DNA of 64,000 nucleotides. It comes from a virus. Below are positions 1 to 64,000 of the stretch, piece after piece. The notes beneath the pieces are model-generated. The model was not told where the DNA came from, did not search any database, and was given only the letters and a program-made list of their open reading frames with translations. The DNA lies in IMG/VR virus record IMGVR_UViG_3300028654_000001, positions 248,001 through 312,000 of that record. One strand, given 5' to 3'. Position 1 is the first letter of the stretch. The number at the start of each line of letters is the position of its first letter. The translations under genes were made by a program, and so were the position numbers.

Positions 1-236
1 CTCGGATCTTCCTTGTTCCGATTCTCACTCGGACCCCACAACTGGTCATCAGTGAAATCAAACACATCTTTCAGGATACGCTTAAGGGGATCAGCAAAAG
101 CAATCGGAACATAGTTGTGGGCTTGAACTAGCTGTCTAGCAGCTTCGTCCTTACCCGCACCGGCGCTACCTCTCTTACGGGAGAGCCCATTGAACCAACC
201 AGCCTCAGTGGTGAGACCCGAGATAGCTATCAACAT
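1..236 (-). CDS. Deoxynucleoside monophosphate kinase-like protein, partial (cut by window edge)
   Basis: Reading leftward from the ATG at 236 gives 78 codons open to the window edge, so the C-terminus is missing. The peptide begins MLIAISGL, has a P-loop SAGAGKDEAA near residues 24-33, and then ADPLKRILKDVFDF followed by DQLWGPSENR. This order matches phage dNMP kinases (T4 gp1-like), which phosphorylate dNMPs for phage DNA synthesis. About 16 residues (TTEAGWFNGLSRKRG region) separate the first beta strand from the P-loop, longer than usual. It follows the NDT-Nudix gene by 9 nt, and a CGGTGTA motif ends 10 nt before the start. Family assignment is by motif recognition; substrate is inferred. 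Confidence 0.75.
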   Translation of the reverse strand, partial: MLIAISGLTTEAGWFNGLSRKRGSAGAGKDEAARQLVQAHNYVPIAFADPLKRILKDVFDFTDDQLWGPSENRNKEDP

Positions 237-245
237 GTACTCGGA

Positions 246-1493
246 CTACACCGAGTAAGGGACGAGGCCTTCGTCTGAGTTCAATATAGACCAAAGGATC
301 ATTCCTAGTGTAGACCAATCTACACTAGTCTTATCTATAGACGAGGAATCATTGACCAAGTCCCTAAGCTTGATTACCTCAACGTAGGTTTTCTCTGTGT
401 CAACCTCTATACCGAAAGTCTCTCCGGATTGAGCTATTCCCATAAGGTGGTCTCGCTCAGCCTTAGTGATCCTCCCGTAGAACAACGTGCTTGTGTGAGC
501 TGATAGAGTACCTGCCAGCTGCAAGGTACCCAGCTCCTTGAGTCGAGCTGGGTCTATGGTGAAAGAGGTTTCCTCGTGGAGCTCTTCGAGGGCCACTTTC
601 TTGGTCTCCCCTTTATCTTCCTTGGCGCTCCCACCTGGTAGCTCAATAATATACCCTGTATTAGTCCTAGCCGGGCTTCTAAACTCTTTTACCAAGAGAA
701 CCTCAGTATCCCACAGATGCTTGAGACCCTCTTCCTCAGGACGGTAGAGAAGCGCTACAGATGAGACGTCTGAACGTCCGAACACGAACTCATTTTTCTT
801 GGCCCTTTGTTCGGCTGCAATCCAAACATTGACATGAAGGCACCAGCAAAAGACTTTGTCCATCTGCTGTCCCACCCGGAATGTCCAAAGGACTCGAGCA
901 CTGTCCAGGCGGTTGCCAGCGGCCGTCTGGGACTTATACCACCTCTGGAAGGTGGTGTCCTTCCAGACGAGCAAGGGTACCTGAGCTTCGCCGCCGACTC
1001 GTAGGGAACCCTCTCCCAGGCTCTTGACGGCATCCTCGAGGGTGGTGTCCAGTGTCGAGTAGTTGGCCACCTTCAACTTGGTAGCCATGTGCTGAATGTA
1101 TTGAACCTTCTGAGCATCAGGTGGGGTACCAAGAATCACCTTCCCTGTGTCTGCCCAGACTCCGAATTCGACATTGGTTGTAAGACCTGGGAGAGTATTC
1201 AGATCTCGAGGAATCCAGAAAACAATCACATCAGCCATATTCAGTGCGGAGGTTTCCCACTCAACCTGGTCGACGTAATCTCCGAACACTTTTCCATCAC
1301 GAGGTTCCGGAACAAATACGTGACCATCGAACCCAAGCTTCTCAAGTAGTTCGAGGGCTTCGGGTCTCCAACTCTTGGTTTCCTTATCCCTAGGTGTAGG
1401 CCCCGCCAAAAACAGACTCTTCACAACCTCTGTGGGAAGATCCTCTTTAGCATAGACCACCTTCATGCCCGACTTCCATGTCTCTGGATTCAT
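246..1493 (-). CDS. Nucleoside 2-deoxyribosyltransferase-like / Nudix hydrolase fusion
   Basis: Two enzyme domains in 415 aa. The N-terminal part (about residues 26-150) has LFLAGPTPR, FVPEPRDG and NVEFGVWAD, typical of the Nuc_deoxyrib_tr2 family that acts on N-glycosidic bonds of nucleosides or nucleotides. The C-terminal part (about 240-400) is Nudix-like, with ELPGGSAKEDKGE followed by EELHEET. The Nudix box is imperfect: the usual Arg of REUxEE is Glu, and the spacing from the first Glu is one residue short, so catalysis may be altered. The start at 1493 has a CGGTGTA motif 10 nt upstream and no Shine-Dalgarno. It lies divergent from the DnaJ gene. Likely nucleotide salvage or clean-up; exact substrate unknown. 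Confidence 0.8.
   Translation of the reverse strand: MNPETWKSGMKVVYAKEDLPTEVVKSLFLAGPTPRDKETKSWRPEALELLEKLGFDGHVFVPEPRDGKVFGDYVDQVEWETSALNMADVIVFWIPRDLNTLPGLTTNVEFGVWADTGKVILGTPPDAQKVQYIQHMATKLKVANYSTLDTTLEDAVKSLGEGSLRVGGEAQVPLLVWKDTTFQRWYKSQTAAGNRLDSARVLWTFRVGQQMDKVFCWCLHVNVWIAAEQRAKKNEFVFGRSDVSSVALLYRPEEEGLKHLWDTEVLLVKEFRSPARTNTGYIIELPGGSAKEDKGETKKVALEELHEETSFTIDPARLKELGTLQLAGTLSAHTSTLFYGRITKAERDHLMGIAQSGETFGIEVDTEKTYVEVIKLRDLVNDSSSIDKTSVDWSTLGMILWSILNSDEGLVPYSV
247..253 (-). promoter_or_regulatory. CGGTGTA motif before the dNMP kinase gene
   Basis: Ten nt separate it from the ATG at 236; no Shine-Dalgarno between. It overlaps the stop of the Nudix gene. Confidence 0.6.
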
Positions 1494-1503
1494 GGTCCAG
1501 AAT

Positions 1504-1510
1504 TACACCG
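1504..1510 (-). promoter_or_regulatory. CGGTGTA motif before the NDT-Nudix gene
   Basis: Ten nt before the ATG at 1493, in the divergent region between the Nudix and DnaJ genes. Confidence 0.65.
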
Positions 1511-1557
1511 GAAGTTGGGTACCTAGTTTACTAAACCCCTTATCGGAGTGTTCAAGC

Positions 1558-2865
1558 ATGGCATCGGACCTCCACCTAATCCAACGGGTAGCATCAAAGT
1601 GGTCGAGTAAGGATTTTGAGTCAAGGTATGCCCGCCTTCTGCTTTCGATGTCAAGGGATCAAGCCAAAAAGGTCCTTGGTTTCCCTCCAAATGCTAACCC
1701 ATCAGAAAGTGAAATTACCAAGAACTATAGGGAGTTGGCTCTTAGGAACCACCCTGATCGTGGTGGTGATCTTGACACAATGGTGGAGATCAATGTTGCC
1801 AAGGATGTGCTGACCGGAAAGGCTCAGGAACGTTGGCAACCAGAGCCGAGCCCAGAGCGTACTAAATACAAGCCACCCCCACGTCCAGAGGCAGCCTACA
1901 CAGTGAAAGGGGTTCCATTTGCCGCCGCTTGGTCTGGAGCAGGGGTCCCAAGTGGCACTGATTGGAAGTTCGTCAGTGAGCAAGTTAGCTTGTACAGTAA
2001 GGGTTTCCCAACCCAACCTGGTTGTGTACTGTATGGGCAGACAGCAACACTCCATGTTTTCTGTGCAATCTTCAAGCAAGAGTCAACTGATAAGGTATGG
2101 CCCCCTACGGATTCTGATGGGAAGGTCTTTGAGGTTGAAGAAGGGTGGCGAGCTCAAGTTCTGACGGCCCCTATTGCTAAAGATCTAGATAAGATCGCCA
2201 TTAAGTACATCAAACAGATAGTCTCAAACTTCCCAGGTCCGGGCCCCAAAGATGGGAGTGTCCCAAAGAAGTATCTCCTCTATCCTCAAAGTATGGGAAG
2301 TCCAACGGAAGCCTATATCGGGAAGATCCCCTATCGTGGGAAGTTTGCCTTGAAAGAGGTTCTGAGACTTGCTGGTCTTGTTAAAGTTGATGAGGAGAAA
2401 GCTAAAGACACACCGGCTATTATTGAATTCTGGGGTGTCCAAAATAAGCAAAAACTACGAGATAACCCGAGAGGTTACTTGGGTAGTAGCGGTGACTTCT
2501 TCCTATCCATTGATGGCAAAGAGGTTAAACTAGAAGAGGGGACCTGCGAGAAGATCGTCAAGAGTATGTTCTTGGTCTCAGCTCTTCGAAACTTCGAGTA
2601 TCGAAAAGTCTACCGGTTGAATCGCCTGAAGGAGGGTTCTCTCTTCAAAGGCGGAGCTTACTACGCCTTCTTGACTCTTTTCGAGAGCCTCACTGGGGAA
2701 CCTTCTTGGGTAAAGGATGCCTTGGAAAAGAACGTAAGGATCTTCAAGCCTGAAGATCGAACAGCTTCAGTCTTCTTGAACCTCTGCTCTGAGATGTCTT
2801 TGAAGCAAGCTTCAGTTGTTACTGGGATCCCTATGCGTGAGCTAGTAGAGATGGTCTACGACTAA
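1558..2865 (+). CDS. DnaJ-domain protein with N-terminal VASKW-type tag
   Basis: The J-domain is clear: QAKKVLGFPPNANPSESEI, then the invariant HPD in RNHPDRGGD, at about residues 33-80 from the chosen start. The rest (about 330 aa) is not recognised. An ATG at 1465 would overlap the divergent Nudix gene; the ATG at 1558 gives MASDLHLIQRVASKW, which matches the peptide tag found on several other proteins here, so I chose it. J-domains stimulate Hsp70 (DnaK) ATPase, so it may recruit host DnaK. It is one of few plus-strand genes and ends 4 nt into the convergent GT51 gene. Confidence 0.75.
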   Translation: MASDLHLIQRVASKWSSKDFESRYARLLLSMSRDQAKKVLGFPPNANPSESEITKNYRELALRNHPDRGGDLDTMVEINVAKDVLTGKAQERWQPEPSPERTKYKPPPRPEAAYTVKGVPFAAAWSGAGVPSGTDWKFVSEQVSLYSKGFPTQPGCVLYGQTATLHVFCAIFKQESTDKVWPPTDSDGKVFEVEEGWRAQVLTAPIAKDLDKIAIKYIKQIVSNFPGPGPKDGSVPKKYLLYPQSMGSPTEAYIGKIPYRGKFALKEVLRLAGLVKVDEEKAKDTPAIIEFWGVQNKQKLRDNPRGYLGSSGDFFLSIDGKEVKLEEGTCEKIVKSMFLVSALRNFEYRKVYRLNRLKEGSLFKGGAYYAFLTLFESLTGEPSWVKDALEKNVRIFKPEDRTASVFLNLCSEMSLKQASVVTGIPMRELVEMVYD

Positions 2866-4538
2866 TCATCCAAGTCAACAGCTACCGGAGCCCCTAAGGC
2901 TGACTTCTCTACCTCAATCAAATCAGGGGGAACTTTCCCTGAAGCTGCAACCATATCAAGCAGCTTCTTGATCATCGGTAAGTCCTGTTGGTAGCTCGCT
3001 GAGTGATTCGGGCTCGGAAGCCTCAGAACCATGTACAGAGATTCTGACAGAGTCAGCTCGAGAGGGTCCTTCTTCAGGATCAGATACGACGCAGGCCCTA
3101 TCCCGTAGATGTCCGGGCCGTATTCCACGACGTTGAGATACATCTCGATGATCTTGTCCTTGGTGAACGAGCTCTCTAGGGCGACCGTTAGGATGGCTTC
3201 TTGGATCTTCCTTCCAATGGTTCGGTTCCTGTTCAGCCACAAGTTCTTCGCCAACTGCATCGTGATGGTGGAGCCGCCGCGGAAGAACCTTCCGAGCTTC
3301 AAGTTGTCCTTCAAGCTGTTCTCGATGGCCTGAGGGATGAAACCCCTGTGGTAGAAGAACGCAGGGTCCTCTGTGGTCGTGAGGGCTGTGGTCATGTTCG
3401 GACTGATCATCTGATAGGGAGTCCAGTCCGGTGCCGATGGTCCAGCTTTACGCGTGAATGGCTTTCCATTTGGATGGTACGCGGTATAGGTGAACTCACC
3501 TGAGAGATCCTTGATGAACTTCGGGGGCGGACCGGTTAGCTTGCAGCCGTTTGAGATCTTGAGTTTCACATCCGGAAGAAGCCTCAAGTCGAACTTGAAG
3601 TCTCCGACTAACCTCACCTGTTTGAGTGGATCGATCAGCATCTCTTCTGGGATAGACTCGAGCCAGTGCTGGCAAGAGTCCACGCCCCAGACATGCTTGC
3701 CTTCCCAGTTGAAGTAGATTGTCGACCACTTACTCTTCACCCAAAGGTTAGGCATCCCAACCAGAGGATTCTTGGGGTCGATAGCTGTGACCTCTACATA
3801 CCTGAAGGTGACTGGCACCGGGTAGAATCTCTTGTGCTCCACCTGGATGGACTTCGCCTTCGGGTAGATCAGGCCATCGGTAAACTCAAGGGCTAGCCCT
3901 TCAATGGTAACCGGTGGGTAGTAGATATTCCCGAGCTCGAGATGCTTGGTTTGAGTATTGAAGGAACCCTCGGTGAACTTGACCTTGTCCAGCTTGAGGA
4001 AGTCACTGATCTTTTGGAAGGCGTCTGGTAGACCAACCCAACCACTGGCAACAGTGGCTACCTTCGACTTGAAGTCGTAGTGCACCCCCTCTACCATAAC
4101 CAGACCGTACTTGGTCTCAATCTTCCCCGTGGCGGCCCGTGCCTCATTCGAATCAAAGGAGGCCTTGTAGAGTTTAGCGGAGTCCAGTCCCCTGTAGAGC
4201 TTCACGGTCAGGTTCTTACCGGTAACCTTGAAACCGGAACCGTTCTTCTGATCCTTTGAGTCAGAGGTTATGTCGACAAGAGCCAGCCCTCCATCAACCG
4301 CAATCGTCTTGGATTTTCTACAGGCAATTGCAGAATCGAAGGTACCCTCGATGTTGTGGATCTTTACGTTAACCCTCTCAAGCCTAACACAATCGAGGTT
4401 GAGTAACTTGACTGACCCAACCTCGACGCCTGGTTTCAACCCGTTGATGTAATGCTTCAGAATTGAAGGAAGAAGCCAGCCAAGTAACAGCAGGGTTACT
4501 GGTATTGAACCGATAATTAGCCATTTCTTACGTAGCAC
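2862..4538 (-). CDS. Membrane-anchored GT51 peptidoglycan transglycosylase
   Basis: 558 aa starting with GTG. Residues 5-28 form one membrane anchor. Residues about 40-370 are a beta-rich AsmA-like region without recognisable motifs. The C-terminal 180 aa are a GT51 glycosyltransferase: TTEDPAFFYHRG (catalytic Glu390), RGGSTITMQLAKNLWL, RKIQEAILTVALE and KDKIIEMYLNVVEYG. GT51 enzymes polymerise lipid II into glycan strands at the outer face of the inner membrane; no transpeptidase domain follows, so this is monofunctional. Such a biosynthetic enzyme is unusual on a phage and was probably host-derived. TGGTGTA lies 10 nt before the start. Confidence 0.85.
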   Translation of the reverse strand: MLRKKWLIIGSIPVTLLLLGWLLPSILKHYINGLKPGVEVGSVKLLNLDCVRLERVNVKIHNIEGTFDSAIACRKSKTIAVDGGLALVDITSDSKDQKNGSGFKVTGKNLTVKLYRGLDSAKLYKASFDSNEARAATGKIETKYGLVMVEGVHYDFKSKVATVASGWVGLPDAFQKISDFLKLDKVKFTEGSFNTQTKHLELGNIYYPPVTIEGLALEFTDGLIYPKAKSIQVEHKRFYPVPVTFRYVEVTAIDPKNPLVGMPNLWVKSKWSTIYFNWEGKHVWGVDSCQHWLESIPEEMLIDPLKQVRLVGDFKFDLRLLPDVKLKISNGCKLTGPPPKFIKDLSGEFTYTAYHPNGKPFTRKAGPSAPDWTPYQMISPNMTTALTTTEDPAFFYHRGFIPQAIENSLKDNLKLGRFFRGGSTITMQLAKNLWLNRNRTIGRKIQEAILTVALESSFTKDKIIEMYLNVVEYGPDIYGIGPASYLILKKDPLELTLSESLYMVLRLPSPNHSASYQQDLPMIKKLLDMVAASGKVPPDLIEVEKSALGAPVAVDLDD

Positions 4539-4548
4539 CTTGGCACCC

Positions 4549-4555
4549 TACACCA
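4549..4555 (-). promoter_or_regulatory. TGGTGTA motif before the GT51 gene
   Basis: Ten nt before the GTG start at 4538. Confidence 0.55.
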
Positions 4556-4566
4556 ACTGGTGGGCT

Positions 4567-5076
4567 TCAGCAAGAAACATATGTACAAAGGTACAGCTTA
4601 ATATCCCGACTTGTATGATCAAGAGCGCAGATGACCTCGAATAGGATTCTCTTGATCTCGTCTAATCGATCTAAATCAACTGAAAATAGGTCATTACCTC
4701 GGTACTCACTGCATTCGTACTCCAACAACCGGTAACCAAGAACGTAGTTTGAGTTACGATCCCAGTCATCTCCGTTCAAAGTTGGGTCCACAATATGGAA
4801 CTGAAGCTTATTAGTAGACCCATCGCTAGTGTTCCACTCGTCAAACAGCTCGTCTGGGGTCTTCTTACCAAACTGTTTTTTGGAGAATTCCATGAAGGCT
4901 GGTTTGAAACTGCGAACCATTTGAGGCTCAAGCTTAGCCCCACACTTGGAGCAGAAAGGACCTCCTTGAGGCGGGTGACCCTTTGGGCACACCACAGCTC
5001 CTGGAAGGGTAATCACCAAGTCATTGGGGCTTAGGGTGGCCCCAATGACCAATCGTGGATAGTAACTTGCTCCCAT
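4567..5076 (-). CDS. Zinc-ribbon protein of unknown function
   Basis: 169 aa with a CPKGH and FCSKCG pair (about residues 30-46) forming a probable four-ligand zinc ribbon. The remainder is not recognised. It follows the vWA gene by 7 nt and is probably co-transcribed with it and the sigma gene. A DNA, RNA or protein adaptor role is possible but nothing in the sequence decides it. Confidence 0.65.
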   Translation of the reverse strand: MGASYYPRLVIGATLSPNDLVITLPGAVVCPKGHPPQGGPFCSKCGAKLEPQMVRSFKPAFMEFSKKQFGKKTPDELFDEWNTSDGSTNKLQFHIVDPTLNGDDWDRNSNYVLGYRLLEYECSEYRGNDLFSVDLDRLDEIKRILFEVICALDHTSRDIKLYLCTYVSC

Positions 5077-5083
5077 GAAAACC

Positions 5084-7501
5084 TCAGATCTTGATCTCGA
5101 CTTCTCTCATGTCGACTTTGCAGAGGAGATCAGCGCCTCCGAGCTCGAGAGTCATAAAATTCTCATCCAAAGATTTGAACTCTATTGGCCATATTTGCCC
5201 AACTATGATGGCAAATTTGATCTGGGCTATCTCTCGGATCTTCTTGCGGGTGACCGCAACAGCATCCTTGGCCTTCTTGTCGATCCACGCAGTAAAGGCA
5301 GCAAGCTTCTCCTCATCGGAGGGTGGCTTCCCATCCTGTGCATTTGAGACCACAGCCATTGTGTATTCCTTGGAGGCCAGCCACTGCTCGACCTCGGTCA
5401 ACGCAGGTACCAAGAGAGCCCCGCTCGTGGTTTGCTTCTTGGTAGTACCGATCTTCTTCCGAACCTCATTCACGGAAGGGAGCTTGGATAGACCGGCAAT
5501 ACTGACCTCGAGCTTCTTGGCTACATAGAAGTCAATTGCAGCCGCTGAGACTGTGTGAGGGGGTGAAAAGCCAGAATAATCGGTGAACCCTTGCTCCTTC
5601 AACCAATTAGCTATCTCGTCTCCATACGTGGCTACGAACCCTGGTGACTTCTTGGGTGGTATCTTTTCGTCCCTGATGTCTTTATAGACCTTCTGGGCTG
5701 CCCTGGACTTCTCGAGCTCCCACTGAGCCAGGAACAGGGCCTTAGCACTGGCGGCCTTGATCATCCTTCGATTGATTACAGGGAGAGCTCGGAGGTTGAT
5801 GACCCCGATCACGAAACCACCAGCCATCGAAAGCTTGGTTGGCTTGGCTTCAGCAGGGAGCAACTCAGAGAGCTTCTTGGCGGTTGCCTCTGTAACCCTC
5901 ACTGGAAGAGACTCCACGTTGACTAAACCATCCTTAACAATGGCGTAGTTACGGAAGATAAAGGTTTGGAATGACGTCGGAACCTTCCCCTTGAACTCAT
6001 CCTTGAGACGAGCTGAAATGTCGACGGTGCCGGTTTTCCTAACCCCAATCGAGATATTCGGAAAGTCCTCGTTGTAAACCAAGGAAGAGATTGGATAGCC
6101 TTCAGGGGCTGGATCAGCCACGAACTTTAGAGGTGCTGGCTTGGAATTAAGAAGAGTTGTCAGCTCCTCATTCAGCTTCTTGATCTCAGAGGCCTTCTTC
6201 TCTGTACCCAACTTGACCTTGATCTCATCAACTCTAGCTTGCTCGGCAGCAGTGAGGATCTCGTCTGCATCAATTCGACTACGGCCGATCTTTGAGTACT
6301 TGAACTCAGGGTGCTCCAACAGGATATGAGCTGACTCATCACTGGCGAGTAACCCAAGAAGATCGAGAACCGTATAAGCATCGTCATCAGGTACCTTCTT
6401 TGGATCCCAGCCCTTCGTGTAGCGGAGCTTGACATCAAAAGCCGCCGCCTTGGTAGAGTCCATGAAGTCGCTGTATTTTTGCTTTCCAAAACATGACGAA
6501 AACCGATCGACGAAGTCAACATCGGCTAGAGCCTTCAGGAACGGGAAGACTACGTCAGACTTCATGCGAACCGAGTAGAGGGACACGGCCGCATATGCAG
6601 CTGCTAGGGCAACATTATCTGCTTCACAAGTTGGCAATTGTGAGTTGCTTGTATAAGCTGCGGATACCTGACCAAGATCAAGTTTGTAAGTAGTTCCTTC
6701 CTTGTGAGGGCTAACCCTCCAGAACTCGGTTACGTCAGTAGGAAGGTTAGCTTTACCGTCCTCAACGGCGTAGGTTGTCAGTTCCCCATCGATCAGAGTG
6801 TAGACGAAGTTCCCGATGGATCCCCCAGACACCTTGACTTCTATCTTGGGTGCTCCAGAGAGCTTCTTACTCAATGAGGCCTCGAGAGCTGGTTCGTACT
6901 TGGCAAAGTGCTCAGCGAAGATCAGTTGACCTCCGGCCTTTTCTGCCATGGCCGTCAAGAGAGGCCTATCAGCGTAGTAACCATACTCCACGAAGGTTGC
7001 CGCCGATAACCCACCAGCTGCCTCTTCAACGGTACTAAGGATCTCCCCTCTTGGCCAGCAATTATCACACCCATCCGACATGAAGAACAAAGAGAAGATT
7101 GACCCTGACCTCTTGGTACTCACACGCTTGATGAGTGCTGAGACCTCCTGGAGGGGCTCCTTGAACCCGGTTAGCCCAATTGGCTGCAACCACCTGTCGA
7201 TGGCCTTGTTGACGTCCTGCAGGTCAGTGAGGGTCGCTACAGGCTCGGCCTCGAGCAGAGTACCGAACTGCCCTCTACCTGAAAACCAGATGATAGATAC
7301 CGTGTCATTAATCCCAATGAGTTTCGGGAGCTTCCTCTTTAATTGCTCGCGAATCTTCGGAAGTTCGCCATACATGCTGCCTGAAACGTCAATAACCAAT
7401 AGGTGATTGGTTGGTACCTCGACAGGCTTCGCCTTCTCTTTTGTCTTCTTCAACTCTTGGTGAACAAGAAACAGCCCGTCAGCAACCTGGTATGACAGCA
7501 T
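5084..7501 (-). CDS. von Willebrand factor A domain protein
   Basis: 805 aa. The vWA domain occupies about residues 30-200: LLVIDVSGSMYG supplies the DxSxS metal-ion-dependent adhesion site, and FFMSDGCDN the later Asp. The C-terminal 600 aa are not recognised; they are rich in Lys/Glu helices. vWA domains mediate metal-dependent protein-protein contacts, and large vWA proteins recur in jumbo phages without a settled role. No signal peptide or membrane segment is seen, so it is probably cytoplasmic or virion-associated. A CGGTGTA motif lies 32 nt upstream, with a purine-rich GGAAGGA between motif and ATG. Confidence 0.8.
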   Translation of the reverse strand: MLSYQVADGLFLVHQELKKTKEKAKPVEVPTNHLLVIDVSGSMYGELPKIREQLKRKLPKLIGINDTVSIIWFSGRGQFGTLLEAEPVATLTDLQDVNKAIDRWLQPIGLTGFKEPLQEVSALIKRVSTKRSGSIFSLFFMSDGCDNCWPRGEILSTVEEAAGGLSAATFVEYGYYADRPLLTAMAEKAGGQLIFAEHFAKYEPALEASLSKKLSGAPKIEVKVSGGSIGNFVYTLIDGELTTYAVEDGKANLPTDVTEFWRVSPHKEGTTYKLDLGQVSAAYTSNSQLPTCEADNVALAAAYAAVSLYSVRMKSDVVFPFLKALADVDFVDRFSSCFGKQKYSDFMDSTKAAAFDVKLRYTKGWDPKKVPDDDAYTVLDLLGLLASDESAHILLEHPEFKYSKIGRSRIDADEILTAAEQARVDEIKVKLGTEKKASEIKKLNEELTTLLNSKPAPLKFVADPAPEGYPISSLVYNEDFPNISIGVRKTGTVDISARLKDEFKGKVPTSFQTFIFRNYAIVKDGLVNVESLPVRVTEATAKKLSELLPAEAKPTKLSMAGGFVIGVINLRALPVINRRMIKAASAKALFLAQWELEKSRAAQKVYKDIRDEKIPPKKSPGFVATYGDEIANWLKEQGFTDYSGFSPPHTVSAAAIDFYVAKKLEVSIAGLSKLPSVNEVRKKIGTTKKQTTSGALLVPALTEVEQWLASKEYTMAVVSNAQDGKPPSDEEKLAAFTAWIDKKAKDAVAVTRKKIREIAQIKFAIIVGQIWPIEFKSLDENFMTLELGGADLLCKVDMREVEIKI

Positions 7502-7533
7502 AGGTGAGGAATCCTTCCGTGGGAATCCCTTAA

Positions 7534-7540
7534 TACACCG
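7534..7540 (-). promoter_or_regulatory. CGGTGTA motif before the vWA gene
   Basis: 32 nt before the ATG; the gap includes GGAAGGA. Confidence 0.55.
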
Positions 7541-7576
7541 ATGGTCACCAGAATCAATGACTTTCTTGTGAACAGA

Positions 7577-8143
7577 TTACAGATCAGATATACTGATCCC
7601 AGTCATTTTTTGAAGCTTCTCAACGACATCAGTCTTTATCTGGCTGATTCTTGGTTCGGATACGTTCAGTTGAGCGGCCAATTCCTTTTGGGTCATACCT
7701 TCGAAGTAGTACTTCAGAATAATCGTCTCTTCGCGCTTGGTAAGCTTCGCCATTTTTGCTATAACTTTTAGGAGAAGCTGTCTAGAAGATACTTGATCCT
7801 CACCCAAGGTTAGATCAACCACGTCATTGTCTAGAACATCCCTAAACTCAGGTTGATTATCGGGTCCTGCCCTGCGCACATACCCGCTCTCTTTGCGGAT
7901 CTCATCAATGATCTGCCCGCGGATCCTCACTCGAGCATAGTAGACGAACTCATCTTCAGAACCCTCGTATCGGTTACAGGCATCCCATAGACCGATCTTA
8001 CCCCAGTGGATCAGTTCCTCAATTTGAAATGGAAATCCAGAACCTCTTAGACTCCATGCAACTTGCTTAGCTAAATAGCTATACTTGTTGAACCTCTTGT
8101 TGAAACCCCTACTGATAGGAGCCTTTTCCTTGTGATTGAACAA
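7577..8143 (-). CDS. Phage RNA polymerase sigma factor (FliA/WhiG-like)
   Basis: 188 aa. Region 2 is clear: EELIHWGKIGLWDACNRYEG, then YYARVRIRGQIIDEIRKESG, as in sigma-28 proteins. Region 4 is a helix-turn-helix: LTKREETIILKYYFEGMTQ, then KELAAQLNVSEPRISQIK. It is shorter than FliA (about 240 aa), mainly because region 3 is reduced. The start is TTG at 8143 with AGGGAT upstream. It should redirect host RNA polymerase to phage promoters; the GGTGTA motif found before many genes is an obvious candidate target, but that link is inference. Confidence 0.85.
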   Translation of the reverse strand: MFNHKEKAPISRGFNKRFNKYSYLAKQVAWSLRGSGFPFQIEELIHWGKIGLWDACNRYEGSEDEFVYYARVRIRGQIIDEIRKESGYVRRAGPDNQPEFRDVLDNDVVDLTLGEDQVSSRQLLLKVIAKMAKLTKREETIILKYYFEGMTQKELAAQLNVSEPRISQIKTDVVEKLQKMTGISISDL

Positions 8144-8164
8144 TTAAGATCCCTATCCTAGAAA

Positions 8165-9607
8165 TCATAACACCTTTTCGAGCAACTCAACTTGGTCCTG
8201 TGGAAGTTCATCCATGCAATAGAAGGCTACCATCTCAGCAAAGTTTTCTTCATCATTCTTACCAGCATATGGAGTTATGAATCCAGATCCTGGTGTTGAT
8301 TCAGGCTTTATACCTTTGAGTGCAGCCCATCCCTTGAGTGAGATACTAGCCTTATACGACGGATCATCCTCTCTATGCATGGTTACCTGGTAACCACTTC
8401 GAGACCCTCCGTATCCAACCCGTTCAACAACATAGGTCTTACCTTTCTCAACCACTGTGTCACCAGGTTTAGGAGAGAGGTCAGGGTTTTTCCTGATCTC
8501 AAACTCGAGGTCACTCGTTGATTGATCTACCTTGGACTTGATAATCTGGTAGATCCTAGCTATGTCTCGGCGCTTACTCTGTAGGAACTTAAATTGAAGC
8601 CGGTGTGCCAACTCATGGAGGATCGTTTGGAGGGCTGCCCCTTCATTACCATTCAGATTGGCTCGTACGAAGAACTCATCACTGGAAACCATGTAGAAGG
8701 CTAGTACCTTGGACTTGGTCAGTGTGTTGGAGATGAGGGCATCTCCATAGCATACTTTTCCAAGACCTTTCTTTGCTAGAAGATGAACAGCCTTCTCAAT
8801 GACCCTGGCACAGTTAGCCATCGTGGCTTCATTAAAACCACCAGTGTTCACAAGTCTAAAGGGACCAGCCTTCAATACGGTAGGAGCATCCACCCCACGC
8901 ACTGTAGCTTTACTAAAGGCATCCTTAGCTATCGCCAAGTGTTCCGTGTATAACTTGAACAACTTCTGGAAGGCTTTGACCCCATCCTCAAAGTTCTTTG
9001 GGCTAGCAAAGCGTGTCTTCTCGTAGAACCTCGAGCAGGCTTCAACCTTCCTTCTAACATCCGCTGGGAGGTCGTATTGCTGAAGAAGACCAAGGAAAAT
9101 GTTCTGAACCCCTATCCTCTGCATGGTACCAAGTGAGGACTTAGGGAAAAGTATGTACTCGTACTTCTTGTTACCAAAGAACCTGGATACCTCTAGCTTC
9201 TTGCCCTCGAAGGGCTCTCCTTCGTGTTGACTCAAGTACTCTTGTGCACTCAAGACATGAGGAAGTTCAATCTCCAAGTCTTCGTATCGATCCAGAGTGG
9301 TTTCCCAAGAACGAATGAGGTTCGGAATATCACCAATGGACATCGCATACCGGCGAGCTACCGAAGCAACGATTGGGCCCCCCTCCTTGCACTTGTTACA
9401 AGTAGTCAACACGGTTACCCGATCCGGACTGGTGCACCGGCACTGCTGGGTAACCGTACCGCAAACTCTGCACACCACCTTGTAGTGCTGCTTAGGGCCT
9501 GGAATGAAGTTACCCTCTGGCGTCCAAGAGCCAGAATCCTCAGAGGCTACTCTAGAGCCACCGGCGCTAGCATACCGCCTGGCGACAGACTGAATGAGAG
9601 AGTCCAC
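8165..9607 (-). CDS. Tagged zinc metallopeptidase (HELAH)
   Basis: 480 aa, GTG start. HELAHR at 331-336 gives the HExxH zinc site, and FAEMVAFYC near the C-terminus could supply the third ligand Glu. Residues 46-73 carry CRVCG, QCRC and CNKCK, a probable zinc-binding knuckle. The N-terminus, LIQSVARRYASAGG, and a second copy at 79-89, IVASVARRYAM, match the tag shared by other proteins here. The internal tag raises the possibility that residues 1-78 are removed or separate. Closest in style to phage metalloproteases carried in virions; substrate unknown. Confidence 0.7.
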   Translation of the reverse strand: MDSLIQSVARRYASAGGSRVASEDSGSWTPEGNFIPGPKQHYKVVCRVCGTVTQQCRCTSPDRVTVLTTCNKCKEGGPIVASVARRYAMSIGDIPNLIRSWETTLDRYEDLEIELPHVLSAQEYLSQHEGEPFEGKKLEVSRFFGNKKYEYILFPKSSLGTMQRIGVQNIFLGLLQQYDLPADVRRKVEACSRFYEKTRFASPKNFEDGVKAFQKLFKLYTEHLAIAKDAFSKATVRGVDAPTVLKAGPFRLVNTGGFNEATMANCARVIEKAVHLLAKKGLGKVCYGDALISNTLTKSKVLAFYMVSSDEFFVRANLNGNEGAALQTILHELAHRLQFKFLQSKRRDIARIYQIIKSKVDQSTSDLEFEIRKNPDLSPKPGDTVVEKGKTYVVERVGYGGSRSGYQVTMHREDDPSYKASISLKGWAALKGIKPESTPGSGFITPYAGKNDEENFAEMVAFYCMDELPQDQVELLEKVL

Positions 9608-9635
9608 CCTACTGAGGGTTTATCGAATGACTATC

Positions 9636-10760
9636 TCATGAAGCTCCACACTCAACCCAGGCCCGCTCAATCAGCTCCTGACAGAGTTGATCAATGGCGT
9701 TGACATCTGGTTCAGGAGGAAGTGGTGACACCTGCTCTAATTTGTTGAGTTCTTTGTTCTGTTGCTCGAACCAAGACACTAGGTCCTCAAACTCCCAGGC
9801 CCCGTTGCGAATAGCGAGTAGTTCTTCAGCATCTTTTCGTCGTATATCAAGCTCCCCGGTTATGAGGAGGTCTTTGCATGAACGGGATAACCTAACCAAG
9901 TGCATGGCGTGCTTCCCATCGTACCCAAACTTGGCCTCCATAGCGGCCCGCTCAGGGTTCCGACTATTCTTCCACTTCTGGAACTTGCTCCAATCGGATT
10001 TTTTGGAAGCATACCGCTTCTCTAACTCGAGTACCTGGATGAAGTTGGTGGTGAGACCCAAGCTGTTGGCGGCCGCATGCCAAACCTTGTCCTCTACCTC
10101 TAGATCAGCCCATGAGGTGACTTCAACCAGGCGACGCTGAAACTCATCCCGAATAGCCTGCCTCATGCTCGGAGCGATGTACTCGAGCTTGTGCCAGTTC
10201 CACGAGTCAACCTTCTTCTTGACCATGGCCATGGCAGCATCAATCTGATTCTTCGATGGATGAACGGGTATTGGAGCCAGCCCAAACTCTGCCCGCGTGG
10301 GCTCATGATCCGGCGGGTCAAATATCCACCGCCGGTGAAGTTTCACCTTCCTCATTTGTTCTGTAGCGTACCCTTGGAATGTTTCCCTAGCTCTTCGGCT
10401 GAGGAACATCCTCTTGTGATCCAGCAATGCTTGCCCTACAGGACTCACAAACAAGTGCTGCTCAGGGTTGGTGAAGAGGATCTCCAACGTATTAGGGTTG
10501 CACTCTGAAGCCAAGTACATGGCCTTCTTGATCTCGAAGATCACTAGGTCAGGATTCTTGAGTACCTCATGCTCGAAACTTCTCAGGATCCCAGTGTAGT
10601 AAGGCTTAGGGGCAATAGTGATTGCACGAATATCCAAGTCACTGCTTGGAGTATTGGTTCCATAAGCATGTGACCCATGAAGAGTCACAAAAATGGTACG
10701 GTTAGGCATCCAAGGATGCTCACCACCTGCATTGAAGTAATCTTGCCAGTCGAAGTTCAT
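9636..10760 (-). CDS. RlaP-type nucleotidyltransferase (PF10127/COG3541-like)
   Basis: About 374 aa. VTLHGSHAYGTNTPSSDLD has the GS...DxD signature of the DNA polymerase beta nucleotidyltransferase superfamily in the arrangement of RlaP and T4 NrdC.11-like proteins, a group tied to RNA repair by family context. I moved the start from 10778 to the ATG at 10760, because it forms an exact ATGA overlap with the stop of the upstream HAD gene. Substrate is not known from sequence. Confidence 0.8.
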   Translation of the reverse strand: MNFDWQDYFNAGGEHPWMPNRTIFVTLHGSHAYGTNTPSSDLDIRAITIAPKPYYTGILRSFEHEVLKNPDLVIFEIKKAMYLASECNPNTLEILFTNPEQHLFVSPVGQALLDHKRMFLSRRARETFQGYATEQMRKVKLHRRWIFDPPDHEPTRAEFGLAPIPVHPSKNQIDAAMAMVKKKVDSWNWHKLEYIAPSMRQAIRDEFQRRLVEVTSWADLEVEDKVWHAAANSLGLTTNFIQVLELEKRYASKKSDWSKFQKWKNSRNPERAAMEAKFGYDGKHAMHLVRLSRSCKDLLITGELDIRRKDAEELLAIRNGAWEFEDLVSWFEQQNKELNKLEQVSPLPPEPDVNAIDQLCQELIERAWVECGAS

Positions 10761-11191
10761 TTGGGTCTCAAGGGGCACAAAATATGAGCTTGGTTGAATA
10801 CATGATACACCTCATCCCAAGTACTCGGATCGAATCCAGCTTTATCGTCGATCAATATGGAGAAGTAGGGTTTACGCGTGAAGTCACCAGTCTTGGTGTT
10901 CTCCACAGGAGTTTCGTTCAAACCCTTGAAGTTGACTCCCTCTTCCGCAAGCCGATCGGTATATTTAGGGCCTTCTATTGGGTAACAGGAGGTCCAGAGA
11001 ACCAAGTAGATCTCAGGAAAGGAACTTATTTTTCTTAGGGCTTCGATAGCGTTAGGGTAAAAAGGTGCTGACGCATCCCTATAATTAGAGTCACAGATGG
11101 TATCATGGGCGTCAACCATGACATAGATAGTGTCCCACCCACGCTGCTGAGCAGTTAGGTACGCCTTGAGAATAGCTCGTCTCAGATCCAT
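10757..11191 (-). CDS. HAD-like phosphatase
   Basis: 144 aa. VMVDAHDTICDSNY resembles HAD motif I (DxD-type), LVLWTS motif II, and SILIDDKAGFD the downstream acidic motif. It is the first gene of a two-gene unit, ATGA-coupled to the RlaP-type nucleotidyltransferase, which suggests joint function, perhaps end-processing or nucleotide handling. CGGTGTA lies 11 nt before the start and a weak terminator-like hairpin lies further upstream. The assignment is by motif only. Confidence 0.6.
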   Translation of the reverse strand: MDLRRAILKAYLTAQQRGWDTIYVMVDAHDTICDSNYRDASAPFYPNAIEALRKISSFPEIYLVLWTSCYPIEGPKYTDRLAEEGVNFKGLNETPVENTKTGDFTRKPYFSILIDDKAGFDPSTWDEVYHVFNQAHILCPLRPK

Positions 11192-11202
11192 GGTGGTTAG
11201 AA

Positions 11203-11209
11203 TACACCG
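11203..11209 (-). promoter_or_regulatory. CGGTGTA motif before the HAD gene
   Basis: Eleven nt before the ATG at 11191. Confidence 0.65.
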
Positions 11210-11255
11210 GGAATCTGCAGAATCTCAACTAACTATCTAAGTTTTATGTAATTTG

Positions 11256-11266
11256 GCCCAATGGGC
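11256..11266 (-). terminator. Weak terminator-like hairpin
   Basis: GCCC AAT GGGC stem followed on the minus strand by an A/T-rich run. It lies after the 130-aa gene and before the HAD gene's CGGTGTA motif. Confidence 0.4.
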
Positions 11267-11274
11267 GGTAACCT

Positions 11275-11667
11275 TCAGACTTCACGCTGCCACTCACGAA
11301 GGACATGCTGAGCCTTATTTACCAGCTGTTTGAGTTCAACCACCGGTCGTTCAGACTTCCCAAGTATTTCTCGTAGTTCCATGAGCTTAGGACTTGATTC
11401 CATTGATCCTCGGAACATGTCAGGAAGACCATCCAATGAAAGGTTAATGTCTACGATCTTTTGCCAGATTCTAGCAAGTGATCCTCGACCCTCTTCAATG
11501 GTCTCCCTCTCGAGAGGTCCCTGAACAACACGTCCAGCCAGGTCACTCAGCGCTGCCGCTAGCTTCTCCCTCGAAGGTTCTGGCTCTTCAGTCATGGCCC
11601 AGATGGTCTTGATCTCTGCCTGAACCTCTTCGGCGGTGGCTAGCTTATTCATACCCAGTAGTGGCAA
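11275..11667 (-). CDS. Hypothetical helical protein
   Basis: 130 aa (or 125 from the ATG at 11652, MNKLATAEEV). Predominantly charged and helical, no cysteines, no membrane segment and no recognised domain. It stands alone between the HAD gene and the plus-strand gene at 11816. Confidence 0.55.
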   Translation of the reverse strand: MPLLGMNKLATAEEVQAEIKTIWAMTEEPEPSREKLAAALSDLAGRVVQGPLERETIEEGRGSLARIWQKIVDINLSLDGLPDMFRGSMESSPKLMELREILGKSERPVVELKQLVNKAQHVLREWQREV

Positions 11668-11815
11668 TAAGTAGATCAGTGCCAGACCCCCAAGAATGCC
11701 GATTCAATCAAATTTTGACGAGATTCTGACCTCTAGTGCGTAATAACTAAAGTGAATAGACAAACCTGATAACTAACTTATACCCACATAACAAGTAAAC
11801 TGGTGAGGATATCCA

Positions 11816-12172
11816 ATGGCTGAAGTTAAGAAATTCTGGATTGTAAGTGACCCCCCAAAAGTAGACGGTAGCTGGGACTGGATTTGGGAAGATCCAGCCA
11901 TTGTGAACTCATCGGATGTAGATGGTATGCGTATGGCTCAGTTCTGCGGGGCGTTGAGTGAGGGGGGTTACAGCATCCACGGACTTGTACGAGTTTATGA
12001 TGGTACTGAGACCGTCAGAGGACGTTGGGACAAGGAACACACCAAGGTGTACGATGATGAGGGTAGTGCCAAAACAGATGCTACCAAGCGTATGAACGCA
12101 CTGAAGAAGATCTACGATCGAAGGCACTCTGGTACGAAAGAAGCCAACGAAGCTATTCGTTGGAAGGCCTAA
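11816..12172 (+). CDS. Hypothetical protein
   Basis: 118 aa, rich in Trp at the N-terminus (WIVSDPP, WDWIWEDP) and Lys/Arg at the C-terminus. GGTGAGGA precedes the ATG by 6-7 nt, a good Shine-Dalgarno. The 148-nt region upstream holds no gene. Its end overlaps the convergent HNH gene by 4 nt. Not recognised. Confidence 0.6.
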   Translation: MAEVKKFWIVSDPPKVDGSWDWIWEDPAIVNSSDVDGMRMAQFCGALSEGGYSIHGLVRVYDGTETVRGRWDKEHTKVYDDEGSAKTDATKRMNALKKIYDRRHSGTKEANEAIRWKA

Positions 12173-12636
12173 GCTCTCCTGTAGGGCATCCTGTAGCTTC
12201 GCCGACGTCTCACTTGGGGCTCTGCTGCCTCAAGTGATTTCGTTGCATCCTTCAATACCGCTTCGAAAGTTATATCCTCTTCGTAGCTTAGCCCGTCGTC
12301 ATCCGGGAAGCTGAAGTCCACCCCTGTCCCGTCATCCCCGATGATCAGGTACCGAGGGTGAAGTCCTTCATGAACCTCACGATGACATCTACTACACAAG
12401 AGATGGCACTTGTCTAACTCACTTCTGAGAAGTTCTATAGAAGCTAGCCGGTCGGAAATGTTGTATTCCTTCTCTAGTGGATTTGCATGGTGAAAGTCAA
12501 ATGCGCTAGGAAACCCCGTGTAGCCACAGATCTCGCATTTCCCACCCAGGTAATCCACAGCCTGTTGACGGAGCTCGCGTCTGCGGACACTGGCCTCGTG
12601 TCTCAGAACCCAAGCGGTGTCTTCATCAGTGTACAT
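12169..12636 (-). CDS. HNH endonuclease
   Basis: 155 aa. KCEICGY, then FDFHHANP, then HLLCSRCHREVHEG form a standard HNH nuclease with a zinc-binding CxxC...CxxC frame, at about residues 33-95. It is free-standing, so it may be a homing-type or a packaging-type nuclease; no terminase or portal lies next to it. The N-terminal VRRRELRQQAVDYLGG is basic and could bind DNA. Confidence 0.75.
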   Translation of the reverse strand: MYTDEDTAWVLRHEASVRRRELRQQAVDYLGGKCEICGYTGFPSAFDFHHANPLEKEYNISDRLASIELLRSELDKCHLLCSRCHREVHEGLHPRYLIIGDDGTGVDFSFPDDDGLSYEEDITFEAVLKDATKSLEAAEPQVRRRRSYRMPYRRA

Positions 12637-12707
12637 CTAAGTAGATGCTCTAAAAGAAGATCAGACAACTTGGCCCCGCTCACCAGACTCTTGTACCTAC
12701 CATCCTT

Positions 12708-12959
12708 ATGCAGACTGAAGAAGTTACTGTTTTCTCTGGGTTATCATTCAAACTATTGGAGTCAGGACCGTGGGATCCGAACTCCTTCGGGCTTGTCGAC
12801 ATCACTATAACCAAGGCCGAAACCAAGCTTGAAGTACTCATAGACTTAAACACAGAGGTACCCATCCAGTTCGAAATCGATTCGTATCTTTGGACGGGTT
12901 CCAAGTTGCTTCTGAGAACCAATGACAGAGTTCGTTGGATTCTCCAAGCTACCAATTGA
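12708..12959 (+). CDS. Small hypothetical protein
   Basis: 83 aa with good protein-like composition (alternating hydrophobic and charged residues, beta-rich). It sits directly upstream of the methylase gene on the same strand. There is no evident Shine-Dalgarno before the ATG. Not recognised. Confidence 0.5.
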   Translation: MQTEEVTVFSGLSFKLLESGPWDPNSFGLVDITITKAETKLEVLIDLNTEVPIQFEIDSYLWTGSKLLLRTNDRVRWILQATN

Positions 12960-12962
12960 TCT

Positions 12963-12969
12963 CGGTGTA
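12963..12969 (+). promoter_or_regulatory. CGGTGTA motif before the Dam-type gene
   Basis: 15 nt before the ATG at 12985, plus strand; supports the chosen start. Confidence 0.6.
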
Positions 12970-12984
12970 AGTAGTGAGAATCAT

Positions 12985-13845
12985 ATGACAACAGCTAAGC
13001 CTGTGGTTAAGTGGGCCGGTGGGAAAAGACAGATTCTGGCACAAATCCGACGACGACTACCCAGATCCATGGATACTTACTATGAACCCTTCATCGGCGG
13101 CGGGTCTGTTTTCTTCGCACTGGCAAACCGAAAAGCCTTCAAGAGGGCAGTCATCAACGACAAGAACAAGGAGTTGACGGACACCTACTTGGCCATATCC
13201 ACAGGAAAGGTCAATGATATCATCAGTATTTTGACTGACTACCCAAACACGCGCGAGTTCTACAACGAGATCCGAGCTCGAGTACCCAGTGAGATCCCAG
13301 AGCTCGAGGTCAGGGTGGCCAGGTTCATCTACTTAAACAAGACCGGGTTCAATGGTCTCTACAGAGTCAACCAGAGCGGCGGCTTCAACACCCCCTTTGG
13401 AAAGTACCCCAACCCTAACTACTGCGATAAGGCTGGCCTCCTAGAAGCCGCACGAGCCCTTGAAGGTGTTACCATCGAGTGCGGAGACTTTGAAACCTCA
13501 GTCGCCGGGGCGAAACCTGGTGATGCCGTCTATTTCGACCCCCCTTACCTCCCCAAGAGTGAGACAGCTAACTTCACCTCGTATACGGAGGGCGGCTTCA
13601 GCCTTGCGGATCATGAGAGGCTGGCTAGGACGTTTAGAGAGCTGGCTGATCGTGGGGTGGCTGTTCTTCTATCTAATGCGGATGTAAGGAGAGCCAGAGC
13701 CCTGTATGCTGACTATCGAATCGCAAGGATTCAAGCCCGTAGAAACATCAACAGCGACGGGGACAAGCGGGGAGAGGTCAGTGAGATCTTGGTCGGAGCA
13801 AATCTCCCCCCGATAGCCAGCCTAAGTGTTGAGATCACTCCCTAA
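12985..13845 (+). CDS. Dam-type (D12 class) adenine-N6 DNA methyltransferase
   Basis: 286 aa. The SAM-binding start VVKWAGGKRQIL, the YYEPFIGGGSVFFAL motif and the catalytic DPPYLP are diagnostic of the D12/Dam class, which methylates adenine N6 in short sites such as GATC. I chose the ATG at 12985, not the longer ORF from 12922, because it follows CGGTGTA by 15 nt and avoids overlap with the gene before it. It may protect phage DNA from host restriction or regulate it. No partner restriction gene is seen. It ends inside the convergent DHH gene (24-nt overlap). Confidence 0.9.
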   Translation: MTTAKPVVKWAGGKRQILAQIRRRLPRSMDTYYEPFIGGGSVFFALANRKAFKRAVINDKNKELTDTYLAISTGKVNDIISILTDYPNTREFYNEIRARVPSEIPELEVRVARFIYLNKTGFNGLYRVNQSGGFNTPFGKYPNPNYCDKAGLLEAARALEGVTIECGDFETSVAGAKPGDAVYFDPPYLPKSETANFTSYTEGGFSLADHERLARTFRELADRGVAVLLSNADVRRARALYADYRIARIQARRNINSDGDKRGEVSEILVGANLPPIASLSVEITP

Positions 13846-14793
13846 CATATAGTCACAGATCAGTTCGATGATTCGACGGTAGGGATTCTCATGCTGAGTC
13901 CCCACTGTCTCTACAAAACTGGCAGCCTTGACGTGACCACCACCTCCGTAGTGGAGAGCCAACTCACGAACGTTGAAGTCTTTTCGTGACCGGAGGGACA
14001 CCTTGAACTTGGCATTCTTTGCAAAACCTTCACACCAGTCTTCGCGATTCGAGTTGTCTTCAAGGTAGTAGCGGAACCCAGCAACAATATCCACACCAGC
14101 TTCGGCTGCCTCAGCGATCTCATTAATGGCCGTGGTGTCCTGAACCATGAGAACCTTGAGTGGCCCAATCGTAGCTCGGTAAGCCTCCTCGAGAGCCTTC
14201 TTGACAGTCCAGTCTTTTTTCTCTACTAAAACCCGGCCTATATCCATTCTACTATCCCAAGTACTCTGGAAGTTTGGAAAGATTGGTTCTTTAAGCCAAT
14301 CCTTCTTTGAGAAAAAGAATAGTGCCTCAGTGTACTCTCTCGACCTGTCCCATAATGGATGCTTAGTCTGCCAGGTATCGTAGATACCACAGATATTGGC
14401 GAAGTTCTTCACCAACTTGTTCTCACCAAGTAGGGGGACATAGACATAACGATATGCCAGCATAGCCCCCGAGACTCCAGGCTCCACTTTGACATCAGCA
14501 AAGATCCCTGACTCTCCAAAGGGCTCGACTACTTCCTTGGAGTGATGATCAAGGACAATGACACTTACAGGGATAAAGTCCTGGGTTCGGGTCTTATGAG
14601 GAGAGAAGTCACAAAAGAGCATTCCTTCCTCAGCTTCTAGCTTCTCGTGCTCCTCACTGTTGTACTTGATGAAACGGATTTTCGCTTCTGGAAGGGCCGC
14701 TTTGAGGATCATGGCCGAAGCCAAACCATCAGCACAGGTTTCATGCGAGATGATGGTCTTGATTGCTTTCAACCGCTCGAGGGAAAATGTCAT
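13822..14793 (-). CDS. DHH-family phosphoesterase
   Basis: 323 aa. IISHETCADGLASA, FCDFSPH and VLDHHSKE give the DHH-domain metal ligands, and LHYGGGGHVKAASF is the DHHA1-type C-terminal motif. Family members (NrnA/NrnB) degrade short RNA oligomers or cyclic dinucleotide products, so recycling of nanoRNA or cleavage of a defence messenger is plausible. The start overlaps the stop of the upstream gene as ATGA, implying translational coupling. Confidence 0.85.
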   Translation of the reverse strand: MTFSLERLKAIKTIISHETCADGLASAMILKAALPEAKIRFIKYNSEEHEKLEAEEGMLFCDFSPHKTRTQDFIPVSVIVLDHHSKEVVEPFGESGIFADVKVEPGVSGAMLAYRYVYVPLLGENKLVKNFANICGIYDTWQTKHPLWDRSREYTEALFFFSKKDWLKEPIFPNFQSTWDSRMDIGRVLVEKKDWTVKKALEEAYRATIGPLKVLMVQDTTAINEIAEAAEAGVDIVAGFRYYLEDNSNREDWCEGFAKNAKFKVSLRSRKDFNVRELALHYGGGGHVKAASFVETVGTQHENPYRRIIELICDYMLGSDLNT

Positions 14794-15269
14794 AGCTGAC
14801 CCCCGGACAGTTCGCCCTTCTTCTGACGAATCGAATCCATCAGTATGTTTCGAAGGGACTGGGTGAGTACCTTGTCTCGATCCCCCTTGGTGGTTAGGTA
14901 CCAGTCGTTCAATTCAGCAGTAGTAGTAATGGCTGTTAGTTCACCCAACAACCTCTTCTGAATGTCGTACTCTCCGAAAGTGTACGGGGCAGTTGTGAAT
15001 TCAGTGGAGGCCTTACCTCTGTTCTCTTCAGGTACCTCCTCATACTTTTTAGTGATATCTGTAGCCGTTCTGGCAGCCTCTAGGGCTTTCTCCAGAGTAC
15101 TTATTGCCTCAATCTCACCCGGGACATTACCAGAGAAGATTGACTCTATCACGAGTCTGAATGAATCGAAGGCTATTGCGAAGGCATTGAACTGGGCCTG
15201 ACTCTTCATGCTGGGGATTGACTGACGCAACACCTCAGCCATGGCATCGGGTGGAACATCTACCGGCAT
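14790..15269 (-). CDS. Hypothetical protein
   Basis: 159 aa, largely helical, no cysteine clusters or membrane segment. It is ATGA-coupled to the DHH phosphoesterase downstream. Not recognised. Confidence 0.6.
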   Translation of the reverse strand: MPVDVPPDAMAEVLRQSIPSMKSQAQFNAFAIAFDSFRLVIESIFSGNVPGEIEAISTLEKALEAARTATDITKKYEEVPEENRGKASTEFTTAPYTFGEYDIQKRLLGELTAITTTAELNDWYLTTKGDRDKVLTQSLRNILMDSIRQKKGELSGGQL

Positions 15270-15290
15270 TAAACTGATCCAATCTTGGAG

Positions 15291-15596
15291 TTATGAGTTA
15301 GGTGCTTCTGGAGTAGCTGCTACGAGCTTGTTGCAGAAGGTCTCTGCAAGTTTCTCGGCTACTGCGATGGATACACCGGCGGCTCGGAACTGAGAGATGA
15401 TCGTTCCTCGAATAAGTTGGACAGCTGTCCCCTTGTTCTCAAGAATCCTAGAACAAGCTTGGCAGATAGCGTAGAGATCCTTTGGCTGCTCTACACCCAT
15501 CTTCTTGAGAGTTTCTTGCTCAGAGGAGGGGACACGAAACACCTTCATGGTGCTCTCTTCTCGTTCCCGGTCACAGATTGAGCACTTGCGCTTCAC
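15291..15596 (-). CDS. Small zinc-finger protein
   Basis: 101 aa. CSICDRE at residues 4-10 and ICQACSR near 45 give a CxxC/CxxC zinc finger. GTG start at 15596 overlaps the upstream stop as GTGA, so it is coupled to the YkgJ-like gene. Function unknown. Confidence 0.6.
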   Translation of the reverse strand: MKRKCSICDREREESTMKVFRVPSSEQETLKKMGVEQPKDLYAICQACSRILENKGTAVQLIRGTIISQFRAAGVSIAVAEKLAETFCNKLVAATPEAPNS

Positions 15597-16237
15597 GTCT
15601 TATCCCCGTATTCCTTGATGAGGATCCTGTCCACAGACTCTAGGTCAATATCCTCGTTGCAGATCTTTTCAGCCATCAATAGGGCAGCCCCTATTGGCAT
15701 GGTTATTAGCTGAAGCTTGTGCCTTCGAAGAATCTCGGCTTGTTTCACGTGAAAAGCGTCTGTTATGTTGTCCCTTGGTAGTAACTTAGTGTATTCATTA
15801 GATATTCTGTGAGGGTGGCAGTAGTGAGGGTCACTGACCGCATAGTAAACCCTGCAAATAAGTGGTCGAGTTTGGTAAACAGAGCATCGATTCTGGTCAT
15901 TTAGGAGAGGGCAAGGGATCATAGCCTTCATCCACACGTGATACTCAGTACCAAACTGCTGGTCAGCGGAGAACTTCATTCTTTCTTTGATACCAGAAGT
16001 CCACTTACCCTGCTCCAACATCCAACGGTAAATCAAGATCCCTTCGAGAATTGAGATCACAACAGGATGGTAGCAACACCAGGCACAGCCAGCAGTACAG
16101 GTAATTCTCTGACCATGCTTGGGTACCTCCGATCGTAGCTGCATCTCGAAGTCGGAAGATAGATCACTTCGGAGAACTTCAGTCTTCCCAACTGATTCCT
16201 CAATGGCTAAAGGGAGGCGGTGTTTAGTCATCATCAT
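15593..16237 (-). CDS. YkgJ-family cysteine-cluster protein
   Basis: 214 aa. CTAGCAWCCYHP (CxxxCxxCC) with later CPLL, RCSVYQTRPLICRVY and YCH matches the YkgJ/UPF0153 cysteine cluster family (PF03692), predicted to bind zinc or iron. Three consecutive ATG codons lie at 16237, 16234 and 16231; any could start it. It overlaps the preceding gene by up to 14 nt. Biochemical role of the family is unknown. Confidence 0.8.
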   Translation of the reverse strand: MMMTKHRLPLAIEESVGKTEVLRSDLSSDFEMQLRSEVPKHGQRITCTAGCAWCCYHPVVISILEGILIYRWMLEQGKWTSGIKERMKFSADQQFGTEYHVWMKAMIPCPLLNDQNRCSVYQTRPLICRVYYAVSDPHYCHPHRISNEYTKLLPRDNITDAFHVKQAEILRRHKLQLITMPIGAALLMAEKICNEDIDLESVDRILIKEYGDKT

Positions 16238-16760
16238 CCAGTAGGATCCTGCTGAACCGATTGAACTCTGCTTTTGGTTGAGCAGCAGAGTTCACTGCTG
16301 CTTGGCGACGAGCAACAGTACCAATGGTTTGAGGGACAGTGATCCTAACAGAGTGCCCCTTCTGGTGAGTGGCCAAGATCAGAACTCCAGGACGAAGTTT
16401 GAGACTTGGGTTCACGAAGAATGAACCCCCCTCGCGGAAGATGTCACTCTGAATCCAATCGACCCAGGGCTCTAATATGATCTCAGGTCGGCGAAGAATA
16501 GCTGGAACTACCATCTTCACGAACGGCCCTGCCCCAGACTTGACGGGAGCAGTAAGGAGTTGCCAGACCTTCGGTGGGTTGCAGACTACTTCCGGATTGG
16601 TAGGATCTAGTTTATTGGCCTCTTCAGGAAGCTCAATCTTGAAACCATCTTGCCCAATAAGTGCGACAAGACGAGAGTGTCGATCATAACCGGTGACAAC
16701 CCATCTCTGACGAGTTCCCCCTTGGGCTTCATACGATACTAGGTCACCAACATCCATCAC
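16224..16760 (-). CDS. Hypothetical protein with acidic C-terminus
   Basis: 178 aa. The N-terminus (VGDLVSYEAQGG, RWVVTGYD) looks like a small SH3/Tudor-like beta barrel. The C-terminus ends RFSRILLDDDD, very like the end of the protein at 39392 (RFERILEDDD). ATGA overlap with the gene upstream. Confidence 0.6.
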   Translation of the reverse strand: MMDVGDLVSYEAQGGTRQRWVVTGYDRHSRLVALIGQDGFKIELPEEANKLDPTNPEVVCNPPKVWQLLTAPVKSGAGPFVKMVVPAILRRPEIILEPWVDWIQSDIFREGGSFFVNPSLKLRPGVLILATHQKGHSVRITVPQTIGTVARRQAAVNSAAQPKAEFNRFSRILLDDDD

Positions 16761-17113
16761 TCCACTCTAACACCAGGACGGAAACCTTGTACTATCAAAT
16801 CAACGTCAGGGATCGCAGCTTGAAGTTTTCTGATAACAGACTCCTTGGCCGCCTCACACGCGGTGCCCAAGAATTGATTGACTATTTCAGTCCTATAAGC
16901 CGGATCCCCTAGTATTACAAGTACTTCGCTCCACTCTCGTTCGGCGCCAACAAGGAAGTCCTGCTCGACTCGGGTCAAAGACCCCCAGGTTCCATCAGGT
17001 TCTTCTTCATCTTTCTTCGTGTAGATATACAAACGAAGCTGTACCTTTAGGAGCCTGGTAAGAGCCGAGAAGGTTCTTCCTTGCACATCTTGGGTGGCCG
17101 GTGGCATCGTCAC
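16757..17113 (-). CDS. Hypothetical protein
   Basis: 118 aa, helical, with no recognisable motif. It is coupled by ATGA overlap to the 178-aa gene downstream, and is part of the 13.8-18 kb minus-strand operon. Confidence 0.55.
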   Translation of the reverse strand: MTMPPATQDVQGRTFSALTRLLKVQLRLYIYTKKDEEEPDGTWGSLTRVEQDFLVGAEREWSEVLVILGDPAYRTEIVNQFLGTACEAAKESVIRKLQAAIPDVDLIVQGFRPGVRVE

Positions 17114-17141
17114 AAAGGCGATGCCATAAGTAACTCAACCA

Positions 17142-17963
17142 TTACTCCGGCATTGGAGGGGCTTGTCTGCCAAAGGCTTTCATCCCACTATCCATGAGAA
17201 GATCTCGCACTACGTCAGCTGGGTCCTCTTGGTTGCCTTCTAGAGCTACAATAGGGGTAGGAGCTGAAACAGGAGGTTGCGTGGTAATGGTAGCTTCAAC
17301 GGGCCCCCCTTCAACTGAAGCATCATCCTTGGCCTTCTTTTTGCTCTTTGGGTTTACATGACCTTCAATCGGTCCCTTGTGTTTCCCAGTAGCATAAGGG
17401 TTGACTGGGTCTAAGTGATATTTTCCTCGTACCCCATCCCTGCGTAAGAAGATAGCTGGGTTAGCTGATAAGGCATAACGAATGTACCCTAAGGGATCCT
17501 TTGAGTCTGGTATCCAATGTCGACTCTTGAGTTCGACGTGGATCTCGGGTGCTGATAACTCTTTGCCACCCATCACAATCTGAATTGAATCCTCAAGGCG
17601 GGGTCGCGGTACCTCAACACCTTTTTTTGCCTTCGGGGGGACACCAGAGGCCTTTGTGAAAACCTTAGGTGGTTTCTTGGAGCTCTTCTTAGTTGTTACA
17701 GGCTTCTTGGAAGATTGGATCGACTTTTTCTTTGCCTTCTTCGATGATACCGAAGCCTCTACAGGCTCAGCTTCTGATTCCTCCTCGTCAGTTGGTACCT
17801 CCGATTCGGAAGATTCACCTAAGGTAATAAGCTTCTTGATCCCGTCGATCAGATCACGAATTGTAGCCACCCTAGCATCGATCTTCGCATTCACATCAAC
17901 CCGAAACTGTTCCTCAGCTTCAATGGCTTTCAGGTAAGTGGCAAGCTGTTCCTTGACCTTCAT
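17142..17963 (-). CDS. HARE-HTH-like winged-helix protein with Lys/Ser-rich linker
   Basis: 273 aa. Residues 1-45 are a probable coiled coil; 50-110 are low-complexity Lys/Ser/Pro; 120-190 (SIQIVMGGKELSAPEIHVEL, then YIRYALSAN and RRDGVRGKYHL) look like a HARE-HTH winged helix, a domain found in RNA polymerase delta and restriction-associated proteins. The tail is Pro-rich. CGGTGTA lies 38 nt upstream with AAAGGA near the ATG. Probably DNA-binding; target unknown. Confidence 0.6.
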   Translation of the reverse strand: MKVKEQLATYLKAIEAEEQFRVDVNAKIDARVATIRDLIDGIKKLITLGESSESEVPTDEEESEAEPVEASVSSKKAKKKSIQSSKKPVTTKKSSKKPPKVFTKASGVPPKAKKGVEVPRPRLEDSIQIVMGGKELSAPEIHVELKSRHWIPDSKDPLGYIRYALSANPAIFLRRDGVRGKYHLDPVNPYATGKHKGPIEGHVNPKSKKKAKDDASVEGGPVEATITTQPPVSAPTPIVALEGNQEDPADVVRDLLMDSGMKAFGRQAPPMPE

Positions 17964-18001
17964 GTGATCTAATCCTTTCCGATAGGCCTCCAGACACCTA
18001 C

Positions 18002-18008
18002 TACACCG
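18002..18008 (-). promoter_or_regulatory. CGGTGTA motif before the HARE-HTH gene
   Basis: 38 nt before the ATG at 17963, with AAAGGA in the gap. The motif lies in the loop of a CTACT/AGTAG hairpin. Confidence 0.55.
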
Positions 18009-18101
18009 ATTAGTAGACTGAGGTCATAAATTCGGTAGCAGCCATAATACTGAGTAACTTGCCTATTGCAAGATTCTGCAGTCATGAATGCTAAGGAAAA
18101 G

Positions 18102-18395
18102 TCACTCCGATGTCATCTTCCGAAGAATGCGAATGTGACGTGGACTAGAACTTTCTTCCAGAACATTTTGAAATTCACATTTTCTAATCTGAAAGCACGT
18201 TGCCGCAACTCCAGGGCCTGCCCTAAGTCCTTCGCAGTTTTCGCAATTTTTGGTTCCAAAGTTCAATTTGAATCTAAGCTTTCCGGATTCTAATAACGAT
18301 TCTCGATAGGCCAGCTGCAGTTCTTGCGCTGCAACCAAAGCAACTTCAAAGTTACCGTCCAGGAATGCCTTTAATAGAATTTCGGAAGGGTCTAC
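18102..18395 (-). CDS. Hypothetical Cys-containing protein, start unresolved
   Basis: The reading frame is open from 18641, but residues before about 83 of that frame look non-coding, while the part from 18395 on looks real (EILLKAFLDG, then CENCEGL and TCFQIRKC, a possible four-Cys site). No ATG or GTG is available near 18395; a TTG lies at 18338. It may be translated by a -1 shift from the 75-aa frame upstream, which stops exactly here, or from an unusual start. Confidence 0.4.
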   Translation of the reverse strand, partial: VDPSEILLKAFLDGNFEVALVAAQELQLAYRESLLESGKLRFKLNFGTKNCENCEGLRAGPGVAATCFQIRKCEFQNVLEESSSPRHIRILRKMTSE

Positions 18396-18619
18396 TTCGC
18401 GATGCCCTGGAATTCCCGTTGGAGGTCGTCTTCTGAGATAATCCCGAAGCTCCTCAATACTTGTTCGGACTTCCCCTCCTGAATCGCCCTCTGCAACCCT
18501 GCTAGCCTCCGATCCCCAGTCTTTTCCGCTACTCTGATGGCTTGGGACATCAGAGTATCCCAGGCTACGGTCCCCTTCGGGGTCAACTGCTTGACTTGTT
18601 CGTGTGCTCTGGTCTTCAT
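18392..18619 (-). CDS. Small hypothetical protein
   Basis: 75 aa. The ATG at 18619 overlaps the upstream stop as ATGA, which supports this frame over the longer overlapping frame from 18641. Sequence is helical and basic (VAEKTGDRRLAGLQRAI). It ends where the next frame becomes protein-like, so the two may form one product by frameshift. Confidence 0.55.
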   Translation of the reverse strand: MKTRAHEQVKQLTPKGTVAWDTLMSQAIRVAEKTGDRRLAGLQRAIQEGKSEQVLRSFGIISEDDLQREFQGIAK

Positions 18620-19050
18620 TGTACGTCATGCGCCTCTTCATTAGTAGATGGAGTCACAGTGAGGTCTGAGTCCTCAGCTAGCTTATCGTTAAGCTTAAGC
18701 AATAGGTTAGCTAAGGTAGGATCTGAAGACTTCTCCAGTAGCCACTGTACTAAGTCCCTCAATACCTCTGATTGACGTTGTTGACCCTCAATAATAGCAG
18801 GAAGCTGATCTTGAACGGTATCAGCAAGCCTCTTCATAGCAGAAACCGCCTCCTCAAGATCCTCTACGCTATCGAGTTGGGCTGCTATAGCCTCCATCCT
18901 CGCAGAGGCAGCAACAAACTCATCTATCTTAGCTGGTAAGGTTGCGACCCCATCCAGGTTGGAAAGAGAGTTAATCAGCTTAATAGGGGATACCCCTTGA
19001 TGTCGAGACTTCTTCTCGGCTGCCCTACGGAGACTTCGGTTGACACTCAT
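18616..19050 (-). CDS. Coiled-coil protein
   Basis: 144 aa with a long amphipathic helical region (about residues 40-110) typical of a coiled coil. No cysteines. Coupled by ATGA to both neighbours. Function unknown. Confidence 0.6.
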   Translation of the reverse strand: MSVNRSLRRAAEKKSRHQGVSPIKLINSLSNLDGVATLPAKIDEFVAASARMEAIAAQLDSVEDLEEAVSAMKRLADTVQDQLPAIIEGQQRQSEVLRDLVQWLLEKSSDPTLANLLLKLNDKLAEDSDLTVTPSTNEEAHDVQ

Positions 19051-19391
19051 CGGTTGTTACAATTCCCACGGTATAGTTCGTAGAATGGGTAGGGGTTTTC
19101 ACCCTTATTTAGTTGATCTGGTAACTCATTGTCCTCAGTCATTAGTGAGAGCAATGGAACCAACTCAAGAAGCTGCAATAACTCAGGACAGGACGTAATT
19201 TTTGGAAGATCCATCCTTGCCTGCGGAGTACGTTCGATGATGTAGACTAACTGATCCTTCCGTAGAGGGTACAGATCATCCAACATGCACTTTCCTTCTT
19301 CGAACCAATAGTTGTTACTGGTATTTCCGTCGCACAGGGTTCGGAAAGGTGGCTCACAACAAGGGTCTGAATCTCGGTCTCGGTCACTCAT
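19047..19391 (-). CDS. Hypothetical protein
   Basis: 114 aa from the ATG at 19391 (MSDRDRDSDPCCE), chosen over 19406 because it forms an ATGA overlap with the stop of the upstream gene. Acidic, with a CC near the N-terminus. Not recognised. Confidence 0.55.
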   Translation of the reverse strand: MSDRDRDSDPCCEPPFRTLCDGNTSNNYWFEEGKCMLDDLYPLRKDQLVYIIERTPQARMDLPKITSCPELLQLLELVPLLSLMTEDNELPDQLNKGENPYPFYELYRGNCNNR

Positions 19392-19669
19392 GACTTCCTC
19401 ATCCAACCCATTCTGAAGAGTTGTTTCTTACTGTCTATTGATACCCTACAGTAATAGATTCCTGTTCTTACACGCCTCTCGTAGAGTGGCTTGCCAGAGC
19501 TACCGCTTTCCTTCTCTTTACGAAGGTAGTCGATGAGTTTCTGTTCAAAGTCAGATGTGCTGTCAGTATCAACAGCCGTCAGGATCTCTTCTTTGAGCAG
19601 GTCATCCGAGTCCTCATCCAACTCGATGCCAAGGTCACTGAGAGTGAGGTGCTGCTGAGGGGATGCCAT
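19388..19669 (-). CDS. Small hypothetical protein
   Basis: 93 aa from the second ATG (MASPQQHLTL). This start lies 10 nt after a GGTGTA motif, the same spacing as at other genes, whereas the first ATG at 19675 is only 4 nt away. First gene of an ATGA-coupled run to 18102. The C-terminal half (RVRTGIYYCRV) may be a small beta domain. Confidence 0.55.
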   Translation of the reverse strand: MASPQQHLTLSDLGIELDEDSDDLLKEEILTAVDTDSTSDFEQKLIDYLRKEKESGSSGKPLYERRVRTGIYYCRVSIDSKKQLFRMGWMRKS

Positions 19670-19679
19670 TGGCATCCAT

Positions 19680-19686
19680 TACACCT
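19680..19686 (-). promoter_or_regulatory. AGGTGTA motif before a small gene
   Basis: Ten nt before the ATG at 19669; supports that start over 19675. Confidence 0.5.
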
Positions 19687-19964
19687 CAGGCCACCACTAC
19701 TAAGACGGGAGCCAGCTCCTCAGCCCAGAACTCTACTTGTCGACCATCAGGGAAAGAAACCCCAATCATCGGGTCATCGGGGAAGTGCTGCCCACATCCA
19801 CATGAGTACTCCAAGTAATCGACTATTCCGAATAGACCTATAAACTCTGATACATCTGTAAACGGAGGATTGATGTCAATTGCATCTACTACCTTAACCC
19901 GTTGCCCTGGCTGATAAGGAGAGCCATCAACAGGCACTGTAATGTACTCCAGAACTTCTAGCAT
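19686..19964 (-). CDS. Small hypothetical protein
   Basis: 92 aa. PGQRVKVVDAID and GLFGIVDYLEYSCGCGQHF suggest a small KOW/SH3-like barrel with a CGC pair. Follows the DUF1848 gene by 8 nt. Not assigned. Confidence 0.5.
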   Translation of the reverse strand: MLEVLEYITVPVDGSPYQPGQRVKVVDAIDINPPFTDVSEFIGLFGIVDYLEYSCGCGQHFPDDPMIGVSFPDGRQVEFWAEELAPVLVVVA

Positions 19965-19972
19965 AGGAGCCC

Positions 19973-21817
19973 CTACTTGGCGATCGGAAGAGTCCTTTGC
20001 CGCGTGGTGTCTCTCCGCTTAGAGCTGAAGTCTTTGACACCAGCATAGCAATTATGAGTAGCAAGACCAGCAGCTAGGAACGTCTTACTGCTAGTTCGAA
20101 TATCAGTAACATCTCTAACCCCTACTTGCTCTATAGACACAATTCGATCTTTAGAGAAGTCAACTGATCTACCAAAGAAGTTTGAGGACTTTCTGATTAT
20201 CGCTGGCTGTACTAGTGAGAAAAACTTAGCGTATTGACGGAGCCCACCACTAACTCTTGCTGAAACTCTAGAACCTTCCACTGGCATCTCGATGCCCAAT
20301 GAAGAGGCATACTTAGACACTCGAGTAAGCAAACCGTTATCCTTGGTTTGGTGAACCCTCAGGGACTTATTATAGCTACCCTCAGCATCGAATATACCTG
20401 CTAGGAAACCTTTTCTATACTCGTCTGACTCGAAGTAATGATCTAGGTTCAGTAACGTTCGAATTGAATCTATTGATCTTGTCTCAACTTTTTGCATGGG
20501 TAACTTAGAGAGCTTAGACCCAGAATCAAAAGGCCTAATTTCTACACCAACTCCAAAACACTCTAAGTATTCTCTGAGACGAACTAGTGGCTCTTGATCT
20601 GTTAGAGCTACTCTCCAATAAGGTTGTTTAGGGCGATGACTTTCAGTCAATCGTGAAGTACCGTCTCCGATAGTCATAGCTGCAACATAGCCAGCCTTAT
20701 ACTCACTAGAGAACAACGGCCCCTTAGTTATACCGAACTGTTGTAAGTCACAATCTAGAGCTAGGTGGTCGGTTCTTTTCCAAGACTTTCGTGTTTTACC
20801 TTCAAACCAGAGATGTTCAGCTGTCGTGAGCACCTCACTTGACTCAGTGATCACTCTAGTAACCGGCCTACGAAAATTCCACACACCCTCAACTATAGAG
20901 CGTCTGAATCTCCTATCCATCCTAAAACCAGGCGGATCTTCATCAAAACCAATTAGAGTATCCCCAACTTGGATATCCCCAAGTGGCCTCCATGAAAAGT
21001 TATCATGGAGTACTAGTGTTTCTGGTGCTAGGCAGTACTTACACCCAACTGAGCAGGACTCGTTCACCGTGAAGGGGTCTACCATCAACACGCAACCACA
21101 GCCCTCTGAAGCTGGTTTTGAGTACCCGGTAAGAGAGAAGTCTTCCGGAGGAGCACACACCCCTGAATCCAAGTTTGGGTGTGCCCCTGGGTGCCCAAGG
21201 AGAAGCCTATCCTCGTTACAAAGGTAGACCTTGATCCCGTGCCTCTGCGATACCTCAGCCAACTCGAGTAAGATGTTCACTCGGTCAACTTCAGATCGAG
21301 TCTCCGGCATCAAGTCGTTCTCCTGAAGGAAGGACAGGTATACCCTGTCAATTCCCTCACTAGAGGCCATGGCCGCAATTTGCTCAAACCGAGCTATGAT
21401 CACTGGGTGTGGTAGGATAGGAACTGGAGAGAATCTCCAATAGACATTCTTCGGCCCAAGTATGTGAGCTGCCGTGGCAAGAGTATTGATGGCCTCGCCA
21501 AGCTTAGGAGCTTTCCCCTCAACCTCCATCCACCCGGTCACCGTGATGTGAGCCTTGATGTTGTACCCGAAATCCGTTAAGTTCGACCGAATGAGGTTAT
21601 TTGGATTCTTAGTCCAGAAAATCAGGCCAAGAACATCGTCAGGCCGCAATGACCATCGATAGGGGATAGCTTCCGTCGGGTGAAACCCAATGAAGTGCCC
21701 TACCTTGAGGGCCGCCAAAAAGTAATCCCATTTGTCTATGCAGACATCAGTCCACCGCGAGAACGAGTAAGGAAAGCCGATCTCCTTACCACTTAGAACC
21801 TCTTTTGCCTTGCTCAT
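19973..21817 (-). CDS. DUF1848-family radical-SAM-like protein, intein-split
   Basis: 614 aa precursor; after removal of the intein (residues 262-589) the product is about 286 aa. The extein has DVLGLIFWTKNP, YWRFSPVPI and GCGCVLMVDPFT, then SCSVGCKY joined to CYAG, matching DUF1848 proteins whose C-terminal cysteines are thought to hold a metal or Fe-S centre. The intein sits immediately before the third cysteine of that CxxxCxxC site, so an unspliced protein could not form it. The family's reaction is not established; similarity to SPL/radical-SAM proteins suggests nucleic-acid or nucleotide chemistry (inference). Confidence 0.8.
   Translation of the reverse strand: MSKAKEVLSGKEIGFPYSFSRWTDVCIDKWDYFLAALKVGHFIGFHPTEAIPYRWSLRPDDVLGLIFWTKNPNNLIRSNLTDFGYNIKAHITVTGWMEVEGKAPKLGEAINTLATAAHILGPKNVYWRFSPVPILPHPVIIARFEQIAAMASSEGIDRVYLSFLQENDLMPETRSEVDRVNILLELAEVSQRHGIKVYLCNEDRLLLGHPGAHPNLDSGVCAPPEDFSLTGYSKPASEGCGCVLMVDPFTVNESCSVGCKYCLAPETLVLHDNFSWRPLGDIQVGDTLIGFDEDPPGFRMDRRFRRSIVEGVWNFRRPVTRVITESSEVLTTAEHLWFEGKTRKSWKRTDHLALDCDLQQFGITKGPLFSSEYKAGYVAAMTIGDGTSRLTESHRPKQPYWRVALTDQEPLVRLREYLECFGVGVEIRPFDSGSKLSKLPMQKVETRSIDSIRTLLNLDHYFESDEYRKGFLAGIFDAEGSYNKSLRVHQTKDNGLLTRVSKYASSLGIEMPVEGSRVSARVSGGLRQYAKFFSLVQPAIIRKSSNFFGRSVDFSKDRIVSIEQVGVRDVTDIRTSSKTFLAAGLATHNCYAGVKDFSSKRRDTTRQRTLPIAK
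20051..21034 (-). mobile_element. Intein with LAGLIDADG endonuclease in the DUF1848 gene
   Basis: 328 residues from Cys262 (CLAPETLVLHDN) to Asn589 (LATHN), followed by Cys+1. Block A, the LAGLIDADG motifs (VAAMTIGDG and LAGIFDAEG) and the terminal His-Asn are all visible, so splicing and homing activity are both likely intact. Confidence 0.9.
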
Positions 21818-21896
21818 ACGGTTTGGCCTATTTTTCCAGGCTTTTCAAGTAGTAATCTAGGCTAGCCAGCCTGTCAACCACTTTCAGAACCTCACC

Positions 21897-21903
21897 CGGT
21901 GTA
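21897..21903 (+). promoter_or_regulatory. CGGTGTA motif before the MazG-like gene
   Basis: Nine nt before the ATG at 21913, plus strand. Confidence 0.65.
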
Positions 21904-21912
21904 ACACCAGGG

Positions 21913-22512
21913 ATGCAGAGCCTAAATGAGTTAGCCAAAACGTCTCATGAAGTTTCCAGAAGCAAGGGGTGGTGGGAACCAGGATCCAATAAGTCGGATG
22001 CAGCCCTCATCTCACTTATTCACTCGGAAGTCTCCGAAGCCTTGGAGGACTACCGCATGGGTCACGCTCCTAACGAGTACTGGTTCGAAAGTACAGCAGA
22101 GCAGGGTGGGGTAAAATACTCAATCCGAGACGACGTCAATGGAACGAAACCGTGTGGGGTACCCTCTGAACTTTCGGACGTAGCCATTAGAATTGGTGAC
22201 TACTTCGGGGGTAGGAACCTGGATCTAGAAGAAGCCCACAAGCGAACTTTGGAACTGGAACCGGTCAAAGACTTTGAAGGCGGGCTCGCGAGGATTCATC
22301 ACGCTCTTTCTATGGCCTTCGGGGAGAGTCACGAGTTCAGTCCCGCCATTAGTCAGGGCACCACAGCTGGAAAAACCTTTTGGTTGGCCACTGCCTTACG
22401 ATATACCTTTGATCTGGCTAAGATCTGTGATATCGACCTGTGGTACCACATAAACCTGAAAACAGAGTTCAACAAAACGAGATCTCATAGGCATGGCGGG
22501 AAGAAACTCTGA
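21913..22512 (+). CDS. MazG-like nucleotide pyrophosphohydrolase
   Basis: 199 aa. ISLIHSEVSEALEDYR and ELSDVAIRIGDYF give the ExxE...ExxD metal-binding helices of the MazG/all-alpha NTP-PPase family; a second helical half ends FNKTRSHRHGGKKL, typical of phage versions. Such enzymes hydrolyse (d)NTPs or ppGpp-like nucleotides to monophosphates. The start has CGGTGTA 9 nt upstream on the plus strand, matching the minus-strand pattern. The next gene (rnhB) overlaps its end by 20 nt. Confidence 0.8.
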   Translation: MQSLNELAKTSHEVSRSKGWWEPGSNKSDAALISLIHSEVSEALEDYRMGHAPNEYWFESTAEQGGVKYSIRDDVNGTKPCGVPSELSDVAIRIGDYFGGRNLDLEEAHKRTLELEPVKDFEGGLARIHHALSMAFGESHEFSPAISQGTTAGKTFWLATALRYTFDLAKICDIDLWYHINLKTEFNKTRSHRHGGKKL

Positions 22513-23182
22513 GGTCGAGGGGCCAGATCCTCCTCTAAGGGATGACCGAGCCGAATACGAAAAGCTGAAGAGTTCTGCTCAGTTCATACTTGGGTCTGAT
22601 GAGTGTGGGCTTGGATCTTGGGCCGGTCCTTGTGTTACCTGTGCCGTCGCGGTACCAAAAGATTGGAAACCACCTTTTGGCCTGAATGATTCCAAGAAGG
22701 TTGGGTCTAAGAAGCGAGAGCAGCTCTTCGAGATACTCAGGAACCGGATCCCATACGCCTGTGAGATGGCTCAATCTGATGAGATTGACCGTGTAGGGAT
22801 TACTTTGGCTCTTCGAAGGTGTTTTAGGGCTTGCATCGAGAACGTCCTAGCGAGGGCACCAGGGGCTCTCATCGTCATCGATGGTGAGGTTAGGATCCCA
22901 GGTATAGATCATCTCCGTTTTCCAAAGGCTGATGGTATAGTGCCCGCGGTCATGGCAGCCTCAGTCATCGGAAAGGTTATTCACGACCGATACATGTGGC
23001 TGATGGCCGAGAAATTCCCAGGTTATTCTTTTCATAAGTCATCTGGGTATGGAACACCAAAACACCGTGAAGCTCTCGAACGTCTCGGGCCATGTCCAAT
23101 CCACAGAAGAAGTTACCTTCCGGTTGCTAAAATTGGAATTAGGTCAGAAGAAGGAATCAGTGTTGACTCTGACGAAGACTGA
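22493..23182 (+). CDS. rnhB: Ribonuclease HII
   Basis: 229 aa, complete. The four RNase HII landmarks are present: GSDECGLGSWAGPC (catalytic Asp-Glu), LNDSKKVGSKKREQL, VIDGE, and KADGIVPAVMAASVIGKV (Asp), then SSGYGTPKH. It cleaves the RNA strand of RNA-DNA hybrids, removing primers or misincorporated ribonucleotides. It carries about 20 extra residues at each end compared with bacterial RNase HII. A homing-endonuclease gene begins inside its last codons. Confidence 0.9.
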   Translation: MAGRNSEVEGPDPPLRDDRAEYEKLKSSAQFILGSDECGLGSWAGPCVTCAVAVPKDWKPPFGLNDSKKVGSKKREQLFEILRNRIPYACEMAQSDEIDRVGITLALRRCFRACIENVLARAPGALIVIDGEVRIPGIDHLRFPKADGIVPAVMAASVIGKVIHDRYMWLMAEKFPGYSFHKSSGYGTPKHREALERLGPCPIHRRSYLPVAKIGIRSEEGISVDSDED

Positions 23183-23969
23183 TGCCTCTTACCTAGCAGG
23201 CTTATTTGATGGTGAAGGATGCCTTACTGTTGTACTGCAAAAAGGTCATCGAGGAAAACGTACCAAAGGAGTCCTAACTCCACATCTTATGTTTACAATT
23301 GCTAACACCGATAGGGGAGTCCTTCAATGGTGCTTAGATACCATAGGTACTGGGATAGTAGTAATTGGTAGGGGTTACTCAGCAAAGCACCCCCGTAGAT
23401 TACCACTGTATCGCTATAATCTAGAAGCTAATGCAAATCTAGTGACCTTACTACCACGAATGATACCTTACTTGAAGGTAAAGAAGGAGAGAGCTATACT
23501 ATCCATGAGGTTTTTGGAACTAAGAAGTAATCGGGACAGGAGGGCGTATACGGAGGAAGATGTAACAATTCTGTTCAATATCAGACAAGCAAACCTCAGA
23601 GATTATGACTTGCATGGAACTCCTACCTTACGCTACATGGGTAAATCTTATACCAAGGATGAGTTTATTGAGTTGTTTTTCAGGGATAGAGACGGATCAA
23701 TCTATCGGCACGTAGACTGGACACCAGAAATGGATTCAGTAATTGGAACAGATACTGATCTTAACGTAGCTAAACTACTTGGATTAAAGATAAGTATGGT
23801 TCAAAAGAGGCGGGTTCACTTAGGTATACCTTCTTCGATGGATCTCAGACCAAAGAAAGAAAGGGTACTACAACTCAGATCCGAAGGACTCACCTTAAAA
23901 GAGATCTCCTCGAAGATTGGTATCAGTAAGTCTTCGGTGGCTAGAGTCCTAGACGAAGTGGTGTACTAA
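23160..23969 (+). CDS. LAGLIDADG homing endonuclease with C-terminal HTH
   Basis: About 269 aa. YLAGLFDGEGCLTV is a LAGLIDADG motif near the N-terminus; IRQANLRDYDL follows, and the C-terminus has a helix-turn-helix (LTLKEISSKIGISKSSVARV). Only one clear LAGLIDADG copy is seen, so it may act as a homodimer or have a diverged second repeat. The frame is open from 23049, but the GTG at 23160 (or TTG at 23163) follows AAGGA and reduces overlap with rnhB to 23 nt, so I chose it. A free-standing homing gene; it does not interrupt rnhB. Confidence 0.75.
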   Translation: MLTLTKTDASYLAGLFDGEGCLTVVLQKGHRGKRTKGVLTPHLMFTIANTDRGVLQWCLDTIGTGIVVIGRGYSAKHPRRLPLYRYNLEANANLVTLLPRMIPYLKVKKERAILSMRFLELRSNRDRRAYTEEDVTILFNIRQANLRDYDLHGTPTLRYMGKSYTKDEFIELFFRDRDGSIYRHVDWTPEMDSVIGTDTDLNVAKLLGLKISMVQKRRVHLGIPSSMDLRPKKERVLQLRSEGLTLKEISSKIGISKSSVARVLDEVVY

Positions 23970-25058
23970 CTAGGCACCAGCTGGGCCTATAGCCCACCCA
24001 AGCGCTGGCCTCACCTGATCAGTCTCGGGGTCATGACTGGTACCAACGAAACCCCCAATAAACTGCATGGGGATCTTCTCACCATAGTAGAGCCAAGTAA
24101 ACGGAACTCCTGAGATTCCTGTGGGGAACTGGTCTGTTGTTGGCCCACCGCACATGCAACCAAGCCCTTGATCCCAATTTTCAACGAACTGGTTTGGAGC
24201 GTTGAACTTGCCACCGTAACCCCTGAGGTACGGGAACAAGGCATTGACCGCCCCAGTCACGTAGGGGCCTCCTGAGCCGTTGCCTTTCTTGTAGAGGCTA
24301 TTCCAGAACTTCAAGTCGGAGTTACCCTTGAATGCCGAAACGAAGTGAGCGAGCACATTCTTCAAGGCATCGATCCACCACTTACAATCAAACTCAGCTA
24401 GGCACGAGACCCGATCGATGATGTTAGACCAGTCATCCTCGGTACCTAAGAGTGTGATCTGTGGAATACCACAGCAGGTTTTGCAGCCAAATGAGAAGTA
24501 GGACTGCATGGCATCCAAGAGAACCACTTCCGATGCGGCCCGCTCGATAGCCGTCGTAGTCGAGAAGTTGGACACAATCAAGTCCCGCTTGGGACCGATG
24601 TACTCAGCAATTCGGTCTGAGAACTCAGAAAAAGCCCCTTGCCAGTCATTCTTCGGAGAACCCTTGGAGAACCCGTCTCTACTGATCTCGATGTAGATCT
24701 TGTCGTCAAGAGCCTCTTTCCCTACTGGGTTCACGAACAAGTGCCGAAATCGATCTGAGTTGGCATTGATGTGATTGGCAAACCCCTGAGCGATGGCAAC
24801 CCAGATGTCATCCGGGGACAGCACCAACGGGCAGTGGATCTCGAATGAGTGGTGAATAGCTCGGACCAACCCATGCAGCTTCTGAGTACCATTCCACCTG
24901 TCTTCGTAAAATCCTATTAGATTATCTTGGTTTGACCCGCAAGCTTCAACCGAGACTTCGGAGAGGCACTTCACGGAATCAGCAAGTTCAATACGCCCCG
25001 GAGCCCCTTTACCAGGCTCAACCCTTGAAACATCTGCAACCTTGAATGTGACAGGCAT
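23970..25058 (-). CDS. DUF4419 protein
   Basis: About 362 aa. LVLSPDDIWVAIAQGFA and the downstream NSDRFRHLFV, GCKTCCGIPQITLLG and WSNIIDRV match the DUF4419 family (PF14388), whose function is unknown. I moved the start from 25082 to the ATG at 25058 because CGGTGTA then sits 9 nt upstream, as at other genes; from 25082 the motif would lie inside the coding sequence. It ends next to the convergent homing gene with no gap. Confidence 0.7.
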   Translation of the reverse strand: MPVTFKVADVSRVEPGKGAPGRIELADSVKCLSEVSVEACGSNQDNLIGFYEDRWNGTQKLHGLVRAIHHSFEIHCPLVLSPDDIWVAIAQGFANHINANSDRFRHLFVNPVGKEALDDKIYIEISRDGFSKGSPKNDWQGAFSEFSDRIAEYIGPKRDLIVSNFSTTTAIERAASEVVLLDAMQSYFSFGCKTCCGIPQITLLGTEDDWSNIIDRVSCLAEFDCKWWIDALKNVLAHFVSAFKGNSDLKFWNSLYKKGNGSGGPYVTGAVNALFPYLRGYGGKFNAPNQFVENWDQGLGCMCGGPTTDQFPTGISGVPFTWLYYGEKIPMQFIGGFVGTSHDPETDQVRPALGWAIGPAGA

Positions 25059-25067
25059 ACGGCCTAT

Positions 25068-25074
25068 TACACCG
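25068..25074 (-). promoter_or_regulatory. CGGTGTA motif before the DUF4419 gene
   Basis: Nine nt before the ATG at 25058; would be inside the gene if it began at 25082. Confidence 0.6.
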
Positions 25075-25095
25075 ATGGACACACAAACATCAAGC

Positions 25096-26115
25096 TTAAT
25101 TCAGCGAATTCAGTGATTCTAGTGGGAGGCTGCCCTTCGGACCTTCAATGATACCACCGTCGATTGGCCAGCTCTTAGGGACTGCAAGCCGTGGAACATC
25201 ACGGCCACGGACGAAGGCATCCGCAATAGCTTCAGACATACCGATAGTTAGCCCGGTAGTTTCTTTGATGTACTGGGTGACACGCTCAACCTTGTGAGCC
25301 TTGGTTTCCTTGGGTACGTACTTGAAAGCAGTCAAACCCTCCCTAGGAACATACACCCGATAGGCCTTTTCATTCACGTCTTGAATAGCCCAATCGACCC
25401 ACTGCCCAGCCTCTTCAACGTCAACACCTTTTGAACGCAGGTACTTCTCGACAGCTCCCTGGGTCATCTCCCTCTTCATCGTCTGGTAGAAAGCGAACGA
25501 AAGCATTTGGTGCTCTCGAGGGACTGGAACCCTCTCGTTGAAGTCGAACCCAAGTGGGGTGGCCCCACGCTCAACAGAAGAGAGGGCCTTGTCCAACTTA
25601 GGAGCTACGTGAGACTCAAAGAACTCTTCGACAAGCTTGTCGACTTGCTTGGTGAGCTCGTCCTTACTCTCCGCAACACTCTTCTCAAGAGCCTCCATAG
25701 TTTCGTTATAGCGTCGCTTCATGTCCGCTTCGATCCTATGAAACTCGGACTTCGAGACCCGGTTGAGCTGCCCTTTCTTCTCAAGTTTGGCGATAATATC
25801 AGCGCTACTGTTTGCAGAGCCCCAGAACTTTTCGTCCCCGTCACTCACTCTCCACATAACAACGGTGGAGCTATCTAGGTCATACACCCAGAGGTACCTC
25901 CATTTGTTAGCATGGGGTTTCTCAATCAACCGAGAGGGTCCTTGCCTAGCACCCTCCTCAAAGTCACTGCCTGTTGGTCCTATATAATCGGATAGGTTGT
26001 ACCGCTTACCGGAAATAGTGACAGTAGGAACCCTTGGCTTCTGGGGCAGTCTTACCAGGGGTCCCGCTTGACGGAACCTGGCTACAACATTGCGAATGAT
26101 CTTGAGGTCGTCCAT
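25096..26115 (-). CDS. Tagged hypothetical protein (VARF)
   Basis: 339 aa. The N-terminus LKIIRNVVARFRQAG matches the shared tag. Residues 130-190 are a probable coiled coil (ALEKSVAESKDEL, LVEEFFESHV). No catalytic motif is recognised. It lies in the 25-34 kb block of tagged proteins, so a virion or targeted-compartment role is possible. Starts one nt after the stop of a 34-aa ORF. Confidence 0.6.
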   Translation of the reverse strand: MDDLKIIRNVVARFRQAGPLVRLPQKPRVPTVTISGKRYNLSDYIGPTGSDFEEGARQGPSRLIEKPHANKWRYLWVYDLDSSTVVMWRVSDGDEKFWGSANSSADIIAKLEKKGQLNRVSKSEFHRIEADMKRRYNETMEALEKSVAESKDELTKQVDKLVEEFFESHVAPKLDKALSSVERGATPLGFDFNERVPVPREHQMLSFAFYQTMKREMTQGAVEKYLRSKGVDVEEAGQWVDWAIQDVNEKAYRVYVPREGLTAFKYVPKETKAHKVERVTQYIKETTGLTIGMSEAIADAFVRGRDVPRLAVPKSWPIDGGIIEGPKGSLPLESLNSLN

Positions 26116-26220
26116 TCAATACTTACCAATATCGATCCGCTTCTTTTCACCAGTCTCGAGATTAACTACTTGGATCCCAATGATGTCTACTACCCTACGG
26201 AGGATGGGATCACTTAACAT
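26116..26220 (-). CDS. Possible 34-aa small protein
   Basis: A short frame, MLSDPILRRVVDIIG..., fills the gap exactly between the genes at 26115 and 26222 (stop abuts the next ATG). Its start resembles the tag (ILRRVV). Tight fit supports it, but it is very short. Confidence 0.45.
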   Translation of the reverse strand: MLSDPILRRVVDIIGIQVVNLETGEKKRIDIGKY

Positions 26221-26221
26221 C

Positions 26222-26701
26222 CTAGACTATTACCCCTAGGTCCCCCAAGTTCTCAACCACCTGCATCAAGCTATCCACAGCATGTACGTCGTCCGTAATG
26301 AGTTTCCTTAGTTCACGATCGTGAACCTTAGTTTCTATACTCTTGAAGTCGTGTATTATATCGTTTACATCAGCTAGGTCATTGGATACAGCGTCAAGGA
26401 CATCATCCTTCTTACGTCTCCAGGACACCAACTTCTCTTCAACTTCCTCTGGAAGGGCCAAGGCACTCTTGTATCTAGAGGCAACCCTTCGAATGAGTAG
26501 GGCATCTTGAAATTCTTTGAGGGGTTCCATTGTAGCTTCTTTCCCTTTTAGGTATTCACTCTGGGGTTTGTGACAGTGAGGAGAACCTGGATTCTTGTGC
26601 TTACAAAATACGGACCACGCAGTTGCCCAGGCCTGCTCATCAGAGTAGTCTGGGTTATCCTTTTTAATTTTCTCGTGGTATTTGTCAACTGGAGAGGGCA
26701 T
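26222..26701 (-). CDS. Tagged protein with AW.TAWS...C.HKNPGS.HC N-domain
   Basis: 159 aa. The N-terminal domain DEQAWATAWSVFCKHKNPG with HCHK is a short Cys/His element I associate with many large phages. From residue 58 a new Met opens MEPLKEFQDALLIRRVASRY, a full copy of the shared tag, followed by helices. The internal tag suggests either an internal start or cleavage. Function unknown. Confidence 0.6.
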   Translation of the reverse strand: MPSPVDKYHEKIKKDNPDYSDEQAWATAWSVFCKHKNPGSPHCHKPQSEYLKGKEATMEPLKEFQDALLIRRVASRYKSALALPEEVEEKLVSWRRKKDDVLDAVSNDLADVNDIIHDFKSIETKVHDRELRKLITDDVHAVDSLMQVVENLGDLGVIV

Positions 26702-26705
26702 GTTA

Positions 26706-28049
26706 TCACCTGATGCTTGGTTGTGCCTTCACTCGAGCGGCTACTCTTGAAGCAAGCACTGCATCCTCAAATTCACGAAGTGATTCGGTTGCTGACTTCT
26801 CAGACCCTTCGTTCTTCTTGACGAACCAGATCTCGGACACGTCACTCAAGTTTACCTTAACCGTACCCTCTTCATCATTGGAGGTTGCCTCTTCCGTTGG
26901 CTCTTCCTCAGGGGGCTCCTCTTCCGTTGGTTCTTCCTCGTCAAGATCCTCTTCGGGCTCTTCAGCACCCTCATCAAAAGAGGTAAGAACACTGTCAACA
27001 TCCTCGTCACCAAAGTCCTCAAACTCCTTGGCGACGTTAGCCGTCATGAAGTTACCGAGAACGTCATCAACATCTACCTCAGCACCCTCAGCCGCATAGC
27101 GGTATAGGACCAGAGCCGGGTTTCCAGTAGAAGCCAAATGGCTCATGAACTCCTCAACTCCGTGTCCGATGTGACCGATCTCATCCAGAACATGGAGGTG
27201 ACCCATTGCACGCGACACAGCCTTCATGGCTGTGTGTCTTGCCATCCCTTTGGCAAAGGCCCCAGCGGCTGCAATCGGGCTGCTAGCAGTCAGAGCTGCA
27301 GCTGCAACACCAATGGCTATATGCATGGCAACGGTCTTGACAGCCTTTTTCTGATCCTTGCTCATCTTCTTTCCACTAAGTACAGTCTTGATCCCTTGAC
27401 CGGCTTCTTTGTACTCGTGGACTTCGTGCTTGACGGCCTTTACCACTCCTTTAGTGATCTTCTCTGGAGCTTCAACTAGAGACTTGTGGATCTCATGAAG
27501 GACCTTGCGGCGATGGCTGTCATCCTGAATGAACTGTTGGACTTCCTTAGGGGCATTCTTGACGAAGTCGAGCGCCTTGGCGCCGAGCCCCTTCATCCGT
27601 TCCTTCCAGTTCTTCTTCGGAGACTCCTTATGCTCGTCGGTCTTGGCTTTTGGCTTTTCCTCAGTCGTAGTCTCCTCTGGTTTCTCACCAGTGGGCTTCT
27701 CCTTGGTCTTATCGTCAGTGGGCTTTCCTTTTGACTTATCCTTTTCTTCAGCCTTCTCCACCCAGGCCTGGTAGGCCTTCATGGCCTCCTGATAGAAGTG
27801 CTTGTTCTTCAGAGCTGTGCTGAACGAGACTTGGCGGTGCCGGTCACGAGACAGTGGATTGGGACTCGGGTTCGGAACCATCCTCTTGCCACCCTGTTGG
27901 GTGGTCTCGAGCCACTCACGCCACCGGGGGGGTACACGACCCTTGTTGCTCGAGGAACCCTCTTCCGGATCTTCGCCCTCACTCAGAGCAACTTTCTGAT
28001 AGAGAGCGGCTACTCGAAGAGCCAGCACATGATCAGCTAGGTTAATCAT
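26706..28049 (-). CDS. Large tagged protein, tag at both ends
   Basis: 447 aa. N-terminus ADHVLALRVAALYQK and C-terminus LREFEDAVLASRVAARVK both resemble the tag; the C-terminal copy is close to that in the 159-aa neighbour. Between them: a Lys/Glu/Thr/Pro-rich segment (100-145), a basic helical region, an Ala-rich hydrophobic helix (about 250-270), then an acidic Glu/Pro tract (350-395). Charge-segregated, low-complexity build suggests a structural or scaffold-like protein. Not otherwise recognised. Confidence 0.6.
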   Translation of the reverse strand: MINLADHVLALRVAALYQKVALSEGEDPEEGSSSNKGRVPPRWREWLETTQQGGKRMVPNPSPNPLSRDRHRQVSFSTALKNKHFYQEAMKAYQAWVEKAEEKDKSKGKPTDDKTKEKPTGEKPEETTTEEKPKAKTDEHKESPKKNWKERMKGLGAKALDFVKNAPKEVQQFIQDDSHRRKVLHEIHKSLVEAPEKITKGVVKAVKHEVHEYKEAGQGIKTVLSGKKMSKDQKKAVKTVAMHIAIGVAAAALTASSPIAAAGAFAKGMARHTAMKAVSRAMGHLHVLDEIGHIGHGVEEFMSHLASTGNPALVLYRYAAEGAEVDVDDVLGNFMTANVAKEFEDFGDEDVDSVLTSFDEGAEEPEEDLDEEEPTEEEPPEEEPTEEATSNDEEGTVKVNLSDVSEIWFVKKNEGSEKSATESLREFEDAVLASRVAARVKAQPSIR

Positions 28050-28327
28050 ACCTTTTGCAGGTAGTCAGGGTTGCACATGTACATCCTCTGAGTAACCTTC
28101 CCACGAGTTGTAATCTCAGTCACCTGAGCAACTTCAACCCCACGATCACTATAGAGCTTCGTCATGGTACGCTTGGAGTGCATGTACCGCGGTTCTGGCC
28201 AATGAGCTTTCGCTATTGCATCGAGATACTCTTTCTCGGTGCACTCCATCATCCCAGAAGCTGTTTTGGCAGTAGTTTGCTCAGCAAGAACTCTAGCGGC
28301 TACCCTGGCAATGATCTGAAGGCTCAT
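28046..28327 (-). CDS. Small tagged protein
   Basis: 93 aa. N-terminus SLQIIARVAARVLAEQ is the shared tag; the rest (TEKEYLDAIAKAHWP, QRMYMCNPDYL) is a small unknown domain. ATGA-coupled to the 447-aa gene. Confidence 0.6.
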   Translation of the reverse strand: MSLQIIARVAARVLAEQTTAKTASGMMECTEKEYLDAIAKAHWPEPRYMHSKRTMTKLYSDRGVEVAQVTEITTRGKVTQRMYMCNPDYLQKV

Positions 28328-28363
28328 GAACGTCTCCTGCTACAGAAGACGTTATCAAAAGAA

Positions 28364-29047
28364 TCAGGTAGCGTTGCCCGTATCTCGAAGCTTATCTAAC
28401 CACTCCTGGATATTATCCAAATCTGTATACAGGAATAGGACACCGTAAAGAGTGCTAGCCCCGTACAGAACATCTGTGAAGAATGAGTTGTTCTGGGCAG
28501 CTTTTTCGATTTTTTGGTATACAATGGCCTCACTACCCAGGTATACCTCGAGATTCCAATCGATACTGAACTCCTCCTCCTCTTTCAGAAGCTTGTCTTG
28601 AAGCACCCCTGCTTCCTTAGCAAGCTGATACATCTTGATCATGCTAGGAAGGTCTTGAACAGCCTCAATAATACCGTGCGATAGCTTAAGTCCCTCAACG
28701 ATCTGTTTCATGAGGGTCTCCCACTCTTTGTCAAGCTTCTTTGCTACGGTAACCCCCTCTTGCAACAGGCTAACTAGTTGCTCAGTATCTTTGATCCTCT
28801 GTTCGATCTTGTCCGCTTCAACCCCAATTGCAGGAGTCTGGAGTGGGCCGACTAAGGATCTGAAGATAGAAGCCAAGTACTTGCACTTCTTTATGTAACC
28901 CCCAGCAGCCTTAACGTCTCGTTTGACCGAATCTCTGGCGTCTTCCCATTCAATAGCCTCCGCATCCCCGAACCAATCAATGGCAGAGGTTACTTGTTGT
29001 TGATAGCGTTTAACAACAGAGGCTATGAGGGTTCTATCGTCAGTCAC
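28364..29047 (-). CDS. Tagged helical protein
   Basis: 227 aa. N-terminus RTLIASVVKRYQQQ is a variant of the tag. The body is almost wholly helical, with a hydrophobic stretch near the C-terminus (FFTDVLYGASTLYGVLFLY) that could be membrane-active. Unknown. Confidence 0.55.
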   Translation of the reverse strand: MTDDRTLIASVVKRYQQQVTSAIDWFGDAEAIEWEDARDSVKRDVKAAGGYIKKCKYLASIFRSLVGPLQTPAIGVEADKIEQRIKDTEQLVSLLQEGVTVAKKLDKEWETLMKQIVEGLKLSHGIIEAVQDLPSMIKMYQLAKEAGVLQDKLLKEEEEFSIDWNLEVYLGSEAIVYQKIEKAAQNNSFFTDVLYGASTLYGVLFLYTDLDNIQEWLDKLRDTGNAT

Positions 29048-29070
29048 ATAGAACTAACTCAATCAAAAGA

Positions 29071-31446
29071 TCAGGCTTCAGCAGCGGCCGGAGAAATCTC
29101 CCCCCGAGGGGGTATGTCAGCAGGCTCCCGCTCTCGCAAGGTAATCATACAATCCCCACCATTGACGGCTTGTTTCGTTACAACAATCTTTTCAATGTCA
29201 GGGTTGTTTGGAGCTTCATAGGAGATCTTCCTGGTTGCTTTCTCTACAATCGAACGCAGAGCCCTGGCACCCGTTGGCTTCTTCTTAGCCAGAGTGGCGA
29301 TCTCGGTGAGAGCTTCTGGATCAAATTCAAGGTTGATCCCATCCATTCTGAAGAGGGCCTGAACCTGTTGCACTATACTATTCCGTGGTTTCACCAAAAT
29401 CTCGACTAACTGTTCTTCTGTTAGCTCGATAGTACTAGTAATTATAGGAAGGCGTCCCATCATCTCAGGTATGATCCCAAAGTCCAGAACATCTTGCTCT
29501 ATAACCTCAGTATAACCACGGGTTTTATCAACTTTTTCCTTTGCTACAGCCCCAAAACCCATGCTGGAACTCTTGTTCAACCTTCGAGCAACAATCTCAT
29601 CAATGCTAGCAAAGGCACCCGCGCAGATGAAGAGAATGTTCGTAGTATCCACCAAGTCAAAGGTCTGCATCCCGGCGCCAGCCTTACCCATTCCACGAGG
29701 GACTGCCACTGTCGACCCCTCGAGGAGCTTGAGGAGGGCTTGCTGAACACCCTCACCAGATACATCCCGGTACCCAGCTCGGTCACGACCGCTACCCCTG
29801 GCGATCTTGTCTACCTCGTCTAAAAACACGATTCCCCATTGAGCACGCTCCACATCTCCACCCGCATCTAATATGAGACCCTGGATGAGAGTCTCCACAT
29901 CAGCCCCAACATAACCGGCTTGTGTGAGGGTGGTTGCGTCTCCAACATGGAATGGAACGTTCAGCATCCGAGCTAACGTCTCAAAAATATGAGTTTTTCC
30001 AGTGTTATGGGTAACAGTGAAGTCGTCCAGTAGGTAGCGGTGGTCCCCATCTAAAACAAATCCAAAGTATTCCTCAGCCGGCATAGTTCGAGTCTTGAAT
30101 CCAATCCTGAGAACATTTTTACTAGACTGCCTCTCAGCTGCCTTCTTACGAGGTATTCTAGTAGGGACTTCAGAGGTACTTCCGGATATGCACATCCGAT
30201 AGTAAGCCCCTACAAATCCTGTTTGACAACTCTTTGTACAAGGTTGCGGGTAACAAGCAAAACCAAGACTCCTAGTAATGAAGGTTAGGTCCCCCACTAA
30301 GGTTTTCGACTTGTTTACGAAGTCAAAGCAACTGCATTCATCGAGAGAACCATCTGTATCGATTAACCCTGCTAGGATCTCTAACCGATCTTTCCTAGAT
30401 GCTGTTTTGTAACAATGAGGTATGAACTTGTTCTCTCCAGTAACCCTAAGTAAACCTAGGCCCTCTAATGCTTTTGCTATTGGATTCTGAGGCTTACCGC
30501 ATCCTGGCTTGTCTGGGTTGGGGGAGTAACTATCACTCTGGGTCAAGTAATAAGTTGGGCACCGTTCCCCATTAGAATCATTCGGGGATAGGGTTAATCC
30601 AAATTTAGCAGCTTGCCTCTCTAGCTCTGCAAGTATCTCTGGGTCATCTGTAGTCACACCTGGGGTGCCTCCTAATGAACCGTCACCTAGTAGGATACCT
30701 AAGAAGTAAGGGTCAATAGGGAGTTCAGTTGTAGTAGCGGTAAACTCAACTGGTACCCGGAATAACTTGTGAACCGACTTCCTAGTTCTAGACCAAGATA
30801 GCCAATCCATTAGGGCAACGTCAGAAACATCATTAGCAGGGCGGTACCCTGATCCACCATTGTATCCAGTACGAACAAGAGTAAGGATATGACCCTCATT
30901 AACTACCCAGGGCTCGCCCTTAGTTGGAACAATCTCAACCATCCCACTAGTACCCCGATGTAATTCAAGTACATTGCGAGGGGTACTATCTGGACCCATA
31001 AGCTGATCACCCACCTGAACATCCTCTACAGCTTTTAGGGTCCCATCGAACATCAGCACAAGCTGACCTTTTTGGTGGCACCCGCTCGGCCCTAGAAACA
31101 AAATATTGCTTTTCCTAATTTCCACGGGTTTTGACCCGTCAGTCGGTTGCTCAGTAGCCCACTTACGACGTTTGAAGTGGTTGTAGACCACCGTGGAGAT
31201 GTCAATCTTGGCTTGCTCTTGTCCAATCACAAATTCATCCAAGTGAGCTTTGATCTCAAAGGGCTTCTTAAGAGGTTCTTCTTTCTTAGCCTCAAAGCCA
31301 CCCTTTTCAGCACCAGCTTCAAGAGAGGCAGCAGCCTGTACAATACATCGATTGCAGATCGATGGCCCCTTCTCTGGATTTGCTACAACGAGGTTCTTAA
31401 CCTCGTTTCGGGGGCGTCCGCAAAAGTCACAGGTAGTTACTGCCAT
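29071..31446 (-). CDS. clpX: ClpX-like AAA+ unfoldase, intein-split
   Basis: 791 aa precursor; 432 aa after removal of the intein (residues 123-481), close to bacterial ClpX. N-terminal zinc finger CDFCG...CNRC, Walker A split as GPSG/TGKT, pore loop AGYVGADVE, Walker B IVFLDEVDKIA, and sensor regions are all present. The loop SSSMGFGAV corresponds to the ClpP-docking IGF loop, so docking onto host ClpP is plausible. The RKH loop of bacterial ClpX is replaced by Gly/Ala-rich sequence (GMGKAGAGM), suggesting altered substrate choice. CGGTGTA lies 13 nt before the ATG, with no Shine-Dalgarno. Confidence 0.9.
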   Translation of the reverse strand: MAVTTCDFCGRPRNEVKNLVVANPEKGPSICNRCIVQAAASLEAGAEKGGFEAKKEEPLKKPFEIKAHLDEFVIGQEQAKIDISTVVYNHFKRRKWATEQPTDGSKPVEIRKSNILFLGPSGCHQKGQLVLMFDGTLKAVEDVQVGDQLMGPDSTPRNVLELHRGTSGMVEIVPTKGEPWVVNEGHILTLVRTGYNGGSGYRPANDVSDVALMDWLSWSRTRKSVHKLFRVPVEFTATTTELPIDPYFLGILLGDGSLGGTPGVTTDDPEILAELERQAAKFGLTLSPNDSNGERCPTYYLTQSDSYSPNPDKPGCGKPQNPIAKALEGLGLLRVTGENKFIPHCYKTASRKDRLEILAGLIDTDGSLDECSCFDFVNKSKTLVGDLTFITRSLGFACYPQPCTKSCQTGFVGAYYRMCISGSTSEVPTRIPRKKAAERQSSKNVLRIGFKTRTMPAEEYFGFVLDGDHRYLLDDFTVTHNTGKTHIFETLARMLNVPFHVGDATTLTQAGYVGADVETLIQGLILDAGGDVERAQWGIVFLDEVDKIARGSGRDRAGYRDVSGEGVQQALLKLLEGSTVAVPRGMGKAGAGMQTFDLVDTTNILFICAGAFASIDEIVARRLNKSSSMGFGAVAKEKVDKTRGYTEVIEQDVLDFGIIPEMMGRLPIITSTIELTEEQLVEILVKPRNSIVQQVQALFRMDGINLEFDPEALTEIATLAKKKPTGARALRSIVEKATRKISYEAPNNPDIEKIVVTKQAVNGGDCMITLREREPADIPPRGEISPAAAEA
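30004..31080 (-). mobile_element. Intein with LAGLIDADG endonuclease in clpX Walker A
   Basis: 359 residues, Cys123 (CHQKGQLVLMFDG) to Asn481 (TVTHN), followed by Thr+1. LAGLIDADG motifs LGILLGDGSL and LAGLIDTDGS are visible. Insertion is exactly inside the P-loop. Confidence 0.9.
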
Positions 31447-31459
31447 AGAGGAGGTATAC

Positions 31460-31466
31460 TACACCG
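31460..31466 (-). promoter_or_regulatory. CGGTGTA motif before clpX
   Basis: 13 nt before the ATG at 31446; the gap is pyrimidine-rich (CCTCCTCT), the opposite of a Shine-Dalgarno. Confidence 0.65.
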
Positions 31467-31498
31467 ACAGCCTACTAATGCCAAGTAAATCGTGGATT

Positions 31499-33715
31499 CT
31501 AGCCCATCAGCTTCTCAAACCGCTCGACTTTTAAGTGGTCCCATGGGCCGGTTATATTGAAGTGTCCAAGAGCGAATAACTCAGCAAATGACTCACTAGA
31601 ACCTGACATGGACTCGGTCATACTGTACTTGCTAGTCCACCACTCCGGCTTGTCGAAGTCAACGGGTAACTTGTGTAGTTTCTCGTACCGGTGCCCAAGT
31701 TCGTGAATCAAAATGTAGTCTACGCTGCCGTATGTGCCACCAGAACGCTGGAGAATCTTTGGGACAGCCCGAACATAGAGCGTGTCTTCAGATGCGCTAT
31801 ACCTGCCTGAGGATGTACCCCTGAAGTTTTTCGGTGGGGCTAGAGCTACAGTCAGGCCTCCCGAGAGAGCCTTCTTCCTCCATCCTGAAAGGCCACTGAA
31901 CAGGGAGTCTAATCGAGTTGCATACTTGATGAGATTGTCCTCGGACATACCTACCTTGTTGAGGTAGGTGTCAGATCCAATCTTGTACTCTGCTACAAGC
32001 TTGCTACCACCTTCATCAGTGAAATACTGAATGAGCTCATCCATCTTTGGCTTCAAGTCTCGTTCCCATAGAGTCTTGACAACCACTTGAGTCATTTTAT
32101 CGGAATCTGGAGAGAGGTTCCACCCATGCTCGTTTCTGGATTGATTCAAGATCCCCATAAAGCGATCCAAAGAGTCAACCATACCCCGGTGCCCACGGAC
32201 ACTGACTCCAACCTTGAAGTTCTGCTTCATCCAATCAGCCAAGTCATAGGCCTTGGATCTATCATAGGGGCCATGCAGAAGAGATTCAACTCTCTTTTCA
32301 AGATCATCAGCTAAGCCCGCTAAGAAAAGGCGAGCTATTCGAAGTGGGTATATTGCGGCTGACTTGTTGTGTTTGAAGAACTCAACCTGCTTGAGCCGAT
32401 CCTCTGCTTCTTCCTTGGACTTATAGCAACCACCACTCCAATCAGGGTTATTTGGGCTACGAACGCAGTACTGCCCTTTTTCCTTATGGATGACTGCCAG
32501 CACCGATCCTGCAAGCTTCACCTCACCTGGGATAACAATCCTCAACCAGTCCTTTACTTGGTCTAGGACTGTAGCGGAACCGTAGCCAACTAACCTACCG
32601 ATAGCATCACAGAAAGCCTCTTCTGGCTTCTTACCAGCGTACCCTGTGACGGGGTTCTTGGGTACCTTGAGTGTGGTGACCCCAGCATCAAACCCACTCT
32701 GAAAGTCTTCTCGAGTCTCGTAAGCGTGGCTAGATTGATGTCCGTGAGATAGGACGTCCACTTGGAGGGCAAGGACAGGATCCTTGGTCTTCATGTAGTC
32801 GGTGAAGTCCGAACTCCAGGTGAGACGTTCTGGCCACTTGTCAAGAAGCTCCTTTAGATCAAGGGGACCATAGTCCTGACGAATAGCCGTGTCCCAGTAC
32901 TCCTGAGCGGAACCAGAGAGGCCCTTGTACATGTGGTGGGCCATCTCGTGAGCCATCATATGAGCCCCCCACAGCGAGCTTTCCCCTGTCATGGACAACA
33001 TAGAGACCATGATGTGATCCGTTAGGTATTCCCCACCCTGGTCTAATTTACCCTCGAAGTTGATCTCAATCGGAAGTTGGTGATGGATCAACCAAGGGAC
33101 AGTCTTAGAGGCATTGCGCCTGTAGATTCGGAGGGACTCCCTAAACTTGGCGAGAGTCTCCTGTTGCCAATCCTCTTTAGGATCGAACCCGTAGACCTCT
33201 GCTTGGAAACCCTCGATCACCAATCGATCTCGGTTTGGGACTTTGACCTTGATCTCAGAATCCGGAACATTCTCAAGTGCACCCTTGATAGCTTTCCAGA
33301 ACTTCTGTGCTCGGACTTTGACTTTCTTTTCCCAAGGATCCTTATCCATCAGGAATCTTTGGAATCTAGCATCCTTGCCTGCAACTGTAGCAGGAAGGCT
33401 TGGGGCCATCAAGGGAAACGCTAGCTCCAAGTAAAAGTCCCAAGCTGGAGTCCTAAGTTTATCGAAACGGTGATCCCCATTATCCTTGTACTCATTCAGG
33501 AACTGTTCGAACATGAGGAGCTTGAATCTCCCCTTGTACACATCGAAGGCCTCTTTTAGCTCAACGGCCTCATCATAGTCCTTGACCAGAGGTAGGTTCT
33601 TCATCAAGGTGAGGAAGTCCTTGCGCATCTTCTCCACCCAGTTCACATTGATCTGTGAGATACCCGCTACTTTACGGCGGTACCTGTGGGCTACGGTGAG
33701 TACGAGAGGATCCAA
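31499..33715 (-). CDS. Two-domain tagged zinc metallopeptidase, possible polyprotein
   Basis: 738 aa. First HExxH at 256-260 (HEMAHHM), second at 671-675 (HELGHRYEKLH), with ESFAELFALGH later supplying a likely third ligand for the second. Tag LVLTVAHRYRRK at the N-terminus and a second tag-like LRIARLFLAG at 458-467. Just before the second tag lies GQYCVRSPNNPDW with GGCYKSKEEAEDR and EFFKH, a small Cys element I associate with phage virion proteins. The arrangement tag-protease-tag-protease looks like two proteins fused end to end, possibly cleaved between. Substrates unknown. Confidence 0.65.
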   Translation of the reverse strand: MDPLVLTVAHRYRRKVAGISQINVNWVEKMRKDFLTLMKNLPLVKDYDEAVELKEAFDVYKGRFKLLMFEQFLNEYKDNGDHRFDKLRTPAWDFYLELAFPLMAPSLPATVAGKDARFQRFLMDKDPWEKKVKVRAQKFWKAIKGALENVPDSEIKVKVPNRDRLVIEGFQAEVYGFDPKEDWQQETLAKFRESLRIYRRNASKTVPWLIHHQLPIEINFEGKLDQGGEYLTDHIMVSMLSMTGESSLWGAHMMAHEMAHHMYKGLSGSAQEYWDTAIRQDYGPLDLKELLDKWPERLTWSSDFTDYMKTKDPVLALQVDVLSHGHQSSHAYETREDFQSGFDAGVTTLKVPKNPVTGYAGKKPEEAFCDAIGRLVGYGSATVLDQVKDWLRIVIPGEVKLAGSVLAVIHKEKGQYCVRSPNNPDWSGGCYKSKEEAEDRLKQVEFFKHNKSAAIYPLRIARLFLAGLADDLEKRVESLLHGPYDRSKAYDLADWMKQNFKVGVSVRGHRGMVDSLDRFMGILNQSRNEHGWNLSPDSDKMTQVVVKTLWERDLKPKMDELIQYFTDEGGSKLVAEYKIGSDTYLNKVGMSEDNLIKYATRLDSLFSGLSGWRKKALSGGLTVALAPPKNFRGTSSGRYSASEDTLYVRAVPKILQRSGGTYGSVDYILIHELGHRYEKLHKLPVDFDKPEWWTSKYSMTESMSGSSESFAELFALGHFNITGPWDHLKVERFEKLMG

Positions 33716-33718
33716 TGA

Positions 33719-34384
33719 TCACACCCCGAGTAGGTTAGCCAGCGCGGCCGCGGCTTCAGCAGGCTTGTTGTACTCGATGTTGTTCACCGCTTCCCAAGTC
33801 ATGCCCTGACGGTCAAGCCTCCACCTCGAACCATCCTGGATGATTCTGTATGTGCCCTTTGGGGTCTCGGCAAGATACACCAAGTAGTTCTCGTCTCGTC
33901 GACTTATCTCCAAGATTTGGAATTGGATCTTCGTACCAAGCTTAGTCTTGCCCTTCGGAACCGACTTGACCTTCATCCAATCGTTGTACTCTTCAACAGA
34001 GGTCTCAATAGCTTTAATCTTGACCTTCTGGCTCTCGTTCTCCCCGATCTCACCCTTGATCCAATCGACCCAAGTGTTGAGAGCTAAGAGGTGTGCCTTC
34101 AGGGTTCGGATAGCTTCATCCAGGTCACCTGACAGCTGACTGACCTTTTCAGGAGGGATGACAGTGCTATGACTGAGTATCCCAAGGAACTGGAATAGAT
34201 GATTGTCAAGCCGAGCTCTAGCTTGCTCTGCATTCACGAACGTTTCAAGAGAGGGTTTGGAGTATCCAGGAAGGTAACCCTTCATGTCCAGTGTACGGAG
34301 CTCTTTCAACAACTCACGAACGAGATCCCCAGTCTTTTCTGACTTGTCCGAAGAAACCTTCCAACGATCATTACCCATCGACAT
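33719..34384 (-). CDS. Hypothetical protein
   Basis: 221 aa from MSMGNDRWK (ATG at 34384), chosen because the longer start at 34423 would overlap the nitrilase gene. A helical N-terminal two-thirds is followed by a beta-rich C-terminal domain (YLVYLAETPKGTYRIIQDG). Not recognised. Confidence 0.55.
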   Translation of the reverse strand: MSMGNDRWKVSSDKSEKTGDLVRELLKELRTLDMKGYLPGYSKPSLETFVNAEQARARLDNHLFQFLGILSHSTVIPPEKVSQLSGDLDEAIRTLKAHLLALNTWVDWIKGEIGENESQKVKIKAIETSVEEYNDWMKVKSVPKGKTKLGTKIQFQILEISRRDENYLVYLAETPKGTYRIIQDGSRWRLDRQGMTWEAVNNIEYNKPAEAAAALANLLGV

Positions 34385-34386
34385 GT

Positions 34387-35148
34387 TCAAACTTCTCCGT
34401 AGACAATACAGTCTTGCCCCCAAATCAAACCATCACAATGAACCTTACCGGTTTTCTCAATGATGCAGATCCCACCATCACCAAAGTCGTTCGGCCCCTC
34501 GACTCCATATCGATTGGAGACTACGAGTGTAACCTTGTTCTCCTCTGCAAACTCAATCCAACTGTTCGAAGGAAACCCGCCCTTTCCCCAATTTGCGCTT
34601 AATACAACTACATCTGCATCACCAGGGGAGTAGAAATTAGACCAATCATCATTCTTCTTGTCTCGAACGTCTCGACAGATGAGGAGGCCGATCCTCTTAT
34701 CCTCGAATTGAGACTTGATCACCGGTGGGTTAGAGATTCCCTTGGAAGCCCACAGGTGGTCATTGGCAAAATGGTTGATTTTACGGTAGCTCTCGTAGTA
34801 ACCCCCAGGCTCCATGTATATCTGTGAGTTGTAGATCTTGGAGGTACCAGAATCTACCTCGATGAACCCAAAGACGATGATGACATTGAGCTCCCTGGAT
34901 AGCTTTCGAAACACAAATAAAGCCATGTTAGGGTCTATTGAATCAACCTCATCCAACCCACTTACAGACTCTGCAAGGGGTCGAGCTTCAGCATCCGACA
35001 TGAAGGAGTAGCCAGTTGAGCAAAGTTCTGGCAAAACTACTAACTTAGCCCCATGAGTAGCTGCCTCTACAACGAGATTGGCCATCCGCATTATATTTGC
35101 GGACTTTTTCTTGAAGGTTGGGCAAAACTGTACTGTACCTACGCGCAT
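34387..35148 (-). CDS. Carbon-nitrogen hydrolase (nitrilase superfamily)
   Basis: 253 aa. The catalytic triad is readable: Glu in LPELCSTGY, Lys in YRKINHF and Cys in LLICRDVRD. This superfamily hydrolyses amides, carbamoyl groups and nitriles; examples include N-carbamoylputrescine amidase and the glutaminase half of NAD synthetase. No NAD synthetase or polyamine gene is adjacent here, so the substrate is open. Unusual cargo for a phage. Confidence 0.85.
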   Translation of the reverse strand: MRVGTVQFCPTFKKKSANIMRMANLVVEAATHGAKLVVLPELCSTGYSFMSDAEARPLAESVSGLDEVDSIDPNMALFVFRKLSRELNVIIVFGFIEVDSGTSKIYNSQIYMEPGGYYESYRKINHFANDHLWASKGISNPPVIKSQFEDKRIGLLICRDVRDKKNDDWSNFYSPGDADVVVLSANWGKGGFPSNSWIEFAEENKVTLVVSNRYGVEGPNDFGDGGICIIEKTGKVHCDGLIWGQDCIVYGEV

Positions 35149-35155
35149 AGGGTAC

Positions 35156-36871
35156 TCACTTGAGAAGTGTGTAACGAGCCGTCAACTTGCTCTTCAGGTA
35201 ACTCCAAACAGAGTTCCTAACTTCACGATTCACCGCAGCAAGTCTTTTTTGAATAATTCTTGTCTGATCTGGAGTCAGGGACTTTAGGACCCCCGATTGC
35301 CAACGATCGAAGATATCCATACAGAAGGAGGTGTCCGCTGGAGTATTGGTAGTGAAAGCCTGGAACACCTTTTGTATATCGATGTCTAGATCATAACCCA
35401 TCTTTTGAGCGATGGTGATCCCACGGGTCTCCCTCACGAGCTCGGCAACCTCATCTACTTCCTTTGCCACAATCTCAAGAGCCCTACTATCCTTCTCTTG
35501 AAGGAGGTCTTCAAAAGCATTGATGGCCTTGGCTCCCATAACATCAGCATCGATGAGGGATTCGTCAGCCGCCCTGAAGAGAGATATCTGGACTCCGGCA
35601 ATATCTCTGACCGTACCCCTCCCTAACTTGTACAGATCCTCAATGGATTCTCGAACTTTAGCATAACCACCTTTGCCAACGAACTCAGCAAATTGCCCGA
35701 CGTTGTAGGCAGCCTTTTGGGCAGCCCCGTCCGAGTTTGACAGGTCAGGGTAAAACTCGATGCGTAATGCCTGGCTGACAACAGAGGCTTCCCTCTTGAG
35801 TTGTTCAATGAAGTCATCGCTCATCAGGGCCAAGCGAACAGTTTCGAACTGCTGATCAAATAAATCTCTCTGAGCCTTCAGACCAGCTTCCAAGATGGCA
35901 CTTAGGTGCTTGTACTGTCGGACTAGAGTCGACTCGAAGCGGTAGTCCTCGGTGAGTTGACTCTTACCCTTATCACACTTCCGTTGAACCGAATCAAGGA
36001 GTGAGTCCTTCTTCTCAGCCACTGCACCCCATGAGATAGAGATCACCTGGGAGGCTGTACCAAGATTGGCCAAGTCGGTAACCAGGTCGAAGTAGTCAGT
36101 AAGAATCTCGAACTTCTCGTCGAGCTTCCTTTTTGACATGATCGCTGAGGTGAGTGCTCCAAGCCCGTTTCCAGTGAACTTTTGCTTGGCCCGCACGGCC
36201 TTCATCTTCTTCTCAATCTTCTTGGCTAGGACATACGCGTCTGAGCCAACTTTGCTTGAAGAGTTCTTAATACCAAGGGTATTGCAGATGAAAACCACCT
36301 CAAACAGGGCTTCACTGTATTCGACGATGTCTAAGTCACCTGAGCCACCAGAGAGAGCCGCAATGATCCTACGAAGGTAGGTTTCGATAGCATCAACTTT
36401 GCTCAGGGTAGCTAAGTCAGTTTCATCCACTTGCCCCTTGTCCATCTTCTTGAGGATGGCCTTTTGGGCGTTGAGCTTCTTCATGATGGCTGCTGGAGCT
36501 TCGTAGCCACCTATCTCTAAATAGTGGTAGATACACTCGCAACCGACGATGAGCTTGTTCCCAGAGGTGCGGTTTCTGATTGGGAAGTGGTACTTGATGG
36601 GGGTCTTATCGCAGAGCTCACATGTCCCTGACGAGATGAATGGGAGACCGTTGCTCTCCCATTCACGAATAGCCTCATCAATGTTGTCAGATGATGAAGC
36701 TGCAAGAAGCCTCTCCCTGATCTTTGGCCAGTATTCACTACTGCGCCCCTTCCTACCGATAGCTTCCCCCTGCTCAAGATCTATGAGGGCGTCATCAATC
36801 TCAGAAATATCCCCGATGCCGGTCAGGTCATCGACGGGCTTCTTCTTGCTGGCGGCAAAGTTCAGAAACAT
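35156..36871 (-). CDS. Large protein with N-terminal zinc motif
   Basis: 571 aa. CELCDKTPIKYHF followed by LIVGCECIYHYL (about residues 83-114) is a probable zinc site. The rest is long helices with coiled-coil character. It is the first gene downstream (leftward) of the repeat array. Function unknown; it could be a nucleic-acid-binding structural protein. Confidence 0.6.
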   Translation of the reverse strand: MFLNFAASKKKPVDDLTGIGDISEIDDALIDLEQGEAIGRKGRSSEYWPKIRERLLAASSSDNIDEAIREWESNGLPFISSGTCELCDKTPIKYHFPIRNRTSGNKLIVGCECIYHYLEIGGYEAPAAIMKKLNAQKAILKKMDKGQVDETDLATLSKVDAIETYLRRIIAALSGGSGDLDIVEYSEALFEVVFICNTLGIKNSSSKVGSDAYVLAKKIEKKMKAVRAKQKFTGNGLGALTSAIMSKRKLDEKFEILTDYFDLVTDLANLGTASQVISISWGAVAEKKDSLLDSVQRKCDKGKSQLTEDYRFESTLVRQYKHLSAILEAGLKAQRDLFDQQFETVRLALMSDDFIEQLKREASVVSQALRIEFYPDLSNSDGAAQKAAYNVGQFAEFVGKGGYAKVRESIEDLYKLGRGTVRDIAGVQISLFRAADESLIDADVMGAKAINAFEDLLQEKDSRALEIVAKEVDEVAELVRETRGITIAQKMGYDLDIDIQKVFQAFTTNTPADTSFCMDIFDRWQSGVLKSLTPDQTRIIQKRLAAVNREVRNSVWSYLKSKLTARYTLLK

Positions 36872-36933
36872 CTTACCTACAAAAGTTTCATAGGTAGTTT
36901 TTGATTAACCTGTTATGACAAGCTCATGTTTCT
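36872..36933. other. Leader-distal flank of the repeat array
   Basis: 62 nt between the 571-aa gene start and the degenerate repeat. It holds a TACCTA/TAGGTA inverted repeat next to the start codon at 36871 and otherwise no gene. Confidence 0.5.
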
Positions 36934-37048
36934 CTGACAACCATTTTTGACCTGAATACCTACCGAGAGGGCTGCCCTAGCTGACAACCGCTGCTGGCCT
37001 GAGCACCAACCGTAAGTACGTGGCCAAGCTATAGAAAATGACGAACTG

Positions 37049-37079
37049 GAGCCGTAAGGCTCGATGCTGAAGACATCGA
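37049..37079. other. Structured segment within the 70-bp array interval
   Basis: Two small inverted repeats lie side by side: GAGCC/GGCTC around a 4-nt GTAA loop (37049-37062) and CGATG/CATCG around a 7-nt loop (37062-37078). Such structure is unusual for a random spacer and could mark an RNA element. Confidence 0.45.
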
Positions 37080-37194
37080 GCTCTTGCTGACAACCGCTGC
37101 TGGCCTGAGCACCAACCGTAAGAGCTTGCTGCGTTCTTCACCGGTCTCAGGCCGTCGACTGACAACCGCTGCTGGCCTGAGCACCAACCGTAAG

Positions 37195-37215
37195 GGCCTG
37201 AGCACCAACCGTAAG
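37195..37215. repeat. Partial repeat (21 bp) inside the array
   Basis: Exact copy of the last 21 bp of the 36-bp repeat (begins GGCCTGAGC) placed directly after the repeat ending at 37194. It looks like slippage or recombination and occupies over half of the interval before the next repeat. Confidence 0.85.
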
Positions 37216-37338
37216 CACACTCGGCACCCATCTGACAACCGCTGCTGGCCTGAGCACCAACCGTAAGTCCAGTCGTCATAAACCAATAAACTCCTGTACT
37301 TGAGGCGTGCTTTGCGAGAGATTCCTTTCCTCCTCCTT

Positions 37339-38967
37339 TTAAAAGAACCTAAGTTGTTGATTTCCTTTAGGTTGTCTTTTAGAAGCGCCTGGGCGCTCGC
37401 GATGGGTACTCAGATCAGTAACGGGCTGGTAAGGCTCACACCCTTTTCCTGGCTCTCGTTCCCCACAAGCAGGTTCTACAACATCCAGGATCTCAGGCGC
37501 AACCGTTTCTTGGCCAGCTGATACAGGCGATCCAATCTGACTCCGGTTTCTAAGGCCGAAGCTGGTAGGTAACTCTCGTCCCTTGCCTATCTCGGATTCT
37601 TTTCCACTCAATGTCGCCTGTAAAAGCTTGTCCACTTCCGGCCAGGTTTTTAACGCCTGACCCACATTGAGCTGATCCCCTTCCACGCAAGTAGCGAGGA
37701 AAGCAGAGTATAAGTCTCGTTGAGACTTCAAACCACAGTCACACGAATGCCACCTCTGACTGAGAGACTTCTTCTCTATAGTCCCGCACCCATGGCAGGT
37801 TTGACTCAAACGAGTTGTTCTTGTTGAGAATTCAGTAACCTTTGAGGCTTTACGGCGAAGCTCAGCCATGAACATCCCAGGTGCCCGATACCCAACTGAT
37901 CTACCAAAGTTTTTCTGAAAAGATCTGTAAGATACTTTTTCTGTCCTAATATCGTCACCCAAAGTAAGGATTCGGTTAACCAAGTTACCTTGGAGGCTCT
38001 TTCGATGAGCTGCTTGCTTACGCTGAATAGATGATCTCTGTAAGGATACTTTGGTCTGTCTCTTGGAGATAACCCACTTCTTCGATCCCTTACGGATAGT
38101 TCCATCTGGGTTATAGTTGTTCGGATTATTGGATCGACGCTGACGATCCTCCTGTCTCTGAAGTTGGCGAATAGTCTCTTGTTTATCATCGAGTTCCGAA
38201 CAAAACTCCTCTAAAAGAGCTACTCCAGCTTGAGGAGCCACTACTGCAATAGTTGAAGGTCCTAAGTCTAACCCAACTACCCCGTGTCCAGGGAGGTTAC
38301 TTTCCTTTATGTATGGAAGACCCTCACAAACTAGTTGAGCATAGTACCGAAGTTTACTGCCAACTTGTCGACGGACTAGTTGAACATGTTTAATCCGGTG
38401 GGACAAACCATGGGCAGTAACCTTGTCGTTTGGGTCAATGACTGCTTTGATCCCCTTGAGCCCAAACCAATCAATATGATCCTTCTTCCATTTGACGCCG
38501 GAGTTGCTACGACCATCAATACAATTAAAAGTTCCTTTCCGTAAGAAATGTGGTCTACCACGTTTACTAAAGCTGTACCCCTGAACGATTTTGAACTCCC
38601 GAGAGGCAATAGCCATCATCGTGGAGGCGTCTAAATGACCGTCACTATTGAGCCAAGAATGAGTTAGATTAGCAGTAACCCAGTTATGAAGGTCAAACTC
38701 TCGAAAGTTAAATTCCTCATTCAACTGATTAAAGGTCTCGAACCTGGTCTTCGATTCTAATGAGCCCCTACCACCCTTTGGGAGTTTTATAGCAGTTCGG
38801 TATGCCTTGGATTCCTTCATCAAGTCCAACCGTTTGAGAGTCTCTGTCAAGCAAGCATTACCAACCATCCGAGCGACCTCAAATCGAATAGCAAGGATTC
38901 GCTCATCCCTAGGCGACGTAGCCAGAGGAAGCTCACAAACGAAGGTTGGACTTGAGTTACGAGCCAC
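37339..38967 (-). CDS. TnpB/Cas12-like RuvC nuclease
   Basis: 542 aa, GTG start. RuvC-I VVGLDLGPSTIAVV (Asp234), RuvC-II RTEKVSYRSFQK (Glu343), zinc knuckles CHGC (391-394) and CDC (409-411), and RuvC-III QRDLYSAFLA (Asp418) are all intact, so it should be an active RNA-guided-type DNase. It is longer than most IS-borne TnpB (about 400 aa) owing to an extended N-terminal half and a 124-aa tail after RuvC-III. No TnpA transposase or IS ends are seen. The repeat array lies 71 bp downstream on the same strand, and TGGTGTA lies 9 nt before the start, the phage's usual gene-start motif. I read it as a domesticated TnpB or compact type V effector. Confidence 0.8.
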   Translation of the reverse strand: MARNSSPTFVCELPLATSPRDERILAIRFEVARMVGNACLTETLKRLDLMKESKAYRTAIKLPKGGRGSLESKTRFETFNQLNEEFNFREFDLHNWVTANLTHSWLNSDGHLDASTMMAIASREFKIVQGYSFSKRGRPHFLRKGTFNCIDGRSNSGVKWKKDHIDWFGLKGIKAVIDPNDKVTAHGLSHRIKHVQLVRRQVGSKLRYYAQLVCEGLPYIKESNLPGHGVVGLDLGPSTIAVVAPQAGVALLEEFCSELDDKQETIRQLQRQEDRQRRSNNPNNYNPDGTIRKGSKKWVISKRQTKVSLQRSSIQRKQAAHRKSLQGNLVNRILTLGDDIRTEKVSYRSFQKNFGRSVGYRAPGMFMAELRRKASKVTEFSTRTTRLSQTCHGCGTIEKKSLSQRWHSCDCGLKSQRDLYSAFLATCVEGDQLNVGQALKTWPEVDKLLQATLSGKESEIGKGRELPTSFGLRNRSQIGSPVSAGQETVAPEILDVVEPACGEREPGKGCEPYQPVTDLSTHRERPGASKRQPKGNQQLRFF

Positions 38968-38976
38968 GTATTTAGT

Positions 38977-38983
38977 TACACCA
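38977..38983 (-). promoter_or_regulatory. TGGTGTA motif before the TnpB/Cas12-like gene
   Basis: Nine nt before the GTG start at 38967; links the nuclease to the phage's own expression system. Confidence 0.6.
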
Positions 38984-38995
38984 GAGATAAGTTAG

Positions 38996-39352
38996 TTACT
39001 CGAATTGTCGTTTCCAATACTGATCCCCCGGGCCTCGGTATTGAACACTAGTCCTGGGTGCTGATTGCATCAAGGAGATAGGAATCTTCGCCGTTTTACT
39101 CTTGACCCTGACCTCAAACCCATCGCTACAGGGTCGGATCACAGCACGCCCCCTCTTGAAAATCTCATCCATGAGCTTGTTCAAGTCAACACTGTCGGGC
39201 AGCTTGAACCTCTGATACTCAACCGATCCGATCGAAAGCTTGTCCAATACCATAAGGTGTTTGAACACATAACCAAGCTCGGAAGCCACCTCAACAACTA
39301 ATTGTGCAACAAGTTTTGGTGATTGGTGTTGGGTCTCAACAGCAAAATTCAT
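38996..39352 (-). CDS. Hypothetical protein
   Basis: 118 aa, no recognised domain. Its stop lies 28 nt upstream of the nuclease start; the nuclease motif sits in that gap. Possibly an unrelated neighbour. Confidence 0.55.
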   Translation of the reverse strand: MNFAVETQHQSPKLVAQLVVEVASELGYVFKHLMVLDKLSIGSVEYQRFKLPDSVDLNKLMDEIFKRGRAVIRPCSDGFEVRVKSKTAKIPISLMQSAPRTSVQYRGPGDQYWKRQFE

Positions 39353-39391
39353 GAGGTCAGTCTCGCTCTGGAAGTGGTTATCGAAGGAATC

Positions 39392-39787
39392 TCAGTCATC
39401 ATCCTCTAGGATTCGTTCGAACCTCGTTCGAGGATTTACTTTCTCTGGCTTCACAATTTTGTGAGATGTTCGAATGTAGGTGGTACGTAACTCCCATCGG
39501 TCTTGTCCGTATTCAACCTGGGATAAAACATAGACAGGACCCTCGTGACCTCTGAGGTGATTGTGTGCCCTTTCACCCTCTAGAGTCAAAAACTTAAGAA
39601 ACCCACCCGATGGTAATCTAATGGTGAAAGCATCCATCCGTTGAATGTGTTCACTAGACAGTGAGGACCTAGCAGCAGCTATTAGGAATCTGGAATGGTT
39701 ATTATTGAATGCGAACACGATTACCCTTTGACCCCCAAGGGCAGCCGGTACGGCTTCCGCTAACATCTGTGCTTGATTCAACTCCAC
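39392..39787 (-). CDS. Hypothetical protein with acidic C-terminus
   Basis: 131 aa. The N-terminus (AEAVPAALGGQRVIVFAFNN) recalls the first strand-helix of P-loop proteins but has no Walker A. It ends RFERILEDDD, like the protein at 16224. Follows thyX by 7 nt. Confidence 0.55.
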   Translation of the reverse strand: MELNQAQMLAEAVPAALGGQRVIVFAFNNNHSRFLIAAARSSLSSEHIQRMDAFTIRLPSGGFLKFLTLEGERAHNHLRGHEGPVYVLSQVEYGQDRWELRTTYIRTSHKIVKPEKVNPRTRFERILEDDD

Positions 39788-39794
39788 TGGGTCC

Positions 39795-40769
39795 TCAGGT
39801 TGTTCGCTCTTTTGGTACCGCTGCTTCAGCTTCTCTCACGAAGTCTTCGATTGGTCGGGCGCATGGCAACTCAAAGTCTGCCGGCTGGTAGTCATTAACG
39901 TCGAATGCAGTAAGGAACTCATCGATCTCCCGCTGAGCCATACCATGTTCCTTGCATAACATCTCTATAGATTGGGTTCCAGTTAGTGGAATCCCAAGTT
40001 TGAGCATGTTACACAGGACCAACATCTCTTGGCGGCTGAAGTTGTGCGACTTATAGTTGTAGTCGGACCACGCGGAGAATAGGTTTGGCCATCCCTGTTG
40101 AAGAATTCCAGCAATGCTGTTAGCAAAGGCCCTGATCTCCCACTGGGCGTGATTATCACACCGAAGAGTCAGAAAGTGCATCAGGTTGTGAGCATCAATC
40201 TTCCACCGCCATTGAGTATAGGTCGAGAGTGGGAGATCAATCCTGGACAACTCTCTAGCTACATCTTCGGCCAAGAGCCACTCATAGTTGTCCTTGGTAG
40301 TGACCCGTCCATCAACCCACCGTTGAACCGCCTTAGTGTAGGTGTTGGCATCCGTCTCAGAGTTCTCACGCCCCTGTTTATTGTTCGTAGATTGCTTGGC
40401 AAAGTTACCAAGTTCCGGAGTGTGGAAGAGCATCGGAAGAAGACTATATCGACCACTGACCTCATTTACCGCTGCTGTTCGATGCCTGATCCACTGACGA
40501 GCTACGAAGATCGGCATCGAACAATGGAAGTGCAGCTCGACAAACTCGAATGGACTTGTGTGCATCTTTCGACGAAGGTATCTAACCAAACCACGGTCAT
40601 TGTTACCAGCTTTTGTGCCATGCCCATAGCTTGTTCTGGCACAAGTCGGCACAGTATTGTCCGTCCCCATGTAGTCCACTAGTGCCACAAAGCCATGATC
40701 CAGAACTGGAAAGTATTCGCCCAGAAGGGCTTCCGCAGTCTCTGAGGTGGCACGCTTGGTCTCGGTCAT
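39795..40769 (-). CDS. thyX: Flavin-dependent thymidylate synthase
   Basis: 324 aa. The ThyX signature RHRTAAVNEVSGRYS at 95-109 is present, with flanking FARQW-like VARQWI and LRCDNHAQWEIRAFA. ThyX makes dTMP from dUMP using FAD, NADPH and methylene-tetrahydrofolate. It is about 100 aa longer than bacterial ThyX. ATGA overlap with the RecA-like ATPase upstream shows translational coupling; with the nucleotidase two genes upstream it forms a nucleotide cluster. Confidence 0.95.
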   Translation of the reverse strand: MTETKRATSETAEALLGEYFPVLDHGFVALVDYMGTDNTVPTCARTSYGHGTKAGNNDRGLVRYLRRKMHTSPFEFVELHFHCSMPIFVARQWIRHRTAAVNEVSGRYSLLPMLFHTPELGNFAKQSTNNKQGRENSETDANTYTKAVQRWVDGRVTTKDNYEWLLAEDVARELSRIDLPLSTYTQWRWKIDAHNLMHFLTLRCDNHAQWEIRAFANSIAGILQQGWPNLFSAWSDYNYKSHNFSRQEMLVLCNMLKLGIPLTGTQSIEMLCKEHGMAQREIDEFLTAFDVNDYQPADFELPCARPIEDFVREAEAAVPKERTT

Positions 40770-41425
40770 ATGACGTCCTCTCGTTCAAAACGGGTGGGTA
40801 TCTTACTTCGATCGAACTCGGGCTCAGGAAGAGGAAATCGTGCTTCCTTCAGGAACCCAGATTCGAACACCCTGTTTACACCAGAGTCACCAAACCTATT
40901 CTTACTGATTGTAAACGATCTACCTCTATCATCCAAACGTATGGTGAGACTCGCATAATAACCAACCCCAGCTGGAAAGTCCTCTGGTAAGGTTCTCCGA
41001 TTCCATGTAATAACCATGGCTAAGTCTGGTCTTCTTCTACGAACTCTACTAATGACCCTAACCATCTCCTGAGCTCGAGCCGCCATACCCTCAGATACAG
41101 AGACCATGTTTTGAATACCCTCAACAAGGACTAGATCATAGCTTTGATCCAGTAGCAACTCACCTAATTCATAAAGCGATGTCACATCTTGATTGATATC
41201 GTAGTGGTGGTAACTAGGATCTGGTCCGTTCTCGATATCAACTACAAGAACTCGAGCACTAGTGTGTCTTGCAACATTATCAGCAATGGATCGAATAAGA
41301 GAGGTCTTACCAGACATCGGGGTCCCTATAACAGTAGTAAGAGATCCGCGGGGGATTCCAGGACAATCCTCCCCTATGAGAGAATCTATAGCTGGAAATC
41401 CAGTGCTGTAGTGTGGGACAGACAT
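40766..41425 (-). CDS. RecA-like (Sak4/RadA-type) ATPase
   Basis: 219 aa. GFPAIDSLIG, Walker A GTPMSGKTSL, Walker B-like YDLVLVEGIQNM and a RecA-type core are clear. It lacks the C-terminal domain of cellular RecA, as in phage single-strand annealing or recombination ATPases. Role in recombination or replication-fork repair is inferred. TGATG overlap with the nucleotidase gene. Confidence 0.75.
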   Translation of the reverse strand: MSVPHYSTGFPAIDSLIGEDCPGIPRGSLTTVIGTPMSGKTSLIRSIADNVARHTSARVLVVDIENGPDPSYHHYDINQDVTSLYELGELLLDQSYDLVLVEGIQNMVSVSEGMAARAQEMVRVISRVRRRRPDLAMVITWNRRTLPEDFPAGVGYYASLTIRLDDRGRSFTISKNRFGDSGVNRVFESGFLKEARFPLPEPEFDRSKIPTRFEREDVI

Positions 41426-41991
41426 CAGCAGATCCCCTTACTCACCATGGATACAATCGCATCCCAGTGATAGACCCGAAACCCATCCCAAGACATGTGG
41501 TTGTTATTGGTTGTATTCCAAAGAATAGGAACCCCTCTAGGATTAAACTTATACCAGCTTCGAAGTTGATCTAAGTTATCCTCAACGAACCAATCTCCTG
41601 AAATGAGATATTTAGCCGACAAGAAGGCAACGTGGTCTTTGTCAAAACCGAAGTGCTTATCTAGCCATTCATACCGCTCTGATACCCATGGAACACTATC
41701 GTGGGGGTTGGTAACAGCGAACACCTCAACCAACCCCTGAAGTTTTCTGATAGCCTCTTGAGAACCCTCGATTGGCTTTAGTCCAAGGCAAAACCCAGGT
41801 TCTGCCATCTCTCTGAACACACCCATCCGTTGAACATCAGTCAGGATACTAAATAGATCCCATACTTTGAAGTCCTCAAGCTTCCAGTTCTGGTCAGTAA
41901 CCCGTCGAATAATCTCAACTACTGGTGCTTGTAGTGAAGCCAATACTTCGTCAACATCAACTAAAAGTCTACGAGGTGCTGCCACTGGCAT
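41425..41991 (-). CDS. 5'(3')-deoxyribonucleotidase (HAD superfamily)
   Basis: 188 aa. LLVDVDEVLASL (motif I DxDE), FAVTNPHDS (motif II) and WFVEDNLDQ (acidic motif) match the NT5C family, which dephosphorylates dNMPs. First gene of the unit leading to thyX; CGGTGTA lies 9 nt before the ATG and no Shine-Dalgarno is seen. Confidence 0.8.
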   Translation of the reverse strand: MPVAAPRRLLVDVDEVLASLQAPVVEIIRRVTDQNWKLEDFKVWDLFSILTDVQRMGVFREMAEPGFCLGLKPIEGSQEAIRKLQGLVEVFAVTNPHDSVPWVSERYEWLDKHFGFDKDHVAFLSAKYLISGDWFVEDNLDQLRSWYKFNPRGVPILWNTTNNNHMSWDGFRVYHWDAIVSMVSKGIC

Positions 41992-42000
41992 CTAGCCCTA

Positions 42001-42007
42001 TACACCG
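42001..42007 (-). promoter_or_regulatory. CGGTGTA motif before the nucleotidase gene
   Basis: Nine nt before the ATG at 41991. Confidence 0.65.
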
Positions 42008-42012
42008 GGAAG

Positions 42013-42270
42013 TCACTGTCTAGCTGGTAAAAATGGAACTTCTGTCTGATCCTGAAGCTGTGGGTCTAAAGGCTCCACTGGAATTGGACTAAACTTGTCC
42101 AGTTGATTTATCTCAAGAATCTCTACATTGTGCTCTTTCAGGGCCGCCTCAAACTTAGGTAGATCCTGAACTACCAGGCAAAATGCATCGATCCCTTCGC
42201 CGATGGCAACTGTCCACTCGGGAAGTAAGATTTCACTCTGAGACTTAACCTTGAACGAATAATAGGCCAT
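42013..42270 (-). CDS. Small hypothetical protein
   Basis: 85 aa from MAYYSFKVKS (ATG at 42270), chosen because it overlaps the upstream stop by one base (TGATG) where the longer start at 42351 overlaps by 82 nt. Not recognised. Confidence 0.55.
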   Translation of the reverse strand: MAYYSFKVKSQSEILLPEWTVAIGEGIDAFCLVVQDLPKFEAALKEHNVEILEINQLDKFSPIPVEPLDPQLQDQTEVPFLPARQ

Positions 42271-43463
42271 CAGGTCAGTATCTCCACAGAAAGTCCAGAG
42301 GTAGTGATATCTTCGATCCTGAAGGCACTTATCGCCCAAACGTTTAACCACAAGGTGGCTTCGGTTACCGCCTCAATCGTCCATCTCCCGTGCATCTCCC
42401 GAGAGTGTAGCCCAAAATCAAGCAAGGGCAGCTCCAGGATGCCTGCAGACGAGTGGGTGTAGATGGCTAGGTAGTCTGGTCCAGGAACGGCTATGGTTCT
42501 GCAGCCGCGCTTCTGAAGGGCAGCAGCTAGGTTGGGCTCAGCAATCCAAAGACCCTCAGTATGACCTTGGACAGCTTCCTCGAACGGAGTCAACCGTGGA
42601 TTCAGGTTCCTATACTCGAGCATGGCCGAAGCTATACTCCGAATCCAAGAGGTGGCGATAACCGCGGTTGAAGCCGTTAGCTGGTCATACTTTAGATTGA
42701 TGGCTAATGGATCTTGGATCGGCCTACGTTGAAGGCTACTCGGGTGGACCTGAATTCTAGTATAGTCATGCTCAGAGTCAGGCTGAGCACCGATCGGAAA
42801 GTATTGAAGAAAATCTTCGACAACCCCCTTTGGGTTTTCGAAGATAGTCGGGATAACCTGCTCAATCTTACCAACTATATCCCGTCGGCCTCCACGAGAG
42901 AGGGTCAGTAATCTTGAGTCCCCCTCCTCACGAAGTCTCTCGGTTTGATTGACCCTTGAGAGAGCTCGCTCTCTCACCCTGCTCTCTAGCTGGTCCTCAA
43001 ACCTCCACATGGTTATGAAGGCCTCAATCTCAGGTTTTACGGCCTGGGACCTCTCAACCAGACGCCCATCTTCTCTGAGTACTGGCGCTGGTTGGTAAAA
43101 ATCTTCATTGCTCAGCTTGGCAATGGCCCTTCCGGTTTCACTAGAGATCATAAGGATCCCATCACCAAGCTGAGCATACTCATCAGCAAGATACTGGGCT
43201 ACGTCATCCAAACCCTCATCAAAATGGAGTTTCTCACGCAACCGCTGGGTCAACGTCTCCACGTCAATGACACCCGTGGTGAATAGGCCCCCCAGATTAG
43301 GATCCTCCTGAATCTTTTCCCTACTGCGCCTAAGTAACCCAGAGCTCGGGTTAGCTTTCGAAAGAACCCTGACATTAACCTTCCTGGATAGGGCCTGCTG
43401 TTGAGGTGTCAGGGTGGTTAGGTCAGGCATGATTCGTACTCCTACCGGCCCTACTGTGGTCAC
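42270..43463 (-). CDS. Hypothetical protein
   Basis: 397 aa (386 from the ATG at 43430). Charged helical N-terminal two-thirds; C-terminus WIAEPNLAAALQKRGCRTI and GPDYLAIYTHSSAG looks like an alpha/beta domain. No known motif. Follows the AAA ATPase gene by 17 nt. Confidence 0.55.
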   Translation of the reverse strand: MTTVGPVGVRIMPDLTTLTPQQQALSRKVNVRVLSKANPSSGLLRRSREKIQEDPNLGGLFTTGVIDVETLTQRLREKLHFDEGLDDVAQYLADEYAQLGDGILMISSETGRAIAKLSNEDFYQPAPVLREDGRLVERSQAVKPEIEAFITMWRFEDQLESRVRERALSRVNQTERLREEGDSRLLTLSRGGRRDIVGKIEQVIPTIFENPKGVVEDFLQYFPIGAQPDSEHDYTRIQVHPSSLQRRPIQDPLAINLKYDQLTASTAVIATSWIRSIASAMLEYRNLNPRLTPFEEAVQGHTEGLWIAEPNLAAALQKRGCRTIAVPGPDYLAIYTHSSAGILELPLLDFGLHSREMHGRWTIEAVTEATLWLNVWAISAFRIEDITTSGLSVEILT

Positions 43464-43480
43464 GTTGGGTCGGATGTCAA

Positions 43481-46426
43481 CTACTTGGTGGCCTTCTCTG
43501 CTGCAGTAGCCGAGATTGTCTTGAATTGAGTTGAACGACCCTTAGAAGCAAATCTGGCTCGGATACCGTCCCCAGATTCCTTGTCGAACCCTACCCAATC
43601 AATGATATTATGGATCTCATCAGACATAGTCTTGATGATACGGGGCCGCCGCGTTAGGTCCTCCAGAAGGATCTCATAGTCCAGACCCTTGCACTTTGCA
43701 TTGAAGCTTTTGACCATCGAAGCTTCAACAGCCTGTTCGATCTCACGACCTACTAGACCATCAGCTTTCTCGGCCAAAGTAGCTAGGTTGAAGTTGGATA
43801 CATCTTGCGAGAAGTTCTTTGCATGGATCTTTATGATATCGATGAGGGTTTCCTCATCAGGGATATCGAAGAAGAACCTTTCTGGCATCCTGTTGACCAT
43901 CTCCGCGGGCATGGTCTTCAGGGAGTTGGCAGTCATCACCAAACAGGCTGGAGCATTAGATTCTTGGGTCCAGGTTGAGAGGATACCCAGCAAGCGAGAG
44001 GTGGTACCCGCATCTGATTGAGCCGATGAATCCCCACCGGATAGGCTCTTCTCAGCTTCATCTATCCACATAATGCAATTATGTGTGATCAATCCATTTG
44101 CAATAAATGAATGAGTGTCCTCACCCTCACAAACCAAGTCATAAACATCTTGAGTCCCAATGGGTTCAATGCTCTTCACCTGTACCCACCTACAATCAGC
44201 CTCAAGAATACGCTTGAGCTCAGATCCGCTAGACCCGAACTTCTCAATGTAGTTAATGAGATGACGTTCACTAACTGGAACTCTACCACTCTCATAAGAC
44301 CAGGTAACCCCAGACGAAGCACCTAAATCTGAGAACTTGGTACCAGACGCCTTTCTGGCCTCATGTAATAGTTGACCACAAGCAAACCCTGAACCTCGAT
44401 CAAAACCAATAGATGAAGAACTAATTTGTGTGGCCTTGACACTCTTTTCAACAAGGTACTCCCTAATAATTCCGGCTAAGTGAACAGCTCTACTACCGGT
44501 AATCTCCATTGAAGGGAAGTCAAACTTAGAAGGTATTACCCCCAGTGATTGGATTAGTTGACGACCCAATAACTGACGCTGAGCCCACATCTTCGGATGT
44601 TTGACAGTAAGAGCGATCTTATTACGGCCAATACATCCATCAGCATCAATCCACCCCGCAAGGAAAGCAGCTCGTACCTCCGGTGGTGCTGTCAAGATAT
44701 GCTTACGTGCTTCTCTGAGAAATTCAGCTGCTAACTGATTTGTAACTAAAGATGTCCAACAGGTTTTGAAAACTGAATCTTCAGTTAGTCCAGTTAGTAT
44801 AGGATCCTTAGAGTTATTCTCATGACGTGTTGCTTGAAGTCCAAATTGATTGATTAACCCGTGCTCAAAATAGGAGAGTAACCCCTCAGACGTGTTAACC
44901 AAACCAATTCCGTCATTAGCGCCGATGAAGCCATCACCCTCAAGTATACCTAGAACCCAACCTAGTTCTGTAGACCAAACCCTTGGGAGCTTTGGTACAA
45001 TGGCATCCCGAAAACCGCCACCCCCCCTACGAAACTCCATTCTTCCCTGGGCAGCTTCATAATTACGCATTCCAACTGGATGGAACCTAGTGCAATCTGA
45101 ATCCCCGGGATACTTGGCTATAGAAACCGCCATCATATCCCCAGGTAAAAGCTCGTCAGTGCTGACCCAATCTGGTAACCCACCTCGCATAATATAGTGG
45201 AGGTGGTTTTCTGTAGCGTTCAAGTAGTAACCATTAGCAGCATCAATACGGAAGGCTTCTGCTTGACGACATGTGATAGCACTCACCCGGGTTGAACCCA
45301 ATCGAAGTGTCTTTTCATTCCAACATTGAACGGAAAGATCAGTGGTTCCAGACAAGGACTCTTGCCATAAAACACCAATTGGTTTTGAAGTCCCATCTGC
45401 AAGAGTGACCTCGGTCTCTTCCGTCACGCATGGGGATACCGACTCCACGATCCTCAGAGCCCGATACAAGTTAGCTTCGGACTCACCCACTGCAGAGTTT
45501 CTAAGTTTTCCCATCTCGAACTGAATGAGAGGGAGCTTCCATTCTGTGGCAAGAGCCTTGGCTGAAAGTGACTTACCACAACCATAAACCCCCATGAGAA
45601 GGACCCCGCGGGGTGGTACCAAACCGAATGCCTGCCCCTCTTCAGTCCAACAAGATTGAGTACTACGTGCCCATTCTTTGAAGCACTCGGCCCCACCAAC
45701 CGAGTCAAAGCTAACTTTGCTCGAGTCGACGATCTGTACCAGATCGGTTTTCTTAATCTGGTTCCGCTTGTACTTACTAATCAAGACCGGGTCTACACGC
45801 TTTGGATCTACGGAGTCCTTCTTGGTTCTCACCACTGATTGAGTGATGGCAGCCTCTACCTCAAAGCTAGTAAACCCACGGAATAACTTGCCGATATTGG
45901 AGGGCACAGGTGTCTGAAGTTGCCTACAGAAATCTGTAACAAGAGTAGTCAACTCTTCTTCCTGGAGCCCCTTAGTGTCAACGATCTCAAAGTACCGAGC
46001 AAGCTTCTCTGGAATGACTCGCCGAGTGCTCACAAATATAAGGCACTTCACAACTCTGAGATCCACATGGAGTTGATGGATGATGTTCAGAACACGCCGG
46101 ACAGCTTGTTCATCTCGAAAGATCCTTTCAGGATCAGTGAAGATGTAGAAGTGCTCCTTGTCTTTCGGGTCATCCTTGTAGACCTGAGTAAGAGCCTCAT
46201 GGAGCTCGCGTGGAGTAGCCTCCGTATGACTCCTTTGAGTCCAATCTCTAGTCAGATCACCAATCTTCTTCAACCCGAGGCACCAATTGTAGACCCATGT
46301 TCGGTCTTCATGCTTATTCATCTGGAGTTGGAAGTCTTTGATGAAGTTATCCTCTTCATCGGTGACTACATAAACCAGACGGGTAAGTGCCCGTAGGTGA
46401 TGAACCATCTCAGCATTCAGGGTCAT
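43481..46426 (-). CDS. Ycf46-like AAA+ ATPase, intein-split
   Basis: 981 aa precursor; about 530 aa after removal of the intein (333-783). N-terminal 230 aa form the divergent domain of Ycf46-type proteins. Walker A GVYGCGKS (279-286), LRNSAVGESEANLYRAL, Walker B IMWIDEAEKSLSG after the splice point, then VMTANSLKTMP and MPERFFFDIPD complete the AAA core, as in chloroplast/cyanobacterial Ycf46. Such proteins are unassigned chaperone-like ATPases. The neighbouring Ycf35/DUF1257 and DUF2997 genes are known companions of Ycf46-like ATPases. AGGAG precedes the ATG, and TGGTGTA lies 35 nt upstream. Confidence 0.8.
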   Translation of the reverse strand: MTLNAEMVHHLRALTRLVYVVTDEEDNFIKDFQLQMNKHEDRTWVYNWCLGLKKIGDLTRDWTQRSHTEATPRELHEALTQVYKDDPKDKEHFYIFTDPERIFRDEQAVRRVLNIIHQLHVDLRVVKCLIFVSTRRVIPEKLARYFEIVDTKGLQEEELTTLVTDFCRQLQTPVPSNIGKLFRGFTSFEVEAAITQSVVRTKKDSVDPKRVDPVLISKYKRNQIKKTDLVQIVDSSKVSFDSVGGAECFKEWARSTQSCWTEEGQAFGLVPPRGVLLMGVYGCGKSLSAKALATEWKLPLIQFEMGKLRNSAVGESEANLYRALRIVESVSPCVTEETEVTLADGTSKPIGVLWQESLSGTTDLSVQCWNEKTLRLGSTRVSAITCRQAEAFRIDAANGYYLNATENHLHYIMRGGLPDWVSTDELLPGDMMAVSIAKYPGDSDCTRFHPVGMRNYEAAQGRMEFRRGGGGFRDAIVPKLPRVWSTELGWVLGILEGDGFIGANDGIGLVNTSEGLLSYFEHGLINQFGLQATRHENNSKDPILTGLTEDSVFKTCWTSLVTNQLAAEFLREARKHILTAPPEVRAAFLAGWIDADGCIGRNKIALTVKHPKMWAQRQLLGRQLIQSLGVIPSKFDFPSMEITGSRAVHLAGIIREYLVEKSVKATQISSSSIGFDRGSGFACGQLLHEARKASGTKFSDLGASSGVTWSYESGRVPVSERHLINYIEKFGSSGSELKRILEADCRWVQVKSIEPIGTQDVYDLVCEGEDTHSFIANGLITHNCIMWIDEAEKSLSGGDSSAQSDAGTTSRLLGILSTWTQESNAPACLVMTANSLKTMPAEMVNRMPERFFFDIPDEETLIDIIKIHAKNFSQDVSNFNLATLAEKADGLVGREIEQAVEASMVKSFNAKCKGLDYEILLEDLTRRPRIIKTMSDEIHNIIDWVGFDKESGDGIRARFASKGRSTQFKTISATAAEKATK
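44078..45430 (-). mobile_element. Intein with LAGLIDADG endonuclease in the Ycf46-like ATPase
   Basis: 451 residues, Cys333 (CVTEETEVTLADG) to Asn783 (LITHN), followed by Cys+1 just ahead of Walker B. LAGLIDADG motifs LGILEGDGFIG and LAGWIDADGC are visible, so homing is probably intact. Confidence 0.9.
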
Positions 46427-46461
46427 ATTCTCCTGGACTCCATCAAGTGTTCGTCAGGGTA

Positions 46462-46468
46462 TACACCA
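46462..46468 (-). promoter_or_regulatory. TGGTGTA motif before the Ycf46-like gene
   Basis: 35 nt before the ATG with AGGAG in the gap; lies just downstream of a strong terminator. Confidence 0.65.
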
Positions 46469-46478
46469 CAAAACAGGA

Positions 46479-46514
46479 AAGGCCCACTAAATTCTTTCTA
46501 ATTTAGTGGGCCTT
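46479..46514 (-). terminator. Rho-independent terminator
   Basis: Perfect 15-bp stem (AAGGCCCACTAAATT with its complement) and 6-nt loop, followed on the minus strand by a T-rich CCTGTTTT. It ends the DUF2997-DUF1257 unit, 22 nt beyond the stop at 46536, and the next unit's TGGTGTA motif lies 11 nt further on. Confidence 0.9.
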
Positions 46515-46535
46515 CTGCCGAACAATCAGGCTTGC

Positions 46536-46880
46536 TCACGCTTCTCGTGAGCAACACAAAACGTAGACTTGCTGACCTTTTACGGTCTCAGTCTCCGTGC
46601 TCACCGTGGTACCCTTTTGGAAGTGGAACTCCTTGCGTTCGGTAACCGTGTAGTGCTGACGAAGGGCGGAAATCTTTGCATCCGTTGCATCACGGTTATT
46701 ATCTATATCGGCACCAATAACTTGACCCGTGCGGGTGTCAATGGTGGTTCCGTCGAAGGCACCAGTCTGAAGGTTGAAACGAGTCCCCTCCTGGCGGTAT
46801 TTGATACCCTGTGAATCTAGAGTCTTGGCCAGGATCTTTGTGTCCTTCATCTGAGTGGTGATACTCGCTCTGTGCGACAT
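46536..46880 (-). CDS. DUF1257 (Ycf35-like) protein
   Basis: 114 aa. MSHRASITTQMKD with later ATDAKISALRQHYTV follows the DUF1257/Ycf35 pattern (MSHF.T..T...D). Family function unknown, but it co-occurs with Ycf46-like ATPases and DUF2997, both adjacent here. Strong Shine-Dalgarno AAGGAGAG. Confidence 0.75.
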   Translation of the reverse strand: MSHRASITTQMKDTKILAKTLDSQGIKYRQEGTRFNLQTGAFDGTTIDTRTGQVIGADIDNNRDATDAKISALRQHYTVTERKEFHFQKGTTVSTETETVKGQQVYVLCCSREA

Positions 46881-46942
46881 AGTACTATACTCTCCTTGAT
46901 TGGTTGAATCTTTACCCTAATAGGTGTTCAAAGTTTAGTGGA

Positions 46943-47131
46943 TTAGCTACTGGCGATCTCGTGGACTTCATCAGCCAGATCACTGGGCAACTTTTCGTCC
47001 TTCTCTAAAGTTCCAGTCCCAGCGATGTAGTTTCGAAGGATGTGGTCACAACCCTCTGAGGTTGCACCATTAATCTTCTCAACTTCCATGTGACCGTCTA
47101 CAAAAACTCGTTCCTTCCACGTAACCGTCAT
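46943..47131 (-). CDS. DUF2997-like small protein
   Basis: 62 aa. VDGHMEVEKINGATSEGCDHI resembles DUF2997 (beta-hairpin then G..C). Its position beside DUF1257 and a Ycf46-like ATPase supports the call. GAGG lies just before the ATG, and CGGTGTA 28 nt upstream. Confidence 0.6.
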   Translation of the reverse strand: MTVTWKERVFVDGHMEVEKINGATSEGCDHILRNYIAGTGTLEKDEKLPSDLADEVHEIASS

Positions 47132-47159
47132 AAATCCTCTTTTCAGTTGCTAGTACCTT

Positions 47160-47166
47160 TACACCG
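47160..47166 (-). promoter_or_regulatory. CGGTGTA motif before the DUF2997 gene
   Basis: 28 nt before the ATG at 47131, with GAGG near the start. Confidence 0.6.
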
Positions 47167-47168
47167 AT

Positions 47169-47834
47169 TCACTTTGAACCACCAAGGCGAATCGTAGCCC
47201 CCGCCTCAACAACAACTTCTGAAGAATGTCTTTGCTTCGGGGCTGCCCAAGGGTCATTGCTAGGATCCCCTTTTACACTAGGTTTACTTCCACGTCCACT
47301 ACCATTTGGGAATTCTGTCGATGAAGAAGGATTGCCCGGTAAATAAAGACCGCTACGATTCGATGTATTCATCAAAGCCAAAGATTCTAGGTTACCTCTA
47401 GCTGGAATTACTAGCGGGGTCCCGACCTCCTTAGACAGAGGTTGAGTCTCACTCTCAGGTTGATTTTCGGTACCTTCCGACTCACTGGCCTCTTTTATGA
47501 GAACCTCTTCTGTCGGTACTGCTAGGAATGAAACTGGCTGGTCAGGTTGCTCTTTTGCTGTGGGAATTTCAGAAGAAATTTCCCAAGAGTCCAAAACGGG
47601 ATGGAACTCTTTGCTGGAAATGTCCCTGAATCTAGGGTCTCCTGTCTCCATCTTCGGTACCTTAAGAAAAAGACGGTCAAGCCAAGTGGTGACCCGTCTC
47701 TCAAACTTGGTGGTTCCGTAGAGACTTCGCGTGCAATCTGGTTGAAGGCACCGATTGCACCAAAACATTTTGAAGTCCTCTGTCGGGACTTTCAACTGAT
47801 TGCATTCACCTAAGTTATCTCTACGATCTGGCAC
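47169..47834 (-). CDS. Hypothetical Cys-containing, Ser/Pro-rich protein
   Basis: 221 aa, GTG start preceded by GAGGG. FWCNRCLQPDCTRS (residues 24-37) may bind zinc; the rest is low-complexity Ser/Pro/Glu with no fold evident. Lies 8 nt after the polymerase stop. Confidence 0.5.
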   Translation of the reverse strand: MPDRRDNLGECNQLKVPTEDFKMFWCNRCLQPDCTRSLYGTTKFERRVTTWLDRLFLKVPKMETGDPRFRDISSKEFHPVLDSWEISSEIPTAKEQPDQPVSFLAVPTEEVLIKEASESEGTENQPESETQPLSKEVGTPLVIPARGNLESLALMNTSNRSGLYLPGNPSSSTEFPNGSGRGSKPSVKGDPSNDPWAAPKQRHSSEVVVEAGATIRLGGSK

Positions 47835-47842
47835 GTTAACCC

Positions 47843-50800
47843 TCAGAGGTTATGGTCATCCATCAGTACTTTGAAAAGATTCACGTTCACTTTAATTTGC
47901 AAAGCCGGATCAATCAAGGTCTCGTTGTTACCACTCTCGAGAAGATGAAGAACCCTCCCTTCTGGATCCCGACACCTCATGCAGGCTGCACTCACTTGTT
48001 TTACCGTATTCTGTGTTAGATTGTAGGGGCTGATATGGTATATTAGAACCCCATTACCATTATCAGACTTAGACTTCCCATTGCCGTTAGGTGGAACTGA
48101 AGTTCGTGCCGGAGGGAGGTTTGATGCCAGATTGGGTTCCGGAGTCTCAACTTGAATTGAAGTGGCTGTCTGTGGAACCGAAGTCTCAGTAGTAGAAGTG
48201 GTTGAACTGACTGGACTTGAGTTGGAGGGAGGAGGATCCTGCGCGGGAGGCGACTGGGGAGTCTCCCCCTTCCGCATGTAGTCTGGTACCAAATGCCCCT
48301 CTAGCCAAGGGGGTATTTGCTGATAGTACCTTCCGTTTACTTCCACGTCAGTTTTCTTAGGTGACTTGCCCTTCTCCGGAATATACCCGTGCATGATCTT
48401 GTAGTAGTCATACTTGGGATCCCAGTGCAGGTCGAGTAAGGGCTCAACCTCAAGATGGACTGGCCACCCACGAGCCATCTTCGCCGGTGAGCACATGATA
48501 TCAGTGAGGACTGGCATTACCTCCATGAGCTTCTCATGTTGTACCTCAAAAACAAGCTCATCATGTACTGTCAACAAGAACCTGACGGTATTATCCTGTA
48601 ACCACCCCATCTTGTAGAACTTCTTGTAGAGCATGACCATCGACATCTTCATGATGTCGGCACCCGAGTTCTTAGTAATAACCCCGTCAGCTTCAAATCG
48701 ATGAAGGGGATCTTTGACCGAAAGTGTGTAGGTCTCCTCCACTTGGTCAAGAATCTTGATCTTCTTGATCTTCTTGTGGCCGTAAATAGGATTCCGAAGG
48801 GTTACCCCAACTTGCTTGCATAAGTCATCAAGCGTATAAACAGTGACCTTACCCCCATTGACGAGTCGACGGTACAGAACATAGCTTGAATTGTCTCTGA
48901 AATCGGACTGTACCCACTTACCACGACTCAAAAAGTCTTGTACCAAAAAGTCAGGGGCAAACATATCATGGAACTTAGGTCCCCGGTTCTGCACCCCTTG
49001 TACATTACGCTCAAACATTCTGCGATTGATGTCAAGACGGTAACTAGTAGTATCGTCTCCGTTCTTATCAGACCCACTCCGATAGGGTCCACGAATGACT
49101 GATTCCACCCCAAGGGTACGAAGGAGCAACTTCAAGTCCTCAAGTAAGGGGCGCTGGCACAAATGGATATTGTAGGGATTCCCTTTTGCACTCACCAGTG
49201 GAGGCTTATGACCATCAGAATCCATGACACCACGGATAAAAGATTTCCGGTGCTCCAACCTCTCTTGAAGAATACGTGCTGGTAATCTCTTGGTGTGCGC
49301 TGTTGCCCCAGGGGTCAACCCTAATCGTTCAAGAAAACAAGTAAGTTCCACATTTTGGACTATCACTTGATGTCTTGTTGATTCTTTATTCTTTGGAGTA
49401 TGGGTGTTAGTCCTGAATTGCGTATTAAGCCCACAGGCCCCCCAGAAGTCTCGACACCTTTTGATAGCTATAGCCTCATGTGAACCAAAACAGGTCCTAA
49501 ATATCCCATCATTGAAGCAACCGTCTCCAATATAGCGTCCAACCCAATACCAGAACTCGGAGTGACTACCTCCAAGTTGAAAGTGTCTCTGTGCTTTTTC
49601 TACCCGAGTTACTGAATGTAGCTTAGGTGGGTTGAACTCTATAGGGTAGCAAAGTGCAGTTGCAGACCTGTCACCTGGACTCAGGTTTTTGAAGTTTATC
49701 CAAGAGTACCCAGAATCCGACACAACCAATTGTTTATGTCGAATATCACAACGAACGGTTGTTCCATCACTCAAAGTGATCTCAGCCAACCGGCACTCAC
49801 CCATAGAATGCGCTGTTGCCTTAGCCCATTTTGATCCAGTCCAAACCTGAACTAACTTATTGGCTGCAGATAAATCCCCGATCTTTTTCAACCCACTTTT
49901 GGTTGTGATAAGACTGGCATAAAAATTGCACCCCTGGATCGGATAATTCAGAGAATATCTCTCACAGGCAGCTACCACTGCCTTATCCTGGCTGTCAACA
50001 TCCGGAACAGCCATCCATCTACCGAATGCTGTATAGACCCCCTTGTCCTTCTTGACAAGAGCTTTCTGTTTTTTGACCCACTCATTGAAAATGGGCATTG
50101 CCTTATCGAATGCGGCTTTCCTCCGAGCTGCCTCCTGCTGGGTACACTTGGTAGCCCGCATGATGGCCATCGTCCCACCACCGTAAACCAAACTGAAATT
50201 CGCCATTTTTCCTTGTTGGCGTTGCTGTTTGGTGATCTCACTACCGAAAAAAGCCTTGGCCGTGATGGTATGCAAGTCCCCCGTACCCTCATTGAACTCC
50301 TTAATCCAAGCAGGCTCTCTCGATAGATTGGTGACGATTCTAAGCTCTTCACCAGCGAAGTCAATCTTGACCATCGTGTAACCCTCACGGGCTACGAAGG
50401 CTTTTCTCAATGCTGTAGCTACCTTAGGCTTCTTCTCATCATACGTGGAGGGGATGCCGTGGATCGGGATTGCACCATACCCTTGAGAAGCTTCCCCAGC
50501 CGGAGCTGTGAACCTACCTGTTGGTGCACCAGTCTGCTTGAATTGGTACCGAAGTTCTTGATTTTCATCACAATTGTTCAGCATACCTTCAAGATAAGTG
50601 CCAATGACCTTCTCTATCTGGCGATACTTGACAATTACCAATAAAATCGGGTTTATATCAGGGTGTTCTTCAACCAACTTTTCAAGAGTATCGGCATCTG
50701 TCTTGTACTGTTGAGAACCAACGGCCGAAGTCTTATCTGGCTTTGGTTCGATGTTGAGCCCCGTCGAACTAGCAAAGAGGAAGTTGCTTAGTTGTTGAGT

Positions 50801-52093
50801 GGACTGAGGGTCAAAGTTTTTGAAACCCTTGAGTTCAGCTAACCCAACAATTTGCTTGCGATAGAGGTCAGCTTCTTCCTTGGCTTCGGTGAGGAGATTT
50901 CTAACATACTCGTGATCAATCTTGATTCTCAGCCTCTCCATCCACCGTAGGACTTGGCTGACTTGTTTCTCGAGTCGATAGATGTTGGCATATCGAGGGT
51001 CCTTAGCAACCGAGAGGATGCTAGGCTTGTCACACAGTAGAAAGGTGCAGATAGCATCCGAGCAAGCGTAGTAGCGGGCCTCGCTCGGTTTCAAAGTAGC
51101 AAACTTGATCTCCCTACCCTTGACGAACAAGTCTTTCAACTTAATCATTTCATATTGGATAGGGGACCCTTTGGGATCTTCGTCGACGAGCTCGTGCAAC
51201 GGATTCTTAGGATCAGCCTTGATGTACCCTCTGATCGTAGTACCCTTCTTGTCGGTGACCCACAGATTGGCCTTAGCTTTCTCCTTGAGACCCAGTGACT
51301 TGTCACCGGTGAAGATGCAGTAGTAGATGAGAAGACCATCCTCAAAGGACTCTGGGTGCCAAAAGTCGATCCCAGTAACCGGATACAAGAATTCCTGGTC
51401 GAACTTAGCGTGCCAGAAGTAGATTTTCACTTTTCCTGGACGTTCCAAGAGAGGACTACCAAGTGGATCGGTCTTCTTCCCATCGGCGCTAATCACTGGC
51501 TGTGCTGCTAGACACAACCTTTTAATCTCTCTCCCGGCTTCAATCGGATTTACGTTGATAATCTCTTCTCCGGGAGCCGCATGGCGAACTGGAACATAGT
51601 ACCCAGTGTACCCATCGTAACTAAGACAGTAACCCACAATCTTGTGAACGGTTGTTGGAATGACATCGGGTCTGGTATCATTCCAATGCTCAACTGGAAC
51701 CTTGATCTCAGATTGTTTTTTCCAATAAATCCTATTATCTAGACCCTCAGTTTCTAAGTCGAGGGAGCACTTACCGGCTTTGATGGCTTGATCGACAATC
51801 TCAGTTAGCTCAGCCAGGGTCTCAACTACCACGAACTTGTGGTAGTTCATCCAGGCCTTCATAATGTCGGTGGCATCGGGTTCCAGATTAGCACCCATGC
51901 TTTCCATAATGGAATCGAAGTCATCCCCAGAGGTATCTGAATCTGGTGGGTTGAATTCTGGAGAACTAATCGTCTGAGGAATGGGCAAGGGTTCATCATC
52001 CCCTGTCGCTTCCGCAAGAGTTGGTGGTTGACTTGACTGAATTTCTACCTGTCCAAGAATCGCGGCCAACTCATCATCGTCAATTGACGGCAT
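47843..52093 (-). CDS. Family A DNA polymerase with 3'-5' exonuclease, intein-split
   Basis: 1416 aa precursor; about 995 aa after intein removal (722-1142). Exonuclease motifs: CSLDLETEGL, WHAKFDQEFL and YYACSDAICT. Polymerase motif A VKIDFAGEELR, motif B KMANFSLVYGG, and motif C TVHDELVFEV follow. No 5' nuclease domain is seen, as in phage replicative family A enzymes. After the core comes a Pro/Ser/Thr-rich linker (about 1260-1340) and a small C-terminal domain (AACMRCRDPEG), unusual for the family and perhaps a partner-docking site. It lies between the zinc-primase/helicase genes and the Ycf46 block. Confidence 0.9.
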   Translation of the reverse strand: MPSIDDDELAAILGQVEIQSSQPPTLAEATGDDEPLPIPQTISSPEFNPPDSDTSGDDFDSIMESMGANLEPDATDIMKAWMNYHKFVVVETLAELTEIVDQAIKAGKCSLDLETEGLDNRIYWKKQSEIKVPVEHWNDTRPDVIPTTVHKIVGYCLSYDGYTGYYVPVRHAAPGEEIINVNPIEAGREIKRLCLAAQPVISADGKKTDPLGSPLLERPGKVKIYFWHAKFDQEFLYPVTGIDFWHPESFEDGLLIYYCIFTGDKSLGLKEKAKANLWVTDKKGTTIRGYIKADPKNPLHELVDEDPKGSPIQYEMIKLKDLFVKGREIKFATLKPSEARYYACSDAICTFLLCDKPSILSVAKDPRYANIYRLEKQVSQVLRWMERLRIKIDHEYVRNLLTEAKEEADLYRKQIVGLAELKGFKNFDPQSTQQLSNFLFASSTGLNIEPKPDKTSAVGSQQYKTDADTLEKLVEEHPDINPILLVIVKYRQIEKVIGTYLEGMLNNCDENQELRYQFKQTGAPTGRFTAPAGEASQGYGAIPIHGIPSTYDEKKPKVATALRKAFVAREGYTMVKIDFAGEELRIVTNLSREPAWIKEFNEGTGDLHTITAKAFFGSEITKQQRQQGKMANFSLVYGGGTMAIMRATKCTQQEAARRKAAFDKAMPIFNEWVKKQKALVKKDKGVYTAFGRWMAVPDVDSQDKAVVAACERYSLNYPIQGCNFYASLITTKSGLKKIGDLSAANKLVQVWTGSKWAKATAHSMGECRLAEITLSDGTTVRCDIRHKQLVVSDSGYSWINFKNLSPGDRSATALCYPIEFNPPKLHSVTRVEKAQRHFQLGGSHSEFWYWVGRYIGDGCFNDGIFRTCFGSHEAIAIKRCRDFWGACGLNTQFRTNTHTPKNKESTRHQVIVQNVELTCFLERLGLTPGATAHTKRLPARILQERLEHRKSFIRGVMDSDGHKPPLVSAKGNPYNIHLCQRPLLEDLKLLLRTLGVESVIRGPYRSGSDKNGDDTTSYRLDINRRMFERNVQGVQNRGPKFHDMFAPDFLVQDFLSRGKWVQSDFRDNSSYVLYRRLVNGGKVTVYTLDDLCKQVGVTLRNPIYGHKKIKKIKILDQVEETYTLSVKDPLHRFEADGVITKNSGADIMKMSMVMLYKKFYKMGWLQDNTVRFLLTVHDELVFEVQHEKLMEVMPVLTDIMCSPAKMARGWPVHLEVEPLLDLHWDPKYDYYKIMHGYIPEKGKSPKKTDVEVNGRYYQQIPPWLEGHLVPDYMRKGETPQSPPAQDPPPSNSSPVSSTTSTTETSVPQTATSIQVETPEPNLASNLPPARTSVPPNGNGKSKSDNGNGVLIYHISPYNLTQNTVKQVSAACMRCRDPEGRVLHLLESGNNETLIDPALQIKVNVNLFKVLMDDHNL
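48668..49930 (-). mobile_element. Intein with LAGLIDADG endonuclease in the DNA polymerase
   Basis: 421 residues, Cys722 (CNFYASLITTKSG) to Asn1142 (GVITKN), followed by Ser+1 within the YPIQG/SGADIMK helix. LAGLIDADG-like VGRYIGDGCF and RGVMDSDGH are present. The penultimate residue is Lys rather than the usual His, an atypical splice junction. Confidence 0.85.
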
Positions 52094-52103
52094 AACAGAG
52101 TAC

Positions 52104-52538
52104 CTATCCTTCTACTAATTGATGAACCACTACCACTACATACACCCCTTCTCGCCACAGCTTTATGAGCTCTCCGCCTAACCTTCGAGCCTCAAGATCT
52201 TCTATCCCTGACGGCTCAAAGCACCAGGGCATGTGCTTTGACTTCGGAGTACACTTAGTTTTGTCGTGATATTGGCAGATCTTCTTTTTGTCACAATCGA
52301 AGTGTGGTAGCTTTCTAAGGGCAAATTCAGGTGCAAGCATTAGGGCTTTGAACAATGGCTTGGTCCAACCCTTGAGAGCGTGGGTCATATCCTCTTGTGA
52401 GACTACAGTAAGCAATAAAGTGATTGCAGACCCCTGAAGCGGCTTCCACTCTTGTTCCCAATTAACCCCATACTGGTAGATGAGGTACAAGGATAGGTCC
52501 TTGAGTTCGTTAGTCTTTATGGTAAGTTTTCTAGACAC
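52104..52538 (-). CDS. Hypothetical Cys-cluster protein
   Basis: 144 aa, GTG start. FDCDKKKICQYHDKTKC with HMPWC gives a Cys/His cluster near the centre (about 80-106), a probable zinc site. Overlaps the primase-like gene by 8 nt. Unknown. Confidence 0.55.
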   Translation of the reverse strand: MSRKLTIKTNELKDLSLYLIYQYGVNWEQEWKPLQGSAITLLLTVVSQEDMTHALKGWTKPLFKALMLAPEFALRKLPHFDCDKKKICQYHDKTKCTPKSKHMPWCFEPSGIEDLEARRLGGELIKLWREGVYVVVVVHQLVEG

Positions 52539-53166
52539 TTCTTAGCTTCTCAGCTATCTTCTCCAGTATCTGTCGAGCTACTTTCTCAGCCGTTTCAAGG
52601 TCAATCGTTTGATGAGCCATCCTGTAGTGTAGGTTATCAAGAATACGACCTACCGTTAGGAACCCATTCATAGTGAATGCCTCTTTGGAGCTTCGGAGTC
52701 GACACTCGCATACACCAAGCAACCGAAGAACCGCTAACTCTTCTTCGGTTGGGCCTCGTTGTACTGGCTCTCTGCTCATGTCAGGAGCCTCAGGGGTAAT
52801 GATCCCAAAAGCTTTTTCTAGACCCCGAAGAATCATGGTGAACTTCATCTCAGGATCACCACTGAACTCACGCCAGAGGCCGAATATATCCCACCTTTTT
52901 CGACAAGTGAAACAGTACAGACCTGATCTGCTATCACCTTGTTGGGGGTGAAGTCGTGCCGATGGTATAGAATCACTGTGAAACGGACATAAGATCTGTT
53001 CTTCACGGCTATCATCATGATACTTTAACTCAACCCAGAAGTGCCTTAGTACATCATGAGCTGAGACTTTATCCAGAAGAACCTCTACTCGTTGGTCAAC
53101 CCACATCTTGTAGACAGTGTTCCGATGGGAGTTCTGAAAAGCCTCTTGCATTCTCGATTGAGCCAT
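52531..53166 (-). CDS. Primase-type CHC2 zinc-finger protein, no catalytic domain
   Basis: 211 aa. CPFHSDSIPSARLHPQ, then LYCFTCRKRWDIFGLW, is a DnaG-type zinc-binding domain (about residues 60-110). No Toprim or other catalytic domain follows; the rest is helical. It sits next to the DnaB-like helicase, so it probably serves priming together with a catalytic primase elsewhere. Confidence 0.7.
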   Translation of the reverse strand: MAQSRMQEAFQNSHRNTVYKMWVDQRVEVLLDKVSAHDVLRHFWVELKYHDDSREEQILCPFHSDSIPSARLHPQQGDSRSGLYCFTCRKRWDIFGLWREFSGDPEMKFTMILRGLEKAFGIITPEAPDMSREPVQRGPTEEELAVLRLLGVCECRLRSSKEAFTMNGFLTVGRILDNLHYRMAHQTIDLETAEKVARQILEKIAEKLRSV

Positions 53167-53169
53167 AGG

Positions 53170-54657
53170 TTAGATTCCCTGGAACATGTTGTTTCCAAGC
53201 CCTTGACCAGCCCTAAGGTCATCAATAGACATCCCTTGGTCATTCTGACCTCTGAAGGGGTCACAATCTCCAATTCTTCGTGAGCCCCAATGGATCCTCG
53301 CCATGAAGGGTTGAAATGGGATACCGTCTCTCCTTTTTAGGCAATCGAACATGGTGGTCCCATTCTTACGATGTTCATCGTTGAGGTAAGTTGTCGTAAT
53401 TACATCAGAAGATCGTTCGGCCTCGTTCGCATAGGATAGAGCTCGAAGCTTGTATCGGCCCTCATTCTTATCCGCGAAGTCCTTGCCATCACGGTTGATT
53501 TGGAACAGCAAAAGGATCGGCACCTTCTCACCGTGATTGAAGTGAAGAGCCATCTTCTTGGTGTCCCGTAGAACCGAGTTCAATTCAACAGTGTAGTCCT
53601 TATTTCTACGCTTCTTGCGCGGCTCTAAGAGCCCACCGTGGTCAATGATCAGGAGGTGAACCTCAGCTTCCTGGTGTCTTAACTCAGCGAACATCTGGAT
53701 GTCATCAGTATTGACATCATCATCCGGCCCCCAGAGATCAAATCTTCCATACTCGGCATTGGTTCCAAAGTCATTGATTACGATCTCGTAGAAAGCCTTC
53801 TCATCTGCGGTTAGGGTTCCTGATTTGACTTTGTCATAGTCCAATGGTGCACACATGCTGTAGTCTTTTGACCTAGGATCTGTATACTTCCCGTTAGAGG
53901 AATGCATGACATGGATCATTAACAGAACCTGTTCATAGGGCATCTCCAACGTCACGTAGACGATGTTAGATCTATAACGAGTCACCAGGTTGTAGGCCCA
54001 ATTCAGAGCAAAGCTTGTCTTAAGCTCACCGGTGAAGGCGGCATGGAGCCACATCTCACCTTTCTTGATCCCTCGAATTACCTTATCGATGCCATTGAGA
54101 CCGCAGAACTTACCCCAAGCGAGAGCTTTATTGGCTTCCGCCTCCTCATACATCTTCTTTACGAGTTCCCCATCCTCTCGGATGTTACCCTCAATTTTGG
54201 CGTTAGACTCGTAGAATAGGAGTTCGTGAGCCTTTTTTACAATGTGGTTGATTCCGTCTCGAAGACCTTGCTTCTTCTCGTTATCTAGAATCAAGCCCTT
54301 GTTGATTATCTCTTGAGCTTCCTTTAGGTACTGGACCGCCCTCAGCTTGCTCTGTTCTTCAACAGTGGTCTTGAGAAGATAGGTATAGTTTGTTCCCTTG
54401 TGAGCTGGATGCTTCTCAAAGTCCCCTACACGTTCTTTACACTCCTCATCCCGCTTAGCCTCAAAGTAGTCCTTGATAGTCTGAGGAGTGGGCATCTCCA
54501 AGCTCGAGTGGAAGTACCACTTCAAGAACTCAAAGATCCTAGCATCAGGCGGCTGATCCCATTCAATGTGGGATCGCTCCAACTTTTGGAAGTTGGAGAT
54601 CATGTCGACTTGTTGAAGTCCGCCAAAGTCGATGACCGAGTGGAGAATCCCTCTCAT
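53170..54657 (-). CDS. DnaB-like replicative helicase
   Basis: About 495 aa; the ATG at 54657 is chosen because it makes an ATGA overlap with the upstream stop, unlike the one at 54672. RecA-type core: GIKKGEMWLHAAFTGELKTS holds a variant Walker A (GELKTS in place of GxGKT/S), Walker B LLIIDHGGLL, and LFQINRDGKDF near the arginine-finger region. N-terminal helices resemble DnaB. The Walker A Lys-Thr is kept. Forms the replisome core with the loader-like and primase-zinc proteins around it. Confidence 0.8.
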   Translation of the reverse strand: MRGILHSVIDFGGLQQVDMISNFQKLERSHIEWDQPPDARIFEFLKWYFHSSLEMPTPQTIKDYFEAKRDEECKERVGDFEKHPAHKGTNYTYLLKTTVEEQSKLRAVQYLKEAQEIINKGLILDNEKKQGLRDGINHIVKKAHELLFYESNAKIEGNIREDGELVKKMYEEAEANKALAWGKFCGLNGIDKVIRGIKKGEMWLHAAFTGELKTSFALNWAYNLVTRYRSNIVYVTLEMPYEQVLLMIHVMHSSNGKYTDPRSKDYSMCAPLDYDKVKSGTLTADEKAFYEIVINDFGTNAEYGRFDLWGPDDDVNTDDIQMFAELRHQEAEVHLLIIDHGGLLEPRKKRRNKDYTVELNSVLRDTKKMALHFNHGEKVPILLLFQINRDGKDFADKNEGRYKLRALSYANEAERSSDVITTTYLNDEHRKNGTTMFDCLKRRDGIPFQPFMARIHWGSRRIGDCDPFRGQNDQGMSIDDLRAGQGLGNNMFQGI

Positions 54658-55532
54658 CGATTTTTCCCCCAACTACTGTTTTTCTTGTACCCCTTACTGT
54701 CACCAAAGAGGAGCGGGTCACTTGTATCCATTCTAGGGGTTGGCTCCTTATCTGGAATCACAATTCTTTCCTTCGGCATAACCGCCTTCACTGGGTTAGT
54801 TCTCTCATCATCAATAGCTAGACCTTCTTCACTCTGTAACTCAGAACCCTCAAAACCCCTCGGGGTAATGACATGCCCCTTATTGGTCAGGGTTAGGTCA
54901 ACGACTTCGAAGTTGTTCGCTACGAAGTCACCAACGTCTTCGCTGTAAGCAAAGTGCCCAGGCCCAAATAGGCTGTTGGGTTCCTCAATGATCCAAGTTG
55001 GTTTGCAGATCATTGCCCGTGTTATTAGGGCTTCCTTGAAGTACCCAGGCAGAGCCTTGTTCTTGTGCCCAGCACCTCCAAGCCTAATCACAACTAGTTC
55101 GAAGTCACCTCCGATGAAATCCGCTAGCGTATTGAATACTGGGATATCTTCCCGCTTCGACTTTGGTCTCGCAGTGTAAGAGTTGAGACCCATACGGACA
55201 TTGAAGATATCAATCTCGTTCACTATCCTAAATCTGTAGTGCAGACTTTCGTTCATCATTTTGACTGACAGAACTATGAACAAGTGCGAGACAATGTCAG
55301 TCCACCATCCCTTGATGAATAGGTTCTCGTGGGTGCGGTCTACGGGTACTTCGCCACCAACCCTCCCTGGCATCATAAGAGGGGAGTACTCTATCGGTGG
55401 GGCTTGACCAATCTCCGGCCCCATCCGTCTCTTAGCCTCCCTCCAGAAGAAACAAGAGCAGGGTTTCCAACGAGTATCACCAACCAGAACGAACCCATCA
55501 TGACATTTTGGATTTTTGCATTCCTCGTCCAT
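54654..55532 (-). CDS. Helicase-loader-like protein with degenerate ATPase site
   Basis: 292 aa from ATG 55532, 12 nt after CGGTGTA; the GTG at 55544 sits directly against the motif. N-terminal zinc motif C(x)nCHDG...CSCFF. The layout recalls DnaC/DnaI loaders: NLFIKGWWTDIVSHLF sits where NLLLxGPxGxGKT would be, and FELVVIRLGG where Walker B would be, but both lack nucleotide-binding residues. It is coupled to the DnaB-like helicase. Loader or cofactor function is inferred from position and layout. Confidence 0.55.
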   Translation of the reverse strand: MDEECKNPKCHDGFVLVGDTRWKPCSCFFWREAKRRMGPEIGQAPPIEYSPLMMPGRVGGEVPVDRTHENLFIKGWWTDIVSHLFIVLSVKMMNESLHYRFRIVNEIDIFNVRMGLNSYTARPKSKREDIPVFNTLADFIGGDFELVVIRLGGAGHKNKALPGYFKEALITRAMICKPTWIIEEPNSLFGPGHFAYSEDVGDFVANNFEVVDLTLTNKGHVITPRGFEGSELQSEEGLAIDDERTNPVKAVMPKERIVIPDKEPTPRMDTSDPLLFGDSKGYKKNSSWGKNR

Positions 55533-55544
55533 GTAGATGGTCAC

Positions 55545-55551
55545 TACACCG
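55545..55551 (-). promoter_or_regulatory. CGGTGTA motif before the loader-like gene
   Basis: 12 nt before the ATG at 55532. Confidence 0.6.
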
Positions 55552-55556
55552 AAGGA

Positions 55557-58500
55557 TCATTTATTTGAGGTATCTCTTAGAGATTGCAGCAAATCCTTGA
55601 TGTCATTCTCGCTTCGATCAAACTTTAGAGCTCCGGCAGCAGCTTCCCCGATGACCTGATCGATCAGCCCTTTCTTCCGACGAAGCTTCTGAACTACCTT
55701 GCTGTCAATCGTTTCAGCCTTTTTACCTGAGAGGCCGGGTCGTCTCGTAATCAAGTGAACAGCAAGAACTCGAGGGTGCGGTGACCCAATTCGAATCATC
55801 CGACCAAGAAGCTGAACATACCTGCCCCAAGACCACGGGGAATCAAACAGAATCATCGCAGAAGCGGCCTGGAGGTTAATTGCCTCACTACCGGCATCGG
55901 TGATGATGACTACCCTGACTTTACTGCTAAGATCCTGAAATTGGTCTTGAGCACTCTTTCTATTTTTACCGCTCTGTGAGCCGGATATGGAAACACTCTT
56001 GATACCCTCTTTGGTCAAAATAGCTTGAAGTCTAGGGATATGACTGGCAAACCGAGTGTAGACAATGACCTTCTCACCGTCGAACTCTTCAGACAGTAAT
56101 TCAACAAGAGCCGCTTCTTTGGAGCTTCGCCCCTCGAAGTCAGACCCCCCACCCTCTTCAAACTTCAGTAAAGAAAGAGAATTACAGATCTCTTGAATGT
56201 AAATGAGGCTTGTAAGTTGTTTGGTGTCCTTGTAGTCACGAAGTTCACCGTCTCCAAGTTCAAGAAGCCCTCCCAGTGCTTCTGCGTACTTTCTCTCTTC
56301 CACTTTGGAGAGTTCACACACAACTTCGCGAGTTGTGAGGGCTGGGAGTTCTGTAGAAACATCCTGTTTCGCCCGCCCGTAGAAGAATGGGTCGATAGTT
56401 TGTCTGAAGTGTTGTAGGTTCTTATACCCAACAACAATAGGTACCTTTCCCCCACCCTTAATCCGCTGCATCTCAGTGACGCAGTAAACATTAAGGAATG
56501 CATTCTTGGTACCGAAGGTCTCCGGCCTAATGACCTTGTAGATACCAAAACCCTCCATCAAGTGATTCTGAAGGAGAGTGGCGGTTAAACCCCAGACACG
56601 TTTAGCTTTACCAGACAAGAACTTGCAAGTTTGATGAGTCTTAGTTGTCGGATTTTTGCAGGCTGTGATCTCATCGAAGATCACAGTAAGCCGTGGAATA
56701 CCTGATGTCAGCTTGTCGAGGAAACCCAGGCCAGCAACAGCTTGAGTACCCTTTTTGGCCCCCACCGGCGGTGGCTCCTTGGTAATCCCTTGATCCCAAT
56801 CACGAACCACCCCGTGATAGTTGACGACAAGGACTCCAGGCCCTGTATGCCTAAACCAAGCAGAGTAGGCTTCTTTACGCTGATCTAGGGTACCAGAAGC
56901 AATGAAGTATTTGATCCCAATCGAGAACTTGTCAATCTCAGAAGCCCACTGTCCAATAGCCGACTTCGGACACACTACCATGACCTTCATGGTAGGATCC
57001 CTCTCCCAGATATAACAGAGAGCACCAATAGCTTGGAGGGTGTTGTGGTTGATGAATCCGTTTCCTGCGAAGCAATGCTCAGGATCGTCAATCTCCAAGT
57101 CCATCACAGGAGCTGACTTATACTCAACGGATACAATTGGGTCGTAGTAAAAATGGCGCTGAGTGACTTGAAGCACTCTCCGGTACTCATTTGTACTTGA
57201 TAAACCCATCTTATAGGAGACCTCCAAAAGCTTCTGTAGCCACTGGTAGCTCGGATCACGATATCCGCACAGAATATTCTTCAAAGTTGACCTGAAGCAT
57301 TCTCCAAACTGCTTCAAACCTGAACCAACTCGATTGGAATTTGCTCCCTGCTTAGAAGTAGCTTGCAGGATTAGTTTTTTGAGAGCACCAACCTCGGAGG
57401 TGAAGTTTGGTATTAGGTCTTTGTTCGGATTGGAGGATCGTGTAAGACTAGACTTCAACAAGGCTACCTTGCGCTTGGATCGAAGCCCAATCTCCCTCTG
57501 AAAAACCCTAGCATCGTCACCAAAGAACGTTACCCTCCAGTAGGTATGAGAGTACCCTTTAACTTTCTTTGGCTGACGGTTAGAAACCACACCAAAGCGC
57601 AAGAGTAACAATTGAACCTGCTTGGCTAATTCCTCTGAGGCAGTACTAAACTCTATGCCACCCCCATTAGATACAGAACACTCAGCCTCAATGAGAGCAG
57701 ACAAGAAGCATCGAATTGCCTCCCTTGTACCCCGCAGTATCAAGTCGGGTATACTCTTCTCTGCAGAAAGAACTTCCCTGACCCCGCAAGATATCAGATA
57801 ACGACGTATGTCCTTTGATGAAACGGCTACGAGCTTGTCTTTCGCCTTACTGTTGGCATTCCCCTTCCAACCAAATATAGCATACAACAGATCCCGTATC
57901 TCACGGTGGTTGTCGGGGTTCGACTCCAGGTGTTGAGTAATCTGGACGCTTGTTGGATGCCTATTACCCTCGCTGATTAACCATCCCAATAAGGTGGCTA
58001 ACTTGGGAGTTAGACGGTTTGGGTAGGTATACCCACGTGAACATTGAGCTAGATCAAAGTCAATGATGGGCTCTTTAGTTGGAAATGGTACCTCACAGCG
58101 ATCTATACAAATGTGGTCTCCAATCTTGAGGTCAGGGAGCTTGACAAAACCCTCTCTAGAAGTCTGCCTAGCGTATACAGGATGGATCAAACTCCCTTCA
58201 AGTTGATAACCATTTCTAGTTGTCAACTTGATAGTTGGCTTGGTACCTCCCCAGTAGAAACTCTTAACTGGAGCCACCCTTGATCCTGTCCACACAGATA
58301 CTGGATAATCTAAGTTGTAAAAACCCTCAGACTTAACCCCCTTCGGCTTCAAAGAATCAATCGTTAGTAGTCCGAGATCAGTATTCAGTAGAGTGCTGCC
58401 GGTGACACACTTCCCCAAACCAGTTCCATCCCCCAGAATCATTCGATTTACCCTAAGTAAGTGGTAAATCCCCTGAACCTGATAGTATCTGAGCCTTAGA

Positions 58501-58655
58501 GGTTGGGTAGTCCCATCAATTCCGACAATCTCCTCACGGAGCATCTTGGTCGGTCTCAATTGACAAGTCTTACTAGCCCGAACTTGCTTTAGCTGTTCGT
58601 AGATCTGTTCAAATTCGGTAGCCCGAGTGGCTACCGGTATTGCTGCTGTCGGCAT
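55557..58655 (-). CDS. SNF2-type helicase, intein-split
   Basis: 1032 aa precursor; about 576 aa after intein removal (83-538). Motif I ILGDGTGLGK is joined to TLQAIG, Ia VMVVCPKSAIGQW, II VIFDEITACKN (DEIT), III LTATLLQNH, IV VIVYTRFASH, V VIITDAGSEAINLQ and VI LGRMIRIGS. This order matches SWI2/SNF2 family ATPases used for dsDNA translocation or annealing; in phages such proteins help recombination or replication-fork rewinding. Adjacent to the helicase/loader genes. Confidence 0.85.
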   Translation of the reverse strand: MPTAAIPVATRATEFEQIYEQLKQVRASKTCQLRPTKMLREEIVGIDGTTQPLRLRYYQVQGIYHLLRVNRMILGDGTGLGKCVTGSTLLNTDLGLLTIDSLKPKGVKSEGFYNLDYPVSVWTGSRVAPVKSFYWGGTKPTIKLTTRNGYQLEGSLIHPVYARQTSREGFVKLPDLKIGDHICIDRCEVPFPTKEPIIDFDLAQCSRGYTYPNRLTPKLATLLGWLISEGNRHPTSVQITQHLESNPDNHREIRDLLYAIFGWKGNANSKAKDKLVAVSSKDIRRYLISCGVREVLSAEKSIPDLILRGTREAIRCFLSALIEAECSVSNGGGIEFSTASEELAKQVQLLLLRFGVVSNRQPKKVKGYSHTYWRVTFFGDDARVFQREIGLRSKRKVALLKSSLTRSSNPNKDLIPNFTSEVGALKKLILQATSKQGANSNRVGSGLKQFGECFRSTLKNILCGYRDPSYQWLQKLLEVSYKMGLSSTNEYRRVLQVTQRHFYYDPIVSVEYKSAPVMDLEIDDPEHCFAGNGFINHNTLQAIGALCYIWERDPTMKVMVVCPKSAIGQWASEIDKFSIGIKYFIASGTLDQRKEAYSAWFRHTGPGVLVVNYHGVVRDWDQGITKEPPPVGAKKGTQAVAGLGFLDKLTSGIPRLTVIFDEITACKNPTTKTHQTCKFLSGKAKRVWGLTATLLQNHLMEGFGIYKVIRPETFGTKNAFLNVYCVTEMQRIKGGGKVPIVVGYKNLQHFRQTIDPFFYGRAKQDVSTELPALTTREVVCELSKVEERKYAEALGGLLELGDGELRDYKDTKQLTSLIYIQEICNSLSLLKFEEGGGSDFEGRSSKEAALVELLSEEFDGEKVIVYTRFASHIPRLQAILTKEGIKSVSISGSQSGKNRKSAQDQFQDLSSKVRVVIITDAGSEAINLQAASAMILFDSPWSWGRYVQLLGRMIRIGSPHPRVLAVHLITRRPGLSGKKAETIDSKVVQKLRRKKGLIDQVIGEAAAGALKFDRSENDIKDLLQSLRDTSNK
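57042..58409 (-). mobile_element. Intein in the SNF2-type helicase motif I, decayed endonuclease motif
   Basis: 456 residues, Cys83 (CVTGSTLLNTDLG) to Asn538 (FINHN), followed by Thr+1. Endonuclease motifs are LLGWLISEGNRH and LSALIEAECSV, which lack the usual final Gly and have altered acidic residues, so homing may be lost while splicing residues remain. Confidence 0.85.
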
Positions 58656-58661
58656 TAAAAC

Positions 58662-59264
58662 TCACCAAAAAGAGAAGTAGAGTCCCGCTTGCGGGTTTAC
58701 TTTCAGAGTCCACCAAGAGTAGGCAGCCCCTATAAACCAACCAAAGTTACGAGTGATGTCCATTCCAACCCCAGCCCCCGCGGATCTGAATCCAGTGGCT
58801 ACATTGAAGTTGACGGCCTTGTAATAGAGGATATCCCAGAGAATCCCGACATCAACCGCTTGCTTTGCTGAACTCTGGCTGAAGGCATCCACGAAAAGAA
58901 AACTGCCTGAAAACTTAGGCCGGAACCTGAACCCCCAGACAGGAGGTTCCTTCTTAGCCACTATAAGTGTCAGCTTCTCGTTAGCCGACACATCATACCC
59001 GCACCAGGACATATTGATGGTGTACGGGTGTGGATCTGATCCTGAGTAGTAAACCCTTCCATCCACATCAGTGGTGATTGTCACCGAATCAAGCTTGAAC
59101 GTTGGTTTGGTTTTCTGAAAACAACTCTTCTCTTTAAGAATTGAGACGAAAGAACTCATGTCAGCTTTGGGGACACAGGTGTCGTCAGCATTCGGGCATG
59201 AAACATCAGCCCTACTAGGAGAAGCATAGAATACGACTGCCAAAACTAGAGGGAGGTTTTTCAT
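58662..59264 (-). CDS. Secreted/outer-membrane-like protein
   Basis: 200 aa. Signal peptide MKNLPLVLAVVFYASPSRAD with likely cleavage after SRA. C-terminal half is beta-rich with an aromatic end (GLYFSFW), as in barrel-type outer-membrane proteins. Paired Cys (SCPNADDTC) near the mature N-terminus. CGGTGTA 9 nt before the ATG. Possibly a lysis or superinfection-exclusion factor; unknown. Confidence 0.65.
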   Translation of the reverse strand: MKNLPLVLAVVFYASPSRADVSCPNADDTCVPKADMSSFVSILKEKSCFQKTKPTFKLDSVTITTDVDGRVYYSGSDPHPYTINMSWCGYDVSANEKLTLIVAKKEPPVWGFRFRPKFSGSFLFVDAFSQSSAKQAVDVGILWDILYYKAVNFNVATGFRSAGAGVGMDITRNFGWFIGAAYSWWTLKVNPQAGLYFSFW

Positions 59265-59273
59265 GGTGTTAGT

Positions 59274-59280
59274 TACACCG
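59274..59280 (-). promoter_or_regulatory. CGGTGTA motif before the signal-peptide protein
   Basis: Nine nt before the ATG at 59264. Confidence 0.65.
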
Positions 59281-59314
59281 AAGGGCTGTGCCTAAGGATT
59301 GCTTTTTCTGTCCG

Positions 59315-59899
59315 TTACTTACTGTACTTTTTGAGTAACTCGTCAACTTCTGAAGCCGGAACTCCAGTGTTGTCTTTTACTGTGACAGCAACTGTTGTAG
59401 GATTAATCACCACAACTTGATCTACCTGACTATTCTTTACACCCTCTGGCAACACCACTGTTGTAGGCTGGCTATCCCCAGGAGCAGTGAAGACCACTGT
59501 ACCCGGATCTGAGAACAACCCAGGGGGCTGAATGGGAACCACCACTGCCTGGGTATCACCCTTCTGATCTGGGTCCCCTTCCGGAATCAGCTTCCCGTCT
59601 GGACCTACTCGCTTTGGATCAATCGAGTTAGCCGTCTCTACAGTGGGTCCACGATCCGGAGTTGCCCCACCCTTCTTTCCTAAGAGCTTTCCAAGAACCC
59701 CACCGATCTGAAGCTCTTTGAAACCCATAGAAACCAAGACAACTGCGATTACGAGGACAGCAAGGGCAGCAAACGGTCCTAGAACCTTCGGACTGATCTT
59801 TCGAATGATGGACCAGAGCTTAGAAAAGAAGTTTTTGAATGATGTCCATACGCTTGCCCCAAAAGAGGTTTGGGCTGATGGTTTGATTTCTTCAGGCAT
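59315..59899 (-). CDS. Single-pass membrane protein
   Basis: 194 aa with one hydrophobic helix (VLGPFAALAVLVIAVVLVSM, about residues 39-58) and a Pro/Thr/Val-rich C-terminal ectodomain. Follows the other membrane protein by 7 nt. Unknown. Confidence 0.55.
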   Translation of the reverse strand: MPEEIKPSAQTSFGASVWTSFKNFFSKLWSIIRKISPKVLGPFAALAVLVIAVVLVSMGFKELQIGGVLGKLLGKKGGATPDRGPTVETANSIDPKRVGPDGKLIPEGDPDQKGDTQAVVVPIQPPGLFSDPGTVVFTAPGDSQPTTVVLPEGVKNSQVDQVVVINPTTVAVTVKDNTGVPASEVDELLKKYSK

Positions 59900-59906
59900 A
59901 GTGTCC

Positions 59907-60374
59907 TTAGGCTGCAGTAGGTTTTGGAGGTTCCTTGTTCTTCTCTTTGAGGTCCCCTAAAACGACAGGAGCTGTTAGGCCAACTGGCTCAGCTGTAAAA
60001 CTGTCATCATCATCTCTCCCACGTCCACTTTTTAGCCAACCACGGATTCGGTTGTAGATGAAGGCTGAGAACAAACCACAGATACACCCATAGAGAACTC
60101 TGGCTAACTTGGTCTTCACCGCAAAGTCAGGCCAAACAAAGGTTTTTGCAGCAAAACTCAGGGCTCCACCAATGATAATCGGCAGAATCGGCACAATTAC
60201 CTCACCCCAGATCCTACTGGATAGGGATGCATTCTTGGCCTCACCCTGCTGAATCAGGATACCCCAAGTTCCCTCAATTATCCGGCGAATCAAATAGGTT
60301 ACTACGTAAATTGCCAGACATATATAGATCGTCTGTACATTGAAAATGGTTGAAGCTAGTGAGTTGAGGTCCAT
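59907..60374 (-). CDS. Multi-pass membrane protein
   Basis: 155 aa with about three hydrophobic segments (IYICLAIYVVTYLI; VIVPILPIIIGGALSF; VLYGCICGLFSAFIY) and a charged tail RGRDDDDSF. Size and topology would fit a holin or membrane spanin-like partner, but no lysis enzyme is adjacent, so this is only a suggestion. GGAACGG lies upstream of the ATG. Confidence 0.5.
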   Translation of the reverse strand: MDLNSLASTIFNVQTIYICLAIYVVTYLIRRIIEGTWGILIQQGEAKNASLSSRIWGEVIVPILPIIIGGALSFAAKTFVWPDFAVKTKLARVLYGCICGLFSAFIYNRIRGWLKSGRGRDDDDSFTAEPVGLTAPVVLGDLKEKNKEPPKPTAA

Positions 60375-60531
60375 TTCATCCGTTCCTTGAATGAGGGGTC
60401 AACAATTCGAACGGATAAGAGGAAAAGGCGGTTAGGGTGGTAGTTGTCTGTAGCCAAAACTCCCAGCAGCATGAAAGTCAACTATTTTGTTGAGATCTTG
60501 TGATAGCTCGACTCAAACCTCTTCACGACTT

Positions 60532-63500
60532 TTAGGTACCTGCTGCACCTACGATATGCTTGGCAAACAGCCACTTATCACCATTACTTGGAGTGGTCAC
60601 ATTTAGAGATCCACCACTAACCGCAGCCTCTGCTTTGATCGATACTGTCCCAGAGTTAGTATTAGAAACAGTGTAAGAGAAGGGTACCGTTAGGTAGACA
60701 TCAACACCATTGTCCATAGGGAATTGATAAGTTGTGATATCTACTGGGGTAACCCCATCGACCAATATCAAGTAAAAGCTAGCTATGTTACCAGCAGATG
60801 CAGCTGCCACTAAGTGAACAATGACAGTACCCTCTAGGAGGTCACCCCCCTCTACGGTGAACGCTTGAGGAAATGCACTAAGCAGGACCGGAGAGGCTGA
60901 AATGACAGGGTTAGCCGAAGTTATTGGGTTGATGATACTGGTGCTATTAACAACAACCCTCTCTGTAACTCCCTCAATGTATCGGGTAACAGAGGAACCA
61001 TCTGAATATCTTAGTTGGTTCGCCGCTGACAGCGGGCTACCAAATGAAAAGATAGCGCTGGTACAATTGTTCGGCATTGCTGGAGGATTTGCTGAAGATT
61101 CAACAAGGCCAAACCCGTTGTTACCGCTACTAGACCCCCGGAAGGCCAAACCCGTTCTATCTGCTGCTAGTATGGGATAGACCTCAGAACCGAGGTACAA
61201 GTTGACGGCCCCATCAGCACCACCACTTGGACCATGCTTGCCTGAGATGAGAAATAGACCGCCACCATCCTGAGAGGATCCAGCGAGCTGCTTACCATTC
61301 TGAGCCTGAATTTTGAAGTTCTCGCCAAATGAACCAGTTAGAACGTCAGCTTGGCTGATAACAATTGGGTTCCCAATGTTCTCGTCAAATGTGACAGCTG
61401 GGTTGTATAGGTGGACCCCGTCTACCCCCACAACCATCACTGTCACTGGTGAGGGAGACATGGTTGTACCATTCTCAACCTGTAAGAACACCTTACCCAT
61501 GCTGGAGAAAGAACCCTTACCAGCCTTCAGGTAGATATCACCACCTGGATGCGGATGAGAGACGTCACCCAGAGCATTACCAGCGAAGATACCTAGATCT
61601 CCACCCTTACCTTGGAAAGCTGTTGCTACATCAGCAGACTTGATAGTGAGAGTTTCACCATCACCATTAGTGGATTTCTGCCCGATTTTAGGTGCTAGAA
61701 CTCTTGAACTAAAAGTCAGGCTATAGACGTCAACAGCATTTGGATCACCCAATTCGGTGATATTGTGGTCAAAAAATGCACTTTCAGTGTCGGTAGCACT
61801 AATCAGTAAGTTACTGCGTAAGCCATTAGCTACTTGAATAGTTCCAGTTCGACCTGAGCCGGTACTTTGCCCTGCTACGATACGGATACCACCACCATCA
61901 TTATTCCCAGGTGCCGCAACCTGGGATTTAATGGTGAGTTCGGATCCATTACCTGTTAGGGCATCATCTTGATCAATTGTGGTGTTGGTAGTCTCAGCAG
62001 TGAAGTGGATTCCGTAGTTTCCGGAATTACTTGGACCAAGAATGAGATCCGTATTGGTGAAGCTTGCTACGGTAACGAGAGGTCCTATCCTAACAGAAAC
62101 GGTGCCATTAGTGATAGTTCCGAGACCTGCTGATACAGTAACATCACCACCATTACCAACACCCGCAGTTCCACCTCGTATAGCGACGTTACCTCCGTTC
62201 CCGTCGAAAGTGGTACCTCCTGCTAGAGTAACCCCCCCACCATTACCTGAAGAACCAGTGGAAGAACCCCCCACTAGAACGAGTCCACCAGCGGTCCCAG
62301 AACCACTTGAAGTCCCAGAAGCAACTGTGAGGTTACCTGTGCTTGCAGTCCCAGTACCGTCTCCGGTACTGATAATTAGGGTACTTGTAGTACCAGAAGA
62401 CCGATTAGAAGTACTAATGTGTGAGGCATTGGTGAATGTGAGTGCATTGGATGATATTAGTACATCCCCAGCAATGCTAGCTGTACCGCCAACAGACAAG
62501 TCATTGGTCAAGAATAGTGCTGTCAGGGTAGGAGCATTTGACCAGAAGTTGTAGGTCCCATTGCTGGCATAGACTGTGTTGGGAGCCCCCTTCGGGAACG
62601 ATTCAATAGCTGGAGGATCAACAATCTGACTTATCGTCTTCCCAATTGGCAAGTCAATAGTGGTTGGATCCACATTGTAGAAAGTATGGTTGGCGAGAAG
62701 CGGATGCCCTTCGATACGATACAGGTCAGCCCCTGATACCGATTCTCCGCTGCCATTTGTACCTAGTAAGATCATGGCTTCAGATGGAGTGGTATTGAGT
62801 TCCATCACATTGGTAACAATGGCCATCATCAACTCATCTCCAGCGGATACCTGAGCTGATCCAACACTAGTAAGGGAGTTCCTAACTAAGAAGGCCCTAC
62901 CGACAAGAGCCCTAGTCCCACTAACCGAACCCAGGATTCTCTCATAGGTGGCGAAGATCTCTCCACCAGGACGATCCCCAGAGCCGATGAAAGCAGACCC
63001 ACCCCTATTGGTTCTGAAGTTTGTGAGAGAACTATAGCTTTGACTACCATCCACAAGGATTATCACATCCCCTGGAAGACCAGCAGAGGTCTCCGATGGC
63101 ATACTTGAGGTTTCAGTCTGGTCCAATGTTGTAGAGCTGCCTAAGCCAGCTACGCCAGATCCCACACCCGTGTTGGAAGTGTAAATCAAAGGGGAGGCAA
63201 AGTCATCCGAGAACCGCCCTCCATGAAAATCCATGTCTCGGTATAGAGCTCCTAGAGGGAGTCGGGTAGTAAGACCCAGATAGTCCGGGTTTGCCTCAAG
63301 GTCACTGAAGATGGATGAGCTTCCAATAGCCCCAAGCTTGGTAATTGGTCGAGGTGTTGATGCTCCACCAGATGCTACTGTTGGAGGGTAGGGTCGAACA
63401 CCACTTGGGTCTACTGGATCTTCATAACCAACATTTCTAGGTTCATAGGTATTTGGCTGAACAAAGTCTCCGCTGAGCCTCCCAGTGCCCAAACTAGTAA

Positions 63501-64000
63501 TGAATCCGATCGAAGCAAGCACCTCAAGGGGTTTCTGATTTGGTCTAGTTAGGGTGCTGACTGTAAGAGAGGTCGAGGCTAACTCAAATGCTGTAGCTGA
63601 ATCAAGGGGTCCTCTTTGATACCCAATATCGAGTCCTGAAGAACTAGATGTTTGCCAGGGGTCCCCTTGGTAGACTGACCTGGAATAATTGACCAAAGCT
63701 GTGGCCGTAGCCGGTAACGGCCCAGGCAGAATTGTGTTAGGACCTGGTATTGGTTGAGCTGGGGTAACAGCGGATGAGAGTGCCAATCGGAAAGGCTGGT
63801 TAAGATCAAATGACCCAATACCAAACCCGAAGACACTAGCCTCAATTACATAATCTCCAACTGCAAATGAACTAGGTGGGTGGGGGGCTTTGGAAATATC
63901 AATGGCGTCTGAATTTAGGATGAAGGTGCTAACCCCATTGTTCAAATCATCTCGTTCAATCCAGAATACAGGCCCATCGAAGGACTGACGAAGCAGATTC
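60532..64000 (-). CDS. Fibre-like protein with Gly/Ser/Thr-rich repeats, 5'-partial
   Basis: At least 1156 aa: the frame is open to the right edge (in-frame LLRQSFDGPVFWIER lies upstream of the TTG at 63945), so the start is outside the window. Central region has repeated short elements such as NGGNVAIRGG and GNGGDVTVSAG, typical of beta-rich tail fibres and adhesins; an ordered C-terminal domain follows. Likely host-receptor binding. The 157-nt gap downstream of it has no gene. Confidence 0.7.
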   Translation of the reverse strand, partial: NLLRQSFDGPVFWIERDDLNNGVSTFILNSDAIDISKAPHPPSSFAVGDYVIEASVFGFGIGSFDLNQPFRLALSSAVTPAQPIPGPNTILPGPLPATATALVNYSRSVYQGDPWQTSSSSGLDIGYQRGPLDSATAFELASTSLTVSTLTRPNQKPLEVLASIGFITSLGTGRLSGDFVQPNTYEPRNVGYEDPVDPSGVRPYPPTVASGGASTPRPITKLGAIGSSSIFSDLEANPDYLGLTTRLPLGALYRDMDFHGGRFSDDFASPLIYTSNTGVGSGVAGLGSSTTLDQTETSSMPSETSAGLPGDVIILVDGSQSYSSLTNFRTNRGGSAFIGSGDRPGGEIFATYERILGSVSGTRALVGRAFLVRNSLTSVGSAQVSAGDELMMAIVTNVMELNTTPSEAMILLGTNGSGESVSGADLYRIEGHPLLANHTFYNVDPTTIDLPIGKTISQIVDPPAIESFPKGAPNTVYASNGTYNFWSNAPTLTALFLTNDLSVGGTASIAGDVLISSNALTFTNASHISTSNRSSGTTSTLIISTGDGTGTASTGNLTVASGTSSGSGTAGGLVLVGGSSTGSSGNGGGVTLAGGTTFDGNGGNVAIRGGTAGVGNGGDVTVSAGLGTITNGTVSVRIGPLVTVASFTNTDLILGPSNSGNYGIHFTAETTNTTIDQDDALTGNGSELTIKSQVAAPGNNDGGGIRIVAGQSTGSGRTGTIQVANGLRSNLLISATDTESAFFDHNITELGDPNAVDVYSLTFSSRVLAPKIGQKSTNGDGETLTIKSADVATAFQGKGGDLGIFAGNALGDVSHPHPGGDIYLKAGKGSFSSMGKVFLQVENGTTMSPSPVTVMVVGVDGVHLYNPAVTFDENIGNPIVISQADVLTGSFGENFKIQAQNGKQLAGSSQDGGGLFLISGKHGPSGGADGAVNLYLGSEVYPILAADRTGLAFRGSSSGNNGFGLVESSANPPAMPNNCTSAIFSFGSPLSAANQLRYSDGSSVTRYIEGVTERVVVNSTSIINPITSANPVISASPVLLSAFPQAFTVEGGDLLEGTVIVHLVAAASAGNIASFYLILVDGVTPVDITTYQFPMDNGVDVYLTVPFSYTVSNTNSGTVSIKAEAAVSGGSLNVTTPSNGDKWLFAKHIVGAAGT

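Follow-up and report, generated by a model that had tools for sequence, protein, structure and literature searches.

In bacteriophage T4, the ADP-ribosyltransferase Alt is packaged in the head and ejected from it, and ten residues of the internal protein IPIII suffice for targeting (PMC9026906). DarB of phage P1 also carries an N-terminal capsid-targeting sequence (CTS), whereas no consensus exists among the N-termini of the P1 Dar proteins (PMC9024508). The N-terminal regions of inner head proteins of SPN3US and phiKZ have been proposed to be CTS-like (PMC5694885). Polyvalent proteins, by comparison, are very large effectors that are injected and whose genes lie close to those of virion proteins; the zincin is their commonest domain (Iyer et al., 2017, PMC5512222).

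The present work concerns a peptide of the approximate form LIxRVAxRY, which was found on about 30 proteins of a huge phage. The window, a stretch of 64,000 nucleotides, comprises bases 248,001-312,000 of a 512,571-bp viral record, the remainder of which was read in stretches. Open reading frames were called by a simple longest-ORF rule, so that their starts are approximate, and the genome-wide set contained 767 called proteins. The relatives used for comparison are fragmentary metagenomic contigs, and no tagged phage among those studied is a cultured isolate.

As in T4 IPI-III and Alt and the DarB CTS of P1, a short N-terminal peptide is combined here with unrelated mature parts, an ADP-ribosyltransferase included. 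However, about 30 carriers occur in one phage against a handful in T4 or P1, copies are also located at C-termini and domain junctions, and a clear consensus can be derived, unlike among the Dar N-termini. To our knowledge, the sequence is unrelated to the T4 CTS. The propeptides of SPN3US and phiKZ are mostly about 80-160 residues long or longer and are removed by the prohead protease, whereas here a motif of 9-15 residues recurs on many proteins. The zincin, ADP-ribosyltransferase, NUDIX and GNAT repertoire of the polyvalent proteins is also present in giant proteins of the relatives, among virion genes; in contrast, the effectors of our phage are mostly stand-alone genes dispersed across 500 kb, every one of which bears this peptide, a 738-aa double zincin being the sole partial fusion. 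No mention of such a peptide was found in the account of polyvalent proteins (PMC5512222), and the literature searched contained no description of it. In functional terms, the peptide may be likened to others that act on quite different shells. The encapsulation peptides of bacterial microcompartments and the cargo-loading peptides of encapsulins are short terminal amphipathic peptides that load diverse cargo into a protein shell; the analogy is one of working principle, as both shells and sequences differ.

The shared peptide and its carriers

An earlier note on the window had described a common tag on at least eight unrelated proteins, and every peptide that it listed was found among the translated ORFs of the window (Table 1). 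In called genes a loose pattern gave ten matches, nine of them at sites of that note, against three in non-gene ORFs of similar total length, and a strict pattern gave five against one. The common tag on otherwise different proteins was confirmed and proved larger than reported, since a profile search beyond the window revealed it genome-wide and not restricted to positions 1558-33715: in the whole record about 30 proteins carry it, in most cases beginning no more than 13 residues from the N-terminus. The consensus derived from 34 sites is D-[DL]-x-[LI]-[IV]-x-R-V-[AV]-x-R-[YF]-x-x-A, with V5 conserved in 33, R8 in 26 and R4 in 23 of them. The peptide is basic, as noticed earlier, and its amphipathic character was borne out by a helical hydrophobic moment of 0.55, compared with 0.31 for random 9-mers. 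Only LRIARLF of the 738-aa protein, which scored 1.1 bits, should be dropped from the count of tag copies.

Table 1. Tag sites and associated features in the window (positions counted from its first base).
Feature	Position	Strand	Remark
Tag LIQRVASKW, DnaJ-domain protein (ORF 1465-2865)	1576..1602	+	DnaJ PF00226, E=1.4e-7; probable start ATG at 1558
N-terminal tag LIQSVARRY, 480-aa zincin-like protein (ORF 8165-9607)	9572..9598	-	pattern match
Second tag IVASVARRY, 480-aa protein	9347..9373	-	directly follows CxxC...CxC...CxxC module
N-terminal tag IIRNVVARF, 339-aa protein (ORF 25096-26115)	26074..26100	-	pattern match
Tag LIRRVASRY, 159-aa protein (ORF 26222-26701), extended form LKEFQDALLIRRVASRYKSA	26471..26497	-	behind module C
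Module C, residues 1-53 of 159-aa protein (AWATAWSVFCKHKNPGSPHCHK)	26543..26701	-	
N-terminal tag LALRVAALY, 447-aa protein (ORF 26706-28049)	27999..28025	-	pattern match
C-terminal tag LASRVAARV, 447-aa protein, extended form LREFEDAVLASRVAARV	26730..26756	-	pattern match
N-terminal tag IIARVAARV, 93-aa protein (ORF 28046-28327)	28289..28315	-	translated ORF
N-terminal tag LIASVVKRY, 227-aa protein (ORF 28364-29047)	29003..29029	-	pattern match
Phage-encoded ClpX gene	29071..31446		amid tagged genes
N-terminal tag LVLTVAHRY, 738-aa double-zincin protein (ORF 31499-33715)	33680..33706	-	pattern match
Module B, 738-aa protein (KEKGQYCVRSPNNPDWSGGCYKSKEEAEDRLKQVEFFKH)	32370..32485	-	limits approximate; between the two zincin parts
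LRIARLF, 738-aa protein	32324..32344	-	weak tag resemblance

A first matrix gave 50 matches of at least 13 bits; shuffled proteins contained 0-3 such matches, reversed proteins four and other frames three. A curated matrix at a threshold of 11 bits gave 43 matches among the 767 called proteins against 6-12 in shuffles; 27 of the 43 begin in the first 20 residues, where the shuffles contained 0-1. Circularity was addressed by a held-out test, in which the matrix was built from the ten sites of the window only and the shuffles preserved N-terminal composition. Outside the window, 28 proteins had an N-terminal match (mean 5.0, maximum 12 in 100 shuffles), and in six relatives 48 N-terminal matches were found (mean 15.0, maximum 25 in shuffles). 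Unseeded motif discovery on the N-termini recovered the tag as well, with a log-likelihood of 147 against 104-110 for shuffled sequences, the motif fraction being fixed because a floating fraction drifted to low-information motifs. At the DNA level a long pattern for the tag detected four sites in the genome of the phage and no more than one in any relative, and is too strict to serve as a census. Identical tag residues use the same codon in 26.9% of comparisons, and 26.5% would be expected from codon usage. Since the tag codons are thus as varied as codon usage predicts, the tag is conserved as protein and not as a recently copied DNA cassette; on this codon evidence, the peptide appears to be kept by selection on the protein or to have arisen repeatedly.

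The tag had been described as occurring at the N-terminus, inside or at the C-terminus. All three placements do occur, but the peptide is not indifferent to position and is mainly N-terminal. Tags at extreme C-termini were found in the 447-aa protein and in proteins of 86 and 96 aa, and many internal copies are located at domain junctions. The tag of the DnaJ protein seems internal because the longest ORF begins too early, and translation from the in-frame ATG at 1558 places it at residue 7. In the 159-aa protein it is truly internal, downstream of a small separate module.

Judged by their predicted domains, the tagged proteins are of types used in host takeover: an ADP-ribosyltransferase, as T4 Alt is, zincin-like peptidases, a topoisomerase IB (TopoIB) and a DnaJ protein. 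The TopoIB match (PF01028) has an E-value of 4.3e-27 and that of the 396-aa DRAT-like ADP-ribosyltransferase 1.1e-10; at least five proteins have zincin-like HExxH motifs or weak zincin matches, among them the 480-aa protein, which matches Peptidase_Mx1 at E=8.5e-5, below the Pfam cut-off. Many others have no assignment, and PADLOC gave no match on seven tagged or related proteins. The carriers had been called unrelated, and indeed few pairs of the 30 share similarity in their mature parts; the 480-aa and 738-aa proteins, however, are not fully independent, as both are zincin-like and each is weakly similar to a third tagged zincin elsewhere in the genome. In TopoIB the beginning of the enzyme domain coincides in part with the tag, so that some of the conservation seen at this place may be due to the enzyme itself. 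Among IMG/VR contigs two relatives of the 447-aa protein were found and none of the 480-aa peptidase was confirmed. AlphaFold models of the 159-aa and 447-aa proteins (pLDDT 54 and 33) were too poor for use.

Two further terminal peptides were observed in the record. An N-terminal IExYWEGIRPPR was represented by 19 proteins with I-E-x-[YF]-W-x-x-[IL]-R in the first 40 residues (expected 0.01), and a C-terminal PTRFERILxDD by 50 proteins with TR[FL][ED][RK] in the last 25 residues (expected 0.15). Carriers of these two together amount to about 70 other proteins, and the three tag sets, of about 30, 21 and 50 proteins, show zero overlap (P=0.013, permutation). The second tag is absent from the sampled relatives, and the third is present in one of them (G001). 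It is possible, if doubtful, that a sorting code with several addresses exists, in which at least three terminal peptides give separate sets of proteins each its own destination or timing, the first being head cargo. If so, the fate of a protein would be set by short labels and not by its fold or operon.

Related phages and the head genes

The capsid protein of the record shares 84% identity with its counterpart in LR745208, 48% with that of Tunturi_5, 38.5% with that of Bacillus phage G and about 29% with those of cluster C mycobacteriophages, and relatives of its gene were found on 538 contigs in IMG/VR. In six sampled huge-phage relatives together, 37 N-terminal tags reached 11 bits or more, compared with about one in shuffles, G013 alone being weak, and there the tag is located on further, mostly unrelated proteins. 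Over the sampled phages, 63 terminal tags fall into about 40 families that are unrelated by BLAST. No enrichment above chance was detected with the matrix against shuffles in LR745208, Tunturi_5 and Bacillus phage G. By eye, drifted forms only, such as VAFRHLL and LVDRYLSLRVAGRYL, were seen in LR745208, and gp13 of Bacillus phage G (YP_009015324.1, MKRLISKTAARY...), encoded just upstream of the portal gene, has a single 14.4-bit match that may be due to chance. The tag is lacking in DnaJ relatives of two phages (G004 and G018), in the short TopoIB proteins of two others (L255 and L256) and in a 366-aa head-cluster protein of the phage itself; homologues of this last protein carry it in three relatives.

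In four relatives (L249-L252), giant ORFs of 2,300-2,800 residues are located between the portal and the head-maturation protease and join homologues of the stand-alone tagged proteins with TopoIB, PolyA polymerase, phosphoribosyltransferase or GNAT domains. One polypeptide of L249 combines PolyA_pol and TopoIB with an HELTH zincin motif, and one of L250 combines Pribosyltran, TopoIB and GNAT with HEXXH motifs. A fifth relative, L253, encodes a NUDIX-tag-TopoIB-tag-zincin fusion, in which the homologue of the 738-aa protein is preceded by a tag and fused to TopoIB; its head neighbours lie outside the fetched stretch. Over L249-L253, homologues of TopoIB, of the 353-, 480-, 244- and 738-aa zincins and of a 131-aa protein occur in giant ORFs or in ORFs adjoining TopoIB. 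Tags in the giant ORFs stand directly before TopoIB and at several other domain junctions. The CxxC...CxC...CxxC module of the 480-aa protein is found again in L229, ahead of tag and TopoIB.

Twenty-eight tagged proteins are encoded outside the head cluster, and for five of them the terminase-portal-protease-capsid interval of relatives contains a homologue; for untagged proteins the count is 13 of 721 (Fisher p=3e-4), and several of these 13 resemble intein, homing-nuclease or capsid-gene fragments. The comparison rests on the five tagged proteins. Beside the terminase, a 130-aa protein has kept the tag in six of six orthologues. The surroundings of the major capsid gene, up to a distance of 5 kb, were scanned in 80 relatives and contained 29 tag matches of at least 15 bits, compared with 0-8 in shuffles; matches lie on the sense strand at 20 loci, and tagged ORFs occur this close to the gene in about 20 of the 80 phages. 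In G004, a domain of the 447-aa protein of the window is inserted into the large head-cluster protein, which is itself tagged in G001, G004 and G013.

Module B occurs with the tag adjoining the capsid gene in relatives; in one of them (L074), both are encoded about 2.6 kb from that gene together with an ADP-ribosyltransferase (PF18760, E=2.8e-9, 'in polyvalent proteins'). Where module C is present in relatives, the tag, or a weaker or drifted form of it, comes after. The modules resemble the N-termini of the VBM1 and HVTV-1 head-maturation proteases (hhalign 96% and 91%), and module B is also similar to proteins of T4-like enterobacterial and Klebsiella phages. As markers of a head-maturation protease the two modules were rejected, BLAST support being weak (E 0.1-0.6), and the resemblance is no more than a hint. 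The record encodes a head-maturation protease (phrog_18299, E=2.5e-12); a search of the record with Pfam Peptidase_S77 had no match, and its control was likewise without match.

Possible functions of the peptide

These associations suggest that the peptide is probably a capsid-targeting signal for prohead cargo, like the T4 CTS, with the genome context pointing to the prohead as its destination. A component of the prohead core, probably a scaffold or core protein whose gene adjoins those of the capsid, portal and head-maturation protease, would bind the short amphipathic basic helix during head assembly, and otherwise unrelated proteins, encoded genome-wide, would thus be gathered inside the prohead. 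Candidates for this binding partner are a putative scaffold protein (record positions 405231-406670) and the head-cluster protein (409814-410914). This cargo would stay in the head with the DNA and then be injected into the host, where it might act as early take-over or counter-defence enzymes; injection is experimental in T4, whereas we infer it here. The head-maturation protease may remove the tag, as in T4; inspection of the residues adjacent to the tag revealed no recognizable cleavage site. Relatives would reach the same end by covalent fusion, with the effectors strung into giant polyvalent proteins in the head cluster. The simplest reading is that our phage encodes the polyvalent repertoire in individual genes, whose products one peptide brings to the same place.

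The tags at several domain junctions of the giant fusions would also fit a processing or joint peptide of present or former polyvalent polyproteins, cut by the head-maturation protease or a zincin, that is, a relic or propeptide which need not target. Zincins have been proposed to process polyvalent proteins (PMC5512222), and the T4 CTSs are cleaved propeptides too (PMC9026906). Such processing is compatible with targeting. We consider it unlikely as the explanation, because the peptide is strongly conserved at the N-terminus of stand-alone proteins, where release would be needless, lies at the extreme C-termini of the 447-, 86- and 96-aa proteins and is spread over about 40 families, and because its fully varied synonymous codons argue for present selection and against a relic. 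That short hydrophobic-basic N-termini merely look alike by chance or composition has a negligible probability. Low-scoring internal matches are common in any genome, but composition-keeping N-terminal shuffles, reversed sequences and non-gene frames fail to reproduce the tag, blind discovery finds it and orthologues conserve it; at the level of enrichment, this explanation is already refuted.

The amphipathic and basic character is typical of peripheral membrane helices, and the tag might serve to place proteins at the inner membrane or at membrane-bound sites of prohead assembly. This is very unlikely, as plain membrane binding does not need the specific residues V5, R4, A/V6, R8 and aromatic 9 and leaves the head-cluster associations unexplained. 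Just as improbable is recruitment to another intracellular phage machine, be it the phage ClpX, whose gene sits within the tagged cluster of the window, a replication compartment or a nucleus-like shell, which would not account for the fusion with head-cluster proteins or for conservation beside terminase and capsid genes. Of the two functional precedents named in the earlier note, capsid targeting finds good support in the genome context, but nuclear import is unsupported: the record is without an Rpb2-type RNA polymerase subunit or tubulin homologue (no match to PF00562 or PF00091 with positive controls, though diverged phage polymerases could escape), and the capsid protein belongs with that of Bacillus phage G.

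If the capsid-targeting reading is right, a ready address peptide would be available for loading very large heads with chosen cargo. The peptide would likewise provide a sequence-level test of which uncharacterized proteins are injected in a large huge-phage clade, the 538 contigs mentioned above, a question that is otherwise answered only by virion proteomics, available for a few isolates. Two formerly separate ideas, the capsid-targeting sequence and the polyvalent injected protein, would thereby be linked, with the same effectors fused in one phage and labelled singly in another.

Second and third terminal peptides

The second tag, an N-terminal peptide of the form D[DE]IE[SE][YF]W[ED]G[IL]RPPR, is carried by 21 proteins of the viral record G000, in 19 of which it lies inside the first 40 residues (0.01 expected), and downstream similarity among the 21 was found in one pair only. 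The corresponding genes are located at 18-234 kb and 508 kb of the record (four examples are tabulated below), with no carrier within the window, and no function was found for the ten carriers tested, except for one weak HNH-repeat match.

The third tag is C-terminal, reads PTRFER[IE]LxDD or PTRFEREDVI and occurs on about 50 G000 proteins (50 versus 0.15 expected), encoded mostly at 10-245 kb of the record, and on eight proteins of the relative G001. When ten of its carriers were tested against Pfam, even weak matches were absent except for those of the RecA-like protein, which were weak. Pieces of a capsid-protein homologue are separate ORFs in G000 (220848-221597, 222714-223754 and 462580-463089), the first two terminating in the third tag.

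Coordinates of tag carriers and other features
Feature	Position	Strand
Second-tag carrier	G000 39748-40284	
Second-tag carrier	G000 78618-79160	
Second-tag carrier	G000 149714-150562	
Second-tag carrier	G000 232839-234361	
Third-tag carrier, variant NRFSRILLDDDD	window 16224-16760	-
Third-tag carrier	window 39392-39787	-
Third-tag carrier, RecA-like	window 40766-41425	-
ClpX, apparent intein-like insert	window 29071-31446	-
AAA ATPase, apparent intein-like insert	window 43481-46426	-
DNA polymerase, apparent intein-like insert	window 47843-52093	-
Helicase, apparent intein-like insert	window 55557-58655	-
542-aa TnpB-like (IS605) protein	window 37339-38967	-

Peptides in other phages

The related phage LR745208 (L110, L111 and L121) has another repeated peptide, LRSKLIRLAHENPALRPHLLPLLKEA, in five proteins. 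In Bacillus phage G, gp13 (11937-12203), whose gene directly precedes the portal gene, has a lone N-terminus resembling the first tag, MKRLISKTAARYAAS (14.4 bits), which may be a chance match.

Apparent intein-like inserts and a TnpB-like protein in the window

By eye, the 542-aa protein of the window resembles TnpB-type (IS605) proteins. Judged likewise from the translations, the ClpX, AAA ATPase, DNA polymerase and helicase of the window each appear to be split by an intein-like insert.

What the first reader, a model, noticed from the sequence alone, without database searches (positions are those of the whole stretch)
36934..38983. Compact TnpB/Cas12-like nuclease beside a 36-bp repeat array: candidate phage-borne type V system
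A 542-aa protein with intact RuvC D234/E343/D418 and zinc knuckles lies 71 bp upstream, on the same strand, of four identical 36-bp repeats with 36- and 37-bp intervals and a degenerate distal copy. Cas12 arrays use repeats of this length. No transposase, IS ends or cas1/cas2 are seen. Small type V effectors evolved from TnpB (established), so this may be an intermediate or new miniature system.
Basis: partly seen in the sequence, partly recalled or inferred. Interest (0 to 1): 0.92.

Follow-up and report, generated by a model that had tools for sequence, protein, structure and literature searches.

The report
Phage TnpB nuclease with CRISPR-like array
A giant phage carries a transposon-derived RNA-guided nuclease that seems to have lost its transposon and gained a small CRISPR-like array, one of whose spacers is an exact copy of the phage's own DNA, so it looks like a snapshot of how CRISPR nucleases arise from transposons.

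Summary
In a 512,571-bp virus record, an IS605-type TnpB (542 aa, RuvC D/E/D intact) is followed 71 bp downstream by four identical 36-nt repeats and a degenerate terminal copy (26/36). One 36-nt interval is identical, exactly to the repeat edges, to the phage's own DNA 216 kb away, so the intervals behave like spacers. The last 150 nt of tnpB keep the omegaRNA core (covariance model, E=0.001), but the intact 3' hairpin of relatives was not found; after the core lies a 21-nt anti-repeat, and the repeat ends in TTGTCAG like a relative's omegaRNA. Best reading: the guide RNA was split into a tracrRNA-like part and crRNA repeats, as in TranC. Three viral relatives form a clade with it (96/88); two carry arrays. 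TnpA and Cas1 searches of the record found nothing. Known kind (TnpB-to-CRISPR transition), new viral variant. RNA, processing and targets are untested; pairing evidence in sister loci is uneven, and the self-matching site lacks the TGACC seen beside related elements.

The parts
37339..38967 (-). tnpB-like gene, 542 aa, RuvC D234/E343/D418
   Evidence: model and fold search
37447..37490 (-). omegaRNA core stem (TCCTGG...CCAGGA) inside the 3' end of tnpB
   Evidence: covariance model R1 hit 37426-37491 (-), 26.5 bits, E=0.0011; core coordinates
37396..37416 (-). 21-nt anti-repeat: 14 WC + 4 GU with repeat nt 1-21; 16 WC + 3 GU with nt 1-21 of the degenerate terminal repeat
37268..37338 (-). 71-bp gap between tnpB and the first repeat (leader position); no promoter or terminator match in it
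37232..37267 (-). repeat 1
37195..37231 (-). interval 1, 37 nt = 16 unique nt + 21-nt copy of the repeat's 5' part; the 16 nt have no second own-genome copy with up to 2 mismatches
37159..37194 (-). repeat 2
37123..37158 (-). interval 2 (S2), 36 nt, 36/36 identical to own genome C1:500679-500714 (-)
37087..37122 (-). repeat 3
37017..37086 (-). interval 3 (S3), 70 nt; the 20-nt and 24-nt stretches tested have no second own-genome copy with up to 3 mismatches
36981..37016 (-). repeat 4
36970..36980 (-). interval 4, 11 nt
36934..36969 (-). degenerate terminal repeat, 26/36 to the others, same GGTTGTCAG end

Best explanation
A phage-domesticated IS605 TnpB that has become a minimal CRISPR effector. 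Shown from sequence: the nuclease gene, the array, an exact self-derived spacer, the omegaRNA core, and the absence of a transposase and of an intact canonical omegaRNA 3' end. Inferred: the tnpB 3' end yields a tracrRNA-like RNA (core, 5' arm, anti-repeat); each repeat supplies the other half of the old 3' hairpin with its TCAG end, then the guide. Repeat and anti-repeat pair, TnpB binds the duplex and cuts DNA matching the spacer next to a TAM. Spacers were probably added by an adaptation module of the host, since Cas1 was not found in the record. The likely use is conflict with other phages or mobile elements in the same cell.
For: TnpB identity and intact RuvC. Closest folds are ISFba1 and ISDra2 TnpB, with LaTranC at rank 11 (low TM-scores, 0.34-0.38 on the query for the first three); LaTranC is the best PDB sequence match of the A1 family profile, E=2e-13. 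Spacer nature: S2 36/36 in own genome with exact edges. omegaRNA core: model R1, built from 8 canonical relatives only, has its best window hit at 37426-37491 (-); the next hit in the window scores 12.8 bits. Anti-repeat: 0 of 1000 shuffles of either partner reach the ungapped pairing score in the 75 nt after the core; against the terminal repeat it is the best non-self site of 64 kb on both strands; it pairs with the repeat in the predicted co-fold. Repeat ends GGTTGTCAG, relative L029's omegaRNA ends AAGTTGTCAG. Clade of window, L025, L026, L027, support 96/88, nested in canonical TnpBs; L026 and L027 have arrays right after tnpB and no TnpA in their records.
Against: No RNA or activity data. 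Over the whole 433-nt region the duplex energy is not significant (shuffled targets as good in 21 of 200, shuffled repeats in 34 of 200); limited to the 75-nt tail it is 0.027-0.032. Sister loci are uneven: energy test 0.11-0.25 for L026 and 0.010-0.045 for L027; ungapped test not significant for either (0.09-0.12; 0.64-0.78); L027's repeat pairs better with L026's tail than with its own, and its co-fold MFE lacks the helix. L026 and L027 keep weak remnants of the hairpin region that R1 still aligns (ends AAATCAT and AGATTCAT), and their repeats end CCG, not CAG. L025, the sister in the tree, shows no array. Intervals are irregular. The one spacer of known origin matches the phage itself, and that site's 5' flank (GCACCTTT) lacks TGACC, so it need not be a working target.
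Confidence: 0.7

Rival explanations
1. The array is a phage mini-CRISPR array that serves a host CRISPR effector; the neighbouring TnpB is an unrelated former IS element.
For: Virus-borne mini-arrays without cas genes are known (PMC6858448, passages read). L027's repeats resemble an unannotated stretch beside type I-E cas genes in a Synechococcus plasmid and one near cas3 in a Deinococcus plasmid. L030 and L031 show IS605 elements with TnpA lying beside other repeat arrays.
Against: Three members of one TnpB clade, in three different virus records, have the array directly 3' of tnpB, keep the omegaRNA core and lack the intact canonical end; in the window the repeat pairs with an anti-repeat beside that core.
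Confidence: 0.18
2. A decaying locus: the omegaRNA 3' end was multiplied by slippage or recombination and the intervals are captured debris; nothing works.
For: Irregular intervals, a 21-nt partial repeat, an 11-nt interval, a self-matching spacer without TGACC beside its site.
Against: Open 542-aa frame with catalytic residues, four perfect repeats, an exact 36-nt insert with clean edges, and a similar arrangement in two sister records.
Confidence: 0.1
3. The repeats are not guide RNA at all but protein-binding sites or another phage repeat element.
For: Few copies; folded alone the repeat is no more stable than its shuffles.
Against: Not found elsewhere in the genome, a 20-nt piece not in viral contigs; a spacer-like self-derived insert; an end shared with an omegaRNA.
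Confidence: 0.02

Closest known systems
TranC, transposon-CRISPR intermediates (Jin et al., Cell 2025, doi 10.1016/j.cell.2025.09.004; only the title was seen, in a reference list; content recalled; LaTranC structures 9jfq and 9jfo seen)
   Same: TnpB-lineage effector, adjacent array, guide RNA apparently split into tracrRNA and crRNA; LaTranC is the best PDB sequence match of the family profile.
   Different: P0001 alone gives no LaTranC match at E up to 1, so it is not a close relative; virus-borne; no intact canonical reRNA end; a self-derived spacer; the sister loci carry unlike repeats (29 nt against 36 nt).
Canonical IS605 TnpB with omegaRNA (ISDra2, ISFba1; relatives L015, L030, L031)
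   Same: Protein family, RuvC triad, omegaRNA core, TCAG at the end of the guide scaffold.
   Different: No TnpA found in the record, no intact 3' hairpin, and a repeat array instead. The upstream gene ends 28 bp before tnpB, which leaves no room for a left end.
Type V-U / Cas12f small effectors
   Same: Small RuvC effector beside an array without cas1.
   Different: Only weak PADLOC Cas12f matches (best 47.5 bits); it groups inside the IS605 TnpBs held here (a tree without Cas12f rows).
Virus-borne mini-CRISPR arrays (PMC6858448)
   Same: Short array in a virus without cas1.
   Different: Here an effector gene adjoins, and the self-match is perfect; in the archaeal viruses mutations or deletions prevent self-targeting (passages).

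Membership tests
TranC (TnpB-CRISPR intermediate) | effector from an IS605/IS607 TnpB lineage | tested here: met
TranC (TnpB-CRISPR intermediate) | CRISPR array next to the effector | tested here: met
   spacer origin
TranC (TnpB-CRISPR intermediate) | omegaRNA split into tracrRNA and crRNA | tested here: inconclusive
   sequence support; no RNA data; whole-region energy test not significant
TranC (TnpB-CRISPR intermediate) | cleavage guided by crRNA and also by reRNA (recalled) | not testable with these tools
   needs an experiment; intact canonical reRNA end not found
Canonical IS605 element | TnpA transposase in the element or record | tested here: not met
   no Y1_Tnp match in the 512,571-bp record (control rings in 5 of 14)
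Canonical IS605 element | omegaRNA ending in a GAACCCC..GGGG..TCAG hairpin at the right end | tested here: not met
   R1 aligns the core but skips 49 hairpin-region positions in the window
Type V CRISPR-Cas with adaptation module | cas1 in the genome | tested here: not met
   no PF01867 match in the record (control rings in 9 of 14); cas2 not tested
Cas12f | clear match to Cas12f models | tested here: not met
   PADLOC best 47.5 bits; no Cas12f model among NCBIfam hits up to E=1

The most novel reading that the evidence does not exclude
A virus-only TnpB lineage in which the guide RNA was split once and then re-coupled to different CRISPR-type repeats (a type I-E-like 29-nt repeat in L027, a similar one in L026, a 36-nt type in this phage), each with its own anti-repeat. 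Host adaptation machinery would stock the arrays in trans, also from the phage's own DNA, which is safe because those sites lack the TAM. A fifth locus, L068, may be a second, independent case.
Probability: 0.28. Interest if true: 0.88.

Novelty: new variant of a known kind. Interest (0 to 1): 0.73.

Why it matters
TnpB gaining an array is a known route to type V CRISPR: about 50 such independent events are inferred in the updated classification (PMC12669027, passages read). Here one small viral clade may show several stages: core kept, 3' hairpin lost, anti-repeat and repeats gained, unlike repeats between sisters. That would make the order of steps testable. A perfect self-derived spacer in a phage array asks how such arrays are stocked and how self-cutting is avoided. 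The effector is small, and related elements suggest a TAM to try.

Tried and rejected
P0001 alone found no relative in viral contigs; the profile did. S2's first 20 nt: no viral-contig hit. S3's first 20 nt: one hit, L093, which stops matching at nt 21 and has no TGACC flank; a weak lead or chance. The array region against phages and plasmids gave one hit each, at E 0.3 and 1. One L027 spacer and the L026 spacer: no second copy in their own records with up to 3 mismatches; a second L027 spacer: only its own contig. Rfam on 2.7 kb around the locus: one match far below its family's threshold. Promoter and terminator scan: no more than in shuffles. The repeat's own fold: like its shuffles. Comparing multi-copy elements for a TAM did not help; reading left ends did. 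L030 was set aside as a split-RNA case because it keeps TnpA and a canonical omegaRNA end. Repeats of 20 nt or more in L016 (copies 916 nt apart) and L087 (overlapping tandem, 1.1 kb away) were not counted as arrays. 24 kb of the window had no near match among phage records.

Changes made on checking: the hairpin remnants in L026 and L027, the ungapped sister tests and the scope of several searches are now told; odds were lowered slightly for the first (0.72 to 0.70; novel reading 0.30 to 0.28).

Full report
What is there. The window is bases 248,001-312,000 of a 512,571-bp virus record. An open frame of 542 codons, 37339-38967 on the minus strand, encodes an IS605-type TnpB: NCBIfam guided_TnpB 69 bits (below its cut-off of 100), Pfam TNB domain 23.5 bits (below 26.3), 31-43% identity to eleven plasmid and phage TnpBs with D234, E343 and D418 invariant. 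An AlphaFold2 model (mean pLDDT 76.9, the last 73 residues below 50) matches TnpB structures first, ISFba1 8iaz and ISDra2 8h1j and 8exa, with low TM-scores (0.34-0.38 on the query), and LaTranC at rank 11. By the TNB-domain model the record holds one other TnpB-like gene.

The array. On the tnpB strand, 71 bp after the stop codon, come four identical 36-nt repeats and a degenerate terminal copy (26 of 36), with intervals of 37, 36, 70 and 11 nt. No other copy lies in the record with up to 3 mismatches, and a 20-nt piece of the repeat has no exact match in viral contigs. Interval 2 is identical over all 36 nt to bases 500,679-500,714 of the same genome, inside a 179-aa frame without an NCBIfam or Pfam match; identity starts and stops exactly at the repeat edges. 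That is hard to explain unless the interval was inserted as a spacer. Interval 1 is 16 nt plus a 21-nt copy of the repeat's beginning; one reading is a 37-nt spacer taken from an array. The other tested stretches (16 nt of interval 1, 20 and 24 nt of interval 3) have no second copy in the genome. The self-site lies 379 bp downstream of the genome's other TnpB-like gene; I cannot explain this.

The guide RNA. In eight canonical relatives the omegaRNA has a core stem (CCxxGGATGyyGTA...GAGrGCCxxGG) and ends in a hairpin, GAACCCC-loop-GGGG in most, then TCAG (8 of 8). For L015 the right edge fits a plasmid match that starts one base after TCAG. A covariance model of these eight was run over 17 sources, 174,214 bases, and hit 15, each at or just after the 3' end of tnpB; L021 and L023 were missed. 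Its best window hit is 37426-37491, minus strand, 26.5 bits, E=0.0011; the next one in the window scores 12.8 bits. In the window and L025 it aligns the core and skips the hairpin. In L026 and L027 it still aligns weak remnants of the hairpin region, ending AAATCAT and AGATTCAT rather than TTCAG. In these two the core lies beyond tnpB's stop codon, so tnpB coding does not explain it. In the window, after the core, a 21-nt stretch (37396-37416) pairs with repeat nt 1-21 (14 WC + 4 GU) and better with the degenerate terminal repeat (16 WC + 3 GU), for which it is the best non-self site in 64 kb on both strands. Zero of 1000 shuffles of either partner reach the ungapped score in the 75-nt tail. 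Three chance sites of that score or more exist elsewhere in the window. The energy test is weaker: 0.027-0.032 in the tail, not significant over 433 nt. The co-fold predicts core stem plus repeat:anti-repeat helix for the window and an intermolecular helix for L026, not for L027. The repeat's last nine bases, GGTTGTCAG, resemble the omegaRNA end of L029, AAGTTGTCAG.

Relatives. Profile search gave 64 viral loci. I looked for direct repeats near the 3' end of tnpB in 84 loci, many of them near-copies and some cut off by contig ends (65, 19). Array-like repeats were seen in four: L026, L027, L030, L068. L030 keeps TnpA and a canonical end, so its array is probably a neighbour. L068, 29% identical, has four 33-nt repeats at spacings 68, 74, 65 (two of them 70% alike to the first), no TnpA in its 90-kb record, and a pairing p of 0.04-0.05 in the 90 nt before the array; it is not in the tree. 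The tree (window, 32 chosen relatives, one distant TnpB) puts window, L025, L026 and L027 in one clade, 96/88, nested among canonical TnpBs. L025 shows no array in its 7.2 kb. No TnpA was found in the records of the window, L025, L026 or L027, but it is also absent from L028's record, which has a canonical omegaRNA, so absence alone proves little. L027's repeats match, at 69-74% identity, a stretch beside cas3, casA and casB of type I-E in a Synechococcus plasmid and one near cas3 in a Deinococcus plasmid; two Klebsiella hits were not looked at. That L026's repeat is also I-E-like is recalled, not tested. Pairing in the sisters is uneven: L026 energy test 0.11-0.25, L027 0.010-0.045, ungapped tests not significant, and L027's repeat pairs better with L026's tail than with its own.

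TAM. My left-end pattern found eight distinct elements; TGACC stands upstream in seven, of which L012 and L013 come from one genome and have it farther away, and L015 has CGACC (L089 repeats L031 and is not counted). L006 and L024, whose left ends look different, do not show it. For L015, homology to other plasmids ends within GACC. The self-site's 5' flank is GCACCTTT. If the clade keeps this TAM, the self-spacer would not cut its own genome. This is inference.

Placing it. About 50 TnpB-CRISPR associations are already inferred (PMC12669027, passages); a landfill study reports two virus-encoded TnpBs near CRISPR arrays (PMC12607003, passages); TranC describes the split guide RNA (title seen; content recalled). 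My literature searches covered open-licence papers only, so I cannot say this lineage is undescribed. It appears to work like a TranC; membership stays open because the split has no RNA evidence.

Noticed in passing
L098 (G000:C1:498500-503000), 2595-4004 (-) and 2180-2215 (-): The genome's other TnpB-like gene (469 aa) ends 379 bp before the site that S2 matches; whether the closeness is chance is unknown.
   Followed up: partly
L068 4731-4970: Four 33-nt repeats (spacings 68, 74, 65) after a distant TnpB (29% identity) in a 90-kb virus record without TnpA: possible second, independent TnpB-array case.
   Followed up: partly
L031 2500-5000: An IS605 element with TnpA, TnpB and canonical omegaRNA sits inside a TIGR-like array of short alternating units (AGCAGCCG five times, GAGCACCG five times in 620 nt); no Tas gene was looked for.
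   Followed up: partly
L030 4580-4990: A 36-nt repeat array (period 66) starts 16 nt after the end of a canonical IS605 omegaRNA.
   Followed up: partly
window 29071-31446, 43481-46426, 47843-52093: Intein, Hint or LAGLIDADG domain matches, some below the curated cut-off, inside ClpX-like, AAA ATPase and family A DNA polymerase genes.
   Followed up: no
L025 5129-6238: A second frame that looks TnpB-like by eye on the same 7.2-kb viral contig as a close relative; not searched.
   Followed up: no

Follow-up and report, generated by a model that had tools for sequence, protein, structure and literature searches.

The locus described here raises the question of what a Ycf46-like ATPase and two small proteins of the DUF1257 and DUF2997 families do in a very large phage. 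A preliminary description of the window (the whole stretch of viral DNA that was analyzed, 64,000 nucleotides) had proposed that these three families lie adjacent to each other, that their function is unknown, and that the ATPase carries an intein. Position, profiles, and gene order confirmed the module at the proposed place, with all three genes on the minus strand and each preceded by a Shine-Dalgarno-like sequence:

43481..46426, minus strand: gene of a Ycf46-type AAA+ ATPase, 981 aa with the intein and 530 aa spliced
46536..46880, minus strand: DUF1257 (Ycf35-type) protein, 114 aa, placed by profile comparison and modelled with AlphaFold2
46943..47131, minus strand: DUF2997-like protein, 62 aa, with a single cysteine (Cys28) at the family's invariant position

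Neither small protein could be named from its own sequence. Searched alone, the 114-aa and 62-aa proteins had no match to DUF1257 or DUF2997, respectively, in Pfam, NCBIfam, or PHROGs, Pfam searches for both families over the whole genome were negative, and a PADLOC scan named neither protein. Viral relatives were retrieved with alignments of the spliced ATPase (the intein-bearing ORF as query gave none), and genome relatives with an ATPase alignment (a single viral ATPase as query gave none). The window and ten relatives form a clade, all 11 members of which share the order DUF2997-DUF1257-ATPase. The window protein did not reach the Pfam cut-off for DUF1257 (PF06868, Ycf35), and the clade member L092 gave E=0.011. 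An HMM built from phage DUF1257 proteins, most of those tested being over the Pfam cut-off, had 46536-46880 as its top match in the window before relatives were added (E=0.0016) and reached E~1e-18 after iteration. Comparison of the clade profile with that of phage DUF1257 gave 97.3% and a score of 67.6, against 19.2 for the best of 150 column shuffles. Likewise, the Pfam cut-off for DUF2997 (PF11211) was not reached, with the clade members L095 and L096 matching at E=2e-4 and 5e-5, just short of the curated threshold (23.4 bits for L096 vs 24.1). The comparison with DUF2997 gave only P~0.01 when the window and L009 stood alone, and 95.1% with a score of 41.0 for the whole clade (best shuffle 15.7). 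HMM comparison, on which the preliminary description had staked both assignments, thus places the 114-aa protein firmly in DUF1257 and the 62-aa protein firmly in DUF2997 at the level of sequence profiles, once the ten relatives are included. An accidental resemblance, which the lack of any single-sequence Pfam match would allow, is extremely improbable given profile-profile scores far above those of shuffles, bridging sequences, and the constant gene order in 11 genomes; chance likeness was rejected on the column shuffles.

The DUF2997 alignment points to a single residue as the part to test. One cysteine is invariant in all 87 DUF2997 sequences compared, and Cys28 of the window protein aligns with it, as does Gly13 with a glycine kept in 85 of the 87. 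A cysteine-less DUF2997-like branch with His-rich tails (L031, L053, and L054) falls outside these 87 sequences. Six whole genomes each have just one DUF2997 gene, which is found where the ATPase is encoded, and in one virus (L103/L022) DUF1257 and DUF2997 are fused in one ORF (E 2e-27 and 1.4e-4), a natural fusion that supports direct contact between the two. In a full-text search of the literature, DUF2997 was mentioned in just two papers, and no function was assigned to it. The AlphaFold2 model of the DUF1257 protein (pLDDT 78) had no match at E<0.001 in the PDB or BFVD, and the role of DUF1257 is unconstrained because the model lacks a significant PDB match. One 147-aa viral entry, equal in length to the DUF1257 protein of Rhizobium phage RHph_I4, had a TM score of 0.57 to the model, and was not counted as evidence because it is nameless.

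The proposed intein in the ATPase was borne out by Pfam and TIGR matches and by intein-free relatives:

44078..45430, minus strand: intein, 451 aa (residues 333-783), with a LAGLIDADG endonuclease

It has an N-terminal cysteine, splicing blocks, and a C-terminal HN/C, and interrupts the site SVSP/CIMWIDEAEK between Walker A and Walker B, just before the latter. Removal of residues 333-783 (C1 to HN/C) restores SVSP-CIMWIDEAEK and an ATPase of 530 aa. Pfam Intein_splicing scored 44.3 (cut-off 35.8), LAGLIDADG_3 was also above its cut-off, and TIGR01443 scored 27.7 over a cut-off of 15.6, while TIGR01445, the intein N-terminal model, was below its own. The joint is uninterrupted in relatives with 50-71% identity, and the intein is absent from ten viral relatives (among L089-L099).

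The ATPase ORF is above the cut-off for Pfam AAA, and no Ycf46 model was among its NCBIfam or Pfam matches. Its layout is that of the Ycf46 type, with a degenerate N-terminal AAA domain lacking Walker A (spliced residues ~10-205) and a complete, classic C-terminal AAA domain of the active type (~240-460) that retains Walker A (GVYGCGKS), Walker B (IDE), and sensor 1 (TAN). Compared profile to profile with the AAA domain, the N-terminal domain scored 41.5 (best shuffle 19.0), and the whole protein shares 29% identity over 475 aligned positions with the module ATPase of a Pseudanabaena plasmid. The predicted model of the clade member L094 (pLDDT 88, pTM 0.83) matched p97 and Pex1/Pex6 along its entire length (Z ~24-25, 460-474 residues). 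The protein is thus modelled as a double AAA fold with a dead D1 and a live D2, aligning over its full length with p97/Cdc48, Pex1/Pex6, and NVL/Rix7. Pex1/Pex6 also have a degenerate D1. Unlike these proteins, the phage ATPase is bacterial/viral and has no N-domain, and its clade has lost the hydrophobic residue of the pore loop. Specifically, the window clade has A/G/R at the pore-loop 1 position, where the rest of the ATPase family has L/F/I/Y/W, and its arginine-finger motif RKGR is reduced to one R, whereas the hydrophobic residue and the paired arginine fingers are mostly retained in other family members. The absence of that residue together with the single arginine finger argues against ordinary threading.

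A relationship to defence-type AAA proteins was also considered, in which the module would be a host-takeover or counter-defence factor. PADLOC models of IetA, the AAA ATPase of the Iet anti-phage system, match the window ATPase (E 2e-10), but this match extends no further than the AAA domain that such proteins have in common, an IetS-like partner was not noticed, and the partner genes are instead those of DUF1257 and DUF2997. Since the module also occurs in cells and plastids, and is located here in a replication operon, this role is very unlikely.

Around the three genes, the window contains the following elements and neighbours:

47160..47165, minus strand: GGTGTA motif, a putative phage promoter or leader element 34 nt ahead of DUF2997
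46478..46515, minus strand: terminator-like hairpin with a 16 bp stem, between DUF1257 and the ATPase
46462..46467, minus strand: GGTGTA motif between the hairpin and the ATPase, 41 nt ahead of the latter
47169..47834, minus strand: upstream neighbour with the motif EC...C-x2-C-x4-C-x-R-S, a possible Zn or Fe-S site
42270..43463, minus strand: conserved neighbour of ~390 aa directly downstream of the ATPase

A hairpin with a different stem sequence occupies the equivalent site in five clade members (L089, L090, L091, L092, and L094), and GGTGTA is present in the DUF1257-ATPase gap at all eight clade loci examined. The module of the window is likely divided into two transcription units. The four-cysteine upstream neighbour is kept in at least 10 of the 11 clade members. 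The downstream neighbour had no Pfam match and is not recognisable as DUF3150, no match to that family being found. The DUF3150 family does occur at other viral module loci. The suggestion that the phage offers a small, tractable form of the module was only partly right: the proteins have roughly the size that is normal for them, transcription in two units is likely, and the motor residues have diverged.

The occurrence of the module in phages is real but neither unique nor new in itself, as DUF1257 and DUF2997 are already annotated in GenBank beside the ATPase of Rhizobium phage RHph_I4, and DUF1257 is found in 21 catalogued phage records. Tailed phages of Rhizobium (RHph_I4 and L338C), Aeromonas (HJ05), Pseudomonas (SM1-like), and Rhodobacter share the module. 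However, their order is ATPase-x-DUF1257-DUF2997, in contrast to that of the window clade, and their ATPase lineage is distant from that of the window in the tree (20-30% identity). Mycobacteriophage SchoolBus has a related ATPase, but no DUF1257 was detected at its locus by profile search, and the one neighbour scanned had no DUF match. In cyanobacteria and plastids, Ycf46, Ycf35 (DUF1257), and DUF2997 are the same families as in the window, and on cyanobacterial plasmids the three genes lie near one another. The cyanobacterial copies adjoin fed7 or Hsp70/GrpE, whereas the window copy lies in a replication operon, its ATPase is interrupted by an intein, and its motor residues have in part been lost. 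The window module is a separate, deep, all-viral lineage, a diverged version within a replication operon.

Genomic context differs between cells and the window clade. On the one hand, a radical-SAM gene lies no more than 6 kb away and on the same strand at 25 of the 45 cellular ATPase loci that have the DUFs, against 3 of the 35 that lack them (Fisher p=1e-5, with phyla repeated so that the loci are not fully independent), and the viral counts are 5/43 and 0/82. The operon order is radical-SAM - ATPase - DUF1257 - DUF2997 in Planctomycetota and Melainabacteria and radical-SAM - ATPase - DUF2997 in Spirochaetota, the ferredoxin gene fed7 adjoins DUF2997/ycf35 in cyanobacteria (PMC4284462), and GrpE and Hsp70 adjoin the module on the Pseudanabaena plasmid. 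These orders, and an invariant cysteine in so short a protein, would suit a scheme in which a radical-SAM or other Fe-S enzyme (supplied by the host here) matures DUF2997, a small substrate or carrier, and the ATPase and DUF1257 deliver or release it. This is unlikely, as no modification of DUF2997 is known and radical-SAM genes are not nearby in 20 of the 45 cellular loci, 38 of the 43 viral loci, or the window clade; a search of the phage genome turned up just one, far from the module and below the Pfam cut-off. On the other hand, the clade module is constantly placed in a replication and nucleotide operon, with DNA polymerase A on one side, NT5C/RecA-like/ThyX genes on the other, and the DnaB, primase, and SNF2 genes above it. 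In some other phages the module adjoins a gene for DNA ligase, sliding clamp, RNase H, or ThyX, and dNMP kinase and RNase H1 genes are near it in Rhizobium and Agrobacterium phages. Such neighbours speak for a replisome-specific assembly factor, in which the ATPase and its adaptors would serve to load phage replication proteins or to disassemble them, the cysteine would be structural, and redox chemistry would play no part. We consider this somewhat doubtful: the bacterial and plastid module adjoins radical-SAM or ferredoxin genes and not replication genes, and in a protein of ~65 aa, a lone cysteine with no more than a structural role would not be expected to stay invariant in 87 of 87 sequences. 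The client is not identified by genomic neighbourhood.

The reading that we tentatively put forward, as one possibility, is an AAA+ remodeller for which DUF1257 and DUF2997 would serve as the adaptor, the cysteine providing the link to Fe-S or redox clients; the phage would use it on replication or nucleotide enzymes. The ATPase would be active only after the intein is spliced out, and would form a p97/Pex1-Pex6-like ring, presumably hexameric, in which ATP is hydrolysed by the second AAA domain while the first makes up a dead, structural ring. DUF1257 and DUF2997 would act jointly as the adaptor, probably in a complex, with the invariant cysteine bonding clients or an iron-sulfur partner, perhaps as a disulfide, a persulfide, or a metal/Fe-S ligand. 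ATP hydrolysis would then remodel or recharge the client. The usual cellular partner may be a radical-SAM enzyme or ferredoxin, and that of the phage the adjacent replication or nucleotide enzymes, possibly via the four-cysteine neighbour. In favour of this reading are the profile placement, the predicted p97-like fold, the retained Walker motifs, the fusion, the invariant cysteine, the radical-SAM, ferredoxin, and chaperone genes that adjoin the cellular module, and the replication genes around the phage one. Against it count the lack of a radical-SAM gene near the module in the window clade, the altered pore loop and arginine finger, the cysteine-less DUF2997-like branch, the missing PDB match of the DUF1257 model, and a neighbourhood that points to no particular client. 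A bolder and rather unlikely extension is that the module represents a redox-linked AAA+ system, widespread yet undescribed: the dead-D1, p97-like ATPase and its adaptor with an active thiol would be coupled to radical-SAM/Fe-S chemistry in cells and rewired to replication, with a non-threading motor, in jumbo phages.

Because its motor residues have diverged, the phage lineage may not faithfully model the cellular form. Bacteria, archaea, plastids, and viruses all have the module, which is without an assigned function, and the handles now gained on it are the invariant cysteine, the radical-SAM or ferredoxin neighbour, the DUF1257-DUF2997 fusion, the p97-like motor, and phage relatives open to knock-out. 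Since the module occurs in phages of Rhizobium, Rhodobacter, and Pseudomonas that are in culture, it is testable now.

The phage-borne pairing of a Ycf46-like, intein-bearing ATPase with DUF1257 and DUF2997 proteins, proposed in the preliminary description, is real and was correctly read, as judged from the ORFs, Pfam domains, and profile comparison. The 512,571-bp virus record, which contains the window at bases 248001-312000, also contains a terminase match. The module consists of:

46943-47131, minus strand: DUF2997-like ORF, 62 aa
46536-46880, minus strand: DUF1257 ORF, 114 aa
43481-46426, minus strand: ATPase ORF, 981 aa

Searched singly, the 62-aa and 114-aa proteins gave no family match, and searches of the whole genome with PF06868 (DUF1257) and PF11211 (DUF2997) were negative. 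Related loci were retrieved from IMG/VR with spliced-ATPase alignments as queries: eight contigs at 50-71% ATPase identity (L092 and L093 being near-copies, and L094 the same as L009) and three at ~30%. In each, ORFs of ~60-70 aa and ~110-150 aa precede the ATPase, ordered as in the window. Profiles built from this clade matched those of verified DUF1257 proteins of phages at 97.3% (score 67.6, against 19.2 for the best of 150 shuffles) and those of DUF2997 at 95.1% (score 41.0, against 15.7 for the best shuffle). On the basis of these matches, and of bridging sequences (L095 and L096) slightly below the Pfam DUF2997 cut-off, profile comparison firmly places the small proteins in the two families, though the window proteins themselves do not reach the Pfam thresholds.

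A 16-bp terminator-like hairpin lies between the DUF1257 and ATPase genes, and relatives also have hairpins there, with differing sequences. The motif GGTGTA occurs ahead of both the DUF2997 and ATPase genes; the window holds 28 copies on the minus strand and 7 on the plus strand. Twelve of the 28 fall in the 3% of sequence that is non-coding, all of them 6-44 nt upstream of a start codon (p=2e-11), which makes GGTGTA a candidate promoter or leader element of the phage. Minus-strand examples are at:

47165, 46467, 42006, 38982, 31465, 18007, 11208, 7539, 4554

A common phage element probably drives the module as two transcription units. Elsewhere on the minus strand, a 542-aa protein (37339-38967) has a weak, below-cut-off match to a Cas12f1-like/TnpB nuclease domain (E 6e-5), and an 805-aa protein (5084-7501) has a weak von Willebrand factor A-like domain.

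The AAA domain of the ATPase is interrupted by an intein that carries a LAGLIDADG endonuclease; excision of residues 333-783 restores Walker B (SVSP-CIMWIDEAEK) and leaves 530 aa. The intein is absent from the ATPase in all IMG/VR relatives, both the eight closer contigs and the three at ~30%. The window has four intein-bearing genes in a stretch of ~30 kb:

29071-31446: ClpX
47843-52093: DNA polymerase A
55557-58655: SNF2 helicase
43481-46426: the ATPase

In the L094/L009 relative, the ATPase and polymerase are shorter, apparently without inteins. The N-terminal ~200 residues, compared by profile with the C-terminal AAA domain (41.5; shuffles at most 19.0), are a degenerate AAA domain. A structure model of the intein-free L094 ATPase (pLDDT 88) aligns full-length with p97, NVL/Rix7, and Pex1/Pex6 (Z ~24-25), so that prediction and profiles both point to a double AAA fold. 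Within the second domain, the Walker A, Walker B, and sensor 1 motifs are all preserved. The window clade has A, G, or R at the pore-loop position preceding VG, where most other members of the family have L/F/I/Y/W, and its RKGR finger motif is cut down to one arginine; these changes make ordinary polypeptide threading less likely here than in related lineages.

The module is not unique to this phage. The annotation of Rhizobium phage RHph_I4 has DUF1257 and DUF2997 adjoining an ATPase, and homologs occupy the corresponding position in Aeromonas HJ05, Pseudomonas PA_L9, and Rhodobacter RcKickapoo, all exceeding Pfam cut-offs except the DUF1257 of RcKickapoo. A DUF1257 query was matched by 21 phage records. 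A tree (quick search, midpoint root) was built from 93 ATPases of DUF-bearing loci; in it, the window lineage is one among several groups of viral origin, forming an all-viral set (n=11) with full support on a long branch. At 13 viral loci (L031, L053, L054, L088, L157, L016, L018, L052, L100, L101, L133, L151, and L042), the module is accompanied by a protein cluster containing DUF3150 (PF11348) members; no mention of DUF3150 was found in the literature searched.

The DUF1257 model (pLDDT 78) has an alpha-beta4-alpha-beta2 arrangement with no significant match in the PDB. One cysteine, the sole fully invariant column of DUF2997, is present in 87/87 distinct collected sequences, including that of the window; a more distant DUF2997-like branch (L031, L053, L054) is His-rich and lacks it. 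A maturation system acting on DUF2997 itself is a rival reading of the module. The fusion of DUF1257 to a DUF2997-like domain in one viral ORF (L103/L022, same contig) is evidence for direct contact between the two proteins.

Among cells, a scan of genomes located the ATPase in many bacterial and some archaeal lineages. By the profiles used, both DUFs were present at 32 of 84 loci (genome scan plus plasmid loci) and one DUF at 17 more, and in 6/6 whole genomes tested the sole DUF2997 gene sits at the ATPase locus. A same-strand radical-SAM gene occurred within 6 kb of 25/45 DUF-bearing cellular loci versus 3/35 without DUFs (Fisher p=1e-5, an optimistic value as the rows are related to each other), spanning at least seven phyla; for viral loci the counts were 5/43 and 0/82. 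This neighbor is a strong candidate for a functional link of the bacterial module. Bacterial loci with the gene next to ATPase-DUF1257-DUF2997 include L170, L187, L179, L226, L240, L222, L173, L208, and L233-L235. The phage genome itself encodes a 258-aa radical-SAM-like protein elsewhere (G000:C1:133062-133424, L248), under the Pfam cut-off. In cyanobacteria, the ferredoxin gene fed7 adjoins DUF2997 and ycf35 (PMC4284462), and whether red algal plastids keep ycf35 and ycf46 correlates with a marine habitat (PMC5940233). On a Pseudanabaena plasmid, the module is accompanied by GrpE and Hsp70. At two Spirochaetota loci (L173 and L208; Treponema and a Spirochaetales genome), ATPase-DUF2997-radical-SAM genes adjoin tail-tube-like genes, which, as read from their sequences, are probably contractile-injection genes.

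We tentatively propose, at well below even confidence, that the ATPase would act as an AAA+ remodeller and DUF1257-DUF2997 as its adaptor, whose cysteine would connect it to Fe-S or thiol clients; in this phage, the remodeller may be applied to replication or nucleotide enzymes. The sequence analysis establishes gene content, family membership, gene order, the invariant Cys, the active-site motifs, and the intein; complex, cysteine chemistry, and client are what we infer here. Further rival readings of the module are a purely replisome-directed factor and a counter-defence role. A candidate partner is the adjacent four-Cys protein:

47169-47834: four-Cys neighbor, C-x2-C-x4-C

The phage module is a diverged variant of a known yet unexplained module, and its interest comes from these testable clues and not from its occurrence in a phage alone.
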